Shown here piece after piece: positions 1 to 64,000 of a DNA stretch of 64,000 nt. The DNA lies in the NCBI RefSeq assembly GCF_000469135.2, contig NZ_CP048117.1, positions 3,633,501-3,697,500 of the forward strand, given 5' to 3'. Position 1 is the first letter of the stretch. Every line of letters begins with the position of its first letter. The position numbers and the translations under genes were made by a program. Under the pieces are notes generated by a model. That model saw only the letters and a list, made by a program, of their open reading frames with translations, ran no database searches and was not told the origin of the DNA. The stretch is from Bacillus sp. SB49 (GTDB taxonomy: Bacteria; Bacillota; Bacilli; Bacillales; Halobacillaceae).

Positions 1-271
1 GTCTTCAAGAGGCAGGCATCACCCAAAGTATGTCTAGAAAAGGGAACTGTCACGATAATGCCGTGATAGAAAACTTCTTCGGCATCATGAAATCAGAGCT
101 TTTATACTACAAAGAATTTGAAAGTATCGAGCACTTCAAAGAGCAACTGGCAGCGTTTATGGATAATTATAATCATCAAAGAATTAAGTCGAAACTCCGC
201 ATGAGTCCGATTCAATTTCGTGAGAAATTTAATAAAGCGTCATAAAAACATTGTCCAAGTTCATGGGTTCA
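1..271 (+). mobile_element. 3' end of an IS3-family insertion sequence
   Basis: The window opens inside an IS3/IS150-type element. The transposase reading frame stops at 245, and the stretch after it to about 271 has the form of an IS terminal inverted repeat (on the minus strand it begins TGAACCCATGAACTTGG). Immediately beyond 271 the DNA matches the dispersed repeat described at 272-343, so the element seems to have inserted into a repeat copy. The left end is outside the window, so the target duplication cannot be checked. Confidence 0.75.
3..245 (+). CDS. IS3-family transposase OrfB, C-terminal part (5' end outside window)
   Basis: This is the last third of the catalytic subunit of an IS3-family transposase, which cuts and joins IS ends. 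The frame is open from the window start. It shows the family signature QSMSRKGNCHDNAVIENFF, whose glutamate is the last residue of the DDE triad, followed by the usual tail with YNHQRIKSKLRMSPIQFRE. The first two acidic residues and OrfA lie upstream of the window, so I cannot tell whether the element is intact. The ATG at 30 is an internal methionine and not a start. Confidence 0.9.
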   Translation, partial: LQEAGITQSMSRKGNCHDNAVIENFFGIMKSELLYYKEFESIEHFKEQLAAFMDNYNHQRIKSKLRMSPIQFREKFNKAS

Positions 272-343
272 TTTCACTCCGCTCTTCCGGGGTCTCACCT
301 GTGCCACTATTCCCACAGGAGTCTGCTCCATTCCCCTCCACCC
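272..343 (-). repeat. Dispersed structured repeat, copy A (cut by the IS)
   Basis: Read on the minus strand this has the repeat core with CAGACTCCTG and GAGACCCCGGAAGAGC, the left stem arm GGGGAATGGAGC (325-336) and the outer arm GGGT (340-343). The other half, including the right arm, is missing because the IS end at about 271 interrupts it. Full copies are at 28069-28191, 29214-29333 and 44173-44292, an internally deleted one at 36323-36403, and a decayed one at about 38532-38574. Confidence 0.8.
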
Positions 344-417
344 TTTGCCATAATTCCCTTCCTTTTGTTTCATTCCCTTCATCCATCGTTATCGTTATTT
401 GATGGAAAAGTTTCATA

Positions 418-452
418 GAAGGAGGATTTTTATTCCTTCCTTCGATTTTTTA
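418..452 (+). terminator. Probable terminator downstream of the IS
   Basis: GAAGGAGG at 418-425 can pair with CCTTCCTTC at 435-443 (one bulged base) and is followed by GATTTTTT. It would stop rightward transcription from the IS and sits just before the convergent gene ending at 488. The rest of 246-487 shows only repeat copy A and no open frame I can support. Confidence 0.45.
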
Positions 453-487
453 AGATTTCACAGCCGGAAAAAGGGAACCATCCCTAA

Positions 488-754
488 TCAGCCGAATAAA
501 TGAAGCAGCCATCCTGCACCGGAGAAGAGGAGCACGATCGCCAGGATGACAAGGAAGATATAAAACAGGACGGCAAGGATGTGAAAGGCCACCACGGCGG
601 CCATAAGCAGGATGATCAGCAGCAGAAACAGCTGCAGCATGTCCTTCGTATGTACGATCAGGAAATAAGCGGCAAAGGCAGCTACGGCCAGCAGCAGAAT
701 CCTCATCGCCCACAGGCCTATATTCTTGAATAGGTTCGATTTCTCTCCCTTCAT
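488..754 (-). CDS. Small membrane protein of unknown function
   Basis: This gene encodes 88 residues. After a charged N-terminus (MKGEKSNLFKN) there are three closely packed hydrophobic segments (about residues 13-33, 40-62 and 63-84), so it should be a small inner-membrane protein. The ATG at 754 is chosen because AGGAGGGG lies directly upstream; longer readings of the frame run antisense through the next genes. It is transcribed away from the coiled-coil/MazF-like pair at 863-1477, sharing a 108-bp divergent promoter region. I do not recognise the family. Short hydrophobic proteins are common in conjugation clusters, but nothing ties it firmly to the neighbouring secretion genes. Confidence 0.65.
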   Translation of the reverse strand: MKGEKSNLFKNIGLWAMRILLLAVAAFAAYFLIVHTKDMLQLFLLLIILLMAAVVAFHILAVLFYIFLVILAIVLLFSGAGWLLHLFG

Positions 755-826
755 CGTATCCCCTCCTTTTCTAAGTATGTATGTTTTTGTTATCCAACCC
801 GTGATTTCTGTGCGTTTCCATTGTGA

Positions 827-832
827 TATAAT
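827..832 (+). promoter_or_regulatory. Candidate -10 box for the 863-1477 pair
   Basis: A perfect TATAAT lies 30 bp upstream of the start at 863. No convincing -35 hexamer is seen at the normal spacing, so this is only a likely core promoter. Confidence 0.4.
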
Positions 833-862
833 GGAAAAAACAAAACCATCGGAGGTGCTTCC

Positions 863-1060
863 ATGAGCGCAGACAAACAGACAGAAGCAGAGATGCTGAA
901 AGAAATCGAACGACTTCAGAAGATCGAGGAGCAGCAGCGGGACATTCTCGACAAACAACCCGGAGAAAAGCCGGCCGACCGCCTGCGCACAGACGGGAAA
1001 GGCAAAGTGATCATCGACAAGGACGACAAAGAACTTCGCAAGCTGTGGGATGTGGAGTAA
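863..1060 (+). CDS. Small acidic coiled-coil protein, possible antitoxin
   Basis: This encodes 65 highly charged residues. The first half (about 5-35, MLKEIERLQKIEEQQRD) is predicted to be a coiled coil, and the second half is short and basic-acidic. A strong GGAGGTG site precedes the ATG. Its stop is three bases before the start of the 137-residue gene at 1064, so the two should be co-transcribed and translationally coupled. Small charged proteins just upstream of a MazF-like protein are often antitoxins, but no DNA-binding fold is apparent, so that role is inferred only from position. Confidence 0.6.
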   Translation: MSADKQTEAEMLKEIERLQKIEEQQRDILDKQPGEKPADRLRTDGKGKVIIDKDDKELRKLWDVE

Positions 1061-1063
1061 TCG

Positions 1064-1477
1064 ATGAGTGATATCTACACACCCCAAATGAAGGACGTCG
1101 TCTGGGTGGACATCGACTTTTATGACAAAAAAACAGGGGAAATGAGCAATAAAGGCGCCCGTCCCTGTGTCGTCATGAAGGTGGAAGACGATCAAGTCCA
1201 CCTGCGGACGTTGACCTCGCAGATCAAAACATATCCAGCGAACAAACACGGCGTCCTCGTCGAAAAAGACGACGTCAATAAACTGAAGAAGGATTCCGCC
1301 GTCCTCTGCACGTCCGATAACTATTTCTCCATGAGCAGAGAAGAAATCGGACACCTCGAAAAGTCAGGCGAGATCTCCACGGCTCAAATGCTTGACGTCA
1401 TGCGGAAATCGGTCGCCTGCAACCGGATGGATATCCAGCTGAGAAAAAGCGTCCAGAAATCAGGATCCCTTTCCTGA
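1064..1477 (+). CDS. PemK/MazF-like protein, possible toxin
   Basis: The 137-residue product opens with VVWVDIDFYDKKTGE followed by KGARPCVVMKVEDDQVHL. This resembles the beta-barrel start of PemK/MazF-family endoribonucleases, which begin with a 'G-(D/E)-(I/V)-(V/W)-W-V' strand and an R-P-V-V-(V/I) strand. The C-terminal half is longer and less familiar than typical MazF (about 110-120 residues). GGAG at the end of the upstream gene acts as its ribosome site. If the resemblance holds, it is an mRNA-cleaving toxin paired with the 65-residue protein. It could instead be a housekeeping protein with a PemK-like fold. Confidence 0.5.
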   Translation: MSDIYTPQMKDVVWVDIDFYDKKTGEMSNKGARPCVVMKVEDDQVHLRTLTSQIKTYPANKHGVLVEKDDVNKLKKDSAVLCTSDNYFSMSREEIGHLEKSGEISTAQMLDVMRKSVACNRMDIQLRKSVQKSGSLS

Positions 1478-1498
1478 TGCCCTCTCCACAAGCAGGAA

Positions 1499-1525
1499 GC
1501 CCCCTTAGTTAAGGGGGCTTTTATT
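1499..1525. terminator. Bidirectional terminator
   Basis: GCCCCCTTA (1499-1507) pairs perfectly with TAAGGGGGC (1510-1518) across a two-base loop, followed by TTTTATT. It lies between the convergent genes ending at 1477 and 1524. Confidence 0.85.
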
Positions 1526-2063
1526 ACAGCTGATTTTCTGCAGATTTTGTTTTCGTCTCCTGCCTGACACTGCTTTCCATCTTCGTAATCGTCTGCTGCG
1601 GGACATTAAACGTCTCCATGACTTCCTGCTTGCTGGTCCGGTACGTCTGCTCCGCGGACAGGCGGTTGACGAGATTTTCTTCCGTCAATTCGCCGCTGTT
1701 TTCTTTCTTCACCATATCCCACAAGTTCTGATACTGGGCTTTCAAATCCTTCATCGATTCTGCTTTCGCGCTCGCCTCCGGATTGACCAGATCAAGCCCT
1801 TTGGCATGCTCGAGTTCCTTCGCGGACAACATGAACGACGTCTGCCGCCCCTGCATCTGCGCTTCTCTCAATTCCGCTGCGTTCTCTTTCGTGAGCAGAT
1901 CGGATAGGTGCACCCTTCTTTCTCCGTTCTCAATGATGCCACCCGGCTCGATGGCATATTCCTGTGTATGATCGGTATTCATATCCCGCAGCATCATATA
2001 CTGCTGGCTTTTATCTGCCGGCTCGAATACGATCGTCCCCATCAGGTTCTCTTCTCGTTCCAT
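1524..2063 (-). CDS. Hypothetical protein at the end of the secretion cluster
   Basis: The product is 179 residues, soluble and charged, with no signal peptide or membrane segment. The N-terminal half (about 8-75, TIVFEPADKSQQYMMLRD) looks beta-rich, and the C-terminal half is helical and rich in Q, E and K. It is the last gene of the leftward operon, 57 bp after the coiled-coil membrane protein at 2120-2968. AAAGGATGAGATAGG precedes the ATG at 2063; a second methionine seven codons in is possible. I do not recognise it. Its place suggests a soluble accessory factor of the secretion apparatus. Confidence 0.6.
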   Translation of the reverse strand: MEREENLMGTIVFEPADKSQQYMMLRDMNTDHTQEYAIEPGGIIENGERRVHLSDLLTKENAAELREAQMQGRQTSFMLSAKELEHAKGLDLVNPEASAKAESMKDLKAQYQNLWDMVKKENSGELTEENLVNRLSAEQTYRTSKQEVMETFNVPQQTITKMESSVRQETKTKSAENQL

Positions 2064-2119
2064 CCTATCTCATCCTTTCTGTTAAAAGCAGCCCCGGCTT
2101 CCTGCAGGGCCGCCCTTCT

Positions 2120-2968
2120 TCAATCGGTTGTCTCAAGGAGCTGCTCGCGCTCCCGCTGTTCTGTCTTTTGAATCTTATCGTCGAATCGCTCCAAGTCCAT
2201 CTTCAAGCGCTCTATTTCTTTCGCTGTCTCGTTCTTTTTAACTTCCAGTGCATTGATGTCATTGTCCGTCTGAAGTTTCTCTTCATCGGTCTGGTAGACT
2301 TTATCCTCGCGCAGGGAAGCGATCCGTTCCTCTGCATCCTTGGAATCTGCCTTCAGATCCTTGATGTCTTCTTCTACGGTTTGGATATTCTCTCTGATGC
2401 CTTCGATGATGAGGTCGGTCGTGTAGGAAATGTACTCGCCGCTCTCCCGTTCCTCAATCGATGCTTCTTCCACTTCCCTGTAGTCGGCATACAACGTCCT
2501 CAGGATGGAGCGGCCGGACTGCTCCTCTTCCGCCTCTTCCTCCTCGGGGACTTCTTTCGTTCCGATCAAATCGAGAGCGACCTGAGTATAATCAGTCGAC
2601 AGTCCTTCCAAACGGACGACGTAGTGGTCTTCGTACTGGAAAACGACCTCGGTATCGACCTCGCTGCCGTCGCTTCTCTGGAAGGCTTCAAAATCGATCG
2701 TGTCGTATTCATTCTTCAGATGTCCGGTATCGATGATGACCTCCATCTGCCCCGTCTTCGGATCATAGATCCACCGGTTGATGACGACATTCTCCGTGGA
2801 GGAAACCTTGATATCTTCGTTGACAGGAGAAGACAGCACCTCCACTTTCTCCTCGAAAACAAACCCGGACGTCAGGAAAAACGCGAGCCCAAGAAAGACG
2901 CCGCCGAGGATGGTCATATACATCCGGTTCGACTTCCTCCTCAGATTCACTTTATCTTTGTTGAACAT
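2120..2968 (-). CDS. Membrane-anchored coiled-coil protein of the T4SS cluster
   Basis: The 282-residue protein has a basic N-terminus, one transmembrane helix (about 17-38, MYMTILGGVFLGLAFFLTSG), a beta-rich external region (about 40-140), an E-rich linker (EEEEAEEEQ) and a long C-terminal coiled coil (about 195-275). The single anchor with an extracytoplasmic rod suggests a structural part of the transfer channel or an adhesin-like element. It follows the 203-residue membrane protein by 16 bp in the same operon. No catalytic motif is visible, and I cannot name a family. Confidence 0.65.
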   Translation of the reverse strand: MFNKDKVNLRRKSNRMYMTILGGVFLGLAFFLTSGFVFEEKVEVLSSPVNEDIKVSSTENVVINRWIYDPKTGQMEVIIDTGHLKNEYDTIDFEAFQRSDGSEVDTEVVFQYEDHYVVRLEGLSTDYTQVALDLIGTKEVPEEEEAEEEQSGRSILRTLYADYREVEEASIEERESGEYISYTTDLIIEGIRENIQTVEEDIKDLKADSKDAEERIASLREDKVYQTDEEKLQTDNDINALEVKKNETAKEIERLKMDLERFDDKIQKTEQREREQLLETTD

Positions 2969-2984
2969 AGCTTCACCCCTTTTG

Positions 2985-3596
2985 TCACACGTCGTTCGCT
3001 TCCGGATCTTCCTCTTTCACTTCTTCTGTATCTGCGAACAAATCCTCGATGTCTGTCGCAATCCAAGCATCCTCTTCATAGACGAAGTGAACGCGCAGAA
3101 ACATCTTGGACTTGTCTTTCTTTCCGGTTTCCAAGTAGTCGATTTCATGCTCGACTTCGATCAGCACATCGATTTCCTTCTGATTCGCATCCATGTTCTG
3201 AATGTAATACTCTTCGCTCAAAAGCTTCGACTCCACGTTGTTCTGATTGAATTCATCCGCCGGGAAGTACCGCTCCTGCAGGGCTTCACTCATGACGCCC
3301 GCCGCTTGGTCCTTCCGCTGCTGGTAGCCTTCGATCTTCTGGACGAAGACGAGGTTCACGAACAGCTTCGCCTGACTCTGCAAGTCATCGAACCGCTGCT
3401 CGCGTGCGGTATTGGAGATGTTCTTCTCCTTATCCTCGAGCACCCGGTTCTCGTCCTGAAGCTCCTGATTCGCTTTGGCGACCGCCTCGTACTCGTCTCC
3501 TTTCTTGCCATTGGCATAGAAGAAGTACGCATTGACCGCCAGCAAAAGGACGAGAATGATCAACGACACGTGTTTGAATAGTTTTATACTGTTCAT
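2985..3596 (-). CDS. Membrane protein, VirB8/TcpC-like topology
   Basis: This encodes 203 residues. An N-terminal transmembrane helix (about 11-29, VSLIILVLLLAVNAYFFY) is followed by a short coiled coil and a C-terminal alpha+beta region ending in a strand-rich part (FLRVHFVYEEDAWIATDIE). That topology and the tail recall the NTF2-like domains of VirB8/TcpC conjugation proteins, which form the periplasm-equivalent part of the channel. The similarity is structural impression only. It lies 18 bp downstream of the cell-wall hydrolase gene in the same operon. Confidence 0.6.
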   Translation of the reverse strand: MNSIKLFKHVSLIILVLLLAVNAYFFYANGKKGDEYEAVAKANQELQDENRVLEDKEKNISNTAREQRFDDLQSQAKLFVNLVFVQKIEGYQQRKDQAAGVMSEALQERYFPADEFNQNNVESKLLSEEYYIQNMDANQKEIDVLIEVEHEIDYLETGKKDKSKMFLRVHFVYEEDAWIATDIEDLFADTEEVKEEDPEANDV

Positions 3597-3614
3597 ATCG
3601 CTTTCTCCTTGCTG

Positions 3615-4736
3615 TTAAAATCCGAGAACCTCTTTCGGATCCATATGTCCGCTCCACATTTCTTTTTTCGTTTCCAAATGCAGGTGAGGTCCCGTCGATC
3701 TTCCTGTCGTTCCGCAGACGCCGAGTTTATCGCCCGCCTGAATTCGCGAACCTTCCGATACGTCGATGCTCGACAAGTGGGCATAGTGGGTGTACAGCTG
3801 ATCTTCATGCTGGATGACGACGGAATTCCCATAAGTTCCCGCACCCTGGCTGTACACGACCACCCCGTCTCCGACCGAGTGGATCGGTGTTACGCCGCCC
3901 ATACAGGCGAAGTCGATGCCGTTGTGCATCGATTTTTCCTCTCCTGTCACCGGGTGGGTCCGGTAGCCGTAATCACTGGTGATTTCCGCACTGCCCTGGA
4001 TCGGCCGGACGAAATCACCGTTGAAGCTTGGGGAGATGCCCGCAATCGCGTCACTCGACACAGGATGGTAATACTTCAGGACCGCATCGACATACATCAC
4101 ATCTCCGTAACAGGCGCCGCTTGGAACGGAATCCCCGCGGATACAGCTGTAAAGCCCTGTATGCTTCAGCTTCTCGTACATCATTTGCGAAAAGGAAACA
4201 GCGAGGTCCTCGGTATAAGCACCGCCGCGGTCATTCACATAATCGATGAACCCGCCGCCGAAGTTATACGACTGGAGGGCCAGTTTAATATCCCCGTTCG
4301 CCTTCTCGAGGACGCTCTTGTAATGTTTGACGCCTTGTTCGATGGATGCCTTCGGGTCGGTGATGCAGCCAATGTAGCCGCACTTGCTCTCACTTGCCTG
4401 GAACGGGTCATCCCCGCCTCCGCCCGACTCCTGCATCATCATCGCAAGCAGGACGTCGACGTGGCTCTCGATTCCGAATTCCCTGGCATACATTTCGACA
4501 TCGCTCCGGTAGCCTTCCACCGTATCATTGAGAGGAAAGGTACCCGGGGGAAGGCTGATGATTTCCCCGGATGTCCCACTGTTACTATCCGATCCGCCGA
4601 TGAAGCTCTGGAAGATGCCGACACCGAGGACAAAAAGGAAAAAACCGACGACAACGACGAGCAGGATGATCAATTTCGCTTTGAGCGAGAGGAAGCCTGC
4701 TCCCAGTTTGACTGCGTTCTTCGCTAGATTGCTCAA
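3615..4736 (-). CDS. Two-domain cell-wall hydrolase (lytic transglycosylase + M23 peptidase)
   Basis: This is a CwlT/TraG-type enzyme that opens peptidoglycan locally for the transfer channel. It has one transmembrane helix near residues 18-40 (LIILLVVVVGFFLFVLGVGI). A lysozyme-like domain follows, with the probable catalytic glutamate in MMMQESGG. The C-terminal M23/LytM domain has the zinc motifs HNGID and HLHLE. I favour the TTG at 4736: GGAGG lies 11 bases upstream and the start falls just past the VirB4 stop, giving 373 residues. The open frame extends to 4784 but would overlap VirB4 without its own ribosome site. Swapping a CHAP for an M23 peptidase is a common variation in this family. 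Confidence 0.9.
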   Translation of the reverse strand: MSNLAKNAVKLGAGFLSLKAKLIILLVVVVGFFLFVLGVGIFQSFIGGSDSNSGTSGEIISLPPGTFPLNDTVEGYRSDVEMYAREFGIESHVDVLLAMMMQESGGGGDDPFQASESKCGYIGCITDPKASIEQGVKHYKSVLEKANGDIKLALQSYNFGGGFIDYVNDRGGAYTEDLAVSFSQMMYEKLKHTGLYSCIRGDSVPSGACYGDVMYVDAVLKYYHPVSSDAIAGISPSFNGDFVRPIQGSAEITSDYGYRTHPVTGEEKSMHNGIDFACMGGVTPIHSVGDGVVVYSQGAGTYGNSVVIQHEDQLYTHYAHLSSIDVSEGSRIQAGDKLGVCGTTGRSTGPHLHLETKKEMWSGHMDPKEVLGF

Positions 4737-4740
4737 TGGA

Positions 4741-6699
4741 TCAAGCACCTCCACCGAATAAGTCCAGCTCCTCCTTCGACACATCGACGTTCATCTTGAT
4801 GTTCTTCACAGACGAGATCGACAACAGCACCTGTCCAGTCTGGAGGAATGGAATCTGATTCAATTCACTGTCATTTAATTGCCCCACGAAAACCTCTTTC
4901 AGCCTGCTCAACGATTCGCTGTCCTGTTCGGCGATGAATTTGTACTGCGTCAGACTGAACAGCTTCTTCACTTCTTCGGCGCTGTTCTGATCAGCGTTCT
5001 CCGGTACGAAGTCGGTGATCAGGTGGCTCGCGAAGAAAATGCCGCCGAAATATTTCCGTGCCTCCCGCATGAAGCGCTGCAAATACTGGACGCCGTGTTC
5101 CGAACCTTTTCTCGTATTAATGATATGGTGGGCTTCATCGATCAGGATCAAATAACGGATAGCATCCTCAAATTCGAGGCGGTGCTTGTTGAACGCCTGG
5201 AATTGCGGCTGTCCGTTATTCAACATGCCGTCCCACAGCATGTTCATGACGTTGAACAGCTGGGCCTGGAAAATTTCCGGCTTCAGCTCGGATAGATTAC
5301 GGAGCGGAAACGATACAAAGTACTCGTGGTCGAAGTTATCGATGCTCGACGGTCCGTCAAATAAGTGCGCATAGTTCTGGACGAGGTTGGATATGTTCAG
5401 TTCGATATGTTCCAGACGCTCGCGGCGGACGACGCCGATATTTTCATAGACTCGCTGGGCATCAATGTCTTCATACAGCTCTTTCCGCAGGTAGTAGAGG
5501 AAGTCACTGAACGTCGGGTATTCCTCCGCCTTCCGGTCGGTGATGCGGTTCTCTTCCTCCCCTTCGACCCATAAGCCGTGCTCGACGTACAGGTTGCGCA
5601 GGAGATTCTCGTATTCTTTGATTTCCGCATTGGTCGTATCCGGGTTCAAAAAGCGGTAGAAGACGCTCATTTTACTAAGGTGCTGGGTGAACGAGAGCTG
5701 CTCGTTCGCCGTGCCGTCATCGTTCGATGCTGTCTTATAGACGTGCAGCGGATTGATGATCCCGTTCGATCCGTCGAGGGCGATGATTTTTCCGCCGAGA
5801 GCATGGGTCAGATCCTCAAACTCTCCGGTAATATCAAGAATCCGGACTTTGTGCCCCTTCACCGCATTATCAAGCGCCACCTTCTTCAGAAGCGTCGACT
5901 TCCCTGATCCCATTTTTCCGATCATGAGGGCGTTGTAGAACTTACGCTTCTGGTCTTTATGGAACAAATCGAAAATGACGTTGCCGTTGGTGTCCGTCGT
6001 TCCGTAATGGGTACCGAACGGATCGTTCAGAGCGGTGAAGTGGAACGGAAAGCCGCCCGCAAGCGACAAGGACGGAATCTCGACCCCTTTCCGTTTGTTC
6101 GGATATTTCTGCTGGGTCGAGTAGCTGCTGAACAGCCCTTCCCACTCGTATTCCTGCTCATTGAGAAACACACTTCCCCGGAAGTTGAGAGATTCGAGCG
6201 TATCGATGACTTCTTTGACGGTACGCTCCAGCTCATCGATCGTCTTCGCACTGACAAACAGACGAAGGATGATCCGCTTCAGCACTTCTCCCTGACGGAT
6301 TTCATTGTAGATGTCCTGAAGCTCTTCATAGCTCTGGGATGCTTCGATCAAGTCCGAGGTATCCTTGGCATTCTCTCCGCGGACTTTCTGCTCGGCCATA
6401 CTCTTGTTGATATTATCCATGACTTCCTTCCGGTTCGGGGTACTGATATCCAGGCTTGCCACGACGTTCGGCATGTTCATGATCTGCTCGAGCCAGAAGT
6501 CGGAAACGATCGTTTGGAAATCGTAGATGTGGATGCTTGTTTCATAGCCGTCCCCTTTACGGATGAAGGCTTCGTCGAACTTGATGCCGCCCTGACTCTG
6601 AATCTCAGACAGCAGATAAGGGTTGTAACCATAGACTTCTTTGTCATCTTTCTTCTCCGTGTCCGATGGCTTGAATCGGCTTAATATCGCTTGCAGCAC
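4741..6699 (-). CDS. VirB4-family conjugation ATPase (TraE/TrsE-like)
   Basis: The 652-residue ATPase would energise assembly and operation of the type IV channel at the cytoplasmic membrane. Walker A is GKMGSGKST and Walker B is LILIDEAHH, both in the C-terminal two thirds, with a VirB4 N-terminal domain before them. Translation starts at a GTG (6699) with GAGGGG upstream. Only one base separates it from the stop of the preceding gene, so the two are coupled. Length and neighbour order (PrgI-like, TraD-like, VirB4, cell-wall hydrolase) match pSK41/pGO1 TraC-TraD-TraE and the later hydrolase. Confidence 0.93.
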   Translation of the reverse strand: MLQAILSRFKPSDTEKKDDKEVYGYNPYLLSEIQSQGGIKFDEAFIRKGDGYETSIHIYDFQTIVSDFWLEQIMNMPNVVASLDISTPNRKEVMDNINKSMAEQKVRGENAKDTSDLIEASQSYEELQDIYNEIRQGEVLKRIILRLFVSAKTIDELERTVKEVIDTLESLNFRGSVFLNEQEYEWEGLFSSYSTQQKYPNKRKGVEIPSLSLAGGFPFHFTALNDPFGTHYGTTDTNGNVIFDLFHKDQKRKFYNALMIGKMGSGKSTLLKKVALDNAVKGHKVRILDITGEFEDLTHALGGKIIALDGSNGIINPLHVYKTASNDDGTANEQLSFTQHLSKMSVFYRFLNPDTTNAEIKEYENLLRNLYVEHGLWVEGEEENRITDRKAEEYPTFSDFLYYLRKELYEDIDAQRVYENIGVVRRERLEHIELNISNLVQNYAHLFDGPSSIDNFDHEYFVSFPLRNLSELKPEIFQAQLFNVMNMLWDGMLNNGQPQFQAFNKHRLEFEDAIRYLILIDEAHHIINTRKGSEHGVQYLQRFMREARKYFGGIFFASHLITDFVPENADQNSAEEVKKLFSLTQYKFIAEQDSESLSRLKEVFVGQLNDSELNQIPFLQTGQVLLSISSVKNIKMNVDVSKEELDLFGGGA

Positions 6700-6700
6700 G

Positions 6701-7351
6701 TCACATGTCCCCTCTCGCTGTTTTGTTCTTGGAATTCAGATTGAACAGTTTATACAAAATGTTGATCTTCTTCTCTTCACTCAGCCTCACGACCGGCAGC
6801 GACACGCTGATAAGCCGGTCGATATTCTTGATCCGCGAGTGCAGGGAATACTCATCATCGGCATAGATGAAGAGGTAATATTCCCGGTTCGTCCGTTCCT
6901 TCTCGATGAACTGAAGCTCCTTCAGCTTCTGCTCGAGGAAAAAGCGGTATTCCCGCTTCGTCGTCTTCTCGAGCCTGCGCAGAATATGGCGCTGCTGGGT
7001 GCTCGTGTCGACAGGGAAGTTCAGCGGGATGATCTTGATATCGTTCAAGTACCACTGGTAGAAATAAGCCAGCGTATAGATGTTCTTATCCTTATCCGAT
7101 TGATTGAGGGAATAAATATCCTTCGATGTCAGCTGGACAATTTCGAAATAGCCTTCTTCATGGTTCAGCTGGAAATACCCGTTCGCCGTCATATCGATGA
7201 CAGGAGAAATCTCAGCGAAACTGGATTTCACTTTGATTTTCTTCGACTTCCGTTCCTTCTGCTCCTGGATGTTCGCTTCGTCGAAAACCGACCGCTGCTT
7301 CTGCTCCGGCACCGACTGCCGTTTCATTTGTTTTTCATCGAATAAAGCCAT
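6701..7351 (-). CDS. TraD/TrsD-like conjugation protein
   Basis: This encodes about 216 residues, soluble, with a charged N-terminus and an alpha/beta body. It ends one base before the VirB4 gene and overlaps the 3' end of the PrgI-like gene. In pSK41/pGO1-type systems a protein of this size (TraD/TrsD) occupies exactly this slot, and its sequence looks like an extra VirB4 N-terminal domain (strands around YFEIVQLTSKD and REYYLFIYADD). AGGTG before the ATG at 7351 supports that start over the GTG at 7360. The function is unproven; close partnership with VirB4 is the natural inference. Confidence 0.75.
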   Translation of the reverse strand: MALFDEKQMKRQSVPEQKQRSVFDEANIQEQKERKSKKIKVKSSFAEISPVIDMTANGYFQLNHEEGYFEIVQLTSKDIYSLNQSDKDKNIYTLAYFYQWYLNDIKIIPLNFPVDTSTQQRHILRRLEKTTKREYRFFLEQKLKELQFIEKERTNREYYLFIYADDEYSLHSRIKNIDRLISVSLPVVRLSEEKKINILYKLFNLNSKNKTARGDM

Positions 7352-7676
7352 CTGTATCACCTACCACTTCATTATTCTCATCGCTCTCGTCCACCTCATA
7401 ATCAATGGCGATATATGTGTCCTTCCTTCTTCGCAGGGAAAGGTAGATCGCTTCATACATCCGCTTCTTCGGATTCGTCGCAGGCCGGATGATCGTCAGG
7501 CCCGCGACGATGATCATGAATATATAGAAAAGCCACGTGAAGGAAGCGTGAACGACATTGCTCATCACAAACGTAAACAAAAGCAGTCCGACGAGGATGC
7601 CGAGATCGGTCAGGTACAACGCCTTATTGATCTTCAGCTCACTCGTCACGTTCTTGGGTATGCGGTAATTCGCCAT
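7335..7676 (-). CDS. PrgI/TraC-like membrane protein (VirB3-like)
   Basis: The 113-residue protein begins with YRIPKNVTSELKI, has two transmembrane helices (about 22-41 and 46-64) and then a basic segment (PATNPKKRMYEAIYLSLRRRKDTY). That is the standard layout of PrgI/TcpE/TraC proteins, the VirB3 equivalents of Gram-positive conjugation systems. They sit in the membrane and recruit VirB4. GAAGGAAGGG precedes the ATG. Its 3' end overlaps the next gene by 17 bases or more, pointing to tight co-translation. Confidence 0.85.
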   Translation of the reverse strand: MANYRIPKNVTSELKINKALYLTDLGILVGLLLFTFVMSNVVHASFTWLFYIFMIIVAGLTIIRPATNPKKRMYEAIYLSLRRRKDTYIAIDYEVDESDENNEVVGDTDGFIR

Positions 7677-7690
7677 GGTTTCCCTTCCTT

Positions 7691-10045
7691 CTATCCTTTA
7701 AATTTCTTCACTTGTTTCTTGACGTTGCGCTTCATTGCTTTGCCGGTGTTCCGGCCGACTTGGTAGCCCGTGCGCGTATGCTGGACGGTCCGGTTGTTCT
7801 GGAAAGTATCGCGGAGCACGTGACCGACGTGGCGCTCTTCCACCACCTGCTCCTGTTCATGGATGACCTCCCGCGTTCCGGATCCGGAAGAGCCGCCGGA
7901 GACAGGGCGTGAACTGCCGCCGCTTGACGTTGTTCTCGTCGTCCGTCTTTCCTGTCTTGCCGGAGCCGGTGAAGCGCCGGAAGAAGGCGCTGCCGGACCG
8001 GCAGTCGTCGTCTTCGTCGTTGTCGTCACCCGCTCGACAGGAGCAGAACCGCTCGATCCGGATGCCGCCGGTCTACTGCCGGAAGAACCGCTGGAGGCAG
8101 AGCCCGCCCCGCGTGGAGACGATCCGGGAGAAACGGTGCCGCTAGAGCTCGATGCTCCTTTTTCTGATGTGCCCGGAGCCGTTTCGGTCCCTCCGGATCT
8201 TGATGCTGTGGAAGAAGAACCGGAAGATGCGGTTCCCGGACGGTTGCCCCCGGAGACTCCTGCAGCAGGAGCTCCGCTCTCTGTGGAGTGCTCCGCGGAT
8301 GTTCCCGTGCTGCCACGGTCCTCCGCCCCTCCAGGAGCATTCGGCATCCGCTGCACGCCCTGCTCAGGTCCCGAAGCCGGTGCTCCGGACGTTTGTGCTC
8401 CAGAAGCTCCGCCGGTCGGAGCGCCGGAGCCGGTTCCGGATTTCTCTCCTTGTCCAGCTGCGCCGCCTTGCCCCGGTTTTCCGGCGTCGTTCGCCTTCTT
8501 CCCTTGTTTTGAAGGAGGCGTTCCTGCACCTGTATAGCCTTTCTTCGCCATTTCATCATGAAGGGACGGCGGACCCGCAGCTCCCGAAGCAGATTCTTCC
8601 CCGTCCTGCTTATCCATCTCATCATGGATCGAACCGGGAGCCTGCTCGTTGGCCGTGGTCGTTTCCTCGACACCGGCTGCCGCTTCACGTCCGCCACTCT
8701 CTGCTTCTGATTCGGCCGTTTGATTATTTTTCTGCTCGTGACTCGGTGCCGACTTAGGAGCTCCACCCTTTTGTCCGGCAGAGGCTTCCCCCGAGCCCTG
8801 CTGTTTGCCGGCTAAACCACCGGCGACGCCGACGAGTCCACCGACAGCGCCTGCCGATTTATTGACCATTGCGCCGCCTGTCCGTCCTGCACTTTTAGCA
8901 AGTCCCTGGGCTCCTCTTGCCGCCGCATATGTACCTGCCAACGCACCCCATCCGGACTTCAATCCGGCGTCGATGCCGAACAGCCGCTCGACGATATTCG
9001 GCCCTTCTATCACCGCTGCGGCAAAGCCGATCATGGCGATCAAATAGACGATGCCGTCGAAGTTCTCTCCGATCCAGCCGGTCCCGATCATGTACACTTT
9101 CATACTGAGAAAAATCATGATCGTAACGAGGAAGATGTTCAGGATGTTCTGTACGACCTGCTTCATCTTCTGTCCGTTGTGGATATCCGTCGGCGCAATG
9201 ATGCCCGCCAGAACGTAGTTGAAGGCGAGCTCGAAGAACAGCTTGGCAAGCTTCACGGAAATGGTGATCAGCACAAAAGCCATGATCAGCAGTGTCCCGA
9301 TCATATTGATCCAGTCCACCGTATAGCGGTAGTAATACTCCTTCGTAATATCCGTGATCCAGCTGCCGTCCTCGAGGTCGATAATTTTCCGCGATCCGTC
9401 ACCGAGGGTCTCGACTTTATGGCTTAATATTTTTTCTCCGTCATTACTAAGGTTCTCTTCTTCCGTTATATCGCTGTCCTTTTGTAAGTAGGAGTTGATA
9501 TTGATGTCTGTAGCGAATTCGGGATCGATGTTGTTCTTTTCCTCCAGCTCTGGATTATCCCAACCGTTGATATCATACAGTCCGATATCTGTAATATTGC
9601 TTTTCACGACCTGTGAAGCGATCTTCCCGCCTTCGCCGGAATAGTTGATTGCCTGGATCGCGTCATCCGTAAAGCGGTCCGCCTTCTGCATTCCTGTTCC
9701 GAGCACGACGATGATCATCAGTGCCATGATCAGGTTCGTGAAGACGCCCTCCCTGTTGAACTTCTTCTGAAAAATCAGCAGGTAGCCGATATATAACAGG
9801 TTGAAGGCCAGCAGGATGACGAACACAGGCTGGAATTGATCGACGAAATCGACGAAATCCTGATTGTTATAGAAGGATTTCAAGCCGAGAATCGTATCCG
9901 CTACATCTTCCAGCGCATCGACGATCCACGCGAGCCCCTTGACGAACATCCACAGCACCCAGCGGAAGGTATCCTGAATGATCGTCCCTTTCGTCAGGTA
10001 GTCTCCGAATTCCAACAGTTTCTGGAGTATTTCCTCATCACTCAT
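7691..10045 (-). CDS. VirB6/TrbL-like channel protein with a long disordered tail
   Basis: The 784-residue protein has two parts. Residues 1 to about 390 hold six to seven hydrophobic helices in the arrangement of VirB6/TrbL proteins, which form the inner-membrane part of the DNA/protein channel. Helices include FVILLAFNLLYIGYLLI, LIMALMIIVVLGTG and TLLIMAFVLITISV. Residues from about 400 to 720 are low complexity, dominated by G, S, A, P and T with scattered charge (GSSGSRPAASGSSGSAP), followed by a basic end (GKAMKRNVKKQVKKFKG). The tail DNA is GC-rich and creates spurious open frames on the other strand. Such tails occur in other Gram-positive VirB6 proteins, though this one is long. Confidence 0.88.
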   Translation of the reverse strand: MSDEEILQKLLEFGDYLTKGTIIQDTFRWVLWMFVKGLAWIVDALEDVADTILGLKSFYNNQDFVDFVDQFQPVFVILLAFNLLYIGYLLIFQKKFNREGVFTNLIMALMIIVVLGTGMQKADRFTDDAIQAINYSGEGGKIASQVVKSNITDIGLYDINGWDNPELEEKNNIDPEFATDININSYLQKDSDITEEENLSNDGEKILSHKVETLGDGSRKIIDLEDGSWITDITKEYYYRYTVDWINMIGTLLIMAFVLITISVKLAKLFFELAFNYVLAGIIAPTDIHNGQKMKQVVQNILNIFLVTIMIFLSMKVYMIGTGWIGENFDGIVYLIAMIGFAAAVIEGPNIVERLFGIDAGLKSGWGALAGTYAAARGAQGLAKSAGRTGGAMVNKSAGAVGGLVGVAGGLAGKQQGSGEASAGQKGGAPKSAPSHEQKNNQTAESEAESGGREAAAGVEETTTANEQAPGSIHDEMDKQDGEESASGAAGPPSLHDEMAKKGYTGAGTPPSKQGKKANDAGKPGQGGAAGQGEKSGTGSGAPTGGASGAQTSGAPASGPEQGVQRMPNAPGGAEDRGSTGTSAEHSTESGAPAAGVSGGNRPGTASSGSSSTASRSGGTETAPGTSEKGASSSSGTVSPGSSPRGAGSASSGSSGSRPAASGSSGSAPVERVTTTTKTTTAGPAAPSSGASPAPARQERRTTRTTSSGGSSRPVSGGSSGSGTREVIHEQEQVVEERHVGHVLRDTFQNNRTVQHTRTGYQVGRNTGKAMKRNVKKQVKKFKG

Positions 10046-10057
10046 TCCTGCTCCCCC

Positions 10058-10288
10058 CTATCCATTCGTAAATAGGAAACGTTCGACCGTCGAATCGACC
10101 GACTCGTCGTAATGATCGACGAGAATGCGGTATTTCGACGTGTCCGGATCCATATGGATTTTACATAATCCGTCCTGCAGCTGGACGACGAGTTCATGAT
10201 CTTCCAAATGGTCTTTATGCTTCTCAAGCACCTCGACAAGGGAAAGAGGATCGTCCTCTTTCGCCCGCTTATACCAACCGTCTTTCAT
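10058..10288 (-). CDS. Small soluble protein in the T4SS operon
   Basis: This gene encodes 76 charged residues (KDGWYKRAKEDDPLSLVEVLEKHKDHLEDHELVVQL), without membrane segments. The ATG at 10288 is preceded by AAGGAG and lies inside the last codons of the coupling-protein gene. The stop is 12 bp before the VirB6-like gene. I do not recognise it; its placement between VirD4 and VirB6 genes suggests a small adaptor or regulator of the channel. Confidence 0.6.
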   Translation of the reverse strand: MKDGWYKRAKEDDPLSLVEVLEKHKDHLEDHELVVQLQDGLCKIHMDPDTSKYRILVDHYDESVDSTVERFLFTNG

Positions 10289-12650
10289 TGTCTCCCGCTC
10301 CTTCCCTTTGTCTCGCATCCGCTATTTTGTCGACGATGAGCTGATACGTATGACCGGCTATCCGCCCCTCTTCCTGAAGGCTTTCAAGCAGTTCAAGAAA
10401 ATCATCCGCCGGCATGTCGCGAAGCTCCTCTACGTGGTGATCCGTCGCCCTGTCTACCGTCTGCTCGATAAAAACGAGGATGTTGTCCTCTCCCAGCAGC
10501 TCACCGATAGAGCCGGCACCGGCATGTTCCTTTTCCTCACCGAACCGGTACGTGACCTGCTTCAAGTCCAACGTTTCGTGCTGGCAGCGGATATCGAGTT
10601 CATGAATGGAGATCGATGTATCGAAGTCATCTGCCAAGTATTCATAGCGGTATTTCATCCGTGTTTCTCCCGTGTTGAAGATCGGGTAGGCCTTGATCGT
10701 CTTCCGCTTCTTATCCTGGCGCTTGATGCCGCGGATCACGACCGTTTCGCCTTCTTTCAGCTGGAACAATTCCGTCGCATTCAGAAGACTGCGGCCGTCC
10801 GTTCCTTCTGTCTTGCTTTTATCAAACGACAATGTGCTGCCGCTCCGGCTGTGGGAGGTGATCGTTTTCTCGCCGAGTTTCTTCGATACTTCTTCGGCCG
10901 TATCGTTGTTCGTCGTCAGGATATAGATCGTATTGGCACAGTTGCCATCGATCGTCTCCCAATCCTGTTCGTACTTCTGTTTCAACTGCGCGTAAGCCTG
11001 AATGACAAGATTGAACTTGATATTCCTGCCGAGACAGACGGTGATCATCGACCCCATATCGTCAATGACCGGCATATTTCCAAACTCATCGAGAATGAAG
11101 ACGACCTCCCTGATGCACTTGCCGCCCTTCGTATGGCTCGCCGTTCTGGCAAGCTCTGTGTACAGCTGTTTCACATACAAGGAAGCAATGACGTGCAGCG
11201 ACGTATCGTAATCGGGGGTGATCATGAACAAAGCGGTCGGCTTCTCGAACTGTTCGAACCGTTTGATACGGACGGCTTCTCCGCTTTTCTCCTGAACGCT
11301 GTAACGCACGTCCCCGTTTTCATCAATGGCGTCGACGGCAACCGTCATAGAAATGTCGCTGTCCTCGACTTCGATCCGCACGTGATCTCCGGCTGTCAGC
11401 TTTTCGTCATGATCGATAGCGAAGCGGCCTTTTTCATTTGTCCGTACCGATACCTGCCCTTCTGGAAAATGGACATAGACCCGGCTGAGCGGCTTCGTGA
11501 ATCCGGTCATCGTTTTCCCGAAACCGATTTTCTTCATATCGAAACTGTTCATCGACGTCATCTTCGCAATCGGTGTCAGGGTGAAAATGCTCAGCTTGTC
11601 GAAGGTGTAAGAGAAAATGCCGGCGACCGTCTGGCTGGCTCCACTCGCGAATCGGATCGTGGCATACTGCAGCCTTGCCGGATGCTGTTCCGGTAAGCTG
11701 TCGAAAAAGCGGTCGAGCCCGGTTTCCGTATCTCCGGTGATTTCATCCATGTACTGTTCGCTCGCCAGCGTGTTCAAGGTATTGGCGACCGTGTACATCG
11801 TCACCTTCTCTTTCTGATGCGGGATGTTCTTCTCGCAAAGCCCGAGGATCAGTGCCGAACATAGAGCGGCGGCACTATCCTGCCAGAACTTATCCTTAGC
11901 GGATGGATCGCTGTACAGCATCGTGCTGATCGTCTTCGTATATTGCTCGGCTTTCGCCATATCCCCATCTTCATAGGCGTCGATGACCAGCTGCAGCAGT
12001 TGGTAGGACATCGACTGGAGCGGGTTGTCCAGGTTCAGGACCTCCACATGGTAGCCCCGCTTCTCAAGCGTTTCCTTCGAGGCGGCGAACAGCTCGCCCT
12101 TCGGATCGTTCAGCACCATCGATGCCTGCTCCTCCGCTCTTGAATAAATGTCGATCATCGGGAAGATCCCCATCTCCCCTTTACCGGAACGGGTCGTACC
12201 GATCCATAGGTTGTTGACCGGCGAATCGTCAATGAAGATGTTATTCTTATACCTCGAGATCGGCGCGCCGCCGGTCCCCGGAAAGGATGCCTTCTTCTCC
12301 GGAACAGCCTTATACTGCGCCTTCAATTCTTTCAATGTCGTAAAACGGCTCGTCCCCTTATCCCCGCTTTTCTCCAAGTCTTTGAAGTTCGTCCGCAGTT
12401 TGTAGTACAGAATCCCGAACACGACAAGGGTGAGGACGGCCATACCGATATACACCTGGGACGGAATATGATCGAACGCCAGCACCAGGGACTGGATCGA
12501 GACGTCGAGATCGGACAGCTGCAGGAATGAATCACTGTTCCAGACGTCCTGGACCGTGATGGTTATTAGATTGATCACCGTATTTAATAGAAAAAAGACA
12601 AACACGGCCCCGAGTGAAGCCATAACGATATGGACACTCTTCTTTCGCAT
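10269..12650 (-). CDS. VirD4-like type IV coupling protein with an inserted beta-rich domain
   Basis: This 793-residue coupling ATPase brings substrate to the channel. Two transmembrane helices lie near residues 6-34 and 66-88. Walker A is GTTRSGKGE (about 151-159) and Walker B is VVFILDEFGN. The family normally runs from 'FDMKKIG' straight into 'KPTALFMITPD'. Here about 90 residues are inserted between those motifs (about 379-467), with a beta-sandwich look (GQVSVRTNEKGRFAIDHDEK). The C-terminal acidic region (about 680-790) may be the substrate-docking part. GAGGTG before the ATG at 12650 favours that start over a GTG three codons earlier. Confidence 0.92.
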   Translation of the reverse strand: MRKKSVHIVMASLGAVFVFFLLNTVINLITITVQDVWNSDSFLQLSDLDVSIQSLVLAFDHIPSQVYIGMAVLTLVVFGILYYKLRTNFKDLEKSGDKGTSRFTTLKELKAQYKAVPEKKASFPGTGGAPISRYKNNIFIDDSPVNNLWIGTTRSGKGEMGIFPMIDIYSRAEEQASMVLNDPKGELFAASKETLEKRGYHVEVLNLDNPLQSMSYQLLQLVIDAYEDGDMAKAEQYTKTISTMLYSDPSAKDKFWQDSAAALCSALILGLCEKNIPHQKEKVTMYTVANTLNTLASEQYMDEITGDTETGLDRFFDSLPEQHPARLQYATIRFASGASQTVAGIFSYTFDKLSIFTLTPIAKMTSMNSFDMKKIGFGKTMTGFTKPLSRVYVHFPEGQVSVRTNEKGRFAIDHDEKLTAGDHVRIEVEDSDISMTVAVDAIDENGDVRYSVQEKSGEAVRIKRFEQFEKPTALFMITPDYDTSLHVIASLYVKQLYTELARTASHTKGGKCIREVVFILDEFGNMPVIDDMGSMITVCLGRNIKFNLVIQAYAQLKQKYEQDWETIDGNCANTIYILTTNNDTAEEVSKKLGEKTITSHSRSGSTLSFDKSKTEGTDGRSLLNATELFQLKEGETVVIRGIKRQDKKRKTIKAYPIFNTGETRMKYRYEYLADDFDTSISIHELDIRCQHETLDLKQVTYRFGEEKEHAGAGSIGELLGEDNILVFIEQTVDRATDHHVEELRDMPADDFLELLESLQEEGRIAGHTYQLIVDKIADARQREGAGDNERRLV

Positions 12651-12664
12651 AATGATCACCTCTA

Positions 12665-12699
12665 TGTAAAATGAAAAGACACCCTGTTCCAGGTGTCTT
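12665..12699 (-). terminator. Weak internal terminator or processing hairpin
   Basis: On the minus strand AAGACACC pairs with GGTGTCTT over an eight-base loop (12676-12699), followed by TTCATTTTA. It overlaps the last bases of the upstream gene and precedes the coupling-protein gene, so it could reduce expression of the downstream transfer genes. Confidence 0.5.
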
Positions 12700-13801
12700 A
12701 AAGACTTTCTTTCTCCGCCTCAAGTTCTTTCTTCTCTGCTTTCAGGCTCTTTTCTTCCTTTTCCTTCGCGCCTTTCAAATCTCCGTCGATATCGGCAAGC
12801 GACTGATCGATCTCTTCATAGCGGGCAATTTTCTCAGACAGCTCTTCGCTGTTGTTGTTCTCAAGCTCCGCCTTCGCTTTTTCGATATCTCCGGTTTTCA
12901 AGTAGGCGTACGTTTTCTTCTCGCTTCGGTCTTTCGTCGTTTCGATATTCTCAATGGAAAGCACCTTGTCGTATTCCTCTTCGGCATAGGCGATTTCGAA
13001 CTTCGCTTCATTCGTCGGGTAAGCTTCATTGAAGGCTTTCAGCGCATCGATTCCTTGATTGTTAGCAATGAACGTCGCCGCCATCTTCGCGTCCTCCTCA
13101 TACAACGACACGAGTTTATCGAACGCCTCTTCCTCTACAAGGTAGCCGGCGTAGATCTTCTGCTCTTCCCCGTCCAACTCGTCCAGATCCTGCTTGGCCA
13201 AGTATTCTTTCAAGGACGTGTCTTCCCCGAGAAGGGCAGCCTCATAGCGGGAGATGGCTTCTTCCTCGGCTTTCTTATCTGCCGCGACCTCTTCATATTG
13301 TGCCTGGAACGAAGCGATTTGGAGCAGGAAGAACGCGACGGTTCCGACTGTTGCCAGCGTGAAAAAGGCGGCAAGACCGTAAATCGTCCGGCGCTGCCAC
13401 TTCTTCAGGCGGGAAATCCGGGATCGATCGAGCCTGCGGAACGCTTCCTCTTCCACATTCTCCTCCTGTTTGAACTCCTCACTGACCAGCTCTTCCATCT
13501 CTGCCATCAACGCAAGGCGTTTCTTTTCTTTCTCCTTGCTCGTCCGGATTACCGGAAGCTTTTTCTTGATATGCATGTATAAATTCGGCGCGTAATAGGA
13601 ACCGAACCGGAATGTACCGGAGTAAATCGCGTCTCCGTTATTATCTTCTTCCAAAAGGTAGAACTCTCCATCGACCTCTTCCTTCTTCTCCCGCATTTCC
13701 TTCTCGATTTCCTGAGACAAGCGGACAGCTTCCGGAAACGGGATTTTCTCGAACTTGGCAATTTTGGAGTGTTCCACTTGAGTAAACACTACATATAACA
13801 T
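12698..13801 (-). CDS. Bitopic membrane protein with EssB/YukC-like layout
   Basis: The 367-residue protein has a soluble N-terminal domain (about 1-130), a basic stretch, one transmembrane helix (about 145-165, IYGLAAFFTLATVGTVAFFLL) and a long helical C-terminal region with TPR-like helices (LEEYLVEEEAFDKLVSLYEE-type pairs), ending in a lysine/glutamate coiled coil. This architecture resembles EssB/YukC of type VII secretion more than a known T4SS subunit, but I see no diagnostic motif. The ATG at 13801 is chosen because GGAGG lies nine bases upstream. It sits between the pilin and coupling-protein genes. Confidence 0.6.
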   Translation of the reverse strand: MLYVVFTQVEHSKIAKFEKIPFPEAVRLSQEIEKEMREKKEEVDGEFYLLEEDNNGDAIYSGTFRFGSYYAPNLYMHIKKKLPVIRTSKEKEKKRLALMAEMEELVSEEFKQEENVEEEAFRRLDRSRISRLKKWQRRTIYGLAAFFTLATVGTVAFFLLQIASFQAQYEEVAADKKAEEEAISRYEAALLGEDTSLKEYLAKQDLDELDGEEQKIYAGYLVEEEAFDKLVSLYEEDAKMAATFIANNQGIDALKAFNEAYPTNEAKFEIAYAEEEYDKVLSIENIETTKDRSEKKTYAYLKTGDIEKAKAELENNNSEELSEKIARYEEIDQSLADIDGDLKGAKEKEEKSLKAEKKELEAEKESL

Positions 13802-13877
13802 TGATTCCGACCTCCAAACATACGAAAGCCACACCGGAAACAGCAGTGTGGCTTTGCATTAATATATAAGCGTTCTA

Positions 13878-14147
13878 TTAAAACTTGATATTGTTGTCGA
13901 TTCCGCTTGCGATACCGTACGCTCCCATAACGACGATCAGTCCGACCGCTCCTCCAAGGAACCAGCCGACAGAACGTCCGCGTCCGCGGTCGCCCCCGAA
14001 CATCAGGAAATATCCCCCGACACAGAAAGCCAAAGCAGCTCCGATCAAACCAAGGCGCTGAGCCCATTGCAGAATCGACTGTCCCGTCTGAACGAGACCA
14101 TCCATCCCATCAGCGGCTCCCAGCATCAACGTGTTTAACAGATTCAT
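13878..14147 (-). CDS. VirB2/TrbC-like pilin subunit
   Basis: The small 89-residue membrane protein has two hydrophobic helices (about 27-51, LGLIGAALAFCVGGYFLMFGG, and 59-80, VGWFLGGAVGLIVVMGAYGIA) joined by a short basic glycine loop (GGDRGRGRSVG). This is the VirB2/TrbC pilin topology. No cleavable signal peptide is obvious, which is usual in Gram-positive versions. GAGAGGAAG precedes the ATG. It is the first clearly recognisable channel gene of the leftward operon, and a TATAAT element lies just upstream (14169-14174). Confidence 0.75.
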   Translation of the reverse strand: MNLLNTLMLGAADGMDGLVQTGQSILQWAQRLGLIGAALAFCVGGYFLMFGGDRGRGRSVGWFLGGAVGLIVVMGAYGIASGIDNNIKF

Positions 14148-14165
14148 AGAAATCTTCCTCTCGCT

Positions 14166-14536
14166 TTTATTATATTGTCATGCCGATTACTATCGACTTA
14201 CCTCTAAATCATACGTGTGCCAACCATACGGAAATTCAGGTGTGGGCCTGCTGTCTTTAAACCGGTGACGGGCACCTTGGCAGACATGGTCCATGATAAT
14301 ACCCTTTACTTTCTGGCTGGAAGTAAGAACCCTGTGGCAACGTGACAGCATCCGAATGCCGCTTGCCAATGCACATCGTTTTTGGCTGTGTACGAAGAAC
14401 CAGTAGAACAGCGCTGCACATGTCGTGGCAGGTTTTTGGAATCGAACCCTGCAAACCATTCTGTGTGGACGGACGCCTACGCGCTGAATAAGCGGCCGCA
14501 CCTCTATTCAATTGTCTATTTCCATCGTACAGCCCC
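14166..14536. other. Gene-free region ahead of the transfer genes
   Basis: I see no convincing gene in these 370 bases. On the minus strand it holds a TATAAT (14169-14174), a possible -10 for the pilin operon without a good -35. It also has a hairpin, GCAGG at 14428-14432 pairing with CCTGC at 14448-14452. A 34-codon minus frame (14294-14190) has no good ribosome site. The bases are GC-balanced and partly self-complementary. A leader RNA, a transfer origin or a decayed gene are all possible. Confidence 0.4.
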
Positions 14537-14965
14537 TTATGAATGGTCCGCTACGAATGTACGCAATGTCTCCTGATCCTTCTCCTGAATCAACTCTTCG
14601 GTCACTTCCAGCTCTGCTGCCGGCTGACCGTTCTCTATGTATGCAATCGTATCGATCGGCAGGAACAGATCCTTCTTCTTGCTGTCTTCGTTGAAAACTT
14701 CGTGTACGTCGTCCGACGCCTGTTGATCGTTGAAGTAGACGAGCGTCTGCTCCTCTTCTTCAAACACTTCTTCCAGCACAGGGAGGTATCCGTTATCCTC
14801 TGCTTCATAATCACTCAGTATATAAGCGAAGCCGGTGAAGTCCTCCTTGGCAATCTCCTCTTTGAACGCATCATATTCCTTCTCCTCGACAGGCTCTCCG
14901 CTCCCACAGGCCGCAAGCATCCCTGCGACTATGGCGAAAAGCATAACCAGCATCCATCGTTTCAT
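14537..14965 (-). CDS. Lipoprotein with thioredoxin-like layout lacking cysteines
   Basis: The 142-residue protein starts with a lipoprotein signal (MKRWMLVMLFAIVAGMLAAC); the cysteine at the lipobox LAAC would be lipidated. The mature part has the strand-helix order of a thioredoxin fold, with segments like TLVYFNDQQASDDVHEVF and IDTIAYIENGQPAAEL, but no CxxC pair. It is therefore probably a chaperone or scaffold, not an oxidoreductase. GGGGGATG precedes the chosen ATG. pSK41-type clusters also carry a lipoprotein (TraF/TrsF) among the transfer genes, which may be the equivalent. Confidence 0.65.
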   Translation of the reverse strand: MKRWMLVMLFAIVAGMLAACGSGEPVEEKEYDAFKEEIAKEDFTGFAYILSDYEAEDNGYLPVLEEVFEEEEQTLVYFNDQQASDDVHEVFNEDSKKKDLFLPIDTIAYIENGQPAAELEVTEELIQEKDQETLRTFVADHS

Positions 14966-15037
14966 CGATTCATCCCCCTGACGTTTGACGCTTCTTCCAT
15001 TTTCAAGCTTACCCATCTATCAAAAGCAAGGATCTCC

Positions 15038-15286
15038 TCACTTCATCTTTCGCTTCTCGACATAGGTGTACAATTCATCCTCCGAATGTTTCCGCTTGGC
15101 AACGATGCGGCGGTCGCTGTTCACCGCCGTTCTCACCCGGTAGTAAATATCCGCTACCGGCTGGATCTTTCCGTTGTCTTTATTGACGGCAAGGGAGCCC
15201 TTCAGTTCATATACCTCATTATCAAACGTTTTGACAGATTTCGCTTTACATGAAAGATCCACATGTGAAAGCCGTTTTCTCCTCAC
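15038..15286 (-). CDS. Small basic protein of unknown function
   Basis: The product is 82 residues, lysine/arginine rich, with no signal or membrane segment. It starts at a GTG with GAGGTG five bases upstream. A middle stretch (VYELKGSLAVNKDNGKIQPVADIYYRV) looks beta-rich. It lies between an 88-residue gene and the lipoprotein gene, all leftward, so it probably belongs to the same operon. I do not recognise it. Confidence 0.5.
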   Translation of the reverse strand: MRRKRLSHVDLSCKAKSVKTFDNEVYELKGSLAVNKDNGKIQPVADIYYRVRTAVNSDRRIVAKRKHSEDELYTYVEKRKMK

Positions 15287-15311
15287 CTGATCACCTCAAA
15301 GTCTTACGATA

Positions 15312-15563
15312 TTATAGGAAGATATCGCCTTTATCCGCATACTGGAAGCCTTTAATGTGCTTGAACTGGATTTTCCTCGTATCATTCTCTTCTTCTCTTA
15401 AAATCAGAAAATAGTTTTTGAAAATGAACAGTCGTTTGGCCGACACCTTTCTATGTGCGTCATAGACGACGAAATTGATCGGTTTCGACAAACGTCCCGT
15501 CTCCTCATCATATTTAATATCCAATTTATTTAAAGCCTGGTAAAATTTAGTGACAATATCCAT
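15312..15563 (-). CDS. Small protein at the head of the leftward operon
   Basis: This gene encodes about 83 residues, charged and soluble (MDIVTKFYQALNKLDIKYDEE), with a possible beta-hairpin pair in KRLFIFKNYFLILREEE. The ATG at 15563 has GGGGG nearby; an ATG five codons further upstream is the alternative. It is the most upstream gene of the leftward secretion cluster, and its promoter should lie in the AT-rich region at 15579-15690. Family unknown; an early regulatory or accessory role is only a guess. Confidence 0.5.
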   Translation of the reverse strand: MDIVTKFYQALNKLDIKYDEETGRLSKPINFVVYDAHRKVSAKRLFIFKNYFLILREEENDTRKIQFKHIKGFQYADKGDIFL

Positions 15564-15578
15564 CAACATAACCCCCAT

Positions 15579-15967
15579 TATACATGAAAAAAATGACAGT
15601 GCAATCTATTTTACAAAAAAAAGAAATACAAATTTCAGAAGCTTTACACTATATTACAAGAATATCATAAAGACAGGGGAGGTATAAAGGTTGATGTTTA
15701 TAGATTCTGTGAATAATCCTGTTAGTTTTGAACTAGATTACGACAAACTTTTTACTCATTTTTGAAAAGTGTTTTGCAGGTGAAGGCTCTCTTAGGGGTA
15801 TAAAGTTATAAGCATAAAGTTACCGTATCTCTTCATTAAGCTTGTAACCTGCAATCCTTTCATTTCCTAATACATCCACAAAAAGGGATAAAAGGAGTGT
15901 CGGTGTTTCTCTTTTTTATTCTATTTCGTTCCCTGTTATAGTATAGATAGAATACTAATGAGGTGAC
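15579..15967. other. AT-rich gene-poor region with one tiny reading frame
   Basis: This 390-bp gap separates the secretion cluster from the Nudix gene. It carries a 23-codon frame at 15694-15765 (MFIDSVNNPVSFELDYDKLF) preceded by GGGGAGGTATAAAGG, a very good ribosome site for so small a frame. TATAGT-like sequence near 15935-15950 may be the -10 of the Nudix gene. Nothing else is supported. Confidence 0.4.
15694..15765 (+). CDS. Possible 23-residue peptide or truncated gene start
   Basis: The frame encodes MFIDSVNNPVSFELDYDKLF and three more residues, then stops. GGGGAGG lies about 11 bases upstream, with a TTG start one codon earlier also possible. It could be a genuine small peptide or the stump of a gene broken when the cluster arrived. 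I see no continuation in other frames. Confidence 0.25.
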   Translation: MFIDSVNNPVSFELDYDKLFTHF

Positions 15968-16603
15968 ATGATGGAGATACACAGCATTTTCCATAAAATC
16001 AAAGACCATGAACCGACCGTTCTCGGAAGCGAGCATCTGCGTAAATTCGCTGTCCTGCTGCCGGTGATCGAGAAAAACGGCGAGCCGCACGTCCTGTTCG
16101 AAGTCCGGTCGAGTGAAATGAGGCGCCAACCCGGCGAGATCTGTTTCCCCGGCGGTAAAATAGACCCAGGCGATGCCGGTGCGAAAGCGGCGGCGATCCG
16201 GGAAACGGAAGAAGAGCTCGGCATCGATGCCGGACGCTTGTCGGATGTCCACCCGCTCGACTATTTGATTTCCCCGTTCGGCATGATCGTCTATGCGTAT
16301 GCCGGCTACCTCGATACGACAGAAGAGGACCTTGTGCACAATCCGGCAGAAGTTCAGGAAGTGTTCACCGTCCCGCTTTCCTTTTTCCTGAACGAGAAGC
16401 CGCGCATCCACTACGTCTCCTTTGAGGCGAAGCCGGAGAAAGACTTCCCGTACGAACTGATCCCGGGCGGCGAGGATTACGACTGGCGGGCACGGCAGAT
16501 GGAGGAATACTTCTATATCTACGGAGACAAAGTGATCTGGGGGTTGACCGCCAGAATCATCGCCCATTTCGTCGATGTCCTTAAAAAACAAGCAGAGGAA
16601 TGA
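15968..16603 (+). CDS. Nudix hydrolase, coenzyme A pyrophosphatase type
   Basis: The 211-residue enzyme is expected to cleave CoA or its oxidised forms to 4'-phosphopantetheine and 3',5'-ADP. The Nudix box runs from GGKIDPGDAG to ETEEELGI, giving the G-x5-E-x7-REUXEE-x-GU pattern with a Gly/Asp-rich start. The upstream LFEVRSSEMRRQPGEICFPG is the extra motif of the CoA-hydrolysing NudL/YeaB branch. GAGGTGAC precedes a double ATG. A strong terminator follows 7 bases after the stop, so the gene is transcribed alone. Confidence 0.88.
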   Translation: MMEIHSIFHKIKDHEPTVLGSEHLRKFAVLLPVIEKNGEPHVLFEVRSSEMRRQPGEICFPGGKIDPGDAGAKAAAIRETEEELGIDAGRLSDVHPLDYLISPFGMIVYAYAGYLDTTEEDLVHNPAEVQEVFTVPLSFFLNEKPRIHYVSFEAKPEKDFPYELIPGGEDYDWRARQMEEYFYIYGDKVIWGLTARIIAHFVDVLKKQAEE

Positions 16604-16609
16604 TGGAGA

Positions 16610-16638
16610 GAACCCTGAAGCCGAGGGTTCTTTTTTTT
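16610..16638 (+). terminator. Terminator after the Nudix gene
   Basis: GAACCCT (16610-16616) pairs with AGGGTTC (16624-16630), followed by eight T residues. Confidence 0.9.
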
Positions 16639-16703
16639 GTTCACAGAGAGATCACAAAGAGGCGGTAGGATAGAGGAAACGTATAGAAAGGGATGATGTT
16701 TCC

Positions 16704-17114
16704 ATGACAAAACCATTGACGAAACGGCAGGCAGGAGGATTTGTGTTATTCGGGATTTTATTCTGGTTCGTAGGCGCCATGAGCGTCCGTCTGATCGGCG
16801 ATACCTTTTTCACCTCGGGGAATCCCTGGCTCTTTTTCGCCTTCTTCCTCGGTTTACCCGCAGGCTACTTCTTCATTAAAACGGCAACAGCCTTCATTCC
16901 GATTGCACGGGAGAAGATTTTTGAAGCGGTCGCCATCATGACGACATCTGCTGTCCTGTTCGACGGAATCTTCCTCACCTTCTTCCGTCAGCTGTATCAC
17001 AGCGACTTCGAAGTTTCCCACTACGGAGCTGCCTGGATCCTCTGGTGCGGAGGTGTAGGCCTTGCCTTGGGATATTATTATTCCTACGCGAAAAGAAAAG
17101 CCGCTGCGGTATAA
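16704..17114 (+). CDS. DUF5367-type membrane protein
   Basis: The 136-residue protein has four hydrophobic helices (about 12-30, 43-60, 75-93 and 107-126) and short loops, matching the DUF5367 family of small four-helix Bacillus membrane proteins. It starts after a GGGATGATG region with an ATG at 16704. It is followed 24 bp later by the response-regulator gene, so co-transcription is possible. No biochemical role is known to me. Confidence 0.7.
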   Translation: MTKPLTKRQAGGFVLFGILFWFVGAMSVRLIGDTFFTSGNPWLFFAFFLGLPAGYFFIKTATAFIPIAREKIFEAVAIMTTSAVLFDGIFLTFFRQLYHSDFEVSHYGAAWILWCGGVGLALGYYYSYAKRKAAAV

Positions 17115-17138
17115 TGAAACCATCGCAGACAGGGTGGG

Positions 17139-17819
17139 ATGGGAATGGTCCAGTTATTAGTCGTAGAAGATGATCGGAATCTAAGAAAGATGATGGGGGT
17201 TTACCTGGAGAAGCAGGGATACGGCATCCATCAGGCGGCAGACGGGGAAGAGGCATTGAAGGTATTGGATACCTTCCATATCGACTTGATGATCAGTGAC
17301 ATCATGATGCCCCGCCTGGATGGATATGCATTGACGAAGAGCCTCCGGGACGCGGACATGGGGATGCCGATCCTGCTTGTTACAGCGAAAGACCGTCTGG
17401 AAGATATGGAGCAGGGATTTTTATCGGGAACCGACGATTATATGGTGAAGCCGATCCAATTGAAAGAGCTGTCCCTCCGCGTTTCCGCGTTATTGCGAAG
17501 GGCGAAGATCTCCCAGGAGAGGAAGATCACTATCGGCTCCTTCGTCATCCACTATGACAGCCTTACCGCTGAGGATGACGGAAGCACCTATGCTTTTCCG
17601 AAAAAGGAATTCTATCTATTATACAAGCTGCTCAGCTACCCGAATCGTATTTTCTCAAGGCAGCAGCTGATGGAGGAAATATGGGGGCTTGATGTCGAAG
17701 TGGATGAGCGCACCGTCGATACGCACATTAAGAAACTGCGCAGGAAGCTTGCGGAGGTCGATGCTTTTGACATCACCACCATCCGAGGGATCGGGTACAA
17801 AGTGGAGTGCCGGAAATGA
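17139..17819 (+). CDS. OmpR/PhoB-family response regulator
   Basis: This 226-residue regulator has a receiver domain (1-115) with the phospho-acceptor in DLMISDIMMPRLDG, the conserved Lys in DYMVKPIQ, and a C-terminal winged helix (130-225) ending in TTIRGIGYKVE. It should bind promoter DNA when phosphorylated by the kinase encoded directly downstream; the genes overlap by four bases. Two starts, 17139 and 17145, are equally compatible with the upstream GGTGGG. The signal is unknown; the adjacent DUF5367 protein is a possible target. Confidence 0.93.
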   Translation: MGMVQLLVVEDDRNLRKMMGVYLEKQGYGIHQAADGEEALKVLDTFHIDLMISDIMMPRLDGYALTKSLRDADMGMPILLVTAKDRLEDMEQGFLSGTDDYMVKPIQLKELSLRVSALLRRAKISQERKITIGSFVIHYDSLTAEDDGSTYAFPKKEFYLLYKLLSYPNRIFSRQQLMEEIWGLDVEVDERTVDTHIKKLRRKLAEVDAFDITTIRGIGYKVECRK

Positions 17820-18859
17820 GAAGGCTGCTTTCCTCCATCACCGTCAAGTTGACGACCATCGTCGTCCTGATCCTGCTCCTCTCCGCAGGTGCTTCCATTT
17901 GGATCGTAGCCGTTGCAGCCGAACAGCTTCCACAGCTTCTTCCGGAGTCCAATCAGATGAGAGTGTTCACCCTGATTCTAGCCACCGTCGGAATATGTGC
18001 CATTCTGGACACGATTTTCATGAGCTTCGCTTCCCTGTTCATCACGAAACCGATCAAGAAGATGGCAGAGATGGCCCAGGATATTGCGAAAGGGGAGTTC
18101 ACGAGCCGGACTTCCTACAAGAGCAGCGATGAAATCGGATCCTTGGCCGACAGCCTCAACAAGATGGCGCAGGAGCTCGATAACATGGCCTACATGCGGA
18201 AAGATTTTATCAGCAACGTATCCCATGAGTTCAAGACACCGATTGCATCGATCCAAGGGTTTGCCGAACTGATGCAGGAACAGTCGTTATCCCAGGAGGA
18301 GCGCAGCGAATACCTCGGCATCATCATTGACGAATCCAAGCGTCTGCACAGCTTGTCGGAGAATATGCTGCGTCTCTCCCGACTGGACCGGCAAGTGCTG
18401 CCCGATAAACAGACGACTTTCCGGCTGGATGAACAGATCCGCCGCGTCCTCATGCTGCTGGAGGACTCGTGGGCGAAGAAAGACATGGCCTTCGACCTCG
18501 ACCTCCCCCCGATTTCGTACGAAGGGGATGAGCCGTTGATCCAGCAGATCTGGATGAATCTGATTGCAAACGCCATCAAGTTCTCCCCGGATTCTTCCAC
18601 CATCACTATTCTCCTCGCCTCCAAAGCCGAAGGTGTGGAAGTAGTCGTAGCAGACGAAGGAATCGGTATGCCGACGTCCATCCAGCAGCGCATTTACGAG
18701 CGGTTCTATCAGGGAGAAACCTCCAGGATGGACCAGGGCAACGGGCTCGGACTTGCCATTACAAAAAGGATCCTCACCATTTTGTCGGGAGAGATCCACT
18801 TCACCAGCACAGTAGGAAAAGGAACACGCTTCACCGTGTTCCTCCCTTATATTAAATAG
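17816..18859 (+). CDS. Sensor histidine kinase
   Basis: The 347-residue membrane kinase has a first helix at about 12-33, a second at about 52-75, a very short external loop, then HAMP (TKPIKKMAEMAQDIAKG), a HisKA box with the phospho-histidine in SNVSHEFKTPI, and a HATPase_c domain with N-box NLIANAIKFSP, the G1 motif DEGIGM and GNGLGLAI. The ATG overlaps the regulator stop (ATGA) with GGAG upstream. The tiny extracellular loop suggests sensing within the membrane, as in intramembrane-sensing cell-envelope kinases. Confidence 0.93.
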   Translation: MRRLLSSITVKLTTIVVLILLLSAGASIWIVAVAAEQLPQLLPESNQMRVFTLILATVGICAILDTIFMSFASLFITKPIKKMAEMAQDIAKGEFTSRTSYKSSDEIGSLADSLNKMAQELDNMAYMRKDFISNVSHEFKTPIASIQGFAELMQEQSLSQEERSEYLGIIIDESKRLHSLSENMLRLSRLDRQVLPDKQTTFRLDEQIRRVLMLLEDSWAKKDMAFDLDLPPISYEGDEPLIQQIWMNLIANAIKFSPDSSTITILLASKAEGVEVVVADEGIGMPTSIQQRIYERFYQGETSRMDQGNGLGLAITKRILTILSGEIHFTSTVGKGTRFTVFLPYIK

Positions 18860-18902
18860 AGTTCTCTATAACGTTCTTGGAATCCAGCAGGGAGTACCCG
18901 AA

Positions 18903-19577
18903 TTACGATTCTTTCAGCAGGTGTTTGTATTCAGACTGGATCACTCCGACGATGGCGCCGAGCATTTCCGTCTTCCGGTCATCGGGAATCGAGGCGCCGT
19001 CGGGATTCCGGTAGTAATAGGTATCGACCGCTTCTTCATAGACGAAGCCGAGCGTCGCGAGCGTGTACTTGAGGGCTTGAGGAATCTCGGTCTCTCCGGT
19101 CTGCTCCGTGAAATAATCCGTCGGTGTCACCCAGACGTCGGCATCGGTCTGGCCGGTATGAAGAACGAATACATCGTCCTCTGAACGGGTGATCCACTGC
19201 TCTTTCGAGAAAATCGCGAGACCGGTTCCTTCCAATTTGGAGATCCCGTCCAAGTTGATGCCGAAGATCGTATTGACGGCCCGGCGGACTTCTCCACCGG
19301 TCAGTTTGCGGTCGAAGGCATGAATATAAATCGCAAGAACCTCCATTTTCGGAAGCTCCTCCAATTCTTCTTTCTCATACTCCGAATGCTCACACAAGAA
19401 CGCCATCGTCTCCTCTTTATACGCACTCCGCTGTTTGCCGGCCCCTGTTTCAGACACATACTTCAAATCGATTCCATACGCATCCTGCACAACAGCAGCA
19501 ACATCCTCCGGTTTTCCTGCCACCCTTTCCCACGATGCATCCAGACGCTCTGCCTTCGTTTCCCCGTGTTTCTTCAT
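18903..19577 (-). CDS. Hypothetical soluble protein
   Basis: This encodes about 224 acidic residues, with no signal peptide or membrane helix. It contains helical segments in the first half (TMAFLCEHSEYEKEELEELP) and a more beta-rich second half (DADVWVTPTDYF, FVYEEAVDTYYYRNPD). I chose the ATG at 19577 because AAGGATGGGG lies upstream; another at 19601 lacks a ribosome site. It is alone between the kinase and photolyase genes, convergent with the former. I do not recognise the family. Confidence 0.6.
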   Translation of the reverse strand: MKKHGETKAERLDASWERVAGKPEDVAAVVQDAYGIDLKYVSETGAGKQRSAYKEETMAFLCEHSEYEKEELEELPKMEVLAIYIHAFDRKLTGGEVRRAVNTIFGINLDGISKLEGTGLAIFSKEQWITRSEDDVFVLHTGQTDADVWVTPTDYFTEQTGETEIPQALKYTLATLGFVYEEAVDTYYYRNPDGASIPDDRKTEMLGAIVGVIQSEYKHLLKES

Positions 19578-19734
19578 AATCTCCCCATCCTTTTTTTTCA
19601 TCTACTTGCTTCTATCATGGACAAAGTTCCGCTAGATTTCAATCAAAAAGGAAATTTTTTACGTTAGACGATTGAAAGTGTCGTAACCTCCGGCAATGTA
19701 GGTACACTATAGAAAAAAAGAGGAGGAATGATGC

Positions 19735-21180
19735 ATGCAGAACGGTGCTCTTGTCTGGTTTAGAAACGACCTCCGCGTCCACGACCATCACCCTTTGCAT
19801 CAGGCCGTCCAAAGCGGCAAGCCGGTCATCGGGATGTACGTGTTCGACCCGGCAGCATACGAACGGGGGGAAGACGGGATCAGGAAGACCGACCGGCACC
19901 GCGCCCGATTCCTGATCGAAAGCATCCACGACCTGCGGAAAAACCTAGGGGCTCTCGGCATTCCACTGATTGTCCGCTGCCGCAGGACGACAGAGGCCAT
20001 TCATGAAATAAAGGAAAAAATAAAGATAGACGCTGTCTATGTCCATGAAGAGATCGGAAGGGAGGAGCAGACGGTAGAGGAAAACGTGCGGCAGGCGCTG
20101 CCGGACACTGCTTTTCACGTGGAACACGGGCATAACCTTTACCTGCCTGATGATCTCCCCTTCTCCATCCAGGAGCTTCCCGATACGTTCTCCCAGTTTC
20201 GAAAACGGCTTGAGAAGTCAGGGACATCGGTAAGAAAAGCGATCGCTCCGCCCGCGCCGGAGGATCAAGCAGAGCTGCCTGTTCCAGAAGGTGACATACC
20301 CACATTGGAAACGCTCGGTTTCGATCCGGCAGACGAAGCACCGCGCTACCCCGGGGGCTCTTCCGAAGCGAGGAAACGGCTGATCGATTATATCTTTACG
20401 AAAGACCGGCTGAAAATATATAAACAGACGCGGAACGGCATGCTGAAGGAGGATGATTCTTCGAAGTTCTCCCCTTATCTCGCCAACGGCTGCCTCTCTC
20501 CCCGGGTCGTCTATGAACAGATCCAGGCCTATGAACGGACAAACGGCGCCAATGAGTCGACGTATATGCTCTACTTCGAGCTGTTGTGGCGGGACTATTT
20601 CCACCTCGTCCACCGCAAATACGGAGACAGGATCTTCTATCGGTCCGGCCTCTCCGGCAAGGCCATTCCATGGGAGCGCGACGAGCAGCTCCTTCAGGCG
20701 TGGATCGATGGAAAGACGGGATATCCGCTCGTCGATGCCGGCATGCGTGAACTGAAGGAGACAGGCTTTTTGTCTAACCGGGGCAGGCAGAATGTGGCCA
20801 GCTTCTTCACGAAGAACCTCGGACTCGACTGGAGGATCGGCGCCCGCTGGTTCGAATCCCAACTCGTCGATTATGATGTCAGCAGCAACTACGGCAACTG
20901 GCTCTACATCGCCGGAGTCGGGAATGACGCCGTCCCGTTCCGCGCCTTCAACGTCGAGAAACAGGCGAAAGACTATGACCCGGACGGCAGTTACCTGCGT
21001 CACTGGCTTCCGGAACTCGCAGCTCTCCCGGCAGACTGGATTCACCAGCCGCGGGAGATGGGAATGATCGAACAACAGCAGTACGGCATCGTTCTCGGCG
21101 AGGACTATCCCCTTCCCGTGGTCGACTTATACGAATCGATGAGGAAACGGAAAGAAGCCTTTGCCGCTGCCGACCGCTGA
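19735..21180 (+). CDS. DASH-type cryptochrome/photolyase
   Basis: The 481-residue flavoprotein uses blue light to reverse pyrimidine dimers. The N-terminal Rossmann domain (VWFRNDLRVHDHHPL) binds an antenna pigment, and the C-terminal helical domain binds FAD. Residues diagnostic of the DASH branch are visible: FELLWRDYFHLVH, LDWRIGARWFE, DYDVSSNYGNWLYIAGVGND and KQAKDYDPDGSYLRHWLPEL. DASH enzymes act mainly on single-stranded or looped DNA. AGGAGG sits eight bases before the ATG at 19735. It is followed by a perfect terminator and appears monocistronic. Annotation pipelines may simply call it deoxyribodipyrimidine photolyase. Confidence 0.92.
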   Translation: MQNGALVWFRNDLRVHDHHPLHQAVQSGKPVIGMYVFDPAAYERGEDGIRKTDRHRARFLIESIHDLRKNLGALGIPLIVRCRRTTEAIHEIKEKIKIDAVYVHEEIGREEQTVEENVRQALPDTAFHVEHGHNLYLPDDLPFSIQELPDTFSQFRKRLEKSGTSVRKAIAPPAPEDQAELPVPEGDIPTLETLGFDPADEAPRYPGGSSEARKRLIDYIFTKDRLKIYKQTRNGMLKEDDSSKFSPYLANGCLSPRVVYEQIQAYERTNGANESTYMLYFELLWRDYFHLVHRKYGDRIFYRSGLSGKAIPWERDEQLLQAWIDGKTGYPLVDAGMRELKETGFLSNRGRQNVASFFTKNLGLDWRIGARWFESQLVDYDVSSNYGNWLYIAGVGNDAVPFRAFNVEKQAKDYDPDGSYLRHWLPELAALPADWIHQPREMGMIEQQQYGIVLGEDYPLPVVDLYESMRKRKEAFAAADR

Positions 21181-21192
21181 TCCTTATAGAAG

Positions 21193-21222
21193 AAGCCCGG
21201 AGGTTATCCTCCGGGCTTTTTC
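21193..21222. terminator. Bidirectional terminator
   Basis: AAGCCCGGAGG (21193-21203) pairs perfectly with CCTCCGGGCTT (21208-21218) around TTAT, followed by TTTT. It serves the photolyase gene and, on the minus strand, the small membrane-protein gene ending at 21221. Confidence 0.9.
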
Positions 21223-21514
21223 ATTCCTCTGATAGATGAAAGATCCGTACCATCGCCTTCGCCAGTACGAACCGTATCGGATACAGGACAAGCACGACGA
21301 TCACAAAAAACACAACCAGCTGCAGCCACTGCCACGGCAGGAAAGCGACAAGACGATTCCCGACAACGTAGATGAGGAACGTACCGATAGCGATCAGCCC
21401 GATAAAGACGAAGACAGCCGCTCCTTTCTGCTGCCATGTGTACCTTCTGATTTCTTCTCTATACTTCCACCCTCCATATGCTGCGTATAACAAAAGCAGA
21501 ATGACACCTGACAT
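21221..21514 (-). CDS. Small membrane protein
   Basis: The product is 97 residues with a short N-terminal hydrophobic segment (SGVILLLLYAAYGGW), two long helices (about 34-52 and 59-80) and an amphipathic tail. GGGGG lies seven bases before the ATG at 21514. It is alone, and no family name comes to mind. Confidence 0.6.
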   Translation of the reverse strand: MSGVILLLLYAAYGGWKYREEIRRYTWQQKGAAVFVFIGLIAIGTFLIYVVGNRLVAFLPWQWLQLVVFFVIVVLVLYPIRFVLAKAMVRIFHLSEE

Positions 21515-21593
21515 CAAAACGCCCCCTGCTTCTGTTTACGAAAAACGAATCGGACACGTTTCGTTCCTCCTGTTTTTTCCATCCTTCCTGTCC

Positions 21594-21616
21594 TTATCCA
21601 CAAATGCCTATCCACA
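21594..21616 (+). promoter_or_regulatory. Two DnaA-box-like sites upstream of the cysteine-rich genes
   Basis: TTATCCACA (21594-21602) is a perfect DnaA box and CTATCCACA (21608-21616) differs by one base; they are in the same orientation and 14 bp apart. A CATATACT element at 21630-21637, similar to the -10 of the mother-cell factor sigma-E, follows and lies 40 bp before the gene start. A role for DnaA here is an inference from sequence only. Confidence 0.5.
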
Positions 21617-21676
21617 AAAGCGGAGCGTTCATATACTGTATGGACTATTTGCTATGAAAAGGAGTTATGGATACCC

Positions 21677-23014
21677 ATGTTCCCTGAAATATGTGAAATT
21701 TTAAGTAATGGAGGGACGATCACCTGCTTTCTGACAGACGCAGACGGCGTCCCTGTTGATACGGATGCGCCGCTGGATTTGTGTGAAGCGGTTCGCCGGG
21801 TGACGATCCCGGTCACGCTTCCGAACGGAGTCGTCGCAGACCTTCAGCAAGTGACTCTCCGGAAGTCCGGTTTCGTCGTCCTGGAAGTGACCGACGGTGA
21901 AACGACCTGCCTGTCTGAACCGATCTCCTTCTGCTCTGTAGAGAATATCATCCTATGCGCACCGGATGGAACGGACATCGTGTGCGAAGTGACGGATTTC
22001 TCCTGCAGTCCTTGCGTCAGCTGTAATACAGAAGGGTTCGTCCAGTCCATCGATATTTTCTTCCGCATCTGCCAGAATGTCCAGGTCGTGGCCGATGTGA
22101 CAGTGGAACTGACGACACGTCTCTGCCAGCCGCGGCAGGCGTTCGATGTCCCGCTTTGTCCGAGAAACGCCGCCATCCCGCCGCAATGTCCTGTATTATT
22201 CCCGGAGTCAGGAGAAATGCCAGAGGATATTGCTCCTGAACTTCCGACCATCTCCCTCCCCGCCCCGGACCGTGTAGTAAATCAGGAGGAGCTGGAGACG
22301 ATTTGTGTCAACACAAGCAAGGTGTATGACTGGCTTGTGCTGACAAACGACTTTGAGATCAATCGTCTGGCCGACGACCTTATTTTCAACTGTACGCCGT
22401 GTGAAATGCGGTTGTTCGTTCCAGCCGTCACCCTTTGCGAACGGATCTATTCCGGTAAATTGCTTTGTGGAGAAGACCCGGTTGCTGGAGCAGCGGTCAA
22501 TATCATCGCCGATCCTCCTATTCTGGAGATTGATCCTGACCCTGTAATCACCGATGAGTTTGGAAACTTCGAAGTGTTGGCTTCCGTGGCATCCGGAACC
22601 GATGACACGATGGTGACAGTCACAGCCTTCGCGGAACTTCCTGAAGGCTTGGCTTCCAAATCCTTGAACACGATGGCGTTCTGTCCGGAGCCGCCATGTT
22701 CCATCGACTTGTTCATTGAAGGACAGGAGGATTTAATCAGCTGCAGCAGCTTCCTGAGCGGCCGCGTGCGCTGTGGTAACACGGTCATCGAGGGAGCGAC
22801 GGTCGACCTGGAAAGCAGCAATCCGGCGATCATCATGTTCGACAGTACGCCGGCGACGACCGGTTCCCACGGCAACTATTTCGCCGGAATATCCATCCCT
22901 GAGGATACGCCGGTACAAGAGGTCACCATCACCGCTACGACGACCATCGATGGAGAAACCATCTCGGCAAGTGTTGATATCACAGTCGAGTGTAATGAAA
23001 CGCCTTGTCCTTAA
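21677..23014 (+). CDS. Cysteine-rich surface or spore-coat-like protein with Ig-like repeats
   Basis: The 445-residue protein has no signal peptide and about 25 cysteines spread through it. The N-terminal half (1-190) is beta-rich with clusters such as CSPCVSC. The second half has two Ig/transthyretin-like repeats (about 265-345 and 350-440), each starting at a 'G-x-(L/V)-x-C' strand, containing a 'D-(E/N)-x-G-N-(F/Y)' turn and ending in a PPC or TPC motif. AAAGGAGTTATGG precedes the ATG at 21677. Cytoplasmic synthesis with many cysteines fits proteins cross-linked into spore coat, exosporium or spore appendages after mother-cell expression. That is inference. Confidence 0.6.
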   Translation: MFPEICEILSNGGTITCFLTDADGVPVDTDAPLDLCEAVRRVTIPVTLPNGVVADLQQVTLRKSGFVVLEVTDGETTCLSEPISFCSVENIILCAPDGTDIVCEVTDFSCSPCVSCNTEGFVQSIDIFFRICQNVQVVADVTVELTTRLCQPRQAFDVPLCPRNAAIPPQCPVLFPESGEMPEDIAPELPTISLPAPDRVVNQEELETICVNTSKVYDWLVLTNDFEINRLADDLIFNCTPCEMRLFVPAVTLCERIYSGKLLCGEDPVAGAAVNIIADPPILEIDPDPVITDEFGNFEVLASVASGTDDTMVTVTAFAELPEGLASKSLNTMAFCPEPPCSIDLFIEGQEDLISCSSFLSGRVRCGNTVIEGATVDLESSNPAIIMFDSTPATTGSHGNYFAGISIPEDTPVQEVTITATTTIDGETISASVDITVECNETPCP

Positions 23015-23051
23015 TTACGATTAATATTGTTCGAAATGGAGGGTAACAACG

Positions 23052-23819
23052 ATGCTAAGCTTGAATGTTCCTGACCTCATCACATGCCAGGCCGTCATTA
23101 CCGGGACACTCACGTGTGCAGAAGATACTCCAGTGGCAAACGGAGAGGTTTCTTTTTTGGATTTTCCGGAAGATAACGTGACCTATAACCCAAACCCTGC
23201 CATCACGGATGCAAACGGCAATTTCTCCACTACGGTAACTGTCAACCCTAATACAGAACTGCTTTCTTTAGTCGTCAACGCCAGCAGCGTCGTTTTTGGA
23301 GAAGTGCAGCAGGGAAGCGCCGGGACGCAGATCATCTGCTCCCCGGACCCTCCGCCTCCACCGGTCGAATGCCCCTGTAAATTCAGACTTGGAGTTGCCA
23401 GAAACCGTGCCACAGCGACGGCTACAGTCGTCGATAACGGGGCACCGTTTGACCTGACAGGAATCATTAATATTACCGCTGTCCAATGCTTTACAGCGAG
23501 CACGATGTGTAATCCGAACGTAGATAATTTCAACATCACCTTTAATGCCGGAGGGACGACGATCAATTTCGTTCAAGGAAGGCGTATCGAAATAGGCTGT
23601 GAAGGGAACAACGTCGCACGAATCCGTGGTACCGCCATCGGCAGAGGAAACCTCTACAGCGGCCTGTTCGACGTGAACATCGAGGTCATTGTCGATGAAA
23701 ATAATGTCGGGACATGGACGATTGATGCCTTCGACGATATGAACCATTCGTTCTCGACCGTCTTCACCGCCCTGATGAACCCGATCACTTCCATCGGCGA
23801 GTGTGATGTTCAATTCTAA
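23052..23819 (+). CDS. Cysteine-rich Ig-like protein, tandem paralogue 1
   Basis: This encodes 255 residues. An N-terminal Ig-like domain (about 1-95: TCQAVITGTLTCAEDTPV, NPAITDANGNFSTTVTV) matches the repeats of the upstream gene. A linker of consecutive prolines and VECPCKFRLG leads to a second beta-rich domain (about 115-255) ending in SIGECDVQF. Nine cysteines are all conserved in the next gene. GGAGGG lies upstream of the ATG, and only 37 bp separate it from the previous gene, so the three are probably one operon. There is no signal peptide; a structural role in a disulfide-linked layer is likely. Confidence 0.6.
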   Translation: MLSLNVPDLITCQAVITGTLTCAEDTPVANGEVSFLDFPEDNVTYNPNPAITDANGNFSTTVTVNPNTELLSLVVNASSVVFGEVQQGSAGTQIICSPDPPPPPVECPCKFRLGVARNRATATATVVDNGAPFDLTGIINITAVQCFTASTMCNPNVDNFNITFNAGGTTINFVQGRRIEIGCEGNNVARIRGTAIGRGNLYSGLFDVNIEVIVDENNVGTWTIDAFDDMNHSFSTVFTALMNPITSIGECDVQF

Positions 23820-23843
23820 TTTTTTTATGGAGAGTGAAACGTA

Positions 23844-24587
23844 ATGTTGACTTTGAATGTACCGGAGGTCATCACATGTCAGGCCGTCATAACAGGGACG
23901 CTGTCTTGTGCCGAGACTACTCCGGTCGAAGGTGCAGAAGTATTTTTCAGTGATTTTCCAGAGGATACGGTCACGTATGATCCGAACCCCGCCGTCACCG
24001 ATGTGAACGGGGACTTCACCACGACGGTCACCGTGCCCGTGGGGACACCGCTTGTATCCATTACCATCGAGGCATCGGCCATCGTTTTCGGGGAGGTACA
24101 AATGGGATTCGCGGGCACACAGATCGAGTGTCCGCCGGTCGAATGTCCTTGTAAATTCCGGATCGGCTTGAGAGATGAAGCGAAGGCGCAGGCAGACATC
24201 ACCGATAGAGGAAAGAGTTTTTCTGTTTCCGGTGAAATCAATGTGAGTGCCATCCAGTGCTTCCAGACGGAGCCTGGATGTAACCCGGATGTCGATGACT
24301 TCAACATTTCCTTTGAAGGGAAAAAGGTAGAGCTGCGGTTTTTCCAAGGAAGACGTATCGACTTCTCTTGTGACGGGGATCGTTCCATCCGCTTACGCGG
24401 GACGGCGATTGCCAAGGGCTACTTCCGGGGCGTCTTCGACGTATCCATTGAGGTGACCATCGATGATAACAACATCGGGACATGGATCATCAATGCCGAT
24501 AACGGAATGGGCCAGTCCTTCTCCACCGTTTTCCGCGGCCGGATGAGCAAGTCGACGTCCATCGGCGACTGTGGCCTGCAGTTTTAA
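23844..24587 (+). CDS. Cysteine-rich Ig-like protein, tandem paralogue 2
   Basis: The 247-residue protein aligns with its neighbour along its whole length: TCQAVITGTLSCAETTPV, NPAVTDVNGDFTTTVTV, VECPCKFRIG, FFQGRRIDFSCDGD and a SIGDCGLQF end. The proline linker is shorter, and the loops of the second domain have diverged. All nine cysteines are kept. The pair arose by tandem duplication and has stayed under selection as two genes. GGAGAG precedes the ATG. A terminator follows directly, ending the operon. Confidence 0.6.
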   Translation: MLTLNVPEVITCQAVITGTLSCAETTPVEGAEVFFSDFPEDTVTYDPNPAVTDVNGDFTTTVTVPVGTPLVSITIEASAIVFGEVQMGFAGTQIECPPVECPCKFRIGLRDEAKAQADITDRGKSFSVSGEINVSAIQCFQTEPGCNPDVDDFNISFEGKKVELRFFQGRRIDFSCDGDRSIRLRGTAIAKGYFRGVFDVSIEVTIDDNNIGTWIINADNGMGQSFSTVFRGRMSKSTSIGDCGLQF

Positions 24588-24592
24588 TAAAA

Positions 24593-24630
24593 AAAGACTT
24601 TCCCAGGTGCTTCATCGGGAAAGTCTTTTT
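24593..24630. terminator. Bidirectional terminator
   Basis: AAAGACTTTCCC (24593-24604) pairs perfectly with GGGAAAGTCTTT (24617-24628), with a U tract on either strand. It ends the cysteine-rich operon, and the convergent lipoprotein gene stops inside its loop. Confidence 0.9.
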
Positions 24631-25295
24631 CTGCGTCGCAGGAAGACGAAGAACAGAACGATCAGCACGATGGCGGCCCCAGCGGTAATCGCAATGTTTT
24701 TGATGTTCGGTACGGTGATCTCGACCATGATCCGGTTTTCTTCCAGAGCATCCAAATTCCACGTGAGAACGTTGCCGTCGACGTCATCGGCGTTGTGGGA
24801 TTTGGGCTTCACCGGCAGGTCAAGCGTGAAGGTCAAGTCGATTCGGTCGCCGATAAAACGCGCGGCTCCGGGGATCGAGACGGATTCACCGAGATCGACA
24901 TCGGCGACGATTGCATAGGTGCGCGTGAAAAATCCCTCCTCGACTGTCGTGTCGACCGGAATATCCTGCGCCCCGTCCGAAACGACGCCCGATGCCGGCA
25001 GCACGTCCATCTCTTGAATGTCTTCGAACGACTTGGATGCTTCAAAACCTGTGTATCCGCCGGACGTATAATCACTGACCTCATAGCCTCGCTGGGTCAG
25101 CTCGGCTTTTGCCGTTTCGACAAGTCCATCCGTCCGGTCGGCGAAGCGCCCGGACGCATTCTCATCCACGCCGATCCGGAACGACGTTTCGCCGCTTCCG
25201 TCCTTATTGATTTTCACCCCGACATTCCCCTGCACACATCCGGAAAGAATCAGGATGAGGACAAGTGCCGGAGCAATCCACCATTTTCTTTTCAT
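24612..25295 (-). CDS. LppM/DUF3153-type lipoprotein
   Basis: The 227-residue protein has a lipoprotein signal ending LILSGC, an external region (about 22-190) with the pattern GNVGVKINKDGSGE typical of DUF3153/LppM-like proteins, and a C-terminal transmembrane helix (about 200-218) followed by RRRKRLSR. It would be tethered at both ends to the outer face of the membrane. The gene is alone, and its physiological role is unknown. Confidence 0.75.
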   Translation of the reverse strand: MKRKWWIAPALVLILILSGCVQGNVGVKINKDGSGETSFRIGVDENASGRFADRTDGLVETAKAELTQRGYEVSDYTSGGYTGFEASKSFEDIQEMDVLPASGVVSDGAQDIPVDTTVEEGFFTRTYAIVADVDLGESVSIPGAARFIGDRIDLTFTLDLPVKPKSHNADDVDGNVLTWNLDALEENRIMVEITVPNIKNIAITAGAAIVLIVLFFVFLRRRKRLSR

Positions 25296-25377
25296 TTACA
25301 TCCCCTCCACAAGGATAATTTTCCACCTATGAGATGTGTCTTTATGTACAAGATTATAATTGACAGGAGGAATAGTT

Positions 25378-25722
25378 ATGACGATTTCAAACACGATGGA
25401 AAATTTCCACCAGCATCTGCAGACGTGGATCGGTACAGACATCTGCATCACGAAACACGAATTGCGCGATCAAGATGCCGTCTCCATGCAGCTGCACGAC
25501 GTTTCCTATTCTGTGAACCCGATGAGTATCGACGGCTATATGGGTCCCTATACGCTCTACCTGCACGGAAAGGGATATGTCAGCACGGACATGCAAGGGA
25601 CAGAGCCCCTCCCCACCCCTTATTACGAAATTCCGCTGGAGGAGACGACCCATTACGAATGGAACGACGACCGCTTCTTTCTAAAGACGGCAAGAGGCGA
25701 CTACACGATCGCAAGAAAATAA
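25378..25722 (+). CDS. Hypothetical small protein
   Basis: The 114-residue soluble protein has mixed beta/alpha content (ISMQLHDVSYSV-type strands; YTLYLHGKGYV). ACAGGAGG lies eight bases before the ATG at 25378; the frame continues upstream to a TTG without support. It is followed at once by a terminator, so it is monocistronic. I do not recognise a family. Confidence 0.6.
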   Translation: MTISNTMENFHQHLQTWIGTDICITKHELRDQDAVSMQLHDVSYSVNPMSIDGYMGPYTLYLHGKGYVSTDMQGTEPLPTPYYEIPLEETTHYEWNDDRFFLKTARGDYTIARK

Positions 25723-25724
25723 GA

Positions 25725-25758
25725 AAACAGCCGGCAGTCGTTGTCCGGCTGTTTTTTT
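25725..25758 (+). terminator. Terminator
   Basis: AAACAGCCGG (25725-25734) pairs with CCGGCTGTTT (25745-25754), followed by TTTT. It separates the small gene from the convergent DUF418 gene. Confidence 0.9.
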
Positions 25759-25760
25759 TC

Positions 25761-26939
25761 TCATTGCGCTTTCGGAAGATCCGTAGACGGCTGCGGGCGC
25801 TTATTTTTACCCTTGAACGACCAATACGTAAACATCCGGATGATTTTCTCCATCGGTCCCTGGCGGAAATAACGGCTGTACCACAGGCTGAGTGCCGCCT
25901 GCAGGCTGAACACCAGCACGCCGATTGCGATTCCCGCCCAGATTCCGAGGGAAGCGAACAACCCCAGACCGAAGCCGTAAAAGATGAAAATACAGCAGAC
26001 CGTCTGGAGCAGGTAATTGGTCAACGACAGACGCCCGACCGCCTCCATCCCCCGGACGAATAGTGAAGAGCGGCCGTGGAACGCTGCGGTGAAAAGACAG
26101 ATGTAACCGAGAGCGAGCAGAGGTCCGCCGAGCGCGTACCCGACGCCCGACCAGCTCGAATCCGGCATCCAGACGATCATGCTCTTCAGCCCAAGCCCGG
26201 CAAGGGTAAGCCACAGCGCCCCGCGCTTCCATACCGCTATGTCAGCTTCCACTCTGCTGAACAGCTGTCGTTTTGCCGCATACATCCCGAAGAGGAACAT
26301 CGGCAGGATCAGAAACGGCGAAAGTGCAAGAATGAGGAACATCAGACCCGGCCCGAGCATCAACGGGTCTTCCTGCGAACGGTGGGTCATGATTTCAACA
26401 AACGTCCCGCTCCCATATATATCGACCGTATCTTCCACATACGCATCCATCCTCGTCTGCTCTTCTGCCGTCATCGCAACCCCCCCGCTGCCGTAGGAGA
26501 ACGACGACGTCAGAATAAGAACGACGACTCCCCAGATGAGCAGCGTCTTCGGCTTCCTTTTCACGAACAAAAGCAGGAAGAAACCCATCATACCGTAGGC
26601 GAATAGGATATCCCCTTCCCACAGCAGGATTCCGTGCAGGAGACCAAGGACGATCAGCGCCAGGAACCGGCGGGTGAATTGCCGCTTCACACGGAAACCC
26701 TTCTCCTTCCAGCTGCTGTACATAAGGATGATTCCATATCCGAACAGGAAGGCGAAAATCGGCATGAAGCTCGTTTCGACGAACACCTTCAAGATATCGT
26801 GACCGACAGCATCCGCCGTACCGAAGTCCCACTCATCCTTTCCGTAAATCCCGTACTGGAATATCAATAGGTTGGCAAGCAGGATTCCGAACAAGCTGAA
26901 TCCTCTCAGCGCATCTATCACACCAATTCTTTGTTTCAA
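25761..26939 (-). CDS. DUF418/YeiB-family membrane protein
   Basis: The 392-residue protein has about ten transmembrane helices. The N-terminal IDALRGFSLFGILLANLLIF and the C-terminal signature (GRLSLTNYLLQT, YSRYFRQGPMEKIIR) define the DUF418/YeiB family, uncharacterised proteins related to acyltransferase-3 enzymes. The best start is a TTG at 26939 with GGGGAG eight bases upstream; methionines further out lack a ribosome site. Its substrate is unknown. Confidence 0.85.
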   Translation of the reverse strand: MKQRIGVIDALRGFSLFGILLANLLIFQYGIYGKDEWDFGTADAVGHDILKVFVETSFMPIFAFLFGYGIILMYSSWKEKGFRVKRQFTRRFLALIVLGLLHGILLWEGDILFAYGMMGFFLLLFVKRKPKTLLIWGVVVLILTSSFSYGSGGVAMTAEEQTRMDAYVEDTVDIYGSGTFVEIMTHRSQEDPLMLGPGLMFLILALSPFLILPMFLFGMYAAKRQLFSRVEADIAVWKRGALWLTLAGLGLKSMIVWMPDSSWSGVGYALGGPLLALGYICLFTAAFHGRSSLFVRGMEAVGRLSLTNYLLQTVCCIFIFYGFGLGLFASLGIWAGIAIGVLVFSLQAALSLWYSRYFRQGPMEKIIRMFTYWSFKGKNKRPQPSTDLPKAQ

Positions 26940-27007
26940 TGAACTTCTCCCCTCTCTTTCCTTATTCATACGGGAGGTCGAGCAGAGAAGATTCATTTAT
27001 TTTCCAA

Positions 27008-27439
27008 TTATTTCTGATTTCCGGGAAGCAGCTGCTGCAGCGTCTCCTTCAACTGAAGGATGTCCGCTTCTTCCATATGCAGACGTTCGAGCAGCAGGTC
27101 CGGAATGCACTCCGCTTTCTCTTCCGCTTCCTTCCCTTTATCCGTCAAAACGACGTCAACGCTCCGTTCATCGCGTGTCGAACGCTCTCTCCTGATCAGA
27201 CCTTCCGACTCCATCCGCTTCAGCATCGGCGTCAGCGTCCCGGAATCCAAATAAAGCCGGCGGCCAAGCTCCTTCACCGTCAGCGGACTCTCCTCCCATA
27301 AAGCGAGCAGCACCAAATATTGTGGATACGTAATATTCAAATCGGCTAAAAGCGGACGGTACATCTTCGTCATCTCGCGCGTCGCCGCATACAAAGAAAA
27401 GCAAATCTGATTTTCCAACTTCATTTTTTCATCGGCCAT
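27008..27439 (-). CDS. ohrR: Organic-peroxide-sensing MarR repressor OhrR
   Basis: The 143-residue MarR-family repressor has its sensing cysteine at position 13 (LENQICFSLYAATRE), followed by the conserved tyrosine and arginine of OhrR, a winged helix (about 50-100, DSGTLTPMLKRMESEGLI) and a further cysteine at about 110. Oxidation of Cys13 by organic peroxides releases DNA. It is divergent from ohrA, with a palindromic operator between them (27482-27498), as in other Bacillaceae. Confidence 0.92.
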   Translation of the reverse strand: MADEKMKLENQICFSLYAATREMTKMYRPLLADLNITYPQYLVLLALWEESPLTVKELGRRLYLDSGTLTPMLKRMESEGLIRRERSTRDERSVDVVLTDKGKEAEEKAECIPDLLLERLHMEEADILQLKETLQQLLPGNQK

Positions 27440-27474
27440 TCGGCAACCCTCCTGGTTCCATTATAGCAAATGCC

Positions 27475-27503
27475 TTGCCAAACACAATTCAATTGTGTAC
27501 TAT
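27475..27503 (+). promoter_or_regulatory. ohrA promoter with OhrR operator in the spacer
   Basis: -35 TTGCCA (27475-27480) and -10 TACTAT (27498-27503) are 17 bp apart. The spacer is filled by the perfect palindrome ACACAATTCAATTGTGT (27482-27498), which matches known OhrR sites (TACAATT-AATTGTA type). Bound OhrR would block polymerase directly. A second half-site TTTAATTGTG follows at 27503-27512. Confidence 0.85.
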
Positions 27504-27546
27504 TTAATTGTGCACAACCTAAATAACAATTAAGGAGTTGTTGAAC

Positions 27547-27969
27547 ATGGTTAAACCTCTATACACAGCGAAAGCGACAGCAGAAGGTGGACGTCAAGGC
27601 GTCGTCAAATCTTCAGACGGAACATTGGAACTGGATCTTACGATGCCGAAAGCGCTCGGCGGCAACGGAAAAGAAGGCGCAACAAACCCGGAACAGCTAT
27701 TCGCAGCAGGTTATTCTGCGTGCTTCGACAGTGCTCTCCAACTAGTCGCATCCCAGGCGAAAAAGAAAATCACATCGAAAGTGACAGCGGAAGTGAGCAT
27801 CGGCAAACAAGGCGAAGGCTTCGGACTTGCAGTTAAACTGTTCGTCGAAATCGAAGGCGTAAGCCAGGACGAAGCAGACGAACTCGTCAAGAAAGCCCAC
27901 CAAGTCTGCCCTTACTCCAACGCTACGCGCGGAAATATCGAAGTCGATCTGGAAGCAAAAGCCGTTTAA
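27547..27969 (+). CDS. ohrA: Organic hydroperoxide reductase Ohr (OsmC family)
   Basis: The 140-residue thiol peroxidase detoxifies organic hydroperoxides, using a pair of cysteines seen in AAGYSACFDSAL and AHQVCPYSNATRGN. The N-terminal part (YTAKATAEGGRQG and LGGNGKEGATNPEQLFAAGY) is typical of Ohr. AAGGAG lies upstream of the ATG at 27547. No terminator follows immediately; the first one is at 28211, so repeat copy B is probably transcribed in its 3' untranslated region. Confidence 0.95.
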   Translation: MVKPLYTAKATAEGGRQGVVKSSDGTLELDLTMPKALGGNGKEGATNPEQLFAAGYSACFDSALQLVASQAKKKITSKVTAEVSIGKQGEGFGLAVKLFVEIEGVSQDEADELVKKAHQVCPYSNATRGNIEVDLEAKAV

Positions 27970-28068
27970 TTTTTATCATAGAAGAAAATTTTTTAGAAAC
28001 ATTAAAAGGAAGGGATTATGCCCTCAAAGCCTTATTCCCTACAAGCTTAAGGAAGTAAATAGCAGCAG

Positions 28069-28191
28069 AGGGCGTAGGGAAGAGGGGCAGACTCCTGCGG
28101 GAGATGCGGCACAGGTGAGACCCCGGAAGAGCAGCGCGATGAGGAGGCTCACCGGCCGCCCCGCGGAAAGCGCCCCTCTTCCCGGAGCCCT
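28069..28191 (+). repeat. Dispersed structured repeat, copy B
   Basis: This is a full copy. The outer stem AGGGC/GCCCT (28069-28073, 28187-28191) and inner stem GGGAAGAGGGGC/GCCCCTCTTCCC (28077-28088, 28172-28183) enclose a core with CAGACTCCTGCGGGA, an internal hairpin GGTGAG...CTCACC and CCCCGCGGAAAGCG. The rest of the 27970-28420 gap holds only the terminator at 28211 and the azoR promoter region. Confidence 0.9.
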
Positions 28192-28210
28192 CCTCCCTGC
28201 AGTAAAAAAC

Positions 28211-28238
28211 GAAAGGCCGATGACGGTCTTTCTTTTTT
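28211..28238 (+). terminator. Terminator downstream of ohrA and repeat B
   Basis: GAAAGGCCG (28211-28219) pairs with CGGTCTTTC (28224-28232; one G-U pair), followed by TTTTTT. Confidence 0.8.
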
Positions 28239-28420
28239 TGCAGAAAAAGGATTACTGAACAGAAACCGTTCGGAGCACCATAAGAACAGGCTGTTTGCTG
28301 CCGAACCAGCCGACAATTACGGACAAAATCCGAAGCATATCGGTTGAACTCTCAACTTCAAGATATTATAATACGTGTGTTAATAAACTTGTGAGGACAA
28401 CAACTTAGGAGGTTTTACAA

Positions 28421-29053
28421 GTGAACGTATTAGTTATAAAAGCAAACAACCGTCCAGACGGTATTTCAACGAAGATGTACGACGCGTTTTTGGAAAATAT
28501 TGAGCAGAATCAAGACGTCAACGTCGAAACGTATGATCTGTTCGCCGAAGATACACCATATTTGAGCCAGGATCTATTCACTGCGATCGGTAAAATCCAG
28601 GAAGGTGCCGCTATGAACGAAGACGAGCAGCGCTTGATGGATGCGAAGCAGAAAGCGAAAGACGCGTTGAGCAAAGCAGACGTCGTCGTTGTCGCGTTCC
28701 CACTATGGAACTTGACGATCCCTGCGAAACTGCAGACGTTCATCGACTATGTAGCCGAAGCAGGCTTCACATTCAAGTACACGCCGGAAGGTCTGAAGCC
28801 GCTTATGACAGACAAACAGGCGATCCTTCTGAACGCCCGCGGCGGCAACTATTCCGATCCGTCCATGGCACCGATGGAAATGTCCTTGAACTACATGCGT
28901 AACGTTCTTGGTGGACTATTCGGCATGAAGATTACAGAAGAAGTAATCATCGAAGGCCACAATGCGAACCCGGATCAAGCGGAAACTATCGTTAACGAAG
29001 GTCTTGAGAAAGTCGCACAAGCTGCGAAAAACGTCGCTTACCAAAACGTATAA
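28421..29053 (+). CDS. azoR: FMN-dependent NADH-azoreductase
   Basis: The 210-residue flavodoxin-fold enzyme reduces azo compounds and quinones with NADH. Family features are the N-terminal strand VLVIKANNRPDGIST, the FMN-binding VVAFPLWNLTIPAKLQTFIDY, the FTFKYTPEGLKPLM loop and LLNARGGNYSD. It starts at a GTG with TAGGAGG upstream and ends at a strong terminator. Firmicute homologues are often induced by electrophiles and quinones through MarR-type repressors. No such operator is evident here. Confidence 0.92.
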   Translation: MNVLVIKANNRPDGISTKMYDAFLENIEQNQDVNVETYDLFAEDTPYLSQDLFTAIGKIQEGAAMNEDEQRLMDAKQKAKDALSKADVVVVAFPLWNLTIPAKLQTFIDYVAEAGFTFKYTPEGLKPLMTDKQAILLNARGGNYSDPSMAPMEMSLNYMRNVLGGLFGMKITEEVIIEGHNANPDQAETIVNEGLEKVAQAAKNVAYQNV

Positions 29054-29063
29054 GGATTACAGA

Positions 29064-29096
29064 AAAGGCACTGGGATCGTTCCCAGTGCCTTTTTT
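29064..29096 (+). terminator. azoR terminator
   Basis: AAAGGCACTGGGA pairs with TCCCAGTGCCTTT around a short loop (29064-29093), followed by TTT. Confidence 0.9.
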
Positions 29097-29213
29097 CAAT
29101 TTGATTTATCTTCTTTTCACCAACACCTAACTTTAGCCATTGATATCGAATAACAGCGGATTATTGGGCCGGTCCTTATCTGTATTTGATAATGAAGGGC
29201 CATGTCAGGCAAA

Positions 29214-29333
29214 GGACGGAGGGGAATGGAGCAGACTCCTGCGGGAGAAGTGGCTCAGGTGAGACCCCGGAAGAGCAACGCGATGAGGAGGCTCACCGGC
29301 CCCCCGCGGAAAGCGCTCCATTCCCCGGAGTCC
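29214..29333 (+). repeat. Dispersed structured repeat, copy C
   Basis: This is a full copy. The outer stem is GGAC/GTCC (29214-29217, 29330-29333) and the inner stem GGGGAATGGAGC/GCTCCATTCCCC (29221-29232, 29315-29326). The core is close to copy B, while both stems differ from B in sequence yet still pair perfectly. Confidence 0.9.
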
Positions 29334-29360
29334 GCCCTCTTCTCCAATCTTTTTCAATAA

Positions 29361-29390
29361 AAAAGAGACACCGGATCCGGTGCCTCTTTT
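29361..29390. terminator. Bidirectional terminator
   Basis: AAAAGAGACACCGG and CCGGTGCCTCTTTT form a near-perfect hairpin with an AT centre and U tracts on both sides. It ends the leftward MFS gene region (coding stops at 29400). Confidence 0.85.
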
Positions 29391-29399
29391 CGCATGTGA

Positions 29400-30626
29400 T
29401 TAATGGCCTTCTGCTTCATCGACGTGATGGACGTGCTTCGCGTTTACAGCGACAAACAGCACAGATACCAGCACGACAACCCCCGCCACATAGAACGGTA
29501 CGCTTGAGTTATATACTTCCGCCAGTTTACCCGCAAGGAACGGTGCCAGCGCACCACCCAAAAAGCGCAGGAAGCTGTAGGCCGCAGAAGCCGTCGAGCG
29601 TTCGACAGGGCTTGCGTTCATGACCGCTGTCGTAATGAGCGTATTGTTATTACCGAGCAGCGCACCAGCGAAGATGACCGCAGCGATGACGACCCATTGT
29701 GTAGATGTCCAAGCTCCCATAGCAAGGAGAACAAGACCGAAGACGACGAGCATCAGGCACATCGACTTCACGGTTCCGAACCATTTTTGCAGCTTCGGAG
29801 CAGTGAAGACGGATGTGACGGCAAGCAGAATTCCCCAACCGAGGAAGACGAATCCGAGTCCGTGTTCATCCAGTCCGAGAACGAACGGGGAATAGGCGAG
29901 CAGCGTAAAGAACCCGAAGTTATACAAGGCGGCCGTAATTCCGAGCACCAAGAGAGAACGGTGCTTCAATGCACGGAACGGATCGCCGAGCGATGTTTTT
30001 TTCTTAGCAACGCCTGCTGCCGGCTTCGCTTTTGGCATGAGCGTCGTCAGACCGATGAAAGCAATGACCATAAGCGTCGCAACCCCAAGGAACGGTCCTC
30101 TCCATGACATCGCTCCAAGCCAACCTCCAAGGAGTGGACCGACGGAAATGCCGAGACCGATGGCTGCTTCATACAGGATGATCGCTTTTGCGTTTCCGCT
30201 GTTGGACAACGTGACGATCGCTGTTAGAGCTGTGGCAACGAACAGGGCGTTACCGAGTCCCCAGCCTCCGCGCAGGAAGACAAGCTCCCAGATTCCGTTG
30301 GAAAGACCACCAAGGGCGGAGAAGATCGCGATAATGACGATCCCTGCAAGAAGCGTCTTCTTCATTCCGATTCTCGAAGTGATGAACCCCGTGACGAGCA
30401 TCGCAACGGCCATGACGGCATTATAACTAGTGAATAAGAGCGTAACCTGACTTGGTTCTGCATCCAGCTGCTCGGCTATGGCAGGCAGGATCGGATCGAC
30501 AAGACCCAGTCCCATGAAAGCGATGATACAGGCGAAAAAGACCGCCCACACCGATTTCGGCTGATGTAAAATTCCAGGTTCCTCGGCAATAGTCACCGGT
30601 GGGACCTGGTTTGTTTGTGTAGACAT
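29400..30626 (-). CDS. MFS efflux transporter
   Basis: This 408-residue major facilitator has 12 helices, an N-terminal cytoplasmic stretch, motif A-like GFITSRIGMKKTLLAG between helices 2 and 3, and motif C-like EAAIGLGISVGPLLGGWLG in helix 5, which marks drug/H+ antiporters. It is 19 bp downstream of a CBS-domain gene and divergent from a MarR regulator whose two candidate operators lie in the shared promoter region (31124-31157). It is therefore probably an inducible efflux pump. The substrate cannot be read from the sequence. Confidence 0.88.
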   Translation of the reverse strand: MSTQTNQVPPVTIAEEPGILHQPKSVWAVFFACIIAFMGLGLVDPILPAIAEQLDAEPSQVTLLFTSYNAVMAVAMLVTGFITSRIGMKKTLLAGIVIIAIFSALGGLSNGIWELVFLRGGWGLGNALFVATALTAIVTLSNSGNAKAIILYEAAIGLGISVGPLLGGWLGAMSWRGPFLGVATLMVIAFIGLTTLMPKAKPAAGVAKKKTSLGDPFRALKHRSLLVLGITAALYNFGFFTLLAYSPFVLGLDEHGLGFVFLGWGILLAVTSVFTAPKLQKWFGTVKSMCLMLVVFGLVLLAMGAWTSTQWVVIAAVIFAGALLGNNNTLITTAVMNASPVERSTASAAYSFLRFLGGALAPFLAGKLAEVYNSSVPFYVAGVVVLVSVLFVAVNAKHVHHVDEAEGH

Positions 30627-30645
30627 AATAACATGTCCCCTTTCC

Positions 30646-31101
30646 TTATAATTTCGAATGGAAGATGTGGCGGATCACATCACCGCGGCTGATGATCCCG
30701 ACGAGTCTGCCGTCCTCTTCAACCGGAAGCTTTTTGACCTCGTCTTTCCCGAGCAGGGCGGCGACTTCCTCCCCTGCTGTCTCCACCGACGCCGTAAGAA
30801 CGGAATCATCCGCAAGCTCCATAACGTTCAAGTCGAGGACCTCTTCAATCCGCTCATCGAACGGATGACGATCTCCGGGTATGACCGCTACTGTGTACAA
30901 AGAATCGACGAAGAAGTCTTTGTGCTTCCCTATATAACGCATGATGTCTTCCTCACTGATATAGGCGACGATGTTTCCAGATCGATCCGTCACCGGCATC
31001 CCGCTGATCTCCTCATGAATCAACTTGGCAAGAACGGTCCGAATCGAATCCGTGTGATTTACGCGATGCACGTCATGCATCATCATATCTTGTGCCTGCA
31101 T
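30646..31101 (-). CDS. Stand-alone CBS-domain pair protein
   Basis: The 151-residue protein consists of two CBS domains (about 7-60 and 95-150; ISGMPVTDRSGNIVAYISEEDI and KKLPVEEDGRLVGIISRGDVI), which bind adenine nucleotides. The final ISRGDVIRHI has the usual ribose-binding G-D. GGAGAGGGAG precedes the ATG at 31101. It is the first gene of a two-gene operon with the MFS transporter, an unusual pairing that suggests energy-state input to, or co-regulation with, efflux. Confidence 0.88.
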   Translation of the reverse strand: MQAQDMMMHDVHRVNHTDSIRTVLAKLIHEEISGMPVTDRSGNIVAYISEEDIMRYIGKHKDFFVDSLYTVAVIPGDRHPFDERIEEVLDLNVMELADDSVLTASVETAGEEVAALLGKDEVKKLPVEEDGRLVGIISRGDVIRHIFHSKL

Positions 31102-31123
31102 GGTATCTCCCTCTCCCATTTAG

Positions 31124-31157
31124 TTGCATGATACAAACAATTACTTGTATAATACAA
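31124..31157. promoter_or_regulatory. Twin MarR-type operators
   Basis: TTGTATAATACAA (31145-31157) is a perfect palindrome, and TTGCATGATACAA (31124-31136) shares its half-sites with one mismatch. Centres are 21 bp apart, two helical turns, in the divergent region between the CBS/MFS operon and the marR gene. The MarR protein next door is the obvious candidate to bind. Confidence 0.7.
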
Positions 31158-31223
31158 CTATAAAAGTTCTTATGTCAAGACAATGCGTTCAACTATGTTA
31201 TGATAAAAGGAGGAAAAGGATTA

Positions 31224-31670
31224 ATGGAGGTGGCAGGATTGAGTGACAGATCCGTAGAAGTGATCGAACGACAAGTCACAGACTTCATCCGCCGGATCGT
31301 ATTGACAGAGAAACAGGACGACAGTCTGGAACGTTCGGCATATATTCTGCTCCGTCAGCTGACTACTTATGGTCCGGCCGGAGTGAAAGCCCTTTCGGAA
31401 GACCTGCATCTGGACGTTTCGACGATCAGCAGGCAGGCGGCGGCTCTTGTTGCCAAAGGGTATGTAGAGAAGATACCGAATCCAAACGATGGGCGCGCCT
31501 ACTTCTACCGGATTACAAAGCTCGGTTCCGAAGAACTGGAGGGCAATAAACAGCGCCGGTTTGAGCGTTTGTCCCGCGTGCTTTCTGACTGGACGGACGA
31601 AGAACAGGAAACGTTCGGAAGACTATTGAAGAAATACAATGAAACGATCAATAAACGGCTCAACTTATAG
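31224..31670 (+). CDS. MarR-family transcriptional regulator
   Basis: The 148-residue regulator has a winged helix at about 45-105 (VKALSEDLHLDVSTISRQAAALVAKGYVEKIPNPNDGRAYFY) and dimerisation helices at both ends. AAAGGAGG precedes the ATG at 31224; a TTG five codons in is also possible. It has no cysteine, so it probably responds to a small ligand rather than oxidation. It most likely represses itself and the divergent CBS/MFS operon. Confidence 0.85.
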   Translation: MEVAGLSDRSVEVIERQVTDFIRRIVLTEKQDDSLERSAYILLRQLTTYGPAGVKALSEDLHLDVSTISRQAAALVAKGYVEKIPNPNDGRAYFYRITKLGSEELEGNKQRRFERLSRVLSDWTDEEQETFGRLLKKYNETINKRLNL

Positions 31671-31678
31671 CCGAAAAA

Positions 31679-31715
31679 AAGCCAGGCATGGGTCTCTCCC
31701 GTGCCTGGCTTCTAT
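31679..31715. terminator. Bidirectional terminator
   Basis: AAGCCAGGCA and TGCCTGGCTT pair (31679-31688, 31702-31711) with an extended GGG/CCC stem, between convergent marR and acyltransferase genes. Confidence 0.9.
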
Positions 31716-31721
31716 TTGTTC

Positions 31722-33725
31722 TCAGGAAGCTTGGTTTTCATCGACTTTCGTCAGTGCTTCCTCGAGCGGTTCCCTCAATCCGACAGCGAGCGTCTTCGAA
31801 TAAAGCGTTCCGATATGGTGTTCATCCCGGTACACGTACACGTTGCCGATAACCGGCTTACAGCTGTCTTCCTCACAGAAGTAATCCGACAAATCAGCAT
31901 AGGTCACGTTCCCAGGCAGGTCTTCTGTATTTTCCCACGGTACGACGTCCGCCAGCGCTTCCCTGCGCGGTACCGAACAGTCATCGACAGAATCATTCTG
32001 TTCGAGGCAGATGAGCGGATCCTCTTCCATACGAGGATTATCCCGGATGGCGAAAACTTCCGTAATACCTTCGAGTTTCCGCCACTGTTCTTTATACCCG
32101 TCCGGAACTTTGTCTCCGGCACCGACCGTCGCTGTCGTGACGACAAGGTCCGGCGGCTCTTCCAACAGTTTCGCAAGCAAATCTTCATTCCATTCCACAC
32201 ACGTCTCATTCAACTTGCCGTTGAAATCGTCGGCAGAGAACCGGCAGGCATCTTTATTATAAACATCGATCTGCAGGTTAAAGTCTTTCGACAATTCCTC
32301 AAGCGCCGGGAACCAGTGTCCGGAATGGGAACCACCGACAAGGGCGACCGTATAATCCGGATTTTCCGTCTCCCCTTTGGAGCAATATTCAAGCCCTTCT
32401 TCATTCGTGTACGTGAAGCAGCTGTCATCTTCATAAAAAGACGGCAGGTTCTCCTGGACTTCGATCGGCGTCGGATATGGACCTTTATCGTCAGCAGGCT
32501 CGATATCCCCCATAACCGCTCTTGCACCCGGGTAGTCTTCTACGACATAGGCCGATCCCTTCACTTGACTGCTGTAAAGGTCCCAAGCCGTATTGAGAGC
32601 AAGCGTCGGGATGATGAAGAAGCTGAGTGCGAGAACAATTCTTCGTTTCGCCGTCCGTACGTTCAGCTTCCGGATCGGCTTTTCAATATAATTCACAGAG
32701 ACGTAGGCAAGAACGACCGTAATGGCAAGAACGATGATTCCAGCCCCTGTGGAGATCGTATCGGTATTGAAGTAGGAGTAATACAAAATAAGCAGCGGAA
32801 AATGCCACAGATAAAATCCATACGAAATCCCGCCGAATTTCAGGAACGGCTTCGATCCGAGCAGTTTGTCGACACCGAAGCGTCCTCCGTTCTCCGCAGA
32901 AACGATGACGAAGATGACCCCCATTGTCGGCAGGAGAGCGATGTAGCCCGGGAACATCGTCGAAACGGGAACAACCATCCCTGTGAAGACGACGATGGCA
33001 AGGCCGACCCACCCCATGACGATGCTGATTCCTCGTTTGAATTTTAAATAAGGAAGCAGCAAGGACAGAATACCGCCGAGGCTGAACTCCCACGCTCTCG
33101 CAAACGTATCAAAATAGGCCCACGGCTGATTGACTGCCGTCTTGTAAATCGAATACGCGATGGAACAGGTGAACAAGACGAGCAGCACGCCGAGAAGCGT
33201 CTTTCTCACCGGCGTCTTCAATACTTTACGTGCTAAATAATAGGCGAGCATAATGACAAACGGCCACGTAATATAGAACTGCCCTTGCAGCGACAGCGCC
33301 CAGAAATGCTGGAACGGGCTGGCAAGGTTGTTCTGAGCCAAATAATCAACCGAACTGAAGGCAAGCTGCCAGTTCTGGAAGTAGAAAGCGGACGAGAACC
33401 CTTCCGCAATGATCTGCTTCCACTGCGCCTGCGGCATCACGATGAACGAAAGCACGATCACCGTGAACAGAACCGTGAAGGCAACCGGGAACAGCCGCCT
33501 TGCAAGACCAAGGACATATTCCTTGACGTTCAGGCTCCCTTCCCTTACCATCCGTGATAACAGCGAAGTGGTGATCAAGTATCCGGATACGATGAAGAAG
33601 ACGTCGACCCCTCCGGAAACGGAACCGAGCCATATATGGTAGATAGCGACGAGAAGTGCAGCGACCGCCCGCACACCTTCAATTTCGGGCCGGAACCGCT
33701 TTTCCGGCGCTCTTAAATCTTTCAT
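31722..33725 (-). CDS. OatA-like acyltransferase (acyltransferase-3 + SGNH domain)
   Basis: This is a 667-residue membrane enzyme. Residues 1 to about 370 form the acyltransferase-3 domain with 10-11 helices (IEGVRAVAALLVAIYHI, GGVDVFFIVSGYLIT). Residues from about 400 form an external SGNH-type domain with VALVGGSHSGHW and a terminal DEHHIGT in place of the usual DxxH. Such proteins move acetyl groups across the membrane to peptidoglycan, teichoic acid or polysaccharide. The external part has several cysteine pairs. The target polymer is not determinable here. Confidence 0.9.
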   Translation of the reverse strand: MKDLRAPEKRFRPEIEGVRAVAALLVAIYHIWLGSVSGGVDVFFIVSGYLITTSLLSRMVREGSLNVKEYVLGLARRLFPVAFTVLFTVIVLSFIVMPQAQWKQIIAEGFSSAFYFQNWQLAFSSVDYLAQNNLASPFQHFWALSLQGQFYITWPFVIMLAYYLARKVLKTPVRKTLLGVLLVLFTCSIAYSIYKTAVNQPWAYFDTFARAWEFSLGGILSLLLPYLKFKRGISIVMGWVGLAIVVFTGMVVPVSTMFPGYIALLPTMGVIFVIVSAENGGRFGVDKLLGSKPFLKFGGISYGFYLWHFPLLILYYSYFNTDTISTGAGIIVLAITVVLAYVSVNYIEKPIRKLNVRTAKRRIVLALSFFIIPTLALNTAWDLYSSQVKGSAYVVEDYPGARAVMGDIEPADDKGPYPTPIEVQENLPSFYEDDSCFTYTNEEGLEYCSKGETENPDYTVALVGGSHSGHWFPALEELSKDFNLQIDVYNKDACRFSADDFNGKLNETCVEWNEDLLAKLLEEPPDLVVTTATVGAGDKVPDGYKEQWRKLEGITEVFAIRDNPRMEEDPLICLEQNDSVDDCSVPRREALADVVPWENTEDLPGNVTYADLSDYFCEEDSCKPVIGNVYVYRDEHHIGTLYSKTLAVGLREPLEEALTKVDENQAS

Positions 33726-33971
33726 ACTATCAAAACCCCCAAGTAATCAACGACGCATTGCTGCAGCATCATTCAGTATAGATACGTTAAGCATAACAGT
33801 TTTCCCTAATTTTTTGACCAATTTCCAATAATTTAACAAATGAATTACAATTCGAACTATTCCCTTTTTCAATAGAATGCTAATGATTGAGAATTAACCG
33901 GCCCGTTTCTCATCCGATGAAATTGGATATACTAGTAACACATCCGTAAATGTGACAATTTATCGCAGCGG

Positions 33972-34025
33972 TTGACAAACATGGAGTTTTATTTAATAAT
34001 AGGTGTCGTATTAGAATTATTATAA
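33972..34025 (+). promoter_or_regulatory. ahpC promoter with PerR box
   Basis: -35 TTGACA (33972-33977) and -10 AATAAT (33995-34000) are 17 bp apart. TTAGAATTATTATAA (34011-34025) matches the PerR consensus TTATAATNATTATAA at all but one fixed position and overlaps the expected transcript start, so PerR would repress until peroxide oxidises it. The rest of the 33726-34073 gap is AT-rich upstream sequence with no gene. Confidence 0.85.
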
Positions 34026-34073
34026 ATTACTGCTTTTTGAAGCAGAAAACCATAACTCAGGAGGAATTCAACT

Positions 34074-34637
34074 ATGTCTCTAATCGGTAAAGAAGTACAA
34101 CCATTCGAAGCAAAAGCATTCAAAAACGGTGAATTCGTAGACGTAAGCAACGAAACATTCAAAGGTCAATGGAGCGTTGTCTGCTTCTATCCTGCAGACT
34201 TCTCTTTCGTATGCCCTACAGAATTGGAAGACCTTCAGAACCAATACGAAGATCTTAAAGCACTTGGTGCAGAAGTTTACTCTGTATCCACTGATACGCA
34301 CTTCGTACACAAAGGCTGGCACGACAGCTCTGAAAAAATCGGTAAAATCACTTATACCATGATCGGGGATCCTTCCCAGACGATTACCCGCGGCTTCGAC
34401 GTCCTTGATGAAGAGTCCGGTCTTGCAGATCGCGGAACGTTCATCATCGATCCAGACGGCGTTGTTCAAACTGTAGAAGTGAACGCAGGCGGAATCGGCC
34501 GTGACGCTAGCACGCTTGTAAACAAAATCAAAGCAGCTCAATATGTACGCAACAACCCAGGTGAAGTATGCCCTGCTAAATGGGAAGAAGGATCTGAAAC
34601 ACTTACACCTAGCCTTGATCTAGTAGGTAAAATCTAA
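34074..34637 (+). CDS. ahpC: Alkyl hydroperoxide reductase subunit C (peroxiredoxin)
   Basis: The 187-residue typical 2-Cys peroxiredoxin reduces H2O2, organic peroxides and peroxynitrite. The peroxidatic cysteine is in FSFVCPTEL and the resolving cysteine in [14 protein letters not shown] precedes the ATG. The next gene, ahpF, starts 16 bp after its stop, forming the classical operon. Codon use is strongly biased, as expected for an abundant protein. Confidence 0.98.
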
Positions 34638-34653
34638 GGAGTGACAGTGACTT

Positions 34654-36183
34654 ATGGCACTTGATGCACAAATCAAAGCACAACTAGACCAGTACCTCCA
34701 GATGATGGAAGGGGACGTCGTGCTGAAGATCAGTGCAGGCGAGGATGACACATCGAAAGAGATGCTGGCTCTTACAGAAGAGCTGGTATCCATGTCTCCT
34801 CGGATCACTGCAGAAACAGCACAACTGAAGCGCACCCCAAGCTTCAGCGTCAACCGTCCGGGCGAAGAAACAGGCATCACATTCGCCGGCGTACCTTTGG
34901 GACACGAATTCACTTCCCTCGTCCTTGCCTTGCTGCAAGTGAGCGGAAGAGCTCCCAAAGCTGACGAAAACGTCCTTGAACAAATCAGAAACATCAATGG
35001 AACGTACCATTTCGAAACGTATGTCAGCCTGACATGCCATAATTGTCCAGATGTTGTCCAAGCGCTTAACTTGATGAGTGTCGTCAATCCGAACATCACC
35101 CACACGATGATCGATGGTGCCGCTTTTAAAGAAGAAGCAGAAAGCAACAACGTCATGGCTGTACCTTCCGTATATCTGAACGGCGAATTCTTCGGCGGCG
35201 GACGCATGAGCCTGGAAGAGATCGTCAGTCAGATCGGAGACGGTCCGGACCCGGATGAGTTCAACAACAAAGATCCGTATGAAGTCCTTGTCGTCGGCGG
35301 CGGCCCTGCAGGAGCATCTGCAGCGATTTATACCGCCCGTAAAGGAATACGTACTGGAATCGTTGCCGAACGCTTCGGAGGACAGGTACAGGATACGATG
35401 AGCATCGAGAACTTCATCAGTGTGAAGAAGACCGAAGGCCCGAAACTGGCTGCAAGTCTGGAAGAACACGTGAAGGACTATGAGGTCGACGTCATGAACC
35501 TTCAGCAGGCCCGCTCGCTTGAGAAGAACGATCTGTTCGAACTTGAGCTTGAGAACGGCGGCGTACTGAAGAGTAAAACCGTCATCATCTCCACAGGTGC
35601 CCGCTGGCGTCAGCTCGGCGTACCGGGAGAAGAAGAATTCAAGAACAAAGGTGTCGCTTACTGTCCACACTGTGACGGCCCGTTGTTCGAAGGCAAAGAC
35701 GTAGCAGTCATCGGCGGCGGAAACTCCGGTGTCGAGGCGGCGATCGACCTTGCCGGTATCGTGAAACACGTCACGGTCCTCGAATTCGGCGCGGAACTGC
35801 GTGCGGATGAAGTGCTGCAGGAACGCCTGCACAGCCTTCCGAACGTAACCGTCCTTACAAATGCACAGACGACGGAAATCACCGGCTCTGATAATGTGAA
35901 TGGTCTCACGTACATCGATCGTGAAACCGAAGAAGAGAAGCATGTCGAGCTTGATGGTGTCTTCGTCCAAATCGGTCTCGTACCGAATACCGAGTGGCTC
36001 GGTGACTTCGTCGATCGAACACGCACAGGCGAAATCGTCGTCGATAAACGCGGCGCAACGAGCGTACCCGGCCTGTTCGCAGCCGGCGACTGTACCGACA
36101 GCCCGTACAACCAAATCATCATTTCCATGGGAGATGGAGCGAATGCAGCCTTGGGTGCGTTCGACCACCTGATCCGTAACTGA
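34654..36183 (+). CDS. ahpF: Alkyl hydroperoxide reductase subunit F
   Basis: The 509-residue flavoprotein passes electrons from NAD(P)H to AhpC. The N-terminal double thioredoxin-like domain carries TCHNCPD, and the thioredoxin-reductase-like part has the FAD site [19 protein letters not shown], the redox pair CPHCDG and the NAD site [13 protein letters not shown], ending in [25 protein letters not shown] precedes the ATG. It follows ahpC under the same PerR-type promoter. Confidence 0.98.
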
Positions 36184-36191
36184 TGGAATTT

Positions 36192-36224
36192 AAGCCCTGT
36201 CTTTTCGAAGACAGGGCTTTTTTA
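36192..36224 (+). terminator. ahpCF terminator
   Basis: AAGCCCTGTCTT pairs perfectly with AAGACAGGGCTT around TTCG (36192-36219), then TTTTT. Confidence 0.92.
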
Positions 36225-36322
36225 GTCTGCCGCGAAAATCTAAGGAACAGGTAAAGCCTTCCCCCCTTTGAAATATGAATCAGGCTGCATCAATAAATCA
36301 AAGGAAAGGCGTGTATGGTAAA

Positions 36323-36403
36323 GGGTGGAGGGGAATAGAGCAGACTCCTGTGGGAATGGTGGCACAGGTAAGACCCCGGAAAGCGCTCTATTCCCCGGAG
36401 CCC
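36323..36403 (+). repeat. Dispersed structured repeat, copy D (internally deleted)
   Basis: The outer stem is GGGT/GCCC and the inner stem GGGGAATAGAGC/GCTCTATTCCCC (36330-36341, 36385-36396). About 36 bases of the core, including the GGTGAG/CTCACC hairpin, are missing between two GGAAAG-like sequences, but the outer stems still pair. Confidence 0.88.
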
Positions 36404-36505
36404 GCTCTCTACCTGAAAATCACTTCCTCTTTTCGAAGTCAGAACTTAACAGGCTGTCGGGAAACTTAAGTGGCTAAAGCAAATATAGTTAACCTACGGA
36501 GAGTT

Positions 36506-36608
36506 TTGACGGTGAGGGAGTTATCTGCTATGATAAGCGCGTTATTCAGCGGACTCTTTCAAGAGCCCAGTTTTCCACTGTCCGCACCGCCGGACGGTTG
36601 GCATGGAG
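36506..36608 (+). promoter_or_regulatory. Promoter and foldable leader of the YibE/F operon
   Basis: TTGACG (36506-36511) and TATGAT (36529-36534) are 17 bp apart. The leader can fold with GCGGAC (36549-36554) pairing GTCCGC (36580-36585) around a small CTCTT/AAGAG hairpin. Alternatively GTCCG (36580-36584) pairs with CGGAC (36591-36595) just ahead of the GGAGG ribosome site (36604-36608). The two folds exclude each other, as in attenuators or riboswitches. Confidence 0.5.
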
Positions 36609-36620
36609 GCTTATTCAAAC

Positions 36621-37757
36621 ATGAAGGCAGGAAAGATACTTACCCGTATCACCCACCGCCAATGGATCGTCATCACCCTGCTCGCCATCACCTGCATCGC
36701 TTCGATGGTATTCGTCAACCATAATGCCGGACTTTACGGCCGCACGATTGCAGAAGTGACCGATACGAAGACGGTCGATACGGAGAATGTTACAGACATC
36801 CACGACAATAAAGACACCATTTCTACACAAACCATTTCCGGGGAAATATTGAACGGACCCTATAAGGGTAAAAAAATCGACATGAGCAACGAATACTCTT
36901 CTTCGGAAGCATACGACCAAAAGTACGAGGAAGGGAATGAAGTGTTTGTTTCCATCGATGAAGATTCGCTGCAGGAAGATGGACTGACCGGTGCGATCAT
37001 CGATGCAAAGCGTGACAAATACGTCCTCGCTGCCGCCTGGGTCTTCCTTTTTCTACTGCTGATTGTCGGCAGAAAGCGCGGCGCACTCTCGATTGTCAGC
37101 CTCGTCGTCAACGCAGCCTTGATGTACTTCGCGCTCGATCTTTATATCGCCAATTCCGACGGTACCCTGCTCTTTATCTGCAGCGGGCTCGTCATTTTGT
37201 TCAGCATCGGTTCACTCCTTTTCTTAAACGGATTCAATCAGAAGACGTATGCTGCCATTCTATCTACGCTGATCGGCATTTCCGTTTCTTTAGCGATCGC
37301 CTATTTCGTCATCCAGGCCCTGCAGGGGAACGGCCTCCGCTATGAGGAAATGCAGTATTTGACCCGTCCGTACAGGGAAGTATTCATGGCCGGGCTGTTC
37401 ATCGGCTCGCTTGGTGCCGTGATGGACGTATCGATCACGATCGCTTCGTCACTGTTCGGACTCTATGAGAAGGATGCCGCCATCACAGGAAAGGCATTGT
37501 GGAAATCCGGTATGGACATCGGAAAGGACGTCATGGGGACCCTGACGAGCATCTTGTTCTTCGTCTATGCGGCCGGCTCGATCCCGTCGATTCTTCTCTA
37601 CTTGAAGAATACATCGCCGCTCGGCTTCACGCTGTCCATGAATCTGTCGCTTGAAATAGCCCGGGCGCTTGTCGGCGGCATTGGCATTGTCCTGACAATC
37701 CCGATCAGTGTCTACACTACACTGTTCATCATTAACGCAAAGAGGAAGAGATCATGA
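36621..37757 (+). CDS. YibE/F-family membrane protein (first of pair)
   Basis: The 378-residue protein has an N-terminal helix, an external domain of about 100 residues (ISGEILNGPYKGKKIDMSNEY) and then seven or eight helices with the YibE/F signature (FIGSLGAVMDVSITIASSLF, KSGMDIGKDVMGTLTSILFF). The start at 36621 is preferred: GGAGG lies 11 bases upstream, whereas the ATG at 36603 lacks a site. It overlaps the second YibE/F gene (ATGA). The family's transported substrate is not established. Confidence 0.85.
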   Translation: MKAGKILTRITHRQWIVITLLAITCIASMVFVNHNAGLYGRTIAEVTDTKTVDTENVTDIHDNKDTISTQTISGEILNGPYKGKKIDMSNEYSSSEAYDQKYEEGNEVFVSIDEDSLQEDGLTGAIIDAKRDKYVLAAAWVFLFLLLIVGRKRGALSIVSLVVNAALMYFALDLYIANSDGTLLFICSGLVILFSIGSLLFLNGFNQKTYAAILSTLIGISVSLAIAYFVIQALQGNGLRYEEMQYLTRPYREVFMAGLFIGSLGAVMDVSITIASSLFGLYEKDAAITGKALWKSGMDIGKDVMGTLTSILFFVYAAGSIPSILLYLKNTSPLGFTLSMNLSLEIARALVGGIGIVLTIPISVYTTLFIINAKRKRS

Positions 37758-38524
37758 ATGTACTAGTCGCCTTAACCGCCATATTATTCCTATTGATGGT
37801 CCTCGTCGGAGGAAAAAAAGGAGTGCGATCGTTCGCTTCGTTATTCTTCAACTTCGTCATTCTCATCGTCGCGCTGTTTTTCATGCTCGATCCGCACATC
37901 AATCCGATCATCGTGACCATCATCGCCTGTGCGGTCATCAGCTACGTCAACCTGATTTACGTGAACGACTGGAATTTGAAGACGGGCACCGCGTTTCTCG
38001 CTACGATGGTCACGATCGCCATTTTGCTCGTCGGCATCCATTTGATTACAGATATGTCAATGATCCAAGGGTTCAGTGAAGAAGATTCCGACAGCCTCGC
38101 GCCCTACTCGTTATACATCGGGCTTGATTTCGTGAAAATCGCCGCCTCCGTCATCATCATCGGGACGATCGGCGCCATCACGGAAGTGGCGATTTCCATC
38201 ACGTCATCGATGAGTGAGGTGCAGCACCACCATCCGGAGATCTCAAGGAAGGACTTGTTCGTCTCCGGCATGAACGTCGGCCGCGACATCCTCGGAACGG
38301 ATACGAACACGCTGTTCTTCGCCTTCTTCGGCGGCTACCTTGCCCTGCTTATCTGGTTCAAGGATTTGGACTATTCGCTGGGCGAAATCGTCAATTCCAA
38401 AGTGTTCAGTGAAGAGATGATTGCGATCTTTTGTGCCGGCATCGGCATTGCGCTCATCATCCCGGTCGCAGCGGCCATCCATTCCTTTTTCGCGGTGCGG
38501 AAGAAGGCGATGGCTGCTGAATAA
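37754..38524 (+). CDS. YibE/F-family membrane protein (second of pair)
   Basis: The 256-residue protein contains only the membrane part of the family, about seven helices, with the matching signature GTIGAITEVAISITSSM and SGMNVGRDILGTDTNTLFF. Lacking the external domain of its partner, it probably forms a heteromeric complex with it. The start codon overlaps the upstream stop, so translation is coupled. A decayed repeat copy and a terminator follow. Confidence 0.85.
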   Translation: MNVLVALTAILFLLMVLVGGKKGVRSFASLFFNFVILIVALFFMLDPHINPIIVTIIACAVISYVNLIYVNDWNLKTGTAFLATMVTIAILLVGIHLITDMSMIQGFSEEDSDSLAPYSLYIGLDFVKIAASVIIIGTIGAITEVAISITSSMSEVQHHHPEISRKDLFVSGMNVGRDILGTDTNTLFFAFFGGYLALLIWFKDLDYSLGEIVNSKVFSEEMIAIFCAGIGIALIIPVAAAIHSFFAVRKKAMAAE

Positions 38525-38531
38525 TAGCCCT

Positions 38532-38574
38532 TAGAAGAGGACGGGGCGTCCCCATTTACCGGAGCCCGCTCTCC
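38532..38574 (+). repeat. Decayed 3' remnant of the dispersed repeat (copy F)
   Basis: GTCCCCATTTACCGGAGCCC (38548-38567) corresponds to the right arm and outer arm of full copies, with the core and left arm gone. It lies just after the YibE/F operon. Confidence 0.6.
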
Positions 38575-38580
38575 AAACAA

Positions 38581-38614
38581 AAAAGCGTCCGGCTCGTAAG
38601 CCGGACGCTTTTTC
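38581..38614. terminator. Bidirectional terminator
   Basis: AAAGCGTCCGGCT and AGCCGGACGCTTT pair perfectly around CGTA with U tracts both ways, between the YibE/F operon and the convergent MetE-like gene. Confidence 0.9.
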
Positions 38615-38622
38615 TATACTAT

Positions 38623-39729
38623 CTATCTCCAAACTTCCTCTGCAATTTCAAGCACGTGGCGGATCTTCGCCCACTGTGCTTCCTCTGAAATCACATTCCC
38701 CTCTTCCGTCGAAGCGAACCCGCACTGCGGGCTGAGACAGAGCTGGGACATCGGCACATAGTCGGATGCCTCTAAGATCCGGGCTTTGATCCGGTCCGGG
38801 TCTTCCAGTTCGCCGGTCTTCGATGTAATCAGGCCGAGGACGACCGACAGATCCGGGCGGTTGACGTGACGGAGCGGTTCGAAGCCGCCGGAGCGTTCAT
38901 CATCGAATTCCAGGAACAGGCCATCGACGTCCAAACCGTCGAAGATCGTCTCCGACAGCGCTTCATAGCTCCCTGTCGTCATGAAGGTCGAACGGAAGTT
39001 TCCGCGGCAGATGTGCATCGTGATCAACAGGTCTTCCGGACGCTCTGCGATCGATTCGTTGATCGAACGGGCACACAGGGTAGCGGCACGTTCCGGATCG
39101 CGGCCTTCCGCAGCAATCGCTTCTCTGCCTTTTTCCGAGAAAAAGCTTGCCCAGGCGGTATCATCGAGCTGCAGGTAGCGGCACCCTTCTTCGTAAATCC
39201 GCTGAATGAATCCTTGGTACGCATCCACCAAATCCGCGAGCAGCGCTTCATCCGTCGGGTAGATCTCCCTGTCGATGTCGGCACGGAATAGGAGCATGTT
39301 GGGGCTCGGAATCGTCAGCTTTGCGACGGAATCGCCGGCGATCTCTTTCAGGAAACGGAAGTCCCTGATGGCCGGATGATCCGTGAACCCGACCTTTCCA
39401 GTCACTTTGACACCGCGCGCCTTCGTCTCCACCCCGTCGAACGGAAGTCCCTTCTCCTTGTCGTAGCCTTCCACTCCATCGAGTCCTTCAAGGAAATCGA
39501 AGTGCCACCAGCTGCGACGGAAATCCCCGTCTGTCACGGCAGGAAGTCCTGCCTCTTTCTGTTTCGCGACAAGCTTCGTTATCTCTTCGTCTTCGATCCG
39601 GCGCAGCTCTTCTTGGGAAATCGTCCCCTCCGCTTTCTGCCGGCGCGCTTCCTTCAAACGCTCGGGTCTCAGGAAGCTCCCGACATGATCGCCTTTGAAT
39701 GGAGCTCGTTTGATGGTTGAATTCGTCAT
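38623..39729 (-). CDS. yxjG: MetE-like methyltransferase (YxjG/YxjH family)
   Basis: The 368-residue protein corresponds to the C-terminal catalytic half of cobalamin-independent methionine synthase. Zinc-binding positions are visible in TMHICRGNF and LSPQCGF. YxjG/YxjH proteins are thought to make methionine from homocysteine with a methyl donor other than the full MetE substrate. GAAGGATG precedes the ATG at 39729. A SAM-I riboswitch immediately upstream makes it a methionine-starvation gene. Confidence 0.88.
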   Translation of the reverse strand: MTNSTIKRAPFKGDHVGSFLRPERLKEARRQKAEGTISQEELRRIEDEEITKLVAKQKEAGLPAVTDGDFRRSWWHFDFLEGLDGVEGYDKEKGLPFDGVETKARGVKVTGKVGFTDHPAIRDFRFLKEIAGDSVAKLTIPSPNMLLFRADIDREIYPTDEALLADLVDAYQGFIQRIYEEGCRYLQLDDTAWASFFSEKGREAIAAEGRDPERAATLCARSINESIAERPEDLLITMHICRGNFRSTFMTTGSYEALSETIFDGLDVDGLFLEFDDERSGGFEPLRHVNRPDLSVVLGLITSKTGELEDPDRIKARILEASDYVPMSQLCLSPQCGFASTEEGNVISEEAQWAKIRHVLEIAEEVWR

Positions 39730-39757
39730 CTCTATCATCCTTCTTCCGTTGAAATTA

Positions 39758-39919
39758 AAAAAATCCACACTTCTCACCATAAGAAGAGCGGATTACCTGC
39801 GTATCTAACCTCTTCTCATCTGCAAGCACGTACGCTTCTGGAATTAGCACAGTACCACCCGTCAGGAGTCTGCTGCTAAGGCTTCAAAGGGCCAGTCCCT
39901 CCACCTTTCTCGATAAGAA
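39758..39919 (-). promoter_or_regulatory. SAM-I (S-box) riboswitch
   Basis: On the minus strand the aptamer (39917-39815) shows the S-box core: CTTATCGAGAAAGGTGGAGG, GACTGGCCC with TGAAGCC, and GTGCTAATTCC. P1 forms from CTTATC and GATGAG. The expression platform has AGAAGAG (39816-39810), which can pair with CTCTTCT as antiterminator. The competing terminator CCGCTCTTCT/AGAAGTGTGG (39791-39765) has a run of T. SAM binding should therefore switch yxjG off. Confidence 0.95.
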
Positions 39920-40103
39920 CGTTTATCTATGAAGTTGTTAGCCCCACTATACAGCAATTCTCAAACGATTGGCAACCTGTTGTCGGAAAATTTTGTCGAT
40001 AAGTCGGACGTACGACCTGTCTCTATTTTATTGCTAGCTTTTTCCAATTCAGCTACTTTAGACATATGTTCCATGAATCAAACATTTGTCCGGAGGGCTG
40101 TCT

Positions 40104-41213
40104 ATGTTACCAAACAAACTGACCGACCGCGAACGTCAGGTCTATGAACAGATTGCAAATAACCCGTATATTTCCCAACACGACCTCTCCCAAATCCTCG
40201 CCTTGTCCCGGTCCACCGTCGCCAACGTCATCTCCCAGCTTGTACAGAAAAACATTCTGCTCGGCCGCGCCTATGTCCTGAATCATTCCCGTCCTGTCCT
40301 CTGCATCGGTGCCGCCAACGTCGACCGCAAGTATCACTGCCTGGAGCGCTTCGACTATAAGACATCGAATCCGGTGCGGTCGACCGCAAGCGCCGGCGGC
40401 GTCGCCAGAAACATCGCAGAAAACCTCGGGCGCCTCGGAAACCGGCCGACACTCATCACTGCTGCCGGCAGAGATGCCGACTGGGAAATCATCGCCCGCG
40501 CCTCTGCCGAGTATATCATAATGGACGGCGTCCTCCATCTGCCGGACCGGAACACAGGCACGTACACCGCTGTCCTCGACGAGCATGGAGAAATGACGAT
40601 GGCCTTCGCCGATATGGCTATTTACGACGCTGTTCTTCCGGAGGAGATCCGTCGTCACGAGAAGAAATGGAAGCAGGCCGAATGCGTCATCGCCGATTTG
40701 AACTGCCCGCAGGAGACGCTCGCCTTCCTGCTTAAGGAAGCAGCCGCCGACCACACGCCGGTCGCCTTCATCACCGTCTCGATACTGAAAATGAAGCGGC
40801 TGCCCTCGGATATCAGCGGCCTGACGTGGCTGATGACGAACGTCGAAGAAAGCGCCGCACACTTCGACATTCCCATTCAAAACGAAGCCCAGTGGAAAGA
40901 CGCCGTTGAACACTGGCTCGCCTGCGGTGTCCGCTATGTCACGGTGACGTGGGGCAAGCGGGGTGTCATGGTCGGGGAAAGCGGCGGCAGCATCCGCCAC
41001 TATCCCGCCCCTGCCCTCGACACGACCGTAGACGTCACCGGCGCCGGAGATGCATTCTCCGCTGCTGTGCTGCACGCCTGGCTCGACGGCAGTCCACTGT
41101 CCGAAGCCGTCCATGCCGGACTGAAGAGCGCCGCCCTCTGCGTCCAGACGACAGCGACCGTCCATTCCGATTTGACGACCCATCTATTAAAAAAACAGGA
41201 GGAGTTCCTATGA
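40104..41213 (+). CDS. psuK: Pseudouridine kinase with N-terminal helix-turn-helix
   Basis: The 369-residue protein has a winged HTH at about 1-60 ([35 protein letters not shown]) fused to a PfkB kinase (about 65-365) with [11 protein letters not shown] as the catalytic/anion-hole motif. It phosphorylates pseudouridine to the 5'-phosphate, the substrate of the next gene, which overlaps it (ATGA). The HTH suggests it also regulates its own operon. CGGAGGG precedes the ATG. Confidence 0.88.
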
Positions 41214-42148
41214 ATCTCAATCCCTATCTCTCCCTATCACAAGAAGTGAACGAAGCTTTGGAAACAGGAAAGCCTGTCGTCGCCCTCGAATCCACCATCA
41301 TCTCCCACGGTATGCCGTATCCTGAAAACATCGAAACGGCGAAGGAAGTCGAGCGGATCATCCGGGATAACGGAGCCGTCCCGGCGACGATCGCCATCCT
41401 TGACGGCCGGATCAAAATCGGACTGACAGCGGAAGAATTGACAGCGCTCGCCTCAAGGGATGATATCACCAAAGCTTCCCGTAAAGACCTCCCGTATCTG
41501 CTTGCGACCGGCCGCTCCGGTGCGACGACGGTAGCCGCAACGATGATTTGTGCCGACCTCGCCGGCATCCGCCTGTTCGTGACCGGCGGCATCGGCGGCG
41601 TCCACCGCGGGGCCGAAACGACGATGGACATATCGGCAGACCTGGAGGAGCTCGCCAGGACGAACGTCGCAGTCATCTGTGCCGGTGCGAAATCGATCCT
41701 CGACCTCGGCCTGACCCTCGAGTATCTGGAAACGAAAGGAGTACCAGTGATGGGGTATCAGACCGACTCCCTTCCTGCCTTCTTCACGCGCACATCCGAG
41801 TTTGCCGTCCATTTCCGCGTCGATGACGCAGAGGAAATCGGGCGCATCCTTCATACGAAATGGGAGCTCGGTCTTCAAGGAGGAGCCGTCATCGCCAACC
41901 CGATCCCTTCCGGTCACGCCCTTGATGCGTCCTACGTGACGGGCGTTATCGAAGCGGCGCTCGTTGAAGCGAAGCAGCAGAGCATCACAGGCAAGGACGT
42001 CACACCGTTCCTGCTGGATCACGTCAACCGCGCCACCGAAGGCAGAAGCCTCGCCGCTAACATCGAACTTATCAAAGCGAATGCCGGACTCGGAGCCGCT
42101 GCAGCCGTCGCTTTTTATGAACAAAAGAAAAAAGCCTATCAGCGATAG
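41210..42148 (+). CDS. psuG: Pseudouridine-5'-phosphate glycosidase
   Basis: The 312-residue lyase splits the C-C bond of pseudouridine 5'-phosphate to uracil and ribose 5-phosphate. Family motifs are [17 protein letters not shown], the catalytic-lysine region [47 protein letters not shown] and [20 protein letters not shown] precedes the ATG. Together with psuK it allows recovery of the modified nucleoside from degraded RNA. Confidence 0.97.
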
Positions 42149-42152
42149 GCTT
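42123..42152 (-). terminator. mqo terminator overlapping the psuG 3' end
   Basis: AAGCCTATC (42132-42140) pairs perfectly with GATAGGCTT (42144-42152). The U tract is on the minus strand (from AAAAGAAAAA at 42123-42132), so it stops leftward mqo transcripts inside the psuG coding end. Nothing convincing terminates psuG itself. Confidence 0.7.
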
Positions 42153-42279
42153 GTCCAGGAAGAAGCTTTGTTTCCATCCGCCGGCGGGAAAAGGGGGTAC
42201 CTTTCCCCTTCTCCGACCCGATCGGCGACTGCTTTTGGAAAACGATATGCTTCTTATTTTTTCTTCTTTCTATACACCC

Positions 42280-43782
42280 CTAACTAAAGATCAGTTCCTT
42301 TTTTGCCAGACCAAGCGCCTCATCTGTCGTACGGTGGATATCCTGGATCATCCGCGGGTGATCGACGAGCGATACGCCGTAGGATGGAATCATCTTGGCG
42401 AGCTTCGGCTTCCATTGATCGATATGGTCAGGGAAGCAGCGGTTCAGCACATCGATCATGACGTGCACGGCTGTCGACGCCCCCGGGGATGCCCCGAGCA
42501 AAGCCGCAATCGAACCGTCCGCACTGTTCACGACTTCCGTCCCGAACTGGAGCGTTCCTTTGCCGCCTTCCTTCGTATCCTTGATTACCTGGACACGCTG
42601 GCCGGCAACGACGAGGTCCCAGTCGGAGCTCTTCGCATTCGGGATGAACTCCCGTAAAGCATCCATCCGCTGCTCCTTCGACAGGAGTACCTGCTGAATC
42701 AAATACTTCGTCAGCGCCATTTCCTTCATTCCCGCTGCAAGCATCGTCAAAATGTTGCCCGGTTTGATCGATGTGAACAAATCCATCAATGAACCTGTCT
42801 TCAGGAACTTCGGCGAGAACCCTGCGAACGGACCGAACAACAGCGTCTTCTGATCGCCGATATAGCGGGTATCCAAGTGCGGCACCGACATCGGCGGTGC
42901 ACCTACAGGAGCTTTGCCGTACACCTTCGCTTCATGCTGTTCGACAATCTCCGGATTCTTGCAGACAAGGAACTGCCCCCCGACAGGGAAACCACCGATT
43001 CCTTTGCCTTCCGGGATGCCGGACTTCTGCAGAAGATGGAGACTTCCACCACCCGCACCGAGGAATACGAAATCCGCCTTCCGGGTTTCCAGCTTATCGT
43101 TCTTATCATCGTACATCTTCAATTCCCAGCGGCCGTCGTTCGTCCGATATAAATCCTTGACGTGGTGATGATGCTGCACTTCCACCCCTTTGGCCTCCAG
43201 ATTCTGAAACAGCTTCCTTGTCAAGGAACCGAAGTTGACGTCGGTACCGCTATCCATCTTCGTCGCCGCGACCGGTCCGTGAGTATGGCGGTCGTTCATG
43301 ATGAGCGGAATCCACTCTTTCAACTGCTCTGGATCTTCCGAATACTCCATCCCTTTGAAAAGAGGATTTTGTGACATCGCATCATAGCGCTTCTTCAGGA
43401 AGTCGACATTCTCTCCTCCGAAGACGAGACTCATGTGGGGCAGTGGCCGGATGAACTGTTCCGGGTCCTTCAACTGGCCGGTCTTCACCAAATGAGACCA
43501 GAACTGTTTGGACACCTGAAACTGTTCATTGATCGAGACAGCCTTCGTCATATCGATCGAACCATCCGCCTTTTCCTTCGTGTAATTCAACTCACACAAA
43601 GCCGCATGGCCAGTCCCTGCATTATTCCATTCATTCGAGCTTTCTTCTCCGGGCGTTCCGAGCTTCTCAAAAACGGTAATGTTCCAATTTGGGGCTAATT
43701 CTTTCAAGAGTGAACCGAGGGTCGCACTCATAATGCCAGCACCTATCAAGATCACGTCTGTTTTCGTTTCTCTGCTGCTCAT
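42280..43782 (-). CDS. mqo: Malate:quinone oxidoreductase
   Basis: The 500-residue membrane-associated FAD enzyme oxidises malate to oxaloacetate and reduces quinone, replacing or assisting malate dehydrogenase. The N-terminal dinucleotide fold is [20 protein letters not shown], followed by [20 protein letters not shown] and, further on, [14 protein letters not shown] and the C-terminal [21 protein letters not shown] precedes the ATG at 43782; an ATG three codons earlier is less well placed. It is alone. Confidence 0.97.
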
Positions 43783-44172
43783 ATTAACCATCCTTATATC
43801 ATGAAATTTGCAGAAAAGATGCCGAGGTCACAAAATCGCACCTCTCCTGTCATTTAATGACCCTGTCTCTATGATACCGCTTTATACACCGAAAAGTCAC
43901 TATTATCTAACAATTATATACAATTTTTCATATCGGAAAACGGCAGGAAAGGCGTCTGTCCGCACATGACCAAGGAAAAATACGTTCTCCGATATAGTAA
44001 GAAAAGAAAGCATGTCCCGTGCATGCAAAAAACACATGGGACGAAAATTGGAATCGTGCTACCATTTCCCATAGAAAGGGTGCTATGTATCTTCCTGAAA
44101 CCATGACAAAATAGGTTCCGGATCTCCTCACATTTTTACTTTTGTATCAGAAGAAAGGATGCTCGCCGTGAA

Positions 44173-44292
44173 GGGCGGAGGGAAATGGGCAGACTCCGAC
44201 GGGATTAGCGGAAGAGGTGAGACCCCGGAAGAGCGCAGCGATGAGGAGGCTCACCGGCCGCCCCGTGGAAAGCGTCCCATTTCCCGGAGCCC
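44173..44292 (+). repeat. Dispersed structured repeat, copy E
   Basis: This is a full copy with the outer stem GGGC/GCCC (44173-44176, 44289-44292) and inner stem GGGAAATGGG/CCCATTTCCC (44180-44189, 44276-44285), both differing from copies B-D but pairing. The remaining gap between mqo and 44344 carries the mqo promoter area and no gene. Confidence 0.9.
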
Positions 44293-44343
44293 GTCCCTCT
44301 TACCTGAAAATATTTTTTTCAAAAAGCAGAAGAGAGGCGTAGA

Positions 44344-44637
44344 TTACGCCTCTCCTGATTCCTTCTCCTTAAGCAGCTGCCGTCTCTTCCTGGCAACGGT
44401 CGAAGCGACGACGGCATAGCCCATCAAGAAGATGGCAAGCAGACTGTACGCCGCTCCTTCAAAACCTCGGATCATGACGAAGCCGACAAAAAACAGGATG
44501 GTGGCAGCCAGGGCCGCCAGCATCGTCGGCAGCATCTTCACCAGCAGCGGCAGATTCTTCTGCGCCAGCCAGTACGAGAGTATCACGACCAGCACCCCGG
44601 GAATCGTCGCAACGAGAAATGGTCCCCCAATCATCAT
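44344..44637 (-). CDS. Small membrane protein, perhaps YesK family
   Basis: The product is about 97 residues with three helices (about 5-24, 32-50 and 57-76) and a basic C-terminus (ARKRRQLLKEK). The size and helix pattern recall YesK-like proteins, but I am not certain. GGAGG lies eight bases before the ATG at 44637. It stands alone. Confidence 0.5.
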   Translation of the reverse strand: MMIGGPFLVATIPGVLVVILSYWLAQKNLPLLVKMLPTMLAALAATILFFVGFVMIRGFEGAAYSLLAIFLMGYAVVASTVARKRRQLLKEKESGEA

Positions 44638-44732
44638 CCTTTCCGCCTCCAATCCGATTAGATTAAGCTAATACTATCCAATATTAACCCGTTCAGCAAG
44701 GGGCATTCTCCCAATCTACAAGAAACGAAAAA

Positions 44733-44760
44733 AAACGCCGGAGTCTCCGACGTTTTTCGT
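44733..44760 (-). terminator. lrgAB terminator
   Basis: AAACGCCGGAG pairs with CTCCGACGTTT (one mismatch). The run of A before it gives a U tract for leftward transcripts. Confidence 0.75.
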
Positions 44761-44766
44761 CATTTT

Positions 44767-45456
44767 TCATAGTAGTAACAGGGACAGACCAGGGGCAAGG
44801 ATCGACACGATGACGGCGCTCAGCACCATGGCGATCGTACTGATCGAGCCTTCCAGCGTATCGCGCTCCATCGCCGTCGCTGTTCCGATGGCGTGGGAGG
44901 CACTTCCCATCCCGACGCCGCGCCCGATCCGGTGCGTCAGGTTCGTATAGCGCATGACGAACGGATGGATCAGCACACCGCCGATGCCGGCGATCATGAC
45001 GAAGACAGCGGCGAGCGGCATCGCACCGCCCGTCGATTCGGCAATGGACATCGCAACAGGCGTCGTCACGGATTTCGGGACGATCGAATGGATGATCAGG
45101 CTGCTGAATCCTGCCCACTTACTGAGGAGCAGACCTGACGTGATGCCGACGATGGCACCGATGAACGTACCTGTGACGATCGGGACGAGCATACGCTTCA
45201 GAATCTCCCTGTATTGATACAACGGATACGCAAGCGCCACGACGGCCGGCCCCAGCAGGTGATCGATCCATTTCCCGCCTGTCATATACGTTTCATACGG
45301 CAGGTGGAAGACGAGGAGGAACGCGATGATGATCACCGTGGAGACGATGATCGGCGCCGTGTACATCCGGTTGTGCTTCCGGTAAACGAAGGTCGCCGCC
45401 TTATAGGCAGCCACCGTGAGGACGACCATGAAGATTCCGATACCTATCTCCTTCAT
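44767..45456 (-). CDS. lrgB: LrgB/CidB-family membrane protein
   Basis: The 229-residue protein has six to seven helices and the family motif HSIVPKSVTTPVAMSIAESTGG, then GMGSASHAIGTATAMERD. LrgB works with LrgA in controlling murein hydrolases and, in several Firmicutes, pyruvate movement and overflow metabolism. It overlaps lrgA by four bases (ATGA). No LytSR-type two-component genes are adjacent, so control must come from elsewhere. Confidence 0.92.
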   Translation of the reverse strand: MKEIGIGIFMVVLTVAAYKAATFVYRKHNRMYTAPIIVSTVIIIAFLLVFHLPYETYMTGGKWIDHLLGPAVVALAYPLYQYREILKRMLVPIVTGTFIGAIVGITSGLLLSKWAGFSSLIIHSIVPKSVTTPVAMSIAESTGGAMPLAAVFVMIAGIGGVLIHPFVMRYTNLTHRIGRGVGMGSASHAIGTATAMERDTLEGSISTIAMVLSAVIVSILAPGLSLLLL

Positions 45457-45818
45457 GCTTCCTCCCTCCTTCTGACCATCCGCTGGGTGACGACTCCGGA
45501 GAGCCCCATCACAAGCGCGGTGCTGAGAAGGGCGATCACGATCAGAAGCAGCCCTTTTCCTTTAAAGACGTAAGCGTAACTGATGATACCGACGGTCGCA
45601 GGGATGAAGAAGAACGGGAGGTTCGCGATCATGAAGCCCGTCCCTTTCCGGAACCACTTCTCCGGTACCGCCTTCAGCATCAATAATACGAATAACAGAA
45701 GCAGGCCGATGACGCTGCCGGGAATGAACAGGTGGAGCGCCGACTGGATCCACGTCCCGATCAGATAAATAAGATAGAGTCCGGCTATTTGTAAGAGAAT
45801 CTTTGCTGCTTTTGACAC
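45453..45818 (-). CDS. lrgA: Holin-like LrgA/CidA-family protein
   Basis: The 121-residue protein has four helices and the signature LFIPGSVIGLLLLFVLL and the NLPFFFIPATVGI segment. Such proteins resemble phage holins or antiholins. It begins at a GTG with AGAAGGATT upstream. It forms an operon with lrgB. Confidence 0.92.
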   Translation of the reverse strand: MSKAAKILLQIAGLYLIYLIGTWIQSALHLFIPGSVIGLLLLFVLLMLKAVPEKWFRKGTGFMIANLPFFFIPATVGIISYAYVFKGKGLLLIVIALLSTALVMGLSGVVTQRMVRRREEA

Positions 45819-45915
45819 AATGAATCCTTCTTTCCTTAATGAACTTCCAACCCCTAGTATAGTACGCTTCCCGTCTCAGGTCACCGTTTTTGCAGGTAGA
45901 AAAATGCCCCCGATG

Positions 45916-47037
45916 TTACGTAAGCGTCTTCTTTTGCCTGCCCATGCGCTTGAACTCATACATCTTCCGGTCGGCTGCCGTGTACAGTTCCTCTGTCGAC
46001 ATGCCCGGCTCATACGCTTGATAACCGTAGCTGAAACGAGTCTGGCGGAGAAGCGCCTCCTCCTGCCGCTTCAACTTCCGCTCGACTTCCGTGACCGCAG
46101 GCACGACGTTCCGGATCTCCTTCTCGACGACGACGATGAATTCATCCCCGCCGAGGCGGGCGCAAAGCCCTTTGTGCTGGAAGACCTTCTTCAACACACG
46201 GGCAAAGCCGACGAGAACCTGATCGCCCTCTCGGTGGCCGTATTTATCGTTGACTTCCTTGAAATGGTTGAGATCGATCAACAGTATGCCGAAGGGACGA
46301 CGGATCTCGATCAGGTGATTGACATAGACTTCATAACTCTGCCGGTTATAGAGCTTCGTCAGGAAATCCTCCTCCGTCGTCGCCGATTCAAGAAACGTAT
46401 AGGAGACGAGAATCCCGATCACGATTGCCGTCCATGAGAAATAGATCCGCGATTCGAACAGCTGGACGACCATTCCGACGATCGGCAGCGCAAAGAAAAG
46501 GAGGAAGAGACCGGTGACATACGAGGGCAGCCGCTTTCGATTCTTAATAACGAATGCGAACATATAGACATATTGACTGCCGAGGACGACGTAATGGACG
46601 TCTTTGAACGCGGCGCTGCTGTATTTATTGATGCCCGGTTCGACGTCGAAGTAGATAGGATGATAGATATTGATGAGAAGGACAGCAAGCGTCACGATGC
46701 TGAGCTGCTGGTAGTACATGCGTTTCTGCACACGGGAAGGATCTTTGAAAAGGTGGTAATCGACATACGACAGCATCAGACCGCCGAGGACCGGTCCGAT
46801 CAGGAACAGGAGGAAGTTGGTCGAATACTCGAGTACGAATGCCCCGGGGAACAGCTTCTTGTCGAAAATCCACGTCATCGGTTCGAGAACGATCGCACAG
46901 GCGGTCGCTGCCATGATCGTCTTCAGCACCTTCTTCCCGAAGCTCTCCACCTTGGACTTCGCCCGCATGATCATATACAGGACAGCCAGAATGACAAGGG
47001 CAAATAGATTGATTTGAAACTGCACGATGATCTCCAT
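45916..47037 (-). CDS. Membrane diguanylate cyclase (GGDEF)
   Basis: This 373-residue protein has seven transmembrane helices over about 200 residues and a C-terminal GGDEF domain (about 215-370) with LTKLYNRQSYE, DLNHFKEVNDKYGH and an intact GGDEF active site. The RxxD inhibitory site is not present just before it. It should make the second messenger cyclic di-GMP in response to a signal perceived by the membrane part. AGGGGAG precedes the ATG. It is monocistronic. Confidence 0.92.
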   Translation of the reverse strand: MEIIVQFQINLFALVILAVLYMIMRAKSKVESFGKKVLKTIMAATACAIVLEPMTWIFDKKLFPGAFVLEYSTNFLLFLIGPVLGGLMLSYVDYHLFKDPSRVQKRMYYQQLSIVTLAVLLINIYHPIYFDVEPGINKYSSAAFKDVHYVVLGSQYVYMFAFVIKNRKRLPSYVTGLFLLFFALPIVGMVVQLFESRIYFSWTAIVIGILVSYTFLESATTEEDFLTKLYNRQSYEVYVNHLIEIRRPFGILLIDLNHFKEVNDKYGHREGDQVLVGFARVLKKVFQHKGLCARLGGDEFIVVVEKEIRNVVPAVTEVERKLKRQEEALLRQTRFSYGYQAYEPGMSTEELYTAADRKMYEFKRMGRQKKTLT

Positions 47038-47145
47038 ACACCGCTCCCCTATACCGATAGATTTTCTTCTTACTTTCTACCTTTCTCCCATACTCTCCTG
47101 CATCCCGAACAGCAAAACGTCCTTTTTCAGTAAAAAAACAACAAA

Positions 47146-47171
47146 AAACGCCCTCATCCGAGGACGTTTTT
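47146..47171 (-). terminator. Terminator of the alpha/beta hydrolase gene
   Basis: AAACG-CCTC pairs with GAGG-CGTTT around ATCC with one mismatch. On the minus strand a U tract follows. Confidence 0.75.
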
Positions 47172-47176
47172 CACCA

Positions 47177-48046
47177 TCATTTTCTTTCAAGGAATGCACG
47201 CATATAACCATTGACCTCTGCCGGCTTCTCGTGGTGCGGCGCATGGCCGACCCCCGGCATACGGTGGATCGTGATATCCGGAACATACGCTTCGATCCCG
47301 TCCAGGTTACTGTTCTCAAAAGCGATATCGTCATCGCCCCAGATCAGGAGTGTCGGCGCTTCGAACGTGTCATACGGCAGGCGGAGCGGCTTCTTCAGAT
47401 GCTCCTCGAACGGGAAGAAGGAAATCGCCCGGTAATAGTTCAGCATCGCGTTCATCGCTCCCGGCTGTGTCCAGGCATCGACGTATTTCTGCGCCTCCTC
47501 CTCGGTCAGGTAGCCTTTCTCGAGCCCCGGATAGGTCACAATCTTCTTCACCCGCTCCGCATCATTCTGAAGCAGGAGCTCATGCGCATCCGGACGCTGG
47601 AAGAATCCCATATAGCTGCTCGCTTCCCGCTGGGCCGGATTCTCCGCAAGCTCCCGACGGAACGTATGCGGATGCGGCGCATCGAACATGATCAGTTTTT
47701 TCACATAAGAAGGGTCCGTATAGGCAAGCGACCAGGCAATCGCACCGCCCCAGTCATGCGCGACGAGGATACATTCCTTCTCTCCGAACGCTTCGATCAC
47801 TTTCTTCACATCATCAACGAGAATCTTCATCTTATAAGCCTCGACATCCTCCGGCTTATCGGAGAGGTTGTAGCCGCGCATATCGACCGCGACGACCTTA
47901 TAATCCTCCGCGAAGGCTTCCATCTGATGGTTCCAGTTGTACCAGAAGTACGGGAATCCGTGAAGGAACAGCATCAGCTCTCCTTCTCCTTTGGTAACGT
48001 AATGAAGATGGACATCATTCACTTTTACATAGTCTTCTTTCCACAT
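47177..48046 (-). CDS. Alpha/beta hydrolase, epoxide hydrolase-like
   Basis: The 289-residue soluble enzyme has the oxyanion motif LHGFPYFWYNW, a nucleophilic aspartate in VAHDWGGAIAW, a cap domain, an acid residue near LLIWGDDD and the catalytic histidine in GVGHAPHHEKP. An aspartate nucleophile places it with epoxide hydrolases and haloalkane dehalogenases rather than esterases. AAGGATGAGG precedes the ATG at 48046. The substrate is unknown. Confidence 0.88.
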   Translation of the reverse strand: MWKEDYVKVNDVHLHYVTKGEGELMLFLHGFPYFWYNWNHQMEAFAEDYKVVAVDMRGYNLSDKPEDVEAYKMKILVDDVKKVIEAFGEKECILVAHDWGGAIAWSLAYTDPSYVKKLIMFDAPHPHTFRRELAENPAQREASSYMGFFQRPDAHELLLQNDAERVKKIVTYPGLEKGYLTEEEAQKYVDAWTQPGAMNAMLNYYRAISFFPFEEHLKKPLRLPYDTFEAPTLLIWGDDDIAFENSNLDGIEAYVPDITIHRMPGVGHAPHHEKPAEVNGYMRAFLERK

Positions 48047-48208
48047 CTGCCTCATCCTTTCTGCTAAAACTTTCCACATCGAGACACTTTACTCCTCCCC
48101 CGGAATGGAATCAATGAAACAGACCTCTCTACTGAAAAAACAGGAAAGGAAGACTAACAATCAGGGAATCACGGAAACGATCTGAGCGGAAGGTCACAGA
48201 AGAGGCGG

Positions 48209-49540
48209 TCAGACAGTCGGAGTCGGCGTGTTCTTTTTTTGAAGTAAAAACGTTCCTTGCTCCGGTAAAGCCTCCAGACTCCCCTCTCCCCGTTCTTCAA
48301 ATCTACCGAACTCTTTGCGGAAATACATTGGAATGTCTCCAACCGGGCCGTTCCGGTGCTTGCCGATATGGAGATGGATTTTATCCTTGTGTGCTTCATC
48401 CTGCGGGTCCTGGGATTGGTAGAGGAAAGTGATCATATCGGCATCCTGTTCGATATTGCCGGATTCGCGCAGGTCAGACAGAAGCGGAGGCTTCTCGCGG
48501 CGCTGGTCGACCTGGCGGGAAAGCTGGGATAGGAGGATGATCGGAATGTTATATTTCACCGCCATTTTCTTAAGGGAGCGGGTAATGTGGCCGATTTCGA
48601 GGTCGCGGCGTTCATGGCGGTCATTCGTGGACATCAGTTGGAGATAGTCGATGATGATCATCGGACGCGGAGGTTTATGTCTGCGAAGGTAAGCTCTCGT
48701 ATGAGCGTGGATATCCTCGTAGGTAGAGGCGTGGGTATGGATGTCGAGTTCCCATTCGGAAATCCGCCCGACCGATTCCACGACGCCTTCATAATCGCTG
48801 TCGCTGAACATCCTCGACCGCCATTTCCTGCCGTTCACCGACGCATCCGCCGAAATCATCCGCTGCAGCAGCGGCTTGACGGCCATCTCCAGGCTGAAAA
48901 TCTGGACACTGCCTCCGCCCTCACAATGATTGGCCGCAAGATGAAGCGCATAGGCCGTCTTCCCCATCGACGGACGGGCCGCCAAAATCACCAAATCGCC
49001 GGGCTGAATGCCGCCGGTTTTAATATCGAGCAGCTCATTACCTGTTCCATAACCGGTCTTCCCCTTCTCCGCTTCATCCATCTCACGGACGATTTCAAGC
49101 AGCGTTTCTTCGATCTGCTTGTCGGTGCAGTCCAGACTCAACTTGCGGTATTTCTCCGAGAACTGATAGAGTTCTTCGATTCCGTCATCTGTCGGGTCGT
49201 TCATATAGCGGGTACAGGCCTCTCCCAACGCCCTGTGACGATAGGCATCGAGGACGAGCCGCTGATCGTGCCGGAACGTAGTGGTCGTCGCAATCGATCC
49301 TGCCAGTTCCGCCAAATACCCGACGCCTCCCACTTTGCCGATTTCTCCCTTCAGCTCTGTCGTGACCGTGAGGATGGTGACCGGCTCGTTGCGCTCATGG
49401 ATATTCTTCATCCCCTCATAAATCCGCCTGTGCCCGGGATTCGAGAAGTGGACCGGAAACAACAGCGCATCCTCCATCAATCCCCCATCCAACAAAATCG
49501 ATCCGATCACTACTTGTTCTGCCGCTTCATTTATAAACAT
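48209..49540 (-). CDS. DnaB-like replicative helicase, phage type
   Basis: The 443-residue hexameric helicase has an N-terminal dimerisation domain (AEQVVIGSILLDGGLMEDA) and a RecA-like core with Walker A ARPSMGKTAYAL, Walker B MIIIDYLQLM, LSQLSRQVDQR and the RESGNIEQDADMI motif. It diverges from what I would expect of the host replicative helicase and sits in an operon with a loader and an initiator, as in SPP1-like phages. Its start overlaps the loader stop. No other phage genes are nearby. Confidence 0.9.
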   Translation of the reverse strand: MFINEAAEQVVIGSILLDGGLMEDALLFPVHFSNPGHRRIYEGMKNIHERNEPVTILTVTTELKGEIGKVGGVGYLAELAGSIATTTTFRHDQRLVLDAYRHRALGEACTRYMNDPTDDGIEELYQFSEKYRKLSLDCTDKQIEETLLEIVREMDEAEKGKTGYGTGNELLDIKTGGIQPGDLVILAARPSMGKTAYALHLAANHCEGGGSVQIFSLEMAVKPLLQRMISADASVNGRKWRSRMFSDSDYEGVVESVGRISEWELDIHTHASTYEDIHAHTRAYLRRHKPPRPMIIIDYLQLMSTNDRHERRDLEIGHITRSLKKMAVKYNIPIILLSQLSRQVDQRREKPPLLSDLRESGNIEQDADMITFLYQSQDPQDEAHKDKIHLHIGKHRNGPVGDIPMYFRKEFGRFEERGEGSLEALPEQGTFLLQKKNTPTPTV

Positions 49541-49865
49541 CCTGCGTCACCTTCCTCATCAGATTTTTCATCGCTTCTTCGAATTTCCGCTTCGTTTCCA
49601 TGGATACTGCCGCCGCTTCCTGCGCCCATTTCCGTTCTTCTTCCAGCTGATCCTCCACTTCTTCCGGATACGACGCAATATCCACGAGCCGCGGTGGAAA
49701 AGGATTCTCCCACACATACGCCGTGAGACGCTTCATCACCGGTACATACTCCATCTTCTCGATTTCCGGGACAAGCATGGCGATCGTGTTCTCAGTAAGC
49801 TGGAATTTATCCGGATAGAAATCCTTGATCGTCTTCAGCACCTTTACCGCTTCTTCATACGTCAT
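49527..49865 (-). CDS. Phage-type helicase loader (SPP1 G39P-like)
   Basis: The 112-residue helical protein resembles phage SPP1 G39P and related loaders: an N-terminal helical domain (MTYEEAVKVLKTIKDFYPD, then PFPPRLVDIASYP, a common motif of the group) and a flexible C-terminus that would bind the helicase. It overlaps both neighbours by a few bases. The assignment rests on size, position and that N-terminal motif. Confidence 0.8.
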   Translation of the reverse strand: MTYEEAVKVLKTIKDFYPDKFQLTENTIAMLVPEIEKMEYVPVMKRLTAYVWENPFPPRLVDIASYPEEVEDQLEEERKWAQEAAAVSMETKRKFEEAMKNLMRKVTQDVYK

Positions 49866-50566
49866 TGCTCCCGCTCCCTTCGGAATGCTTCGAACAGGTC
49901 TTCCCCGCCGCCTGCCTTCTCCTTCATCGAGTCGATGCGGTCCACATCAGCGACCGTCTTCACCCCGTCTGCCGCCCACCGTTTCAGGATCGCTTCACAA
50001 TACCGGAAGAAATGCTTGTTCTGCTCCACGGAACGTTTGACGGCCTCGATCACAAGCCTGTCCGAAAGCTCCTCACACCAGTAGGTGATCCGTTCGATGA
50101 TCAACGGATTCAATGGGCCGATATGCTGCTCGTAGAACGTATGAGGATCGATCAAAGGAGCGTCCGCCTCCTCATGCTTGTTTTGTTTCTTTTCCTTTTG
50201 TTTATATAAAGGGGCTGTCCCACGGGCTGTCCCATGGTCCGGCTCAAGGGCCGTTCCTCCGGCCGAACCGGCGGTCTGTTCCGGACCCAGCTGCGAGATC
50301 ATCTCATACACCGGAGCACGGTTTCTCGCAACGAATGTGTGCTTGATATACCCCTTCTCCTTCAGCTCCTTCCGCGCCCGTTTGAAGGACGTTTCCGACA
50401 GGCGTGCCTTCGTCATGAGCACCATCGACGGCAGCGCGAACTCCTTCTTCCATCCTGCTTTGTTGTTGAAATGCATGAGCGACACCCAGAGGATCGCTGC
50501 TCCTGCGCTCATCTCCTCCATCTCCAATCGGTCCAGGAACACGTTCAACTCTTTCAAATAATTCAT
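49862..50566 (-). CDS. DnaD-like phage replication initiator
   Basis: The 234-residue protein has an N-terminal winged-helix region (about 20-90, LSETSFKRARKELKEKGYIKHTF), a low-complexity linker (about 105-135) and a C-terminal DnaD/G38P-like helical region (about 150-220, YWCEELSDRLVIEAVKRSVE). Such proteins bind the phage origin and recruit loader and helicase. AAAGGAG eight bases ahead supports the ATG at 50566. Direct repeats and an AT-rich tract inside the linker region could be the origin. Confidence 0.78.
   Translation of the reverse strand: MNYLKELNVFLDRLEMEEMSAGAAILWVSLMHFNNKAGWKKEFALPSMVLMTKARLSETSFKRARKELKEKGYIKHTFVARNRAPVYEMISQLGPEQTAGSAGGTALEPDHGTARGTAPLYKQKEKKQNKHEEADAPLIDPHTFYEQHIGPLNPLIIERITYWCEELSDRLVIEAVKRSVEQNKHFFRYCEAILKRWAADGVKTVADVDRIDSMKEKAGGGEDLFEAFRREREQ
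50184..50234. repeat. Direct repeats and AT-rich tract inside the initiator gene
   Basis: GGGCTGTCCCA occurs at 50212-50222 and 50224-50234, 12 bp apart, with a looser third match near 50270. An AT-rich tract rich in TTTTG/TTTC (about 50178-50210) adjoins them. Phage origins of the SPP1/lambda kind often lie inside the initiator gene with this repeat-plus-AT layout. The repeats could also simply encode a GTA-rich linker. Confidence 0.4.
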
Positions 50567-50699
50567 CCTTCCAACTCCTTTCATTCTCTGGAGGACTATA
50601 AAAAGCCTCTCAATCTATAATCGAAAGAACCTCGCATTTTGGTGTCACGTTTTTGCAAAAAAAATATTTTTTTCTGAAGAAATTCGAAAAACGATTCTG

Positions 50700-50759
50700 T
50701 TTACAAACCTAAAAAGTGGGAATATAATAGTCGTGTGTTAAGTTTTTACCTCAGGCAAC
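50700..50759 (+). promoter_or_regulatory. mntH promoter with possible MntR operator
   Basis: TTTACA (50700-50705) and TATAAT (50723-50728) are 17 bp apart. Just downstream of the expected start, TTTACCTCAGGCAAC (50745-50759) is an imperfect 7-1-7 palindrome like manganese-repressor (MntR) sites. The operator call is tentative. Confidence 0.6.
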
Positions 50760-50802
50760 TTTTTATGATAAAGGCAAAATATACAGAAACAGGTGAAGAA
50801 AC

Positions 50803-52065
50803 ATGAGTAGTACCAGCACAACCACATCCGCAGCAGAAGCGGTGCTGCGCGGGGATGTAAAGGGGCTGAAGCGTCTCCTTCCGTTCCTCGGACCCGCGTT
50901 CATCGCAGCCGTCGCCTACATCGACCCCGGGAACTTCGCAACGAACATCGCCGCAGGCTCCACCTTCGGCTACCAATTGTTATGGGTGATCGCCTTCTCG
51001 AATTTGATGGCGGTCCTGATCCAGTCGATGTCCGCGAAGCTCGGCATCGCGACCGGCCGTAATCTCCCTGAAGTGGCACGCGACCGCTTCTCGAAAAAGA
51101 CGTCGATCTTCCTCTGGATCCAGAGCGAGCTCGTCATCATCGCGACCGATCTTGCCGAATTCATCGGAGCGGCACTCGGCCTGCACCTGATCTTCGGCAT
51201 CGGCATGGTTCCTTCCGCCGTCATCACGGCACTTGCGAGCTTCGCCGTCCTTGAAATGCAGCGGAGGGGGTACCGCGCCTTCGAAACGACGATATCCGCC
51301 ATGGTGCTGATGGTCGTCCTGGCCTTTGCGCTCCAGACGTTCTTCGCGCACCCTGACTGGACCGAAGTCGGCCACGGCATCGCCGTCCCGAGTTTCGAAG
51401 GCACAGACAGCATCATCCTCGCCGCCGGCATCCTCGGCGCGACCGTGATGCCGCATGCCATCTACCTGCACTCGGCACTCACGAACAAGCGCGTCGTCGG
51501 CAGGACCGAGAAAGAGAAGAAGCAGATCTTCCGCTTCGAATTCATCGATATCGTCCTTGCGATGATCATCGCCGGTGCCATCAACATGAGCATGCTCGTC
51601 ATCGCAGCCGCCCTGTTCTTCGACCGCGACATGCGCATCGACGACTTGACCGTCATGTTCAACGAACTCGGCTCGACGCTCGGACCTTTCACAGCGATCC
51701 TGTTCGGCCTCGGCCTCCTGATCGCAGGACTCTCGAGCTCATCCGTCGGCACGATGTCCGGCGACGTCGTCATGCAGGGCTTTATAAGAAAAAGCATCAA
51801 CCTGTACCTCAGACGGGCCATCACGATGATCCCGCCGCTTGCGATCATCCTCTCAGGCGTCAACGCGACGAAAGCCCTCGTCGCAAGCCAGGTCGTGCTG
51901 TCCTTCGGCATCGCCTTCGCGCTCGTACCTTTGATTATGTTCACAAGCAACAGGGAGATCATGGGCGGATTGAAGAACCATCGCGTAACGACGGCGGCCG
52001 CCTGGGTGATCTCTTTCATCGTCATCCTGCTGAACGCCTATTTGATCGTCGATACGTTCCTGTAA
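50803..52065 (+). CDS. mntH: Nramp-family manganese transporter MntH
   Basis: The 420-residue proton-coupled divalent metal transporter has 11 helices. Metal-binding motifs are visible in helix 1 (AYIDPGNFATNIAAGS) and helix 6 (ILGATVMPHAIYLHSAL). The preferred ion in Bacillaceae is Mn2+. The gene is alone, has a strong promoter with a possible MntR site, and ends at a perfect terminator. A good ribosome site (AACAGGTGAAG) precedes the ATG. Confidence 0.96.
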   Translation: MSSTSTTTSAAEAVLRGDVKGLKRLLPFLGPAFIAAVAYIDPGNFATNIAAGSTFGYQLLWVIAFSNLMAVLIQSMSAKLGIATGRNLPEVARDRFSKKTSIFLWIQSELVIIATDLAEFIGAALGLHLIFGIGMVPSAVITALASFAVLEMQRRGYRAFETTISAMVLMVVLAFALQTFFAHPDWTEVGHGIAVPSFEGTDSIILAAGILGATVMPHAIYLHSALTNKRVVGRTEKEKKQIFRFEFIDIVLAMIIAGAINMSMLVIAAALFFDRDMRIDDLTVMFNELGSTLGPFTAILFGLGLLIAGLSSSSVGTMSGDVVMQGFIRKSINLYLRRAITMIPPLAIILSGVNATKALVASQVVLSFGIAFALVPLIMFTSNREIMGGLKNHRVTTAAAWVISFIVILLNAYLIVDTFL

Positions 52066-52075
52066 AAAAGCACAA

Positions 52076-52115
52076 AAAGAGCCGAACCTCGTCCTGAGGT
52101 TCGACTCTTTTTTTT
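52076..52115. terminator. Bidirectional terminator
   Basis: AAAGAGCCGAACCTC pairs with GAGGTTCGACTCTTT around GTCCT, followed by T5. It separates mntH from the convergent DUF3817 gene. Confidence 0.9.
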
Positions 52116-52126
52116 CGTCTATGAAA

Positions 52127-52447
52127 TTATCCTGCTGCCCGTTCGGTCTGATGCTCCGGGAACCTGCCCTTCAGCTTGTGGTCGAGCACGAAGTTTCCGA
52201 ACGGAATCACGGAAGCGGCGAGGGCGCCGATCATCCATTTCTTGGACCAACGGACTTGATAGGTGACATAACCGACGACGAGGACATACAACACGAACAG
52301 CGCCCCGTGGATCATCCCGTTATACGTCACGAACTCCGGAATGTCCCATATATACTTCAACGGCATCGAGATGAACAAAAGAAACAGAAACGACAAACCT
52401 TCCAGGAATCCCGTCACTCTCAATTTTCCAATCGTTGTATTCAGCAT
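52127..52447 (-). CDS. DUF3817 membrane protein
   Basis: The 106-residue protein has three helices. GFLEGLSFLFLLFISMPLKY, the IHGALFVLYVL segment and WMIGALAASVIPFGNFVLD are the DUF3817 signature. The real start is the ATG at 52447 (AAAGGAG upstream). Function unknown. The gap 52448-52699 shows no gene. Confidence 0.88.
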   Translation of the reverse strand: MLNTTIGKLRVTGFLEGLSFLFLLFISMPLKYIWDIPEFVTYNGMIHGALFVLYVLVVGYVTYQVRWSKKWMIGALAASVIPFGNFVLDHKLKGRFPEHQTERAAG

Positions 52448-52699
52448 GTGCAATCTCCTTTAATCAAGGTGTTAATAGAATCTACCTCCATCTTAATCGC
52501 TCGGATAGACGGGCGCAATCCATACGGGAGGGGGATTCCTGCCGTTACGCAGCCATTCCGTCCTTCCTTTCCCTTCCGAACGTTGATAGGACAGGCTTCA
52601 CGGGGACGGAACTCCATGAATCGAGGGTTTGTGACAATTCGTTGAAACCTGCTTTTCTGCACAAAAACAGACACGGGAGCGCCTCCCATGTCCTGTCAC

Positions 52700-54061
52700 C
52701 TAAAGCCCCTGTGGAAAGCGGAACACGTTGTACGGATCATACCGTTCATTCACCATGTCCAGCCGCTTCGCATTGGCTCCGAAATATTCCCGTTCATAAT
52801 CCTTCAACCCGCTGATTGGAAAATTCACATACGACCCGTCCGTGATCCGCTTGATATACTCGAAGCGCTCGCGGACCCATGCCTTGTTCTTCTCAGCGAA
52901 CATATCCTCTGTCCATACGGATTGAATCCCGATGATATAGTGCGCATCCCGGTAGTAAAATGCCGTATCACGCTTATCGATCTTCGAGATCTGTCCCCCC
53001 ATCGCATAGAACGAGACCGCTGCATACACCGATCCTTCCGCCGGATTCTGGACGAGCCCGGCTATCGTCTCGAGCTCCTTATCCGTAAATCGCCGATCGA
53101 CGAACCGCCCCGTCGATTTGAATTTCTCCGACGGCGGATACGTCTCCTCCACCTTCTGCACCGCCTCAAGGAACGGCGACTCCTCAAGCTCCACCCGGAA
53201 CCCTTCCACTACCGCAAACGGCGCCAGCAGCAGCCGCGCTTCTTCCGGCGGACCGTAGAAGAACCCTTGAGCGAAGATGCCGAGCCCTTCTTCCGCCGCA
53301 TGATAGAAGCTCGCCACCAGCGTCATCCGCTTGTCGAGACAAGGCAGCCACTCCTGCCAAATGTCCATCACCGCCGCCTGCTTCTCCACCGTCGTGCCGA
53401 CATAGTAGAAACGGACAAGCGTCACGTGACTGTTGACCGGCTTCGGCAGCTGGAATGTCATCTCGACGACGACACCGAAATTCCCGCCCCCGGCGCCCCG
53501 GCACGCCCAGAACAAATCTGCATGGCGGTGCTTGTTCGCTTTCACGATCTCCCCTTTGAAATTGACGAGCTCCATCTCCACCAGACTGTCGCACCCAAGA
53601 CCGAGCAGCCGGCTGGAAAATCCCCAGCCGCCCCCGAGCGTGAACCCGGCGACACCGACCGTCGGACACGTCCCCCCGGGAAAAACGTAGCCCTTCGAAC
53701 CGACAAAATCGTACACTTCGGTATTCTTCGCCCCAGCCCCCATATAAAGGAGGTGGTGATGCTCATCCAACCGCAGCGCATTCAACCGGCTGATATCGAT
53801 CACCAGCACGAAATCCCCCGTCGAATACCCCTCATAATGATGCCCGCCCGACCGGATCCGGATGCTCACCCGGTGCCTGCGCGCCCAGCGGATCGCATTC
53901 TTCACATCCTCTTTCCGCTCACAGTACACAATCACGAGGGGAAACTTATCGATCGCCCGGTTCCACTCCTGACGTGCCTCTTCATATTCCTGGTCCTTCG
54001 GAGTAACCACCTCTCCTGTCAGACCTTTCAAAAACGGTATTTCCGACCCCACTTCTTCCAC
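52700..54061 (-). CDS. FAD-linked oxidase of the berberine-bridge family
   Basis: This encodes about 450 residues. The FAD domain has IRSGGHHYEGYS, whose histidine is normally bonded to the flavin, and GTCPTVGVAGFTLGGGWG, whose cysteine makes a second flavin bond. The substrate domain follows, and the BBE C-terminal motif is FGANAKRLDMVNERYDP. Such enzymes oxidise sugars or secondary metabolites. Starts at GTG 54061 or GTG 54052 are both possible. A Fur box lies just upstream, tying it to iron limitation. Confidence 0.9.
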   Translation of the reverse strand: MEEVGSEIPFLKGLTGEVVTPKDQEYEEARQEWNRAIDKFPLVIVYCERKEDVKNAIRWARRHRVSIRIRSGGHHYEGYSTGDFVLVIDISRLNALRLDEHHHLLYMGAGAKNTEVYDFVGSKGYVFPGGTCPTVGVAGFTLGGGWGFSSRLLGLGCDSLVEMELVNFKGEIVKANKHRHADLFWACRGAGGGNFGVVVEMTFQLPKPVNSHVTLVRFYYVGTTVEKQAAVMDIWQEWLPCLDKRMTLVASFYHAAEEGLGIFAQGFFYGPPEEARLLLAPFAVVEGFRVELEESPFLEAVQKVEETYPPSEKFKSTGRFVDRRFTDKELETIAGLVQNPAEGSVYAAVSFYAMGGQISKIDKRDTAFYYRDAHYIIGIQSVWTEDMFAEKNKAWVRERFEYIKRITDGSYVNFPISGLKDYEREYFGANAKRLDMVNERYDPYNVFRFPQGL

Positions 54062-54069
54062 CTCTATTA

Positions 54070-54084
54070 TGATAATCGTTATCT
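54070..54084. promoter_or_regulatory. Fur box upstream of the BBE-type oxidase
   Basis: TGATAATCGTTATCT matches the 7-1-7 Fur consensus (TGATAATNATTATCA) at all but two fixed positions and lies 9 bp ahead of the GTG start. It should bring the gene under iron control. Confidence 0.75.
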
Positions 54085-54191
54085 ATTATTCTATTCTTGC
54101 GTGGGAGAAAGGTGAGGGTTCCAGAATCGCAAAGCCCTACGATACCTATACTTTTATCAGGGATTATTTCCGATAGGCCATAACCCATTCA

Positions 54192-55076
54192 CTAGGAACG
54201 AACGATAGCCACTTCCTTTCTTATCCGCTCATACCGCAGGAAACGATCGTCTAAAGGAGATATTCCCCGCAGCTGAAAGACTCCTACGAACCGATACCTG
54301 TGAAAACCGAGATGATCTTTGTATTTAGCAAACACGACACGCTGCTGATCCGCCTTCCCTCCTGACCCATACGTCTCTTTCCTTTCCGCAACAATCGCAG
54401 CATCTTCGTGGGATTCATCGATATAGGACCAATCCTCTGCCAAACGATTGATCCACCCCGCCGCAGCCGACTTCCAACTACCTTCTTCGACAATCGATAA
54501 CTTCGGACACCACAACCACGTCTGTTCTCCAATAGAAAAATAGCTGCGTTGGTACCGCTTTGAATTTTTACCGAAGACCGTATTGGCAATGTCCTTAATA
54601 TCTTTGAAAGTATAAGCGTCGTGCACGGATAAGAATTCCTGGGAGCGGCATTGTTCCAGCTCCTCTTCATATGTAAACCATTCCGCATGAACCTTTGTTG
54701 CTCTCCGGTTAATCTCTGCCACGACTTCGTCTATTCTCCTATGAAGATCGTCGACAGGAAGCGTCGCATCTATACGTAAGACAAGGAAATCTTCTAATTC
54801 ATCCTCTTCCACGGCAGCAAGAATATCATCCATCCGAAGCCCATCCTGTGTTTGGTTGCTTTTATGGAAGGCTTCGTCCACTTCTATGCCGATGTGGAGC
54901 TGTGGAAAATATAAATCCAAGAGCGCAAAGGATTCTCCCCGCTTTACGTATTGCTGGCTGACCGGTTTTACGTTCAAGTTCCCGAGCTTATGCCAAACAG
55001 CGGTCAATATATAATTCTCGTAATCCTTCCTTTTCGTCCTGGAAAAGGTTTTGACCAAATAATCCCGTTTGTCCAC
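54192..55076 (-). CDS. PvuRts1I/AbaSI-like modified-cytosine-dependent nuclease
   Basis: The 294-residue protein has a Vsr/PD-(D/E)xK-type N-terminal nuclease domain with D54 in LLDLYFPQL and the EVDE motif at residues 65-68. A C-terminal SRA-like beta domain follows (RVVFAKYKDHLGFHRYRF, then FQLRG and YERIRKEV). This order, the length and the terminal motif match PvuRts1I/AbaSI enzymes, which cut DNA carrying 5-hydroxymethyl- or glucosylated cytosine. It starts at GTG 55076 with GGGAGG upstream. It would attack phages with modified DNA. Confidence 0.8.
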   Translation of the reverse strand: MDKRDYLVKTFSRTKRKDYENYILTAVWHKLGNLNVKPVSQQYVKRGESFALLDLYFPQLHIGIEVDEAFHKSNQTQDGLRMDDILAAVEEDELEDFLVLRIDATLPVDDLHRRIDEVVAEINRRATKVHAEWFTYEEELEQCRSQEFLSVHDAYTFKDIKDIANTVFGKNSKRYQRSYFSIGEQTWLWCPKLSIVEEGSWKSAAAGWINRLAEDWSYIDESHEDAAIVAERKETYGSGGKADQQRVVFAKYKDHLGFHRYRFVGVFQLRGISPLDDRFLRYERIRKEVAIVRS

Positions 55077-55265
55077 CCTGCATACCTCCCTGGATTTAAC
55101 TGTTGAATGGTTTTCTCTATATTAACCCCACAACTAAAACTTCACTAGTATGAGCGAAGCATAAAACAGAACAAAACTCCCGGTCCTATGAACCTTATTT
55201 AAAGGAATTACATGTAAAAAATGATAGAATGAAGACAGGATAACCAAGCAATTAGGAGGAGACAC

Positions 55266-56249
55266 ATGGAAGTAACGAACAACACCCGTCTACTGAAGCT
55301 GCGCGACATCCTGTTCGAGGAAACAGACGAAAACAATGAGCTCAGCATCACAGAAATCGAAGATAAATTGAAGCTTCATTTCGGCACGGATGCAAGCTTC
55401 GACCCACGTACGCTGAAGCGGGACATTGAGATCTTGGAGGAATCGGGAGTGGACATTGCCCGTAACAAAGGCAAATACGGGAAGGTGTATTATAGCTATC
55501 AGGATCACCTATTCGAAACTTACCAGCTCCGCTTCATCAACGATGCCGTCTTGTCAGCCAAGTTCATCACGGAGAAGGAAAAGAAGACCCTGATCCAGAA
55601 GACGAAACAGATGACAAGCCGCCACATAGCGAAGACTTTACCCGACCCTGTGCTTTTTTCGCAGTCGTCGAACGAAGATTACCAACTAGTCAAATTGAAT
55701 ATTGATTACATACACAGAGCTATTTCTGACCAAAAAGTACTCCAGTATCATTACGGCAGGTACAACTTAAAGAAAGAATTCGAATTCAGCCGTAACGGCG
55801 ATCTGTACGAAGTCGAGCCATACGCCCTGATCTGGCAGAGTGATTACTACTACTTGATCGGCAAATTCCGCGGCAACGGAGAGATGCGTCATTACCGCCT
55901 GGATCGGATGCGCCACATGGATATGAAGGAAGAACGGTTCCGCCGCGATGCATTTACTATCCAGGACTACGTGGACCAAAGCTTCCACATGTTCACCGGA
56001 GAAGACAGCCGTATTAAAATCGAATTCGACGCCTCGCTCCTGAACGTCGTCATCGACCGTTTCGGAATCGATGCTTCCATCACACCCGTCACTGACGACC
56101 GCTTCATCCTGTCGACACAGGCAAAAATCAGCCGTGGCCTCATTAACTGGATCCTGACCTGGGGAGCCAAGGCGAAGGTGCTGTCTCCGGATAAGCTTGT
56201 CGAAGATATCAAACAGGAAGTGGAACACATGTACAAGCACTACCAATAA
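55266..56249 (+). CDS. WYL-domain transcriptional regulator
   Basis: The 327-residue regulator has an N-terminal helix-turn-helix (about 5-75, FDPRTLKRDIEILEESGVD), a WYL domain (about 145-240; EVEPYALIWQSDYYYLIGKF and MRHYRLDRMRHM) and a WCX-like C-terminal part. WYL proteins often control phage-defence genes. It lies divergent from the modified-DNA nuclease gene with about 190 bp between them, so it may regulate that gene. AGGAGG precedes the ATG. Confidence 0.92.
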   Translation: MEVTNNTRLLKLRDILFEETDENNELSITEIEDKLKLHFGTDASFDPRTLKRDIEILEESGVDIARNKGKYGKVYYSYQDHLFETYQLRFINDAVLSAKFITEKEKKTLIQKTKQMTSRHIAKTLPDPVLFSQSSNEDYQLVKLNIDYIHRAISDQKVLQYHYGRYNLKKEFEFSRNGDLYEVEPYALIWQSDYYYLIGKFRGNGEMRHYRLDRMRHMDMKEERFRRDAFTIQDYVDQSFHMFTGEDSRIKIEFDASLLNVVIDRFGIDASITPVTDDRFILSTQAKISRGLINWILTWGAKAKVLSPDKLVEDIKQEVEHMYKHYQ

Positions 56250-56332
56250 ATAAGAACACGCGTTGGGTGAGCAAATTTTTGCTCACCCTTTTTATTATGA
56301 TGAACGTACCAAATCGAAAGGGAGAGGTCATC

Positions 56333-57085
56333 ATGAAATCATTTGTAAAAGTATTAGGAGCCGTCATCATCGGAGGAAGCCTGCTCACCGCCTGTGCAGC
56401 CGAAGAATCGACGATGTCAAGCGGAGACGAACCGAAGCAGGCGGAAGCAGAAGAGAAAGCCGATCAAACCGAAGCACAGCTGGAAGTGAAATCGGAGACG
56501 TTCGACGCTTGGGAAGACAGCATCGGAAGCATTTACGCGAGTTATTCCGCAGAAATCACAAACACAGGAGACGCCCCCGCATCCGTTGGTGATATCCAAG
56601 TGAACTTCGAAGGAGAAGACGGTTCCATCCTTGGAACGATGCAGATGGTCCTGCCCGTCCCTGAGATTGTCCAACCGGGAGAGACCGCCTACATCGGCGA
56701 AAACACCATCCTCGATACCGTCACATCCGCAGAAGAGATTGCCAACGCCACGATGAACATGGACTTCAGCCAGACGGAAGAAGATCCTGCTCTTCTCACG
56801 ACGGAAAACATCAAACTAACCGAGGGTAAAGATGAATACTCCAGCGTCTACACCGTGACAGGAACCGTCCTCAACGAAACGACGGAGAAAGCCGACGATA
56901 TCCGTCTTGCCGCAGGCCTGTATGATGCAGAAGGCAACTTCCTCGGCACCTTGAACGGCAGCATCGAGGTCAGCCTGAACCCGGACGGCAAAGCAGGATT
57001 TGAACTGAACTATCCGGAACTCCCTGCCAATATCAAAGGCAAAGCGACAGAAGCCAAAGTGAAAGCCTATAACTGGTCATTCTGA
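56333..57085 (+). CDS. FxLYD-type lipoprotein
   Basis: This encodes 250 residues. The signal ends in SLLTAC (lipidated cysteine), then an acidic linker (QAEAEEKADQTEAQ) and two beta-sandwich domains of the FxLYD type (about 55-130, with ASYSAEITNTGDAP, and 155-245, with VYTVTGTVLNETTEKADDIRLAAGLYDAEGNFL). It would be anchored on the outer membrane face. GGGAGAGG precedes the ATG at 56333. It is followed 24 bp later by a DUF4064 gene. Confidence 0.85.
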   Translation: MKSFVKVLGAVIIGGSLLTACAAEESTMSSGDEPKQAEAEEKADQTEAQLEVKSETFDAWEDSIGSIYASYSAEITNTGDAPASVGDIQVNFEGEDGSILGTMQMVLPVPEIVQPGETAYIGENTILDTVTSAEEIANATMNMDFSQTEEDPALLTTENIKLTEGKDEYSSVYTVTGTVLNETTEKADDIRLAAGLYDAEGNFLGTLNGSIEVSLNPDGKAGFELNYPELPANIKGKATEAKVKAYNWSF

Positions 57086-57109
57086 TTAAAAACCAAGGAG
57101 GAATGAAAC

Positions 57110-57454
57110 ATGAATAGAACGACAGAAATGGTACTGGGAATCATCGGTGGCCTGATTGGGTTCGGAGGCGCATTCTTCGCCCTCTTCATGGGAGCCTTAG
57201 ACGAATCCTTCAACGGAACGAGCGAACTGAACGGCCTTGGGTCGAGCGCATTCCTGTTCAGCATCCTCGCCATCATAGGAGCGATCGTCGTCAAATTCAA
57301 ACCGAAACTGGGCGGATGGCTCATGCTGATCAGTGGTGTCGCCATCCTGATTTCCATCAGCCTGTTCGGTGTCGTCCCGGCACTGTTCCTTGTAGCGGCA
57401 GGGTTGATGGGGATTCTGAGGAAAGGGAAAAAGTCGCAGCGTGCGGCTGCTTAA
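57110..57454 (+). CDS. DUF4064 membrane protein
   Basis: The 114-residue protein has four helices (about 7-29, 47-60, 66-84 and 88-103) with the DUF4064 pattern VLGIIGGLIGFGGAFFALF, then AFLFSILAIIGAIVV. AAGGAGG precedes the ATG. It forms a small operon with the lipoprotein gene; the pair may be an envelope stress module. Confidence 0.82.
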   Translation: MNRTTEMVLGIIGGLIGFGGAFFALFMGALDESFNGTSELNGLGSSAFLFSILAIIGAIVVKFKPKLGGWLMLISGVAILISISLFGVVPALFLVAAGLMGILRKGKKSQRAAA

Positions 57455-57490
57455 AAAAAGGGAGGACCGATAATCGGGCCTCCCTTTTTC
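57455..57490. terminator. Bidirectional terminator
   Basis: AAAAAGGGAGG-CCG pairs with CGG-CCTCCCTTTTT, ending the lipoprotein/DUF4064 operon. Confidence 0.88.
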
Positions 57491-57496
57491 GTTCTA

Positions 57497-57712
57497 TTCC
57501 ATTCTTTTAAACATACCAAGTAAAATAATAATCGCACCTAACACAAAACAAAGAACCTGGAAATAAATTAAATGGTAAGCATTCATATCGTCTATCCCCA
57601 GTTCCATGTAAGCCGTAAATACCTTCAAGAAGAATATTAATACCAATTAAAATAGAAAACGCGCCAAAAATTATGTAGCTCTTGTTTATTCTCGCCAGTC
57701 CTCCAAAAAGAT
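57497..57712 (-). pseudogene. Frameshifted, 5'-truncated membrane-protein remnant
   Basis: Read leftward from about 57708, one frame gives GGLARINKSYIIFGAFSILI and continues through GINILLE. Another then gives AYMELGIDDMNAYHLIYFQ followed by a second hydrophobic helix and a stop. Together they spell a two-helix membrane protein broken by one frameshift near 57640. No start codon is left; the break lies next to the end of the defence operon, as if that insertion removed the 5' part. Confidence 0.5.
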
Positions 57713-57746
57713 AAAAAAGGAAGCAGGAACGAGTAGAGTTCCTGCC
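57713..57746 (-). terminator. Terminator of the Dpt operon
   Basis: On the minus strand GCAGGAAC and GTTCCTGC (57723-57730, 57738-57745) pair around seven bases, followed by TTCCTTTTTT. Confidence 0.85.
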
Positions 57747-57755
57747 TTTGTTACT

Positions 57756-60700
57756 TTATTCCGTTAAAAATTTAAAGATTTTTTCCTTAACATTTTCTTC
57801 AGGTTTTTTATCACCTTTAAAAGAATACTTTAAAATAATGTCTTTATTAAAGTCTGTGGAAGCATTAGTTAGCCAGTCCTCTAACTCCTCTACATCCTCT
57901 ACAATACAAGGCTTTAAGTCATCTTCTTTGGACATCTCAAGCAAGAGCGTGGAAGAGTCTATTTCGTTCGTTCGAACAAAAGTTCCTTTCTTAAAAGAAA
58001 TGACTGCTCCTTTTCCTATATAAGAATCGAGAGAATTTACAAAGTCATACTCCCCCTTTTTTAGCCGTTCTGTAAGTTCATTTTGCAACTCATAATTTTT
58101 ACTATGGAAGAATTTCGTTTGTGTAATTCTTTTTGCATTAGACGTAAATAGTTGTACAAAAAAGTTTTGATAGAAACGTTTTATAAATGAATCCTCTCTA
58201 TCAATAGTCTGACTCTTAAGCAATGAACTGGTTTTCTCAAGTTGTTCACGAGCCTTATTAATTACACTTTCATGATTGTGCCCTATTTTAACTTCAATAG
58301 GATAAAGATGTATTTTTACACCATTATCTTCTTGCTCCAAACCAATTAAAAGGACGTCATCACTATGTTTGCCCGAGACACCCAGGTTCTTAGCTGTAAA
58401 GATACCACCGGATTTGTTTAGGCTAACTGCACCAGCAACTCTTAATACCTCTTCCAACGAAACCGGAACCCACAGAATATCTTCATGATTGAAGTAAGCT
58501 AAAGCAGTTTTGATAGCAGCTAATATACTTAATTTTTCTTCAGTAAAATATCCTCTATTACCTAGTATTTTCAGTAGCCATTCTCCGTTGATCGTGTTAA
58601 AACCAGAAATAGCCTTATGTGCAGTCTTTAGCCGATCATCAGAAGTTATGTTAATCGAAGCCAAAAACTCTCTAATAACATCGTAATATTGTTCAGCACT
58701 ACTCGTTACAGTTATAGCGTCATACCGACTAGATGAAGAATACTGATCATTGTAATGTATAACAAGCGAACCTTCCACTGTGTTTTCAAAGAAATCAAGA
58801 TCAACACCAGGATCTATAAAGGTGACCCAGTTGGAGGATTGCAGGACACTTTGAATAACATGTAAATCGTCTAACGTCGTACATGCTACTATTCCTCGAC
58901 CTTTATCATACGTGTTACTTGGATTATCCATATTAGAGGCTAACTCATTTAAGTAGTATGCACATTTAATCAATAGGTCGTCTTCCTCGAATTTGTAATC
59001 CATAATTCCGAAACCACTTCTATAGTCTTCTACATGTTTCTTAGCGGGAACAGTTGTGTAAAGCCCCTTCATAGACACGCCCGATTCTAATTGGTCCATT
59101 GGCTGGGAAGCAAACTGCTTTTGAGATTCCATCTTATAAAAAGATATATGAGCATATTCGAAAATGGAAGGTGGTTCACCTACATAAAATTTAATATTTT
59201 GATGTAATTCTTCTAGCAAATCTTCGGAAGACAGATTTGGATCATTGGATTTAAGCTTTAAATTAAAAACCTCTTCGAACTCATGGACACTTCTTGTTTC
59301 AGCAAATTTTTCACAAAAGCTGTCCTCTGAGTGATTGCGATATACATTGACAATTAGCGCTGGCATTCTATATGCACTTTGCTTATTCTTCTTATCTAAA
59401 TACCACTGAAGAAGTCCACGAATAGCTCTATAATCATTCAATATGTTTATAATATTCACTTTGACTGGAGCCTTTGAGTTTTTTAAGAATAAATAAGAGA
59501 AATGTTCTTCAAATTGTTGTAACTTATCTTTAACTACTTTATCTAAATAAAGATCCGCATCCGCCACATTAGAAGTATCCATCCCCTTATAAACCATCCA
59601 TCCTGGGATATTTTCTTGTGAGTCTGGACTATACACTACTTCCTGTTCACCGAAAATATAAGGGAGCAAACCATCTGGTTTCAAACGATCAAGTATCCCC
59701 TGATCTATTTGTTCATCCCTTAACTCAACAAGCTTTCTTAACTCAAAAGCAACATTTAATGGATGAAATGGAGTTAGCCACATTTCTTCCCCATTATTCT
59801 TATTTATGGTTCCTAACTTAAATAAACCTTTACTTTTGTTACCTGCTGGTTGTGTAGGATCCATATTTTCAACTTCTTTAGTAAACTGAGTAATATACTC
59901 TGTAGCTCGTTTCGTGATCTTTTCATCCCAATAAACAATGGAGGGTTCTCTCTTCATGAAAATATTCACAAATCGGTTATAAGCATTCCTGAGTTCAGGG
60001 GATAACTTAATATCTTCATCGATTATGAAATCCCCGCCAACATACGCACCTGCGCACGCCAATTCATCCACCCATTGATATTCTACATCCAAGAAAGTTT
60101 TATAATCATTTGGAATATAGTAATCTTGAGCGTGATTTCCGTTACTTGTTACTTTTGTTCCCTCTCTAGCAAAACTTAACTTTTGTTCGCGCTTAAGTTT
60201 AGCTAATCTGTTTGCTTTTATTGGGTGTGCATCTGGCTTTTCCCCATCTAATTCAATCCAAATATCAGTTTCTGAGTATCTTACCTTATAAACAATTCGG
60301 TCATCGCTATCTAACAGGACACTAGGAATTACGTATTGAGAACCATCAGAACTTTTCACATCCAAAACTTGGGATTCATCATGTATGTCTTCTATAGAAC
60401 TTGGATTAATTCCTAGAGTAATTTTATCACTATCAAATGGCAGTTTAATGTATTGCTCTTTTTTCTTAACGACCACTTCAAACGAGCTATGGTAATCTTG
60501 AAAAATATGATCTTCAAATGGTAGAACACAAATATTAAACTCTGCACCTTTAGATGCTTTATCTTCATGCTTATAAACAAGTTTTTCATAAAGAGGTCCT
60601 TGGGAATCTCTATTTGAGAAAGACACTTCTAGCGATCTTTTTCGAACTTTAACATCTGTACCTAGAATCGGTTCTTTTAAGAAGTTTTTATGGAGTCCAT

Positions 60701-61724
60701 CAACTTGGCTATTCTTTACGTCTATGTTTATGTGAAAGTTTAATTTCTCGGGCTGATTTGTATAGAAAAGAAGCTGATACTTTCTTTTTCCCGCCCCTTT
60801 ATCAGAAAACGGCCGTAAGTAATAGTGGCAACTCACATTAGTTGGAATTTTTATGTCTTCAAATGACACTTTGGTTCCTTTGTCAACTTCCTTCCTAGCC
60901 TTGTTCGATTGAAAAACTACTGCAAAATCAAGTTCTTTCCAATTTTCTTTTTTTAGTTTGGGAATATCCTTATCTAAAAAGAACCTGGCAAACTCTTCGT
61001 CTTCTTGATTTAGTTCATTAAGCTGCTCTAATTTCAAATACAACTCTTTATTTTTATTTAGTCTTTCATCCAAATTATTACCTTTGGATTTACTCAGTTG
61101 TTCATCTCTAAACATCCCTAAATTTTGGTAATCTTGTTTTGATAATTTTTTTCTATTAATTATTTCAATTAGCTCTTTGTAATCATAGAATGTGGTAAAC
61201 TGAACGATTCTCTCTTGATCAATTTGAGAGAGATAACTGGTTAGTACAATTTGGTCGGTAGAATCGCTTACACCTTCCTGAATGTTCTCTCTCAGAGTCT
61301 CAGAAAGAACATCTGGGTGCAGAGGCATTCCTTCACTCTGAAGCGAAACGCTTCCCCCACTTATAGAATCTAAATCATCAGAAATTATGCTGAGGAGAGC
61401 TTTTCCTTGCCAATTGTCTACTTGATCCCCGACTCGATTTCGCAGCGTGACCAAAAAGTCGTTAGTAACATAGCTTCCCGTATCCGCAATAACTAGATTC
61501 GCGCCTTTCCCACATTCCAATTGAGTTGTGGAATATTCTCCGCCACTCTCTAAGACATACTCAAAGCCTTTACTATTACTACAATTATTTAATGCTTGTT
61601 TTAAGGCTGATACATCTTCCGCATTATTTAATCTTAGATAATACCTTTCACCAGGTGTTGGATTAGCTCTATTAAAATAGTTATTAATTATCCTTGCTAT
61701 GAATTCAAAGAATTGGTTTGACAT
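57756..61724 (-). CDS. dptH: DptH-like restriction protein lacking a visible ATPase domain
   Basis: The 1322-residue protein has a DptH-type N-terminus (MSNQFFEFIARIINNYF) and position, overlapping the DptG-like gene by 20 bases. In phosphorothioation-dependent restriction, DptF-G-H cut DNA lacking the sulfur mark. A PD-(D/E)xK-like strand with IHLYPIEVKIG lies about 180 residues from the end. DptH proteins I know are several hundred residues longer and end in an FtsK/HerA-like ATPase. Here no GxxGxGK(S/T) is seen and a terminator follows the stop. The first methionine of the frame is at 61757; GGTGATG supports 61724. Confidence 0.75.
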   Translation of the reverse strand: MSNQFFEFIARIINNYFNRANPTPGERYYLRLNNAEDVSALKQALNNCSNSKGFEYVLESGGEYSTTQLECGKGANLVIADTGSYVTNDFLVTLRNRVGDQVDNWQGKALLSIISDDLDSISGGSVSLQSEGMPLHPDVLSETLRENIQEGVSDSTDQIVLTSYLSQIDQERIVQFTTFYDYKELIEIINRKKLSKQDYQNLGMFRDEQLSKSKGNNLDERLNKNKELYLKLEQLNELNQEDEEFARFFLDKDIPKLKKENWKELDFAVVFQSNKARKEVDKGTKVSFEDIKIPTNVSCHYYLRPFSDKGAGKRKYQLLFYTNQPEKLNFHINIDVKNSQVDGLHKNFLKEPILGTDVKVRKRSLEVSFSNRDSQGPLYEKLVYKHEDKASKGAEFNICVLPFEDHIFQDYHSSFEVVVKKKEQYIKLPFDSDKITLGINPSSIEDIHDESQVLDVKSSDGSQYVIPSVLLDSDDRIVYKVRYSETDIWIELDGEKPDAHPIKANRLAKLKREQKLSFAREGTKVTSNGNHAQDYYIPNDYKTFLDVEYQWVDELACAGAYVGGDFIIDEDIKLSPELRNAYNRFVNIFMKREPSIVYWDEKITKRATEYITQFTKEVENMDPTQPAGNKSKGLFKLGTINKNNGEEMWLTPFHPLNVAFELRKLVELRDEQIDQGILDRLKPDGLLPYIFGEQEVVYSPDSQENIPGWMVYKGMDTSNVADADLYLDKVVKDKLQQFEEHFSYLFLKNSKAPVKVNIINILNDYRAIRGLLQWYLDKKNKQSAYRMPALIVNVYRNHSEDSFCEKFAETRSVHEFEEVFNLKLKSNDPNLSSEDLLEELHQNIKFYVGEPPSIFEYAHISFYKMESQKQFASQPMDQLESGVSMKGLYTTVPAKKHVEDYRSGFGIMDYKFEEDDLLIKCAYYLNELASNMDNPSNTYDKGRGIVACTTLDDLHVIQSVLQSSNWVTFIDPGVDLDFFENTVEGSLVIHYNDQYSSSSRYDAITVTSSAEQYYDVIREFLASINITSDDRLKTAHKAISGFNTINGEWLLKILGNRGYFTEEKLSILAAIKTALAYFNHEDILWVPVSLEEVLRVAGAVSLNKSGGIFTAKNLGVSGKHSDDVLLIGLEQEDNGVKIHLYPIEVKIGHNHESVINKAREQLEKTSSLLKSQTIDREDSFIKRFYQNFFVQLFTSNAKRITQTKFFHSKNYELQNELTERLKKGEYDFVNSLDSYIGKGAVISFKKGTFVRTNEIDSSTLLLEMSKEDDLKPCIVEDVEELEDWLTNASTDFNKDIILKYSFKGDKKPEENVKEKIFKFLTE

Positions 61725-63117
61725 ATTGCGCATCACCACTATCACTCTTCTTTTCAATATAATTTTGTTGTTCTAATAAGCGAACCGCTTCCTTTTTGGA
61801 GTACTGATCAAACGTCATCCCTCTTCGTTCAAGTTCTTTAAAATAAGTTTTTAGAGGGATCTTTTCCTTACCAACAGCCACTGCACTTAATAAAAGAAAA
61901 TCTTCTTGCTTGAGAGATAAAACAAATCCATGCTTTCCGCGCGCTTTCAAGAACTTTCCTTTGCCCAATTTTTCAATATTGTCCCCATACTTTTTATACA
62001 CTCCTTCACTCATACCCTTATGAAGTTGACTAAACAAAGTGTTAAATAGTTCACTGAAAGACATATCGGAGTGCAAATCAGAAGGAATCGTTAAATATGC
62101 CAAATCAGAATACGTACGAATCCAATTTATTAATTTCTCCTTCTCCATCATTTGCTCTTCATTATTCAACCGATCAAGTTCTTCAACCAATTTTTGGTAT
62201 GATTGTATATCTTTATTTGGGTTACGTGTGTTATGGCTCAAATGCGACATCGTGTGAATGTGAACAAAAAGATTTTTAGCATTCTTTTTGATGAACTGGA
62301 AATCCAGAACAGCATTTCGATAGCTTCCAACGCCTGTTTCCCAATCAAAGGTGAAGTGAAGAGGATTCATAAATTCTGTCGAATGAGCATTCCCAAACCT
62401 TTGAGCGTTCCTTAAGAATTGGAGGACGTATTGAAAAACATAATAGTGTATGAGATGAAAGAAATGAGTAATAAAGTAATCCTTATGTTCACTTAAAAAC
62501 ATAAAATCACACGCAAACATTTCTTTTATATCTGGGCTAATACTTGAGAATTTAGTTGCATTTAAATGATCTCCTGTATTAGCCTCCAAATCCGGAAGTG
62601 AAGAAATGATTAGCTCTGTTAAAAGGTTGTCTGTGTCTTTTTTAGAGAACAAAGAGGATATTTCTGGCTTGTTATAGAATAATAAATCATAAATAAACCT
62701 CGCGTACTTTCCTTTTTCTCCTTTGTTTTCCGTGCTTGTAATATAATTAAACAAGTATAGGTGAAGCGGCTTTAAATCTGACCCATTCTTGTATAAATAC
62801 TCCTCCAAAAACTTCGTAAGTACCTCCTGATGCATATCTTCAGGAAAACTCACATCTTCAATTACCATGTTTACTAAGGGATACTCAGAAAAATAATAAT
62901 CCCCTTCATACTTTAAATTGGGTTCTTTTAAGCTATTACTTAATCGAACCAACTCTCCAATGATCTCGTTGATTCCCTCGCTAAAAACGTTAGACTTACG
63001 AGAAGAATTAAAGGGGAAAGCGTTTTTTATATCCCCTGTATCATGTGACAAACGACCATCTTTTTGCTTTTTACGTAAGATTCCTTCAATAGGTTCAAAA
63101 TTAAAAAATCCGCTCAT
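61705..63117 (-). CDS. dptG: DptG-like restriction protein
   Basis: The 470-residue protein has the mid-protein helical region HYYVFQYVLQFLRNAQRF followed by LHFTFDWETGVGSYR, and a C-terminal winged-helix-like stretch ending FDQYSKKEAVRLLEQQNYIE and SDSGDAQYVK. I associate these features with DptG of the phosphorothioation-dependent restriction system. The start codon shares one base with the upstream stop (TAATG), and GAAGGTGGAAG is the ribosome site. It would act in complex with DptF and DptH. Confidence 0.78.
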   Translation of the reverse strand: MSGFFNFEPIEGILRKKQKDGRLSHDTGDIKNAFPFNSSRKSNVFSEGINEIIGELVRLSNSLKEPNLKYEGDYYFSEYPLVNMVIEDVSFPEDMHQEVLTKFLEEYLYKNGSDLKPLHLYLFNYITSTENKGEKGKYARFIYDLLFYNKPEISSLFSKKDTDNLLTELIISSLPDLEANTGDHLNATKFSSISPDIKEMFACDFMFLSEHKDYFITHFFHLIHYYVFQYVLQFLRNAQRFGNAHSTEFMNPLHFTFDWETGVGSYRNAVLDFQFIKKNAKNLFVHIHTMSHLSHNTRNPNKDIQSYQKLVEELDRLNNEEQMMEKEKLINWIRTYSDLAYLTIPSDLHSDMSFSELFNTLFSQLHKGMSEGVYKKYGDNIEKLGKGKFLKARGKHGFVLSLKQEDFLLLSAVAVGKEKIPLKTYFKELERRGMTFDQYSKKEAVRLLEQQNYIEKKSDSGDAQYVKPIL

Positions 63118-64000
63118 TAATCTTCCACCTTCTCAAATGCAAATAATCCCGTAAATTGCTTTTCCAAGCTAAACAAATCTTTTTCCCCATGATAATGAAT
63201 AAGAAGATCCGAATTTTTACTTTTCGAGATTAACTGATCCATAAATGTTATAAAACTCAGCCCGTCTTCATAATCCTTTTTGTTAGGTCGATATCCATCG
63301 GATACCTTGGAGAGTAACTGAAATAATGGATAGTCTATTTCTAGGCAAAGGTCATTAGATGGCATACTCCCAACGAATCTCAAGGAAATAGTTGTGCTGA
63401 AAGACTCAAATTCTTCGTGTGTAATTTGTGCTTTTGAAGTATCTAGCAATGGTCTATATTCGAGTTTTTGAGCCACTCTATAAGATTCACTCAAGTTGTT
63501 TATATATATATATCCTCGCTTAGGTGAACCTTTCCAAGAAAAAATAACATTCCTAATTTTTTCATAGATTTCTGTGATGATTTTTTTGTCACCGCGATTA
63601 TATCCATACAGAAAGCGAATATACTGCTTCATATATTGGTTATCTAATTCCTCTTGTAAGATAGGATCAGTAAGATAGCCAGCGCGCAGAAAGCACTTTG
63701 TTAATGATTGGAACACTTCGTCTTCAAGTGAGTTCTCACTTTCTTGAAGCAATTCGATAATTGGATTAAAGATTTTTTTGTAACTCTTCTCACCTATATT
63801 TTCATGAACTACTTTTTTGAAATTATTAGTGCTGTAAATACTATTTATAACTTTATCTAAAGTTTTTGACCTTAAATGTATTGGGTCATACTTATAAAAG
63901 CGGTCAATTAATTCACTTTTGCCTCTGTTACTAAAGATAAGGGAAGGCAAAGAGTACTCTATGCGCTCAAACTCTGTCATATTCTCAATACGGATATCTT
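63117..64000 (-). CDS. dptF: DptF-like protein, C-terminal part (5' end outside window)
   Basis: About 294 residues are visible, and the frame stays open to the right edge (the ATG at 63980 is probably internal). The product is helical and charged (LPSLIFSNRGKSELIDRFY, NQYMKQYIRFLYGYNRGDK) and ends where dptG starts. DptF proteins are usually 500-600 residues with an N-terminal nucleotide-binding region, which would be upstream. The assignment depends mainly on its neighbours. The dnd modification genes, if present, would lie further right. Confidence 0.65.
   Translation of the reverse strand, partial: DIRIENMTEFERIEYSLPSLIFSNRGKSELIDRFYKYDPIHLRSKTLDKVINSIYSTNNFKKVVHENIGEKSYKKIFNPIIELLQESENSLEDEVFQSLTKCFLRAGYLTDPILQEELDNQYMKQYIRFLYGYNRGDKKIITEIYEKIRNVIFSWKGSPKRGYIYINNLSESYRVAQKLEYRPLLDTSKAQITHEEFESFSTTISLRFVGSMPSNDLCLEIDYPLFQLLSKVSDGYRPNKKDYEDGLSFITFMDQLISKSKNSDLLIHYHGEKDLFSLEKQFTGLFAFEKVED

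Follow-up and report, generated by a model that had tools for sequence, protein, structure and literature searches.

A covarying hairpin repeat dispersed in Bacilli is probably the core of a non-autonomous mobile element and serves as a target of an IS3-family insertion sequence

RESULTS

Repeat copies in the window and in other genomes. The 64-kb stretch of DNA analyzed here (the window) harbors five copies and one remnant of a dispersed repeat, together with the end of an IS3-family insertion sequence (IS) (Table 1). All of the positions proposed for these copies in the initial annotation were recovered, and the stem sequences that it quoted are exact, with the pairing of GGGT and GCCC relying on a G.U. 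The coordinates of full copies are those of the covariance-model matches, and the remnant is absent from both the BLAST and the covariance-model lists. In the stretch examined the copies are mostly intergenic; that at 29212 is flanked by convergent open reading frames (28421-29053, plus strand; 29400-30626, minus strand). The reverse copy, previously described as cut, is indeed interrupted by the IS, and its missing half is found at C1:3632299-3632359, beyond the window edge.

Table 1. Repeat copies and IS-derived features of the window
Feature	Position	Strand	Basis and remarks
3' end of IS3-family IS	1..276	+	ORF/profile matches, end comparison; terminal repeat ends TTCATTTCA
End of OrfB	about 1-242	+	Part of the same IS3-family IS
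5' half of repeat copy, split in the apical loop by the IS	277..351	minus	Sequence inspection, BLAST
Full repeat copy: outer stem, internal loop, terminal stem, conserved core, apical tip	28068..28192	+	BLAST, covariance model
Full repeat copy	29212..29335	+	Covariance model
Copy without hairpin top: internal deletion, junction at GGAA, terminal stems intact	36321..36405	+	Covariance model
3'-arm remnant of repeat copy	38532..38574	+	By eye only
Full repeat copy	44171..44294	+	Sequence inspection, covariance model

The genome of the window (3.77 Mb) gave 28 covariance-model matches and 39 BLAST matches, half copies included. The family was found in 54 of 61 genomes (this one and 60 relatives) and, at a cut-off of 1e-6, in 64 of 299 sampled Bacilli genomes, the 235 genomes with no match at this cut-off providing an internal control for the distribution. 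The scatter in other Bacillaceae mentioned in the initial annotation is therefore real. Within one genus the copy number ranges from 3 to at least 58 by covariance model, and the copies at 28068 and 29212 were not found in 17 of 18 loci of relatives where the flanking genes are orthologous. Plasmids and phages were rejected as carriers, as the searches yielded just two plasmid records with partial matches and no match in phages.

Covariation of the stems. Among 14 copies from the genome of the window, two-sided changes were present in 12 of the 44 modeled pairs (27 cells). Shuffled alignments gave a mean of 7.2 cells (sd 2.7), with none of 500 reaching 27, and structures shifted by 1 to 3 columns gave 2 to 6 pairs changed on both sides. 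At two modeled positions of the tip, almost every one of the 14 copies has a non-standard pair. A second alignment comprised 48 rows from 30 genomes (the same genome and 29 relatives); it was fitted to the covariance model, and its rows are phylogenetically dependent, two of them being antisense hits to copies that the alignment already contains. Here, two-sided changes affected 35 of the 44 stem pairs and 324 cells, whereas shuffling gave 25.8 pairs and a mean of 89 cells (sd 8.6) and shifted structures gave 10 to 19 pairs and 24 to 49 cells. Paired cells made up 93.4% of this alignment versus 78.0% when shuffled, and every pair of the outer stem (4) and of the terminal stem (10) displayed two-sided changes. 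The claim that the stems change in pairs between copies thus holds in both alignments, and the results support its interpretation as selection for a folded strand or a copying process acting on hairpins. G.U outnumbered A.C mismatches 31 to 11 among the best 30 rows of the model-fitted alignment, which leans toward folding of the given strand, but the margin was small, 16 to 12, in the unfitted 14-row alignment.

We found nothing in favor of chance similarity or a sequencing artifact. The numbers of BLAST and model matches in the genome of the window, the covariation in the 48-row alignment, and the distribution among relatives and the 299 Bacilli genomes contradict this explanation and leave it a negligible chance of being correct.

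An IS resides in the apical loop. The IS is about 1.42 kb in full length and encodes, in different frames, an HTH protein (OrfA) and an rve integrase (OrfB), with a match to NF033516 (313.7 bits). All five copies in the genome of the window are placed in the apical loop of the repeat, as are 33 of 34 placed loci with TTGGACA-type ends (one such locus, L235, was assigned from a single flank). None of 45 loci of sister ISs lies in this loop; they are mostly in other hairpin loops, many of them terminator-like. Target site duplications (TSDs) of 3 to 5 bp accompany 63 of 79 placed IS loci, and 3 of the 5 copies in the genome of the window. The hairpin tip is a target of this IS. The IS3-family transposase would recognize the tip itself, and such recognition would steer the IS away from genes.

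A composite element in congeners. Neither the IS in the loop nor the following element was foreseen in the initial annotation. Congeners rich in copies carry the hairpin in inverted pairs within elements of ~0.4 to 0.55 kb, arranged as outer end, terminal inverted repeat GAAGACTCAGTTTCGAGA, minus core, spacer, plus core, terminal inverted repeat, and outer end. All 16 loci having a second core show the inverted (-)...(+) order, and so do all 10 pairs from 400 kb of the genome G015. Of 20 G015 loci, 19 had a terminal inverted repeat at each side (lengths, 375 to 528), and the minus core was truncated or absent in the composites L282, L290, L296, and L297. The terminal-repeat motif has 0 to 267 matches per genome, the maximum being in a genome of about 4.2 Mb, versus 0 to 1 for a reversed-pattern control. 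The genome of the window has just 2 matches and mostly solitary cores, and the composite is therefore documented in congeners, not there. In one genome, 400 kb contained 12 pairs of terminal repeats, which span 91 to 530 bp, and no longer autonomous form with the same ends; no mobilizing enzyme for the composite was found.

Each composite end consists of two degenerate TATTCMACWAAA arms flanking a nearly fixed center of 6 to 7 bp. Composites are present or absent between species that are ~92% identical. Among 20 loci at 8 orthologous sites, 3 were near-empty, and shortened or rearranged interiors also occurred. Each near-empty site retains one of the two center motifs, and these sites may therefore be scars of excision or deletion rather than sites that were never occupied. 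As judged by eye, 11 of 12 loci from congeners at a greater distance lack a recognizable element, and no TSD is seen in 19 composites, for which there is no never-occupied, near-identical site to compare.

DISCUSSION

The best reading of a repeat that is dispersed, has a covarying structure, is paired in inverted orientation, and is present or absent between close species is a mobile REPIN/MITE-like repeat doubling as a landing pad for an IS that targets hairpin loops. The repeat is probably the hairpin core of an old non-autonomous mobile-element family in Bacilli with a REPIN/MITE-like lifestyle. An enzyme working on the ends in trans would move the composite, and the core may have been preserved either as an RNA or because that movement requires a folded single strand.

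If an enzyme acts on the ends, it might be XerC/XerD of the host or another tyrosine recombinase, in an IMEX-like manner. The layout of two imperfect inverted arms with a 6- to 7-bp center between them suits such an enzyme. Among 32 ends in 400 kb, picked by the terminal repeat alone, the center is exactly GCTCCC or GGCAGG in 20 and a near variant in the rest, and each of 12 end pairs combines one GCTCCC-kind and one GGCAGG-kind end (all by eye). Within a copy, the two arms show no covariation (right end, 6.93 paired of 10 versus 6.87, sd 0.12; left end, 6.28 paired of 9 versus 6.14, sd 0.11; the ends were chosen by their center, so that these values are silent on its constancy). The arms therefore look like protein-binding half-sites, and a role of the ends as hairpin signals was rejected. 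Retention of one center at near-empty sites also counts for a tyrosine recombinase, as do its matches, few in number (four in G015, one of full length, and three in G007). However, the insertions are dispersed, and the probable dif of the genome of the window (ACTCAGTATAA-TATATA-TTATGTAAACT, C1:1884512) shares roughly 6 of the 11 bases in each half with the arms (by eye) but not the center; given this weak similarity, a Xer/dif origin of the ends was rejected. Overall, we regard mobilization by a tyrosine recombinase as unlikely. If the repeat were a true REP/REPIN that a REP-associated Y1 (HUH) transposase mobilizes in trans, the REPIN-like inverted pairs would be accounted for. Moreover, the median copy number is at least 55.5 in 24 genomes with long Y1 genes and at least 20 in 13 genomes (p 0.002), and the comparison for other families (15 versus 9) gave p 0.011; presence was judged by hand, kinship was uncorrected, and copy counts are partly lower bounds. 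A Y1 enzyme would be consistent with this association. On the other hand, the linked transposase of this type suggested in the initial annotation was not found: Y1_Tnp has no match at E 0.001 in the genome of the window, and a weak copy of the repeat (23 bits) lies near 1 of 30 Y1 loci (L125). Nine of the 14 long Y1 genes listed adjoin palindromes of other kinds, for example GGGACGGTTCT, GGTGCCAGGCACC, and CCTCAGGTCATCC (by eye), and no GTAG-type tag stands out in the end compositions (by eye), where the centers GCTCCC and GGCAGG are found instead. Although the copy-number association points the other way, we consider this explanation very unlikely.

The repeat could instead be a functional structured RNA, for instance an antiterminator, a protector of 3' UTRs, or an RNA acting in trans, spread by duplication and kept by the host. 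The strong covariation in 48 rows, the G.U excess in the model-fitted rows, and the conserved core sequence are consistent with this possibility. Nevertheless, the copies in the window have no Rfam match at gathering score, and six congener loci gave four matches up to E 1, all far under the cut-off, so that a known Rfam family was rejected. (The single match in the window at gathering score is a SAM riboswitch located elsewhere.) The wide variation of copy and terminal-repeat numbers within one genus, copy positions that are not conserved among relatives, and the tolerance of deleted and IS-split copies also argue against an RNA kept by the host, which seems improbable to us.

Returning to the mobile, REPIN/MITE-like repeat, we tentatively raise a more specific proposal, which is possible but rather doubtful: a class in Bacilli unrelated to RAYT/REP, with paired 124-nt hairpins between terminal inverted repeats and a tyrosine-type recombinase acting at ends with nearly fixed centers, accompanied by a lineage of IS3-family elements that recognizes the loops of extruded hairpins, initially perhaps those of terminators, and that specialized, perhaps repeatedly, on the tip of the repeat. 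If true, this would be a second, RAYT-independent kind of hairpin repeat in bacterial genomes, abundant in some Bacilli. The two IS groups, one in the tip of the repeat and one in other hairpin loops, amount to a natural experiment on loop choice by a DDE transposase and can also serve to test whether living cells form cruciforms or single-stranded hairpins.

The literature, as far as partially covered, contained no description of this repeat or of an IS targeting it and no match for the core 13-mer; one source deals with IS1447 slippage (PMC6211511). REP/BIME and REPIN sequences are dispersed intergenic hairpins and favored IS targets (PMC3116915, PMC2817692, PMC3733652). The repeat shares these features and the use of inverted pairs as units, whereas its core is about 124 nt and multi-helix (20 to 40 bp in REP/BIME/REPIN) and belongs to a composite with terminal inverted repeats, without a linked Y1 transposase found, in Bacilli. 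Like bacterial MITEs, which include bcr1 of the B. cereus group (PMC3733652), the repeat is short, non-coding, and structured, with terminal inverted repeats; unlike them, it has two different end centers, no TSD seen, and no parent IS found. Bhal-1 of B. halodurans is a 74-bp stem-loop family with 36 copies (PMC2267715). Bhal-1 and the repeat are both stem-loop families of Bacillaceae genomes, and, judged from the description of Bhal-1 alone, they could be the same family.

IS1397 and ISKpn1, members of the IS150 group, insert in the loop of a palindrome and generate TSDs of 3 to 4 bp. Both are IS3-family elements that target REP palindromes (PMC1525189). Here too an IS3-family element is placed inside a dispersed palindrome, but the target is a different, longer repeat, and the sister elements lie mostly in other, often terminator-like hairpin loops.

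Structure and genomic copies of the repeat

All the copies listed in the initial annotation are present with the stems that it quoted, including the cut copy on the minus strand, which spans about 351 to 277 and breaks off where an insertion sequence (IS) starts (276). The whole genome (3,765,941 bases, with the window at C1:3633501-3697500) holds 39 BLAST matches to the repeat, half copies counted (query, the copy at 28069; E up to 0.01), and 28 matches to covariance model R1, built from 14 copies of this genome. Twelve of the 28 are packed into 49 kb (C1:3203589-3252463; 3.2036-3.2525 Mb), where at least five belong to a second subfamily and three copies lie on one strand, spaced about 190 nt. 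The repeat forms a single long interrupted hairpin with helices P1 to P5 and a tip. The second subfamily has a GATT/AATC outer stem and a fully Watson-Crick tip, AGAGC-NNN-GCTCT. The copies without a hairpin top lack the loop that the IS targets.

Elements of the hairpin and copies lacking its top
Feature	Position	Sequence or remark
P1		GGGC/GCCC
3x3 internal loop	between P1 and P2	GGA/GGA
P2		10-12 bp; terminal stem of the initial annotation
Internal loop	between P2 and P3	
P3		CTCC.GCGGG/CCCGCGGA
P4	between P3 and P5	
P5		GGTGAG/CTCACC
Tip		AGAGC-NNN-GCGAT
Copy without hairpin top	genome C1:3049189	GGG/CTCACC junction, identical in all three genome entries
Copy without hairpin top	genome C1:3252387	GGG/CTCACC junction
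Copy without hairpin top	genome C1:583172	GGG/CTCACC junction
Copy without hairpin top	window 36321-36405	

Our results demonstrate that the repeat is under folded-strand constraint. The paired stem changes first noticed in the window exceed shuffled expectation in two alignments. Among 14 subfamily copies of the genome, two-sided changes occur at 12 of 44 pairs, in 27 cells versus 7.2 (SD, 2.7) after shuffling, with none of 500 shuffles as high. Among 48 rows from 30 genomes, this one included (two rows being antisense matches that duplicate copies already counted), both sides changed at 35 of 44 pairs versus 25.8 shuffled, in 324 cells versus 89 (SD, 8.6), and 93.4% of cells are paired versus 78.0%. 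Slid structures paired 42 to 50% of cells in these rows, with two-sided change at 10 to 19 pairs (24 to 49 cells); one modelled pair, at columns 22-140, is paired in just 15% of cells. Counts of G.U and A.C are 86 and 27 over all rows, 16 and 12 for the 14-row alignment, and 31 and 11 when the 30 best rows are taken; in this last set P5 is opposite in direction (3 and 6).

Insertion sequences in the hairpin tip

The hairpin tip serves as the target of an IS. At five places in the genome, repeat halves lie about 1.42 kb apart, separated in either orientation by an element encoding an HTH OrfA and an rve OrfB; its transposase matches NF033516 (IS3 family, 313.7 bits), and we assign it to the IS150 group. 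All five OrfB matches in the genome at E up to 1e-80 are these repeat-splitting elements.

We surveyed 110 loci (30 of 32 OrfB matches from one search plus the best 80 of 581 from a second). Both IS ends could be placed at 79; five of the 31 excluded (L091, L095, L099, L177 and L229) also look repeat-located. Loci with TTGGACA-type ends lie within the repeat in 33 of 34 cases (L235 counted on its right flank alone), the sole exception, L191, occupying a terminator-like hairpin. A lax repeat motif flagged four of the 45 other placed loci (L201, L203, L206 and L213); by eye these are other hairpins, so that none of the 45 lies in the repeat. Flank pairing across the junction averages 15.8 pairs versus 10.3 partner-shuffled at the 42 unflagged loci and 23.5 versus 18.4 at the 37 flagged loci. 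At least 10 pairs form in 90% of unflagged loci versus 54% shuffled, and thus a few of them lack a clear hairpin. Target site duplications are 3 bp at 46 placed loci, 4 bp at 16, 5 bp at 1 and absent at 16, including two of the genome's own five copies; L073 and L162, with identical flanks, are a single insertion counted twice.

In an unrooted OrfB tree of 61 distinct rows, 21 of 23 repeat-targeting rows fall in one clade (97/97), with L173 and L222 among hairpin-targeting rows; the target changes 3 times (2 forced by starred branches) versus 18.8 when shuffled.

Sister IS without TTGGACA-type ends (L077, L079-L082 and many of L163-L241) are mostly in the loops of other hairpins, many of which look like intrinsic terminators (e.g., L163, L169, L181, L200 and L239). 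At L033 and L072, an inverted repeat, long and perfect (GAAATGCCCCCTGAATATT..AATATTCAGGGGGCATTTC), opens the IS at its left end, immediately ahead of OrfA, and likely forms a hairpin over its start.

Composite element in congeners

Copies read from two congeners (20 regions each; contig ends shorten 3 of 40) show the hairpin core embedded in a larger element. In the congener genome G015, read with longer flanks, terminal repeats flank 19 of 20 loci on both sides (at L294 the left one was not matched), and the interior is typically minus core, spacer, plus core; the minus core is absent from L290 and shortened in L282, L296 and L297. Wherever a second core occurs, the order is (-)...(+) (16/16 loci), as in all 10 core pairs within 400 kb of G015, where 4 more cores are solitary. 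The same 400 kb holds 12 terminal-repeat pairs spanning 91 to 530 bp, 10 of them intergenic by a simple ORF caller and 2 overlapping ORFs sited almost entirely inside the element. Genomes G002 and G010 have 267 and 243 terminal-repeat matches, respectively, compared with 2 for the window's genome and 0 for G018.

Each end consists of two arms, consensus TATTCMACWAAA, around a centre. When ends were located from the terminal repeat alone, 20 of the 32 had, by eye, exactly GCTCCC or GGCAGG as centre; all 12 pairs, also by eye, combine one end of each kind. Among ends selected for their centre (sets of 54 and 40), the two arms of a copy show no covariation. This layout, judged from sequence, is that of a recombination site and unlike that of a hairpin signal. 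The genome's probable dif, located at C1:1884512 where the GC skew reverses, bears only a weak likeness to the arms.

Presence of the element varies at the species level. Five congeners with 91 to 92% identity to G015 over a 3-kb test region gave 20 loci at 8 G015-occupied sites. L331, L335 and L336 are nearly empty, retaining degenerate arms around GGCAGG or (G)GGAGC; others have full, shortened or rearranged interiors within the same ends. Five of these sites were also read in congeners that are less related, where 11 of 12 loci lack element and centre motif by eye, and the twelfth, L381, holds an apparent remnant. The window copies at 28068 and 29212 were compared with 18 loci of relatives in which the neighbouring genes are orthologous (71 to 77% identity). 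Only L145 has a convincing copy, and it lies some 480 nt away from the shared gene instead of about 125.

Distribution and candidate partners

With candidates scored up to a limit of 58 per genome, the repeat was matched in at least 54 of 61 genomes, this one plus 60 relatives (E up to 1e-3), and, with at most 11 per genome, in at least 64 of 299 genomes of the class, this one included (1e-6). Repeat halves adjoin the IS in named species such as Thalassobacillus devorans, Sutcliffiella horikoshii, Cytobacillus gottheilii, Rossellomorea aquimaris, Salirhabdus euzebyi and Sediminibacillus massiliensis; 4 of 43 model-scanned loci, drawn from 80 named loci, gave a model match (E up to 0.01).

A link to a REP-associated Y1 transposase, suggested by the initial annotation, was looked for and not found. 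Some Y1_Tnp match occurs in 47 of 61 genomes, and long Y1 presence, judged by hand, is associated with repeat copy number (P = 0.002 and 0.011); long Y1 genes often carry palindromes of their own. In Bacillales, long (RAYT-like) Y1 genes are flanked by palindromes GGGACGGTTCT..AGAACCGTCCC (L119, L122 and L130), GGTGCCAGGCACC arrays (L120 and L124), CCTCAGGTCATCC (L121 and L129) or GGGGGTCAGGCAC (L131), and one IS, L080, is inserted in a GGGACGGTTCT palindrome. The repeat is not a listed RNA family; neither the window copies (at gathering score) nor six congener loci (above cut-off) matched an Rfam model. The window also holds a SAM riboswitch (RF00162; 39813-39919, minus strand; 78.6 bits).

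Proposed mechanism and known parallels

We propose that the composite may be mobilised in trans via its ends, that the core fold may be needed during mobilisation or as RNA, and that the IS transposase would recognise the hairpin loop. IS3-family elements that target REP sequences are named in PMC1525189, in the text of which a word search returned no mention of Bacillus or Firmicutes. By analogy, and with no descent implied, the repeat and its IS resemble REP elements and IS1397/ISKpn1 in behaviour.
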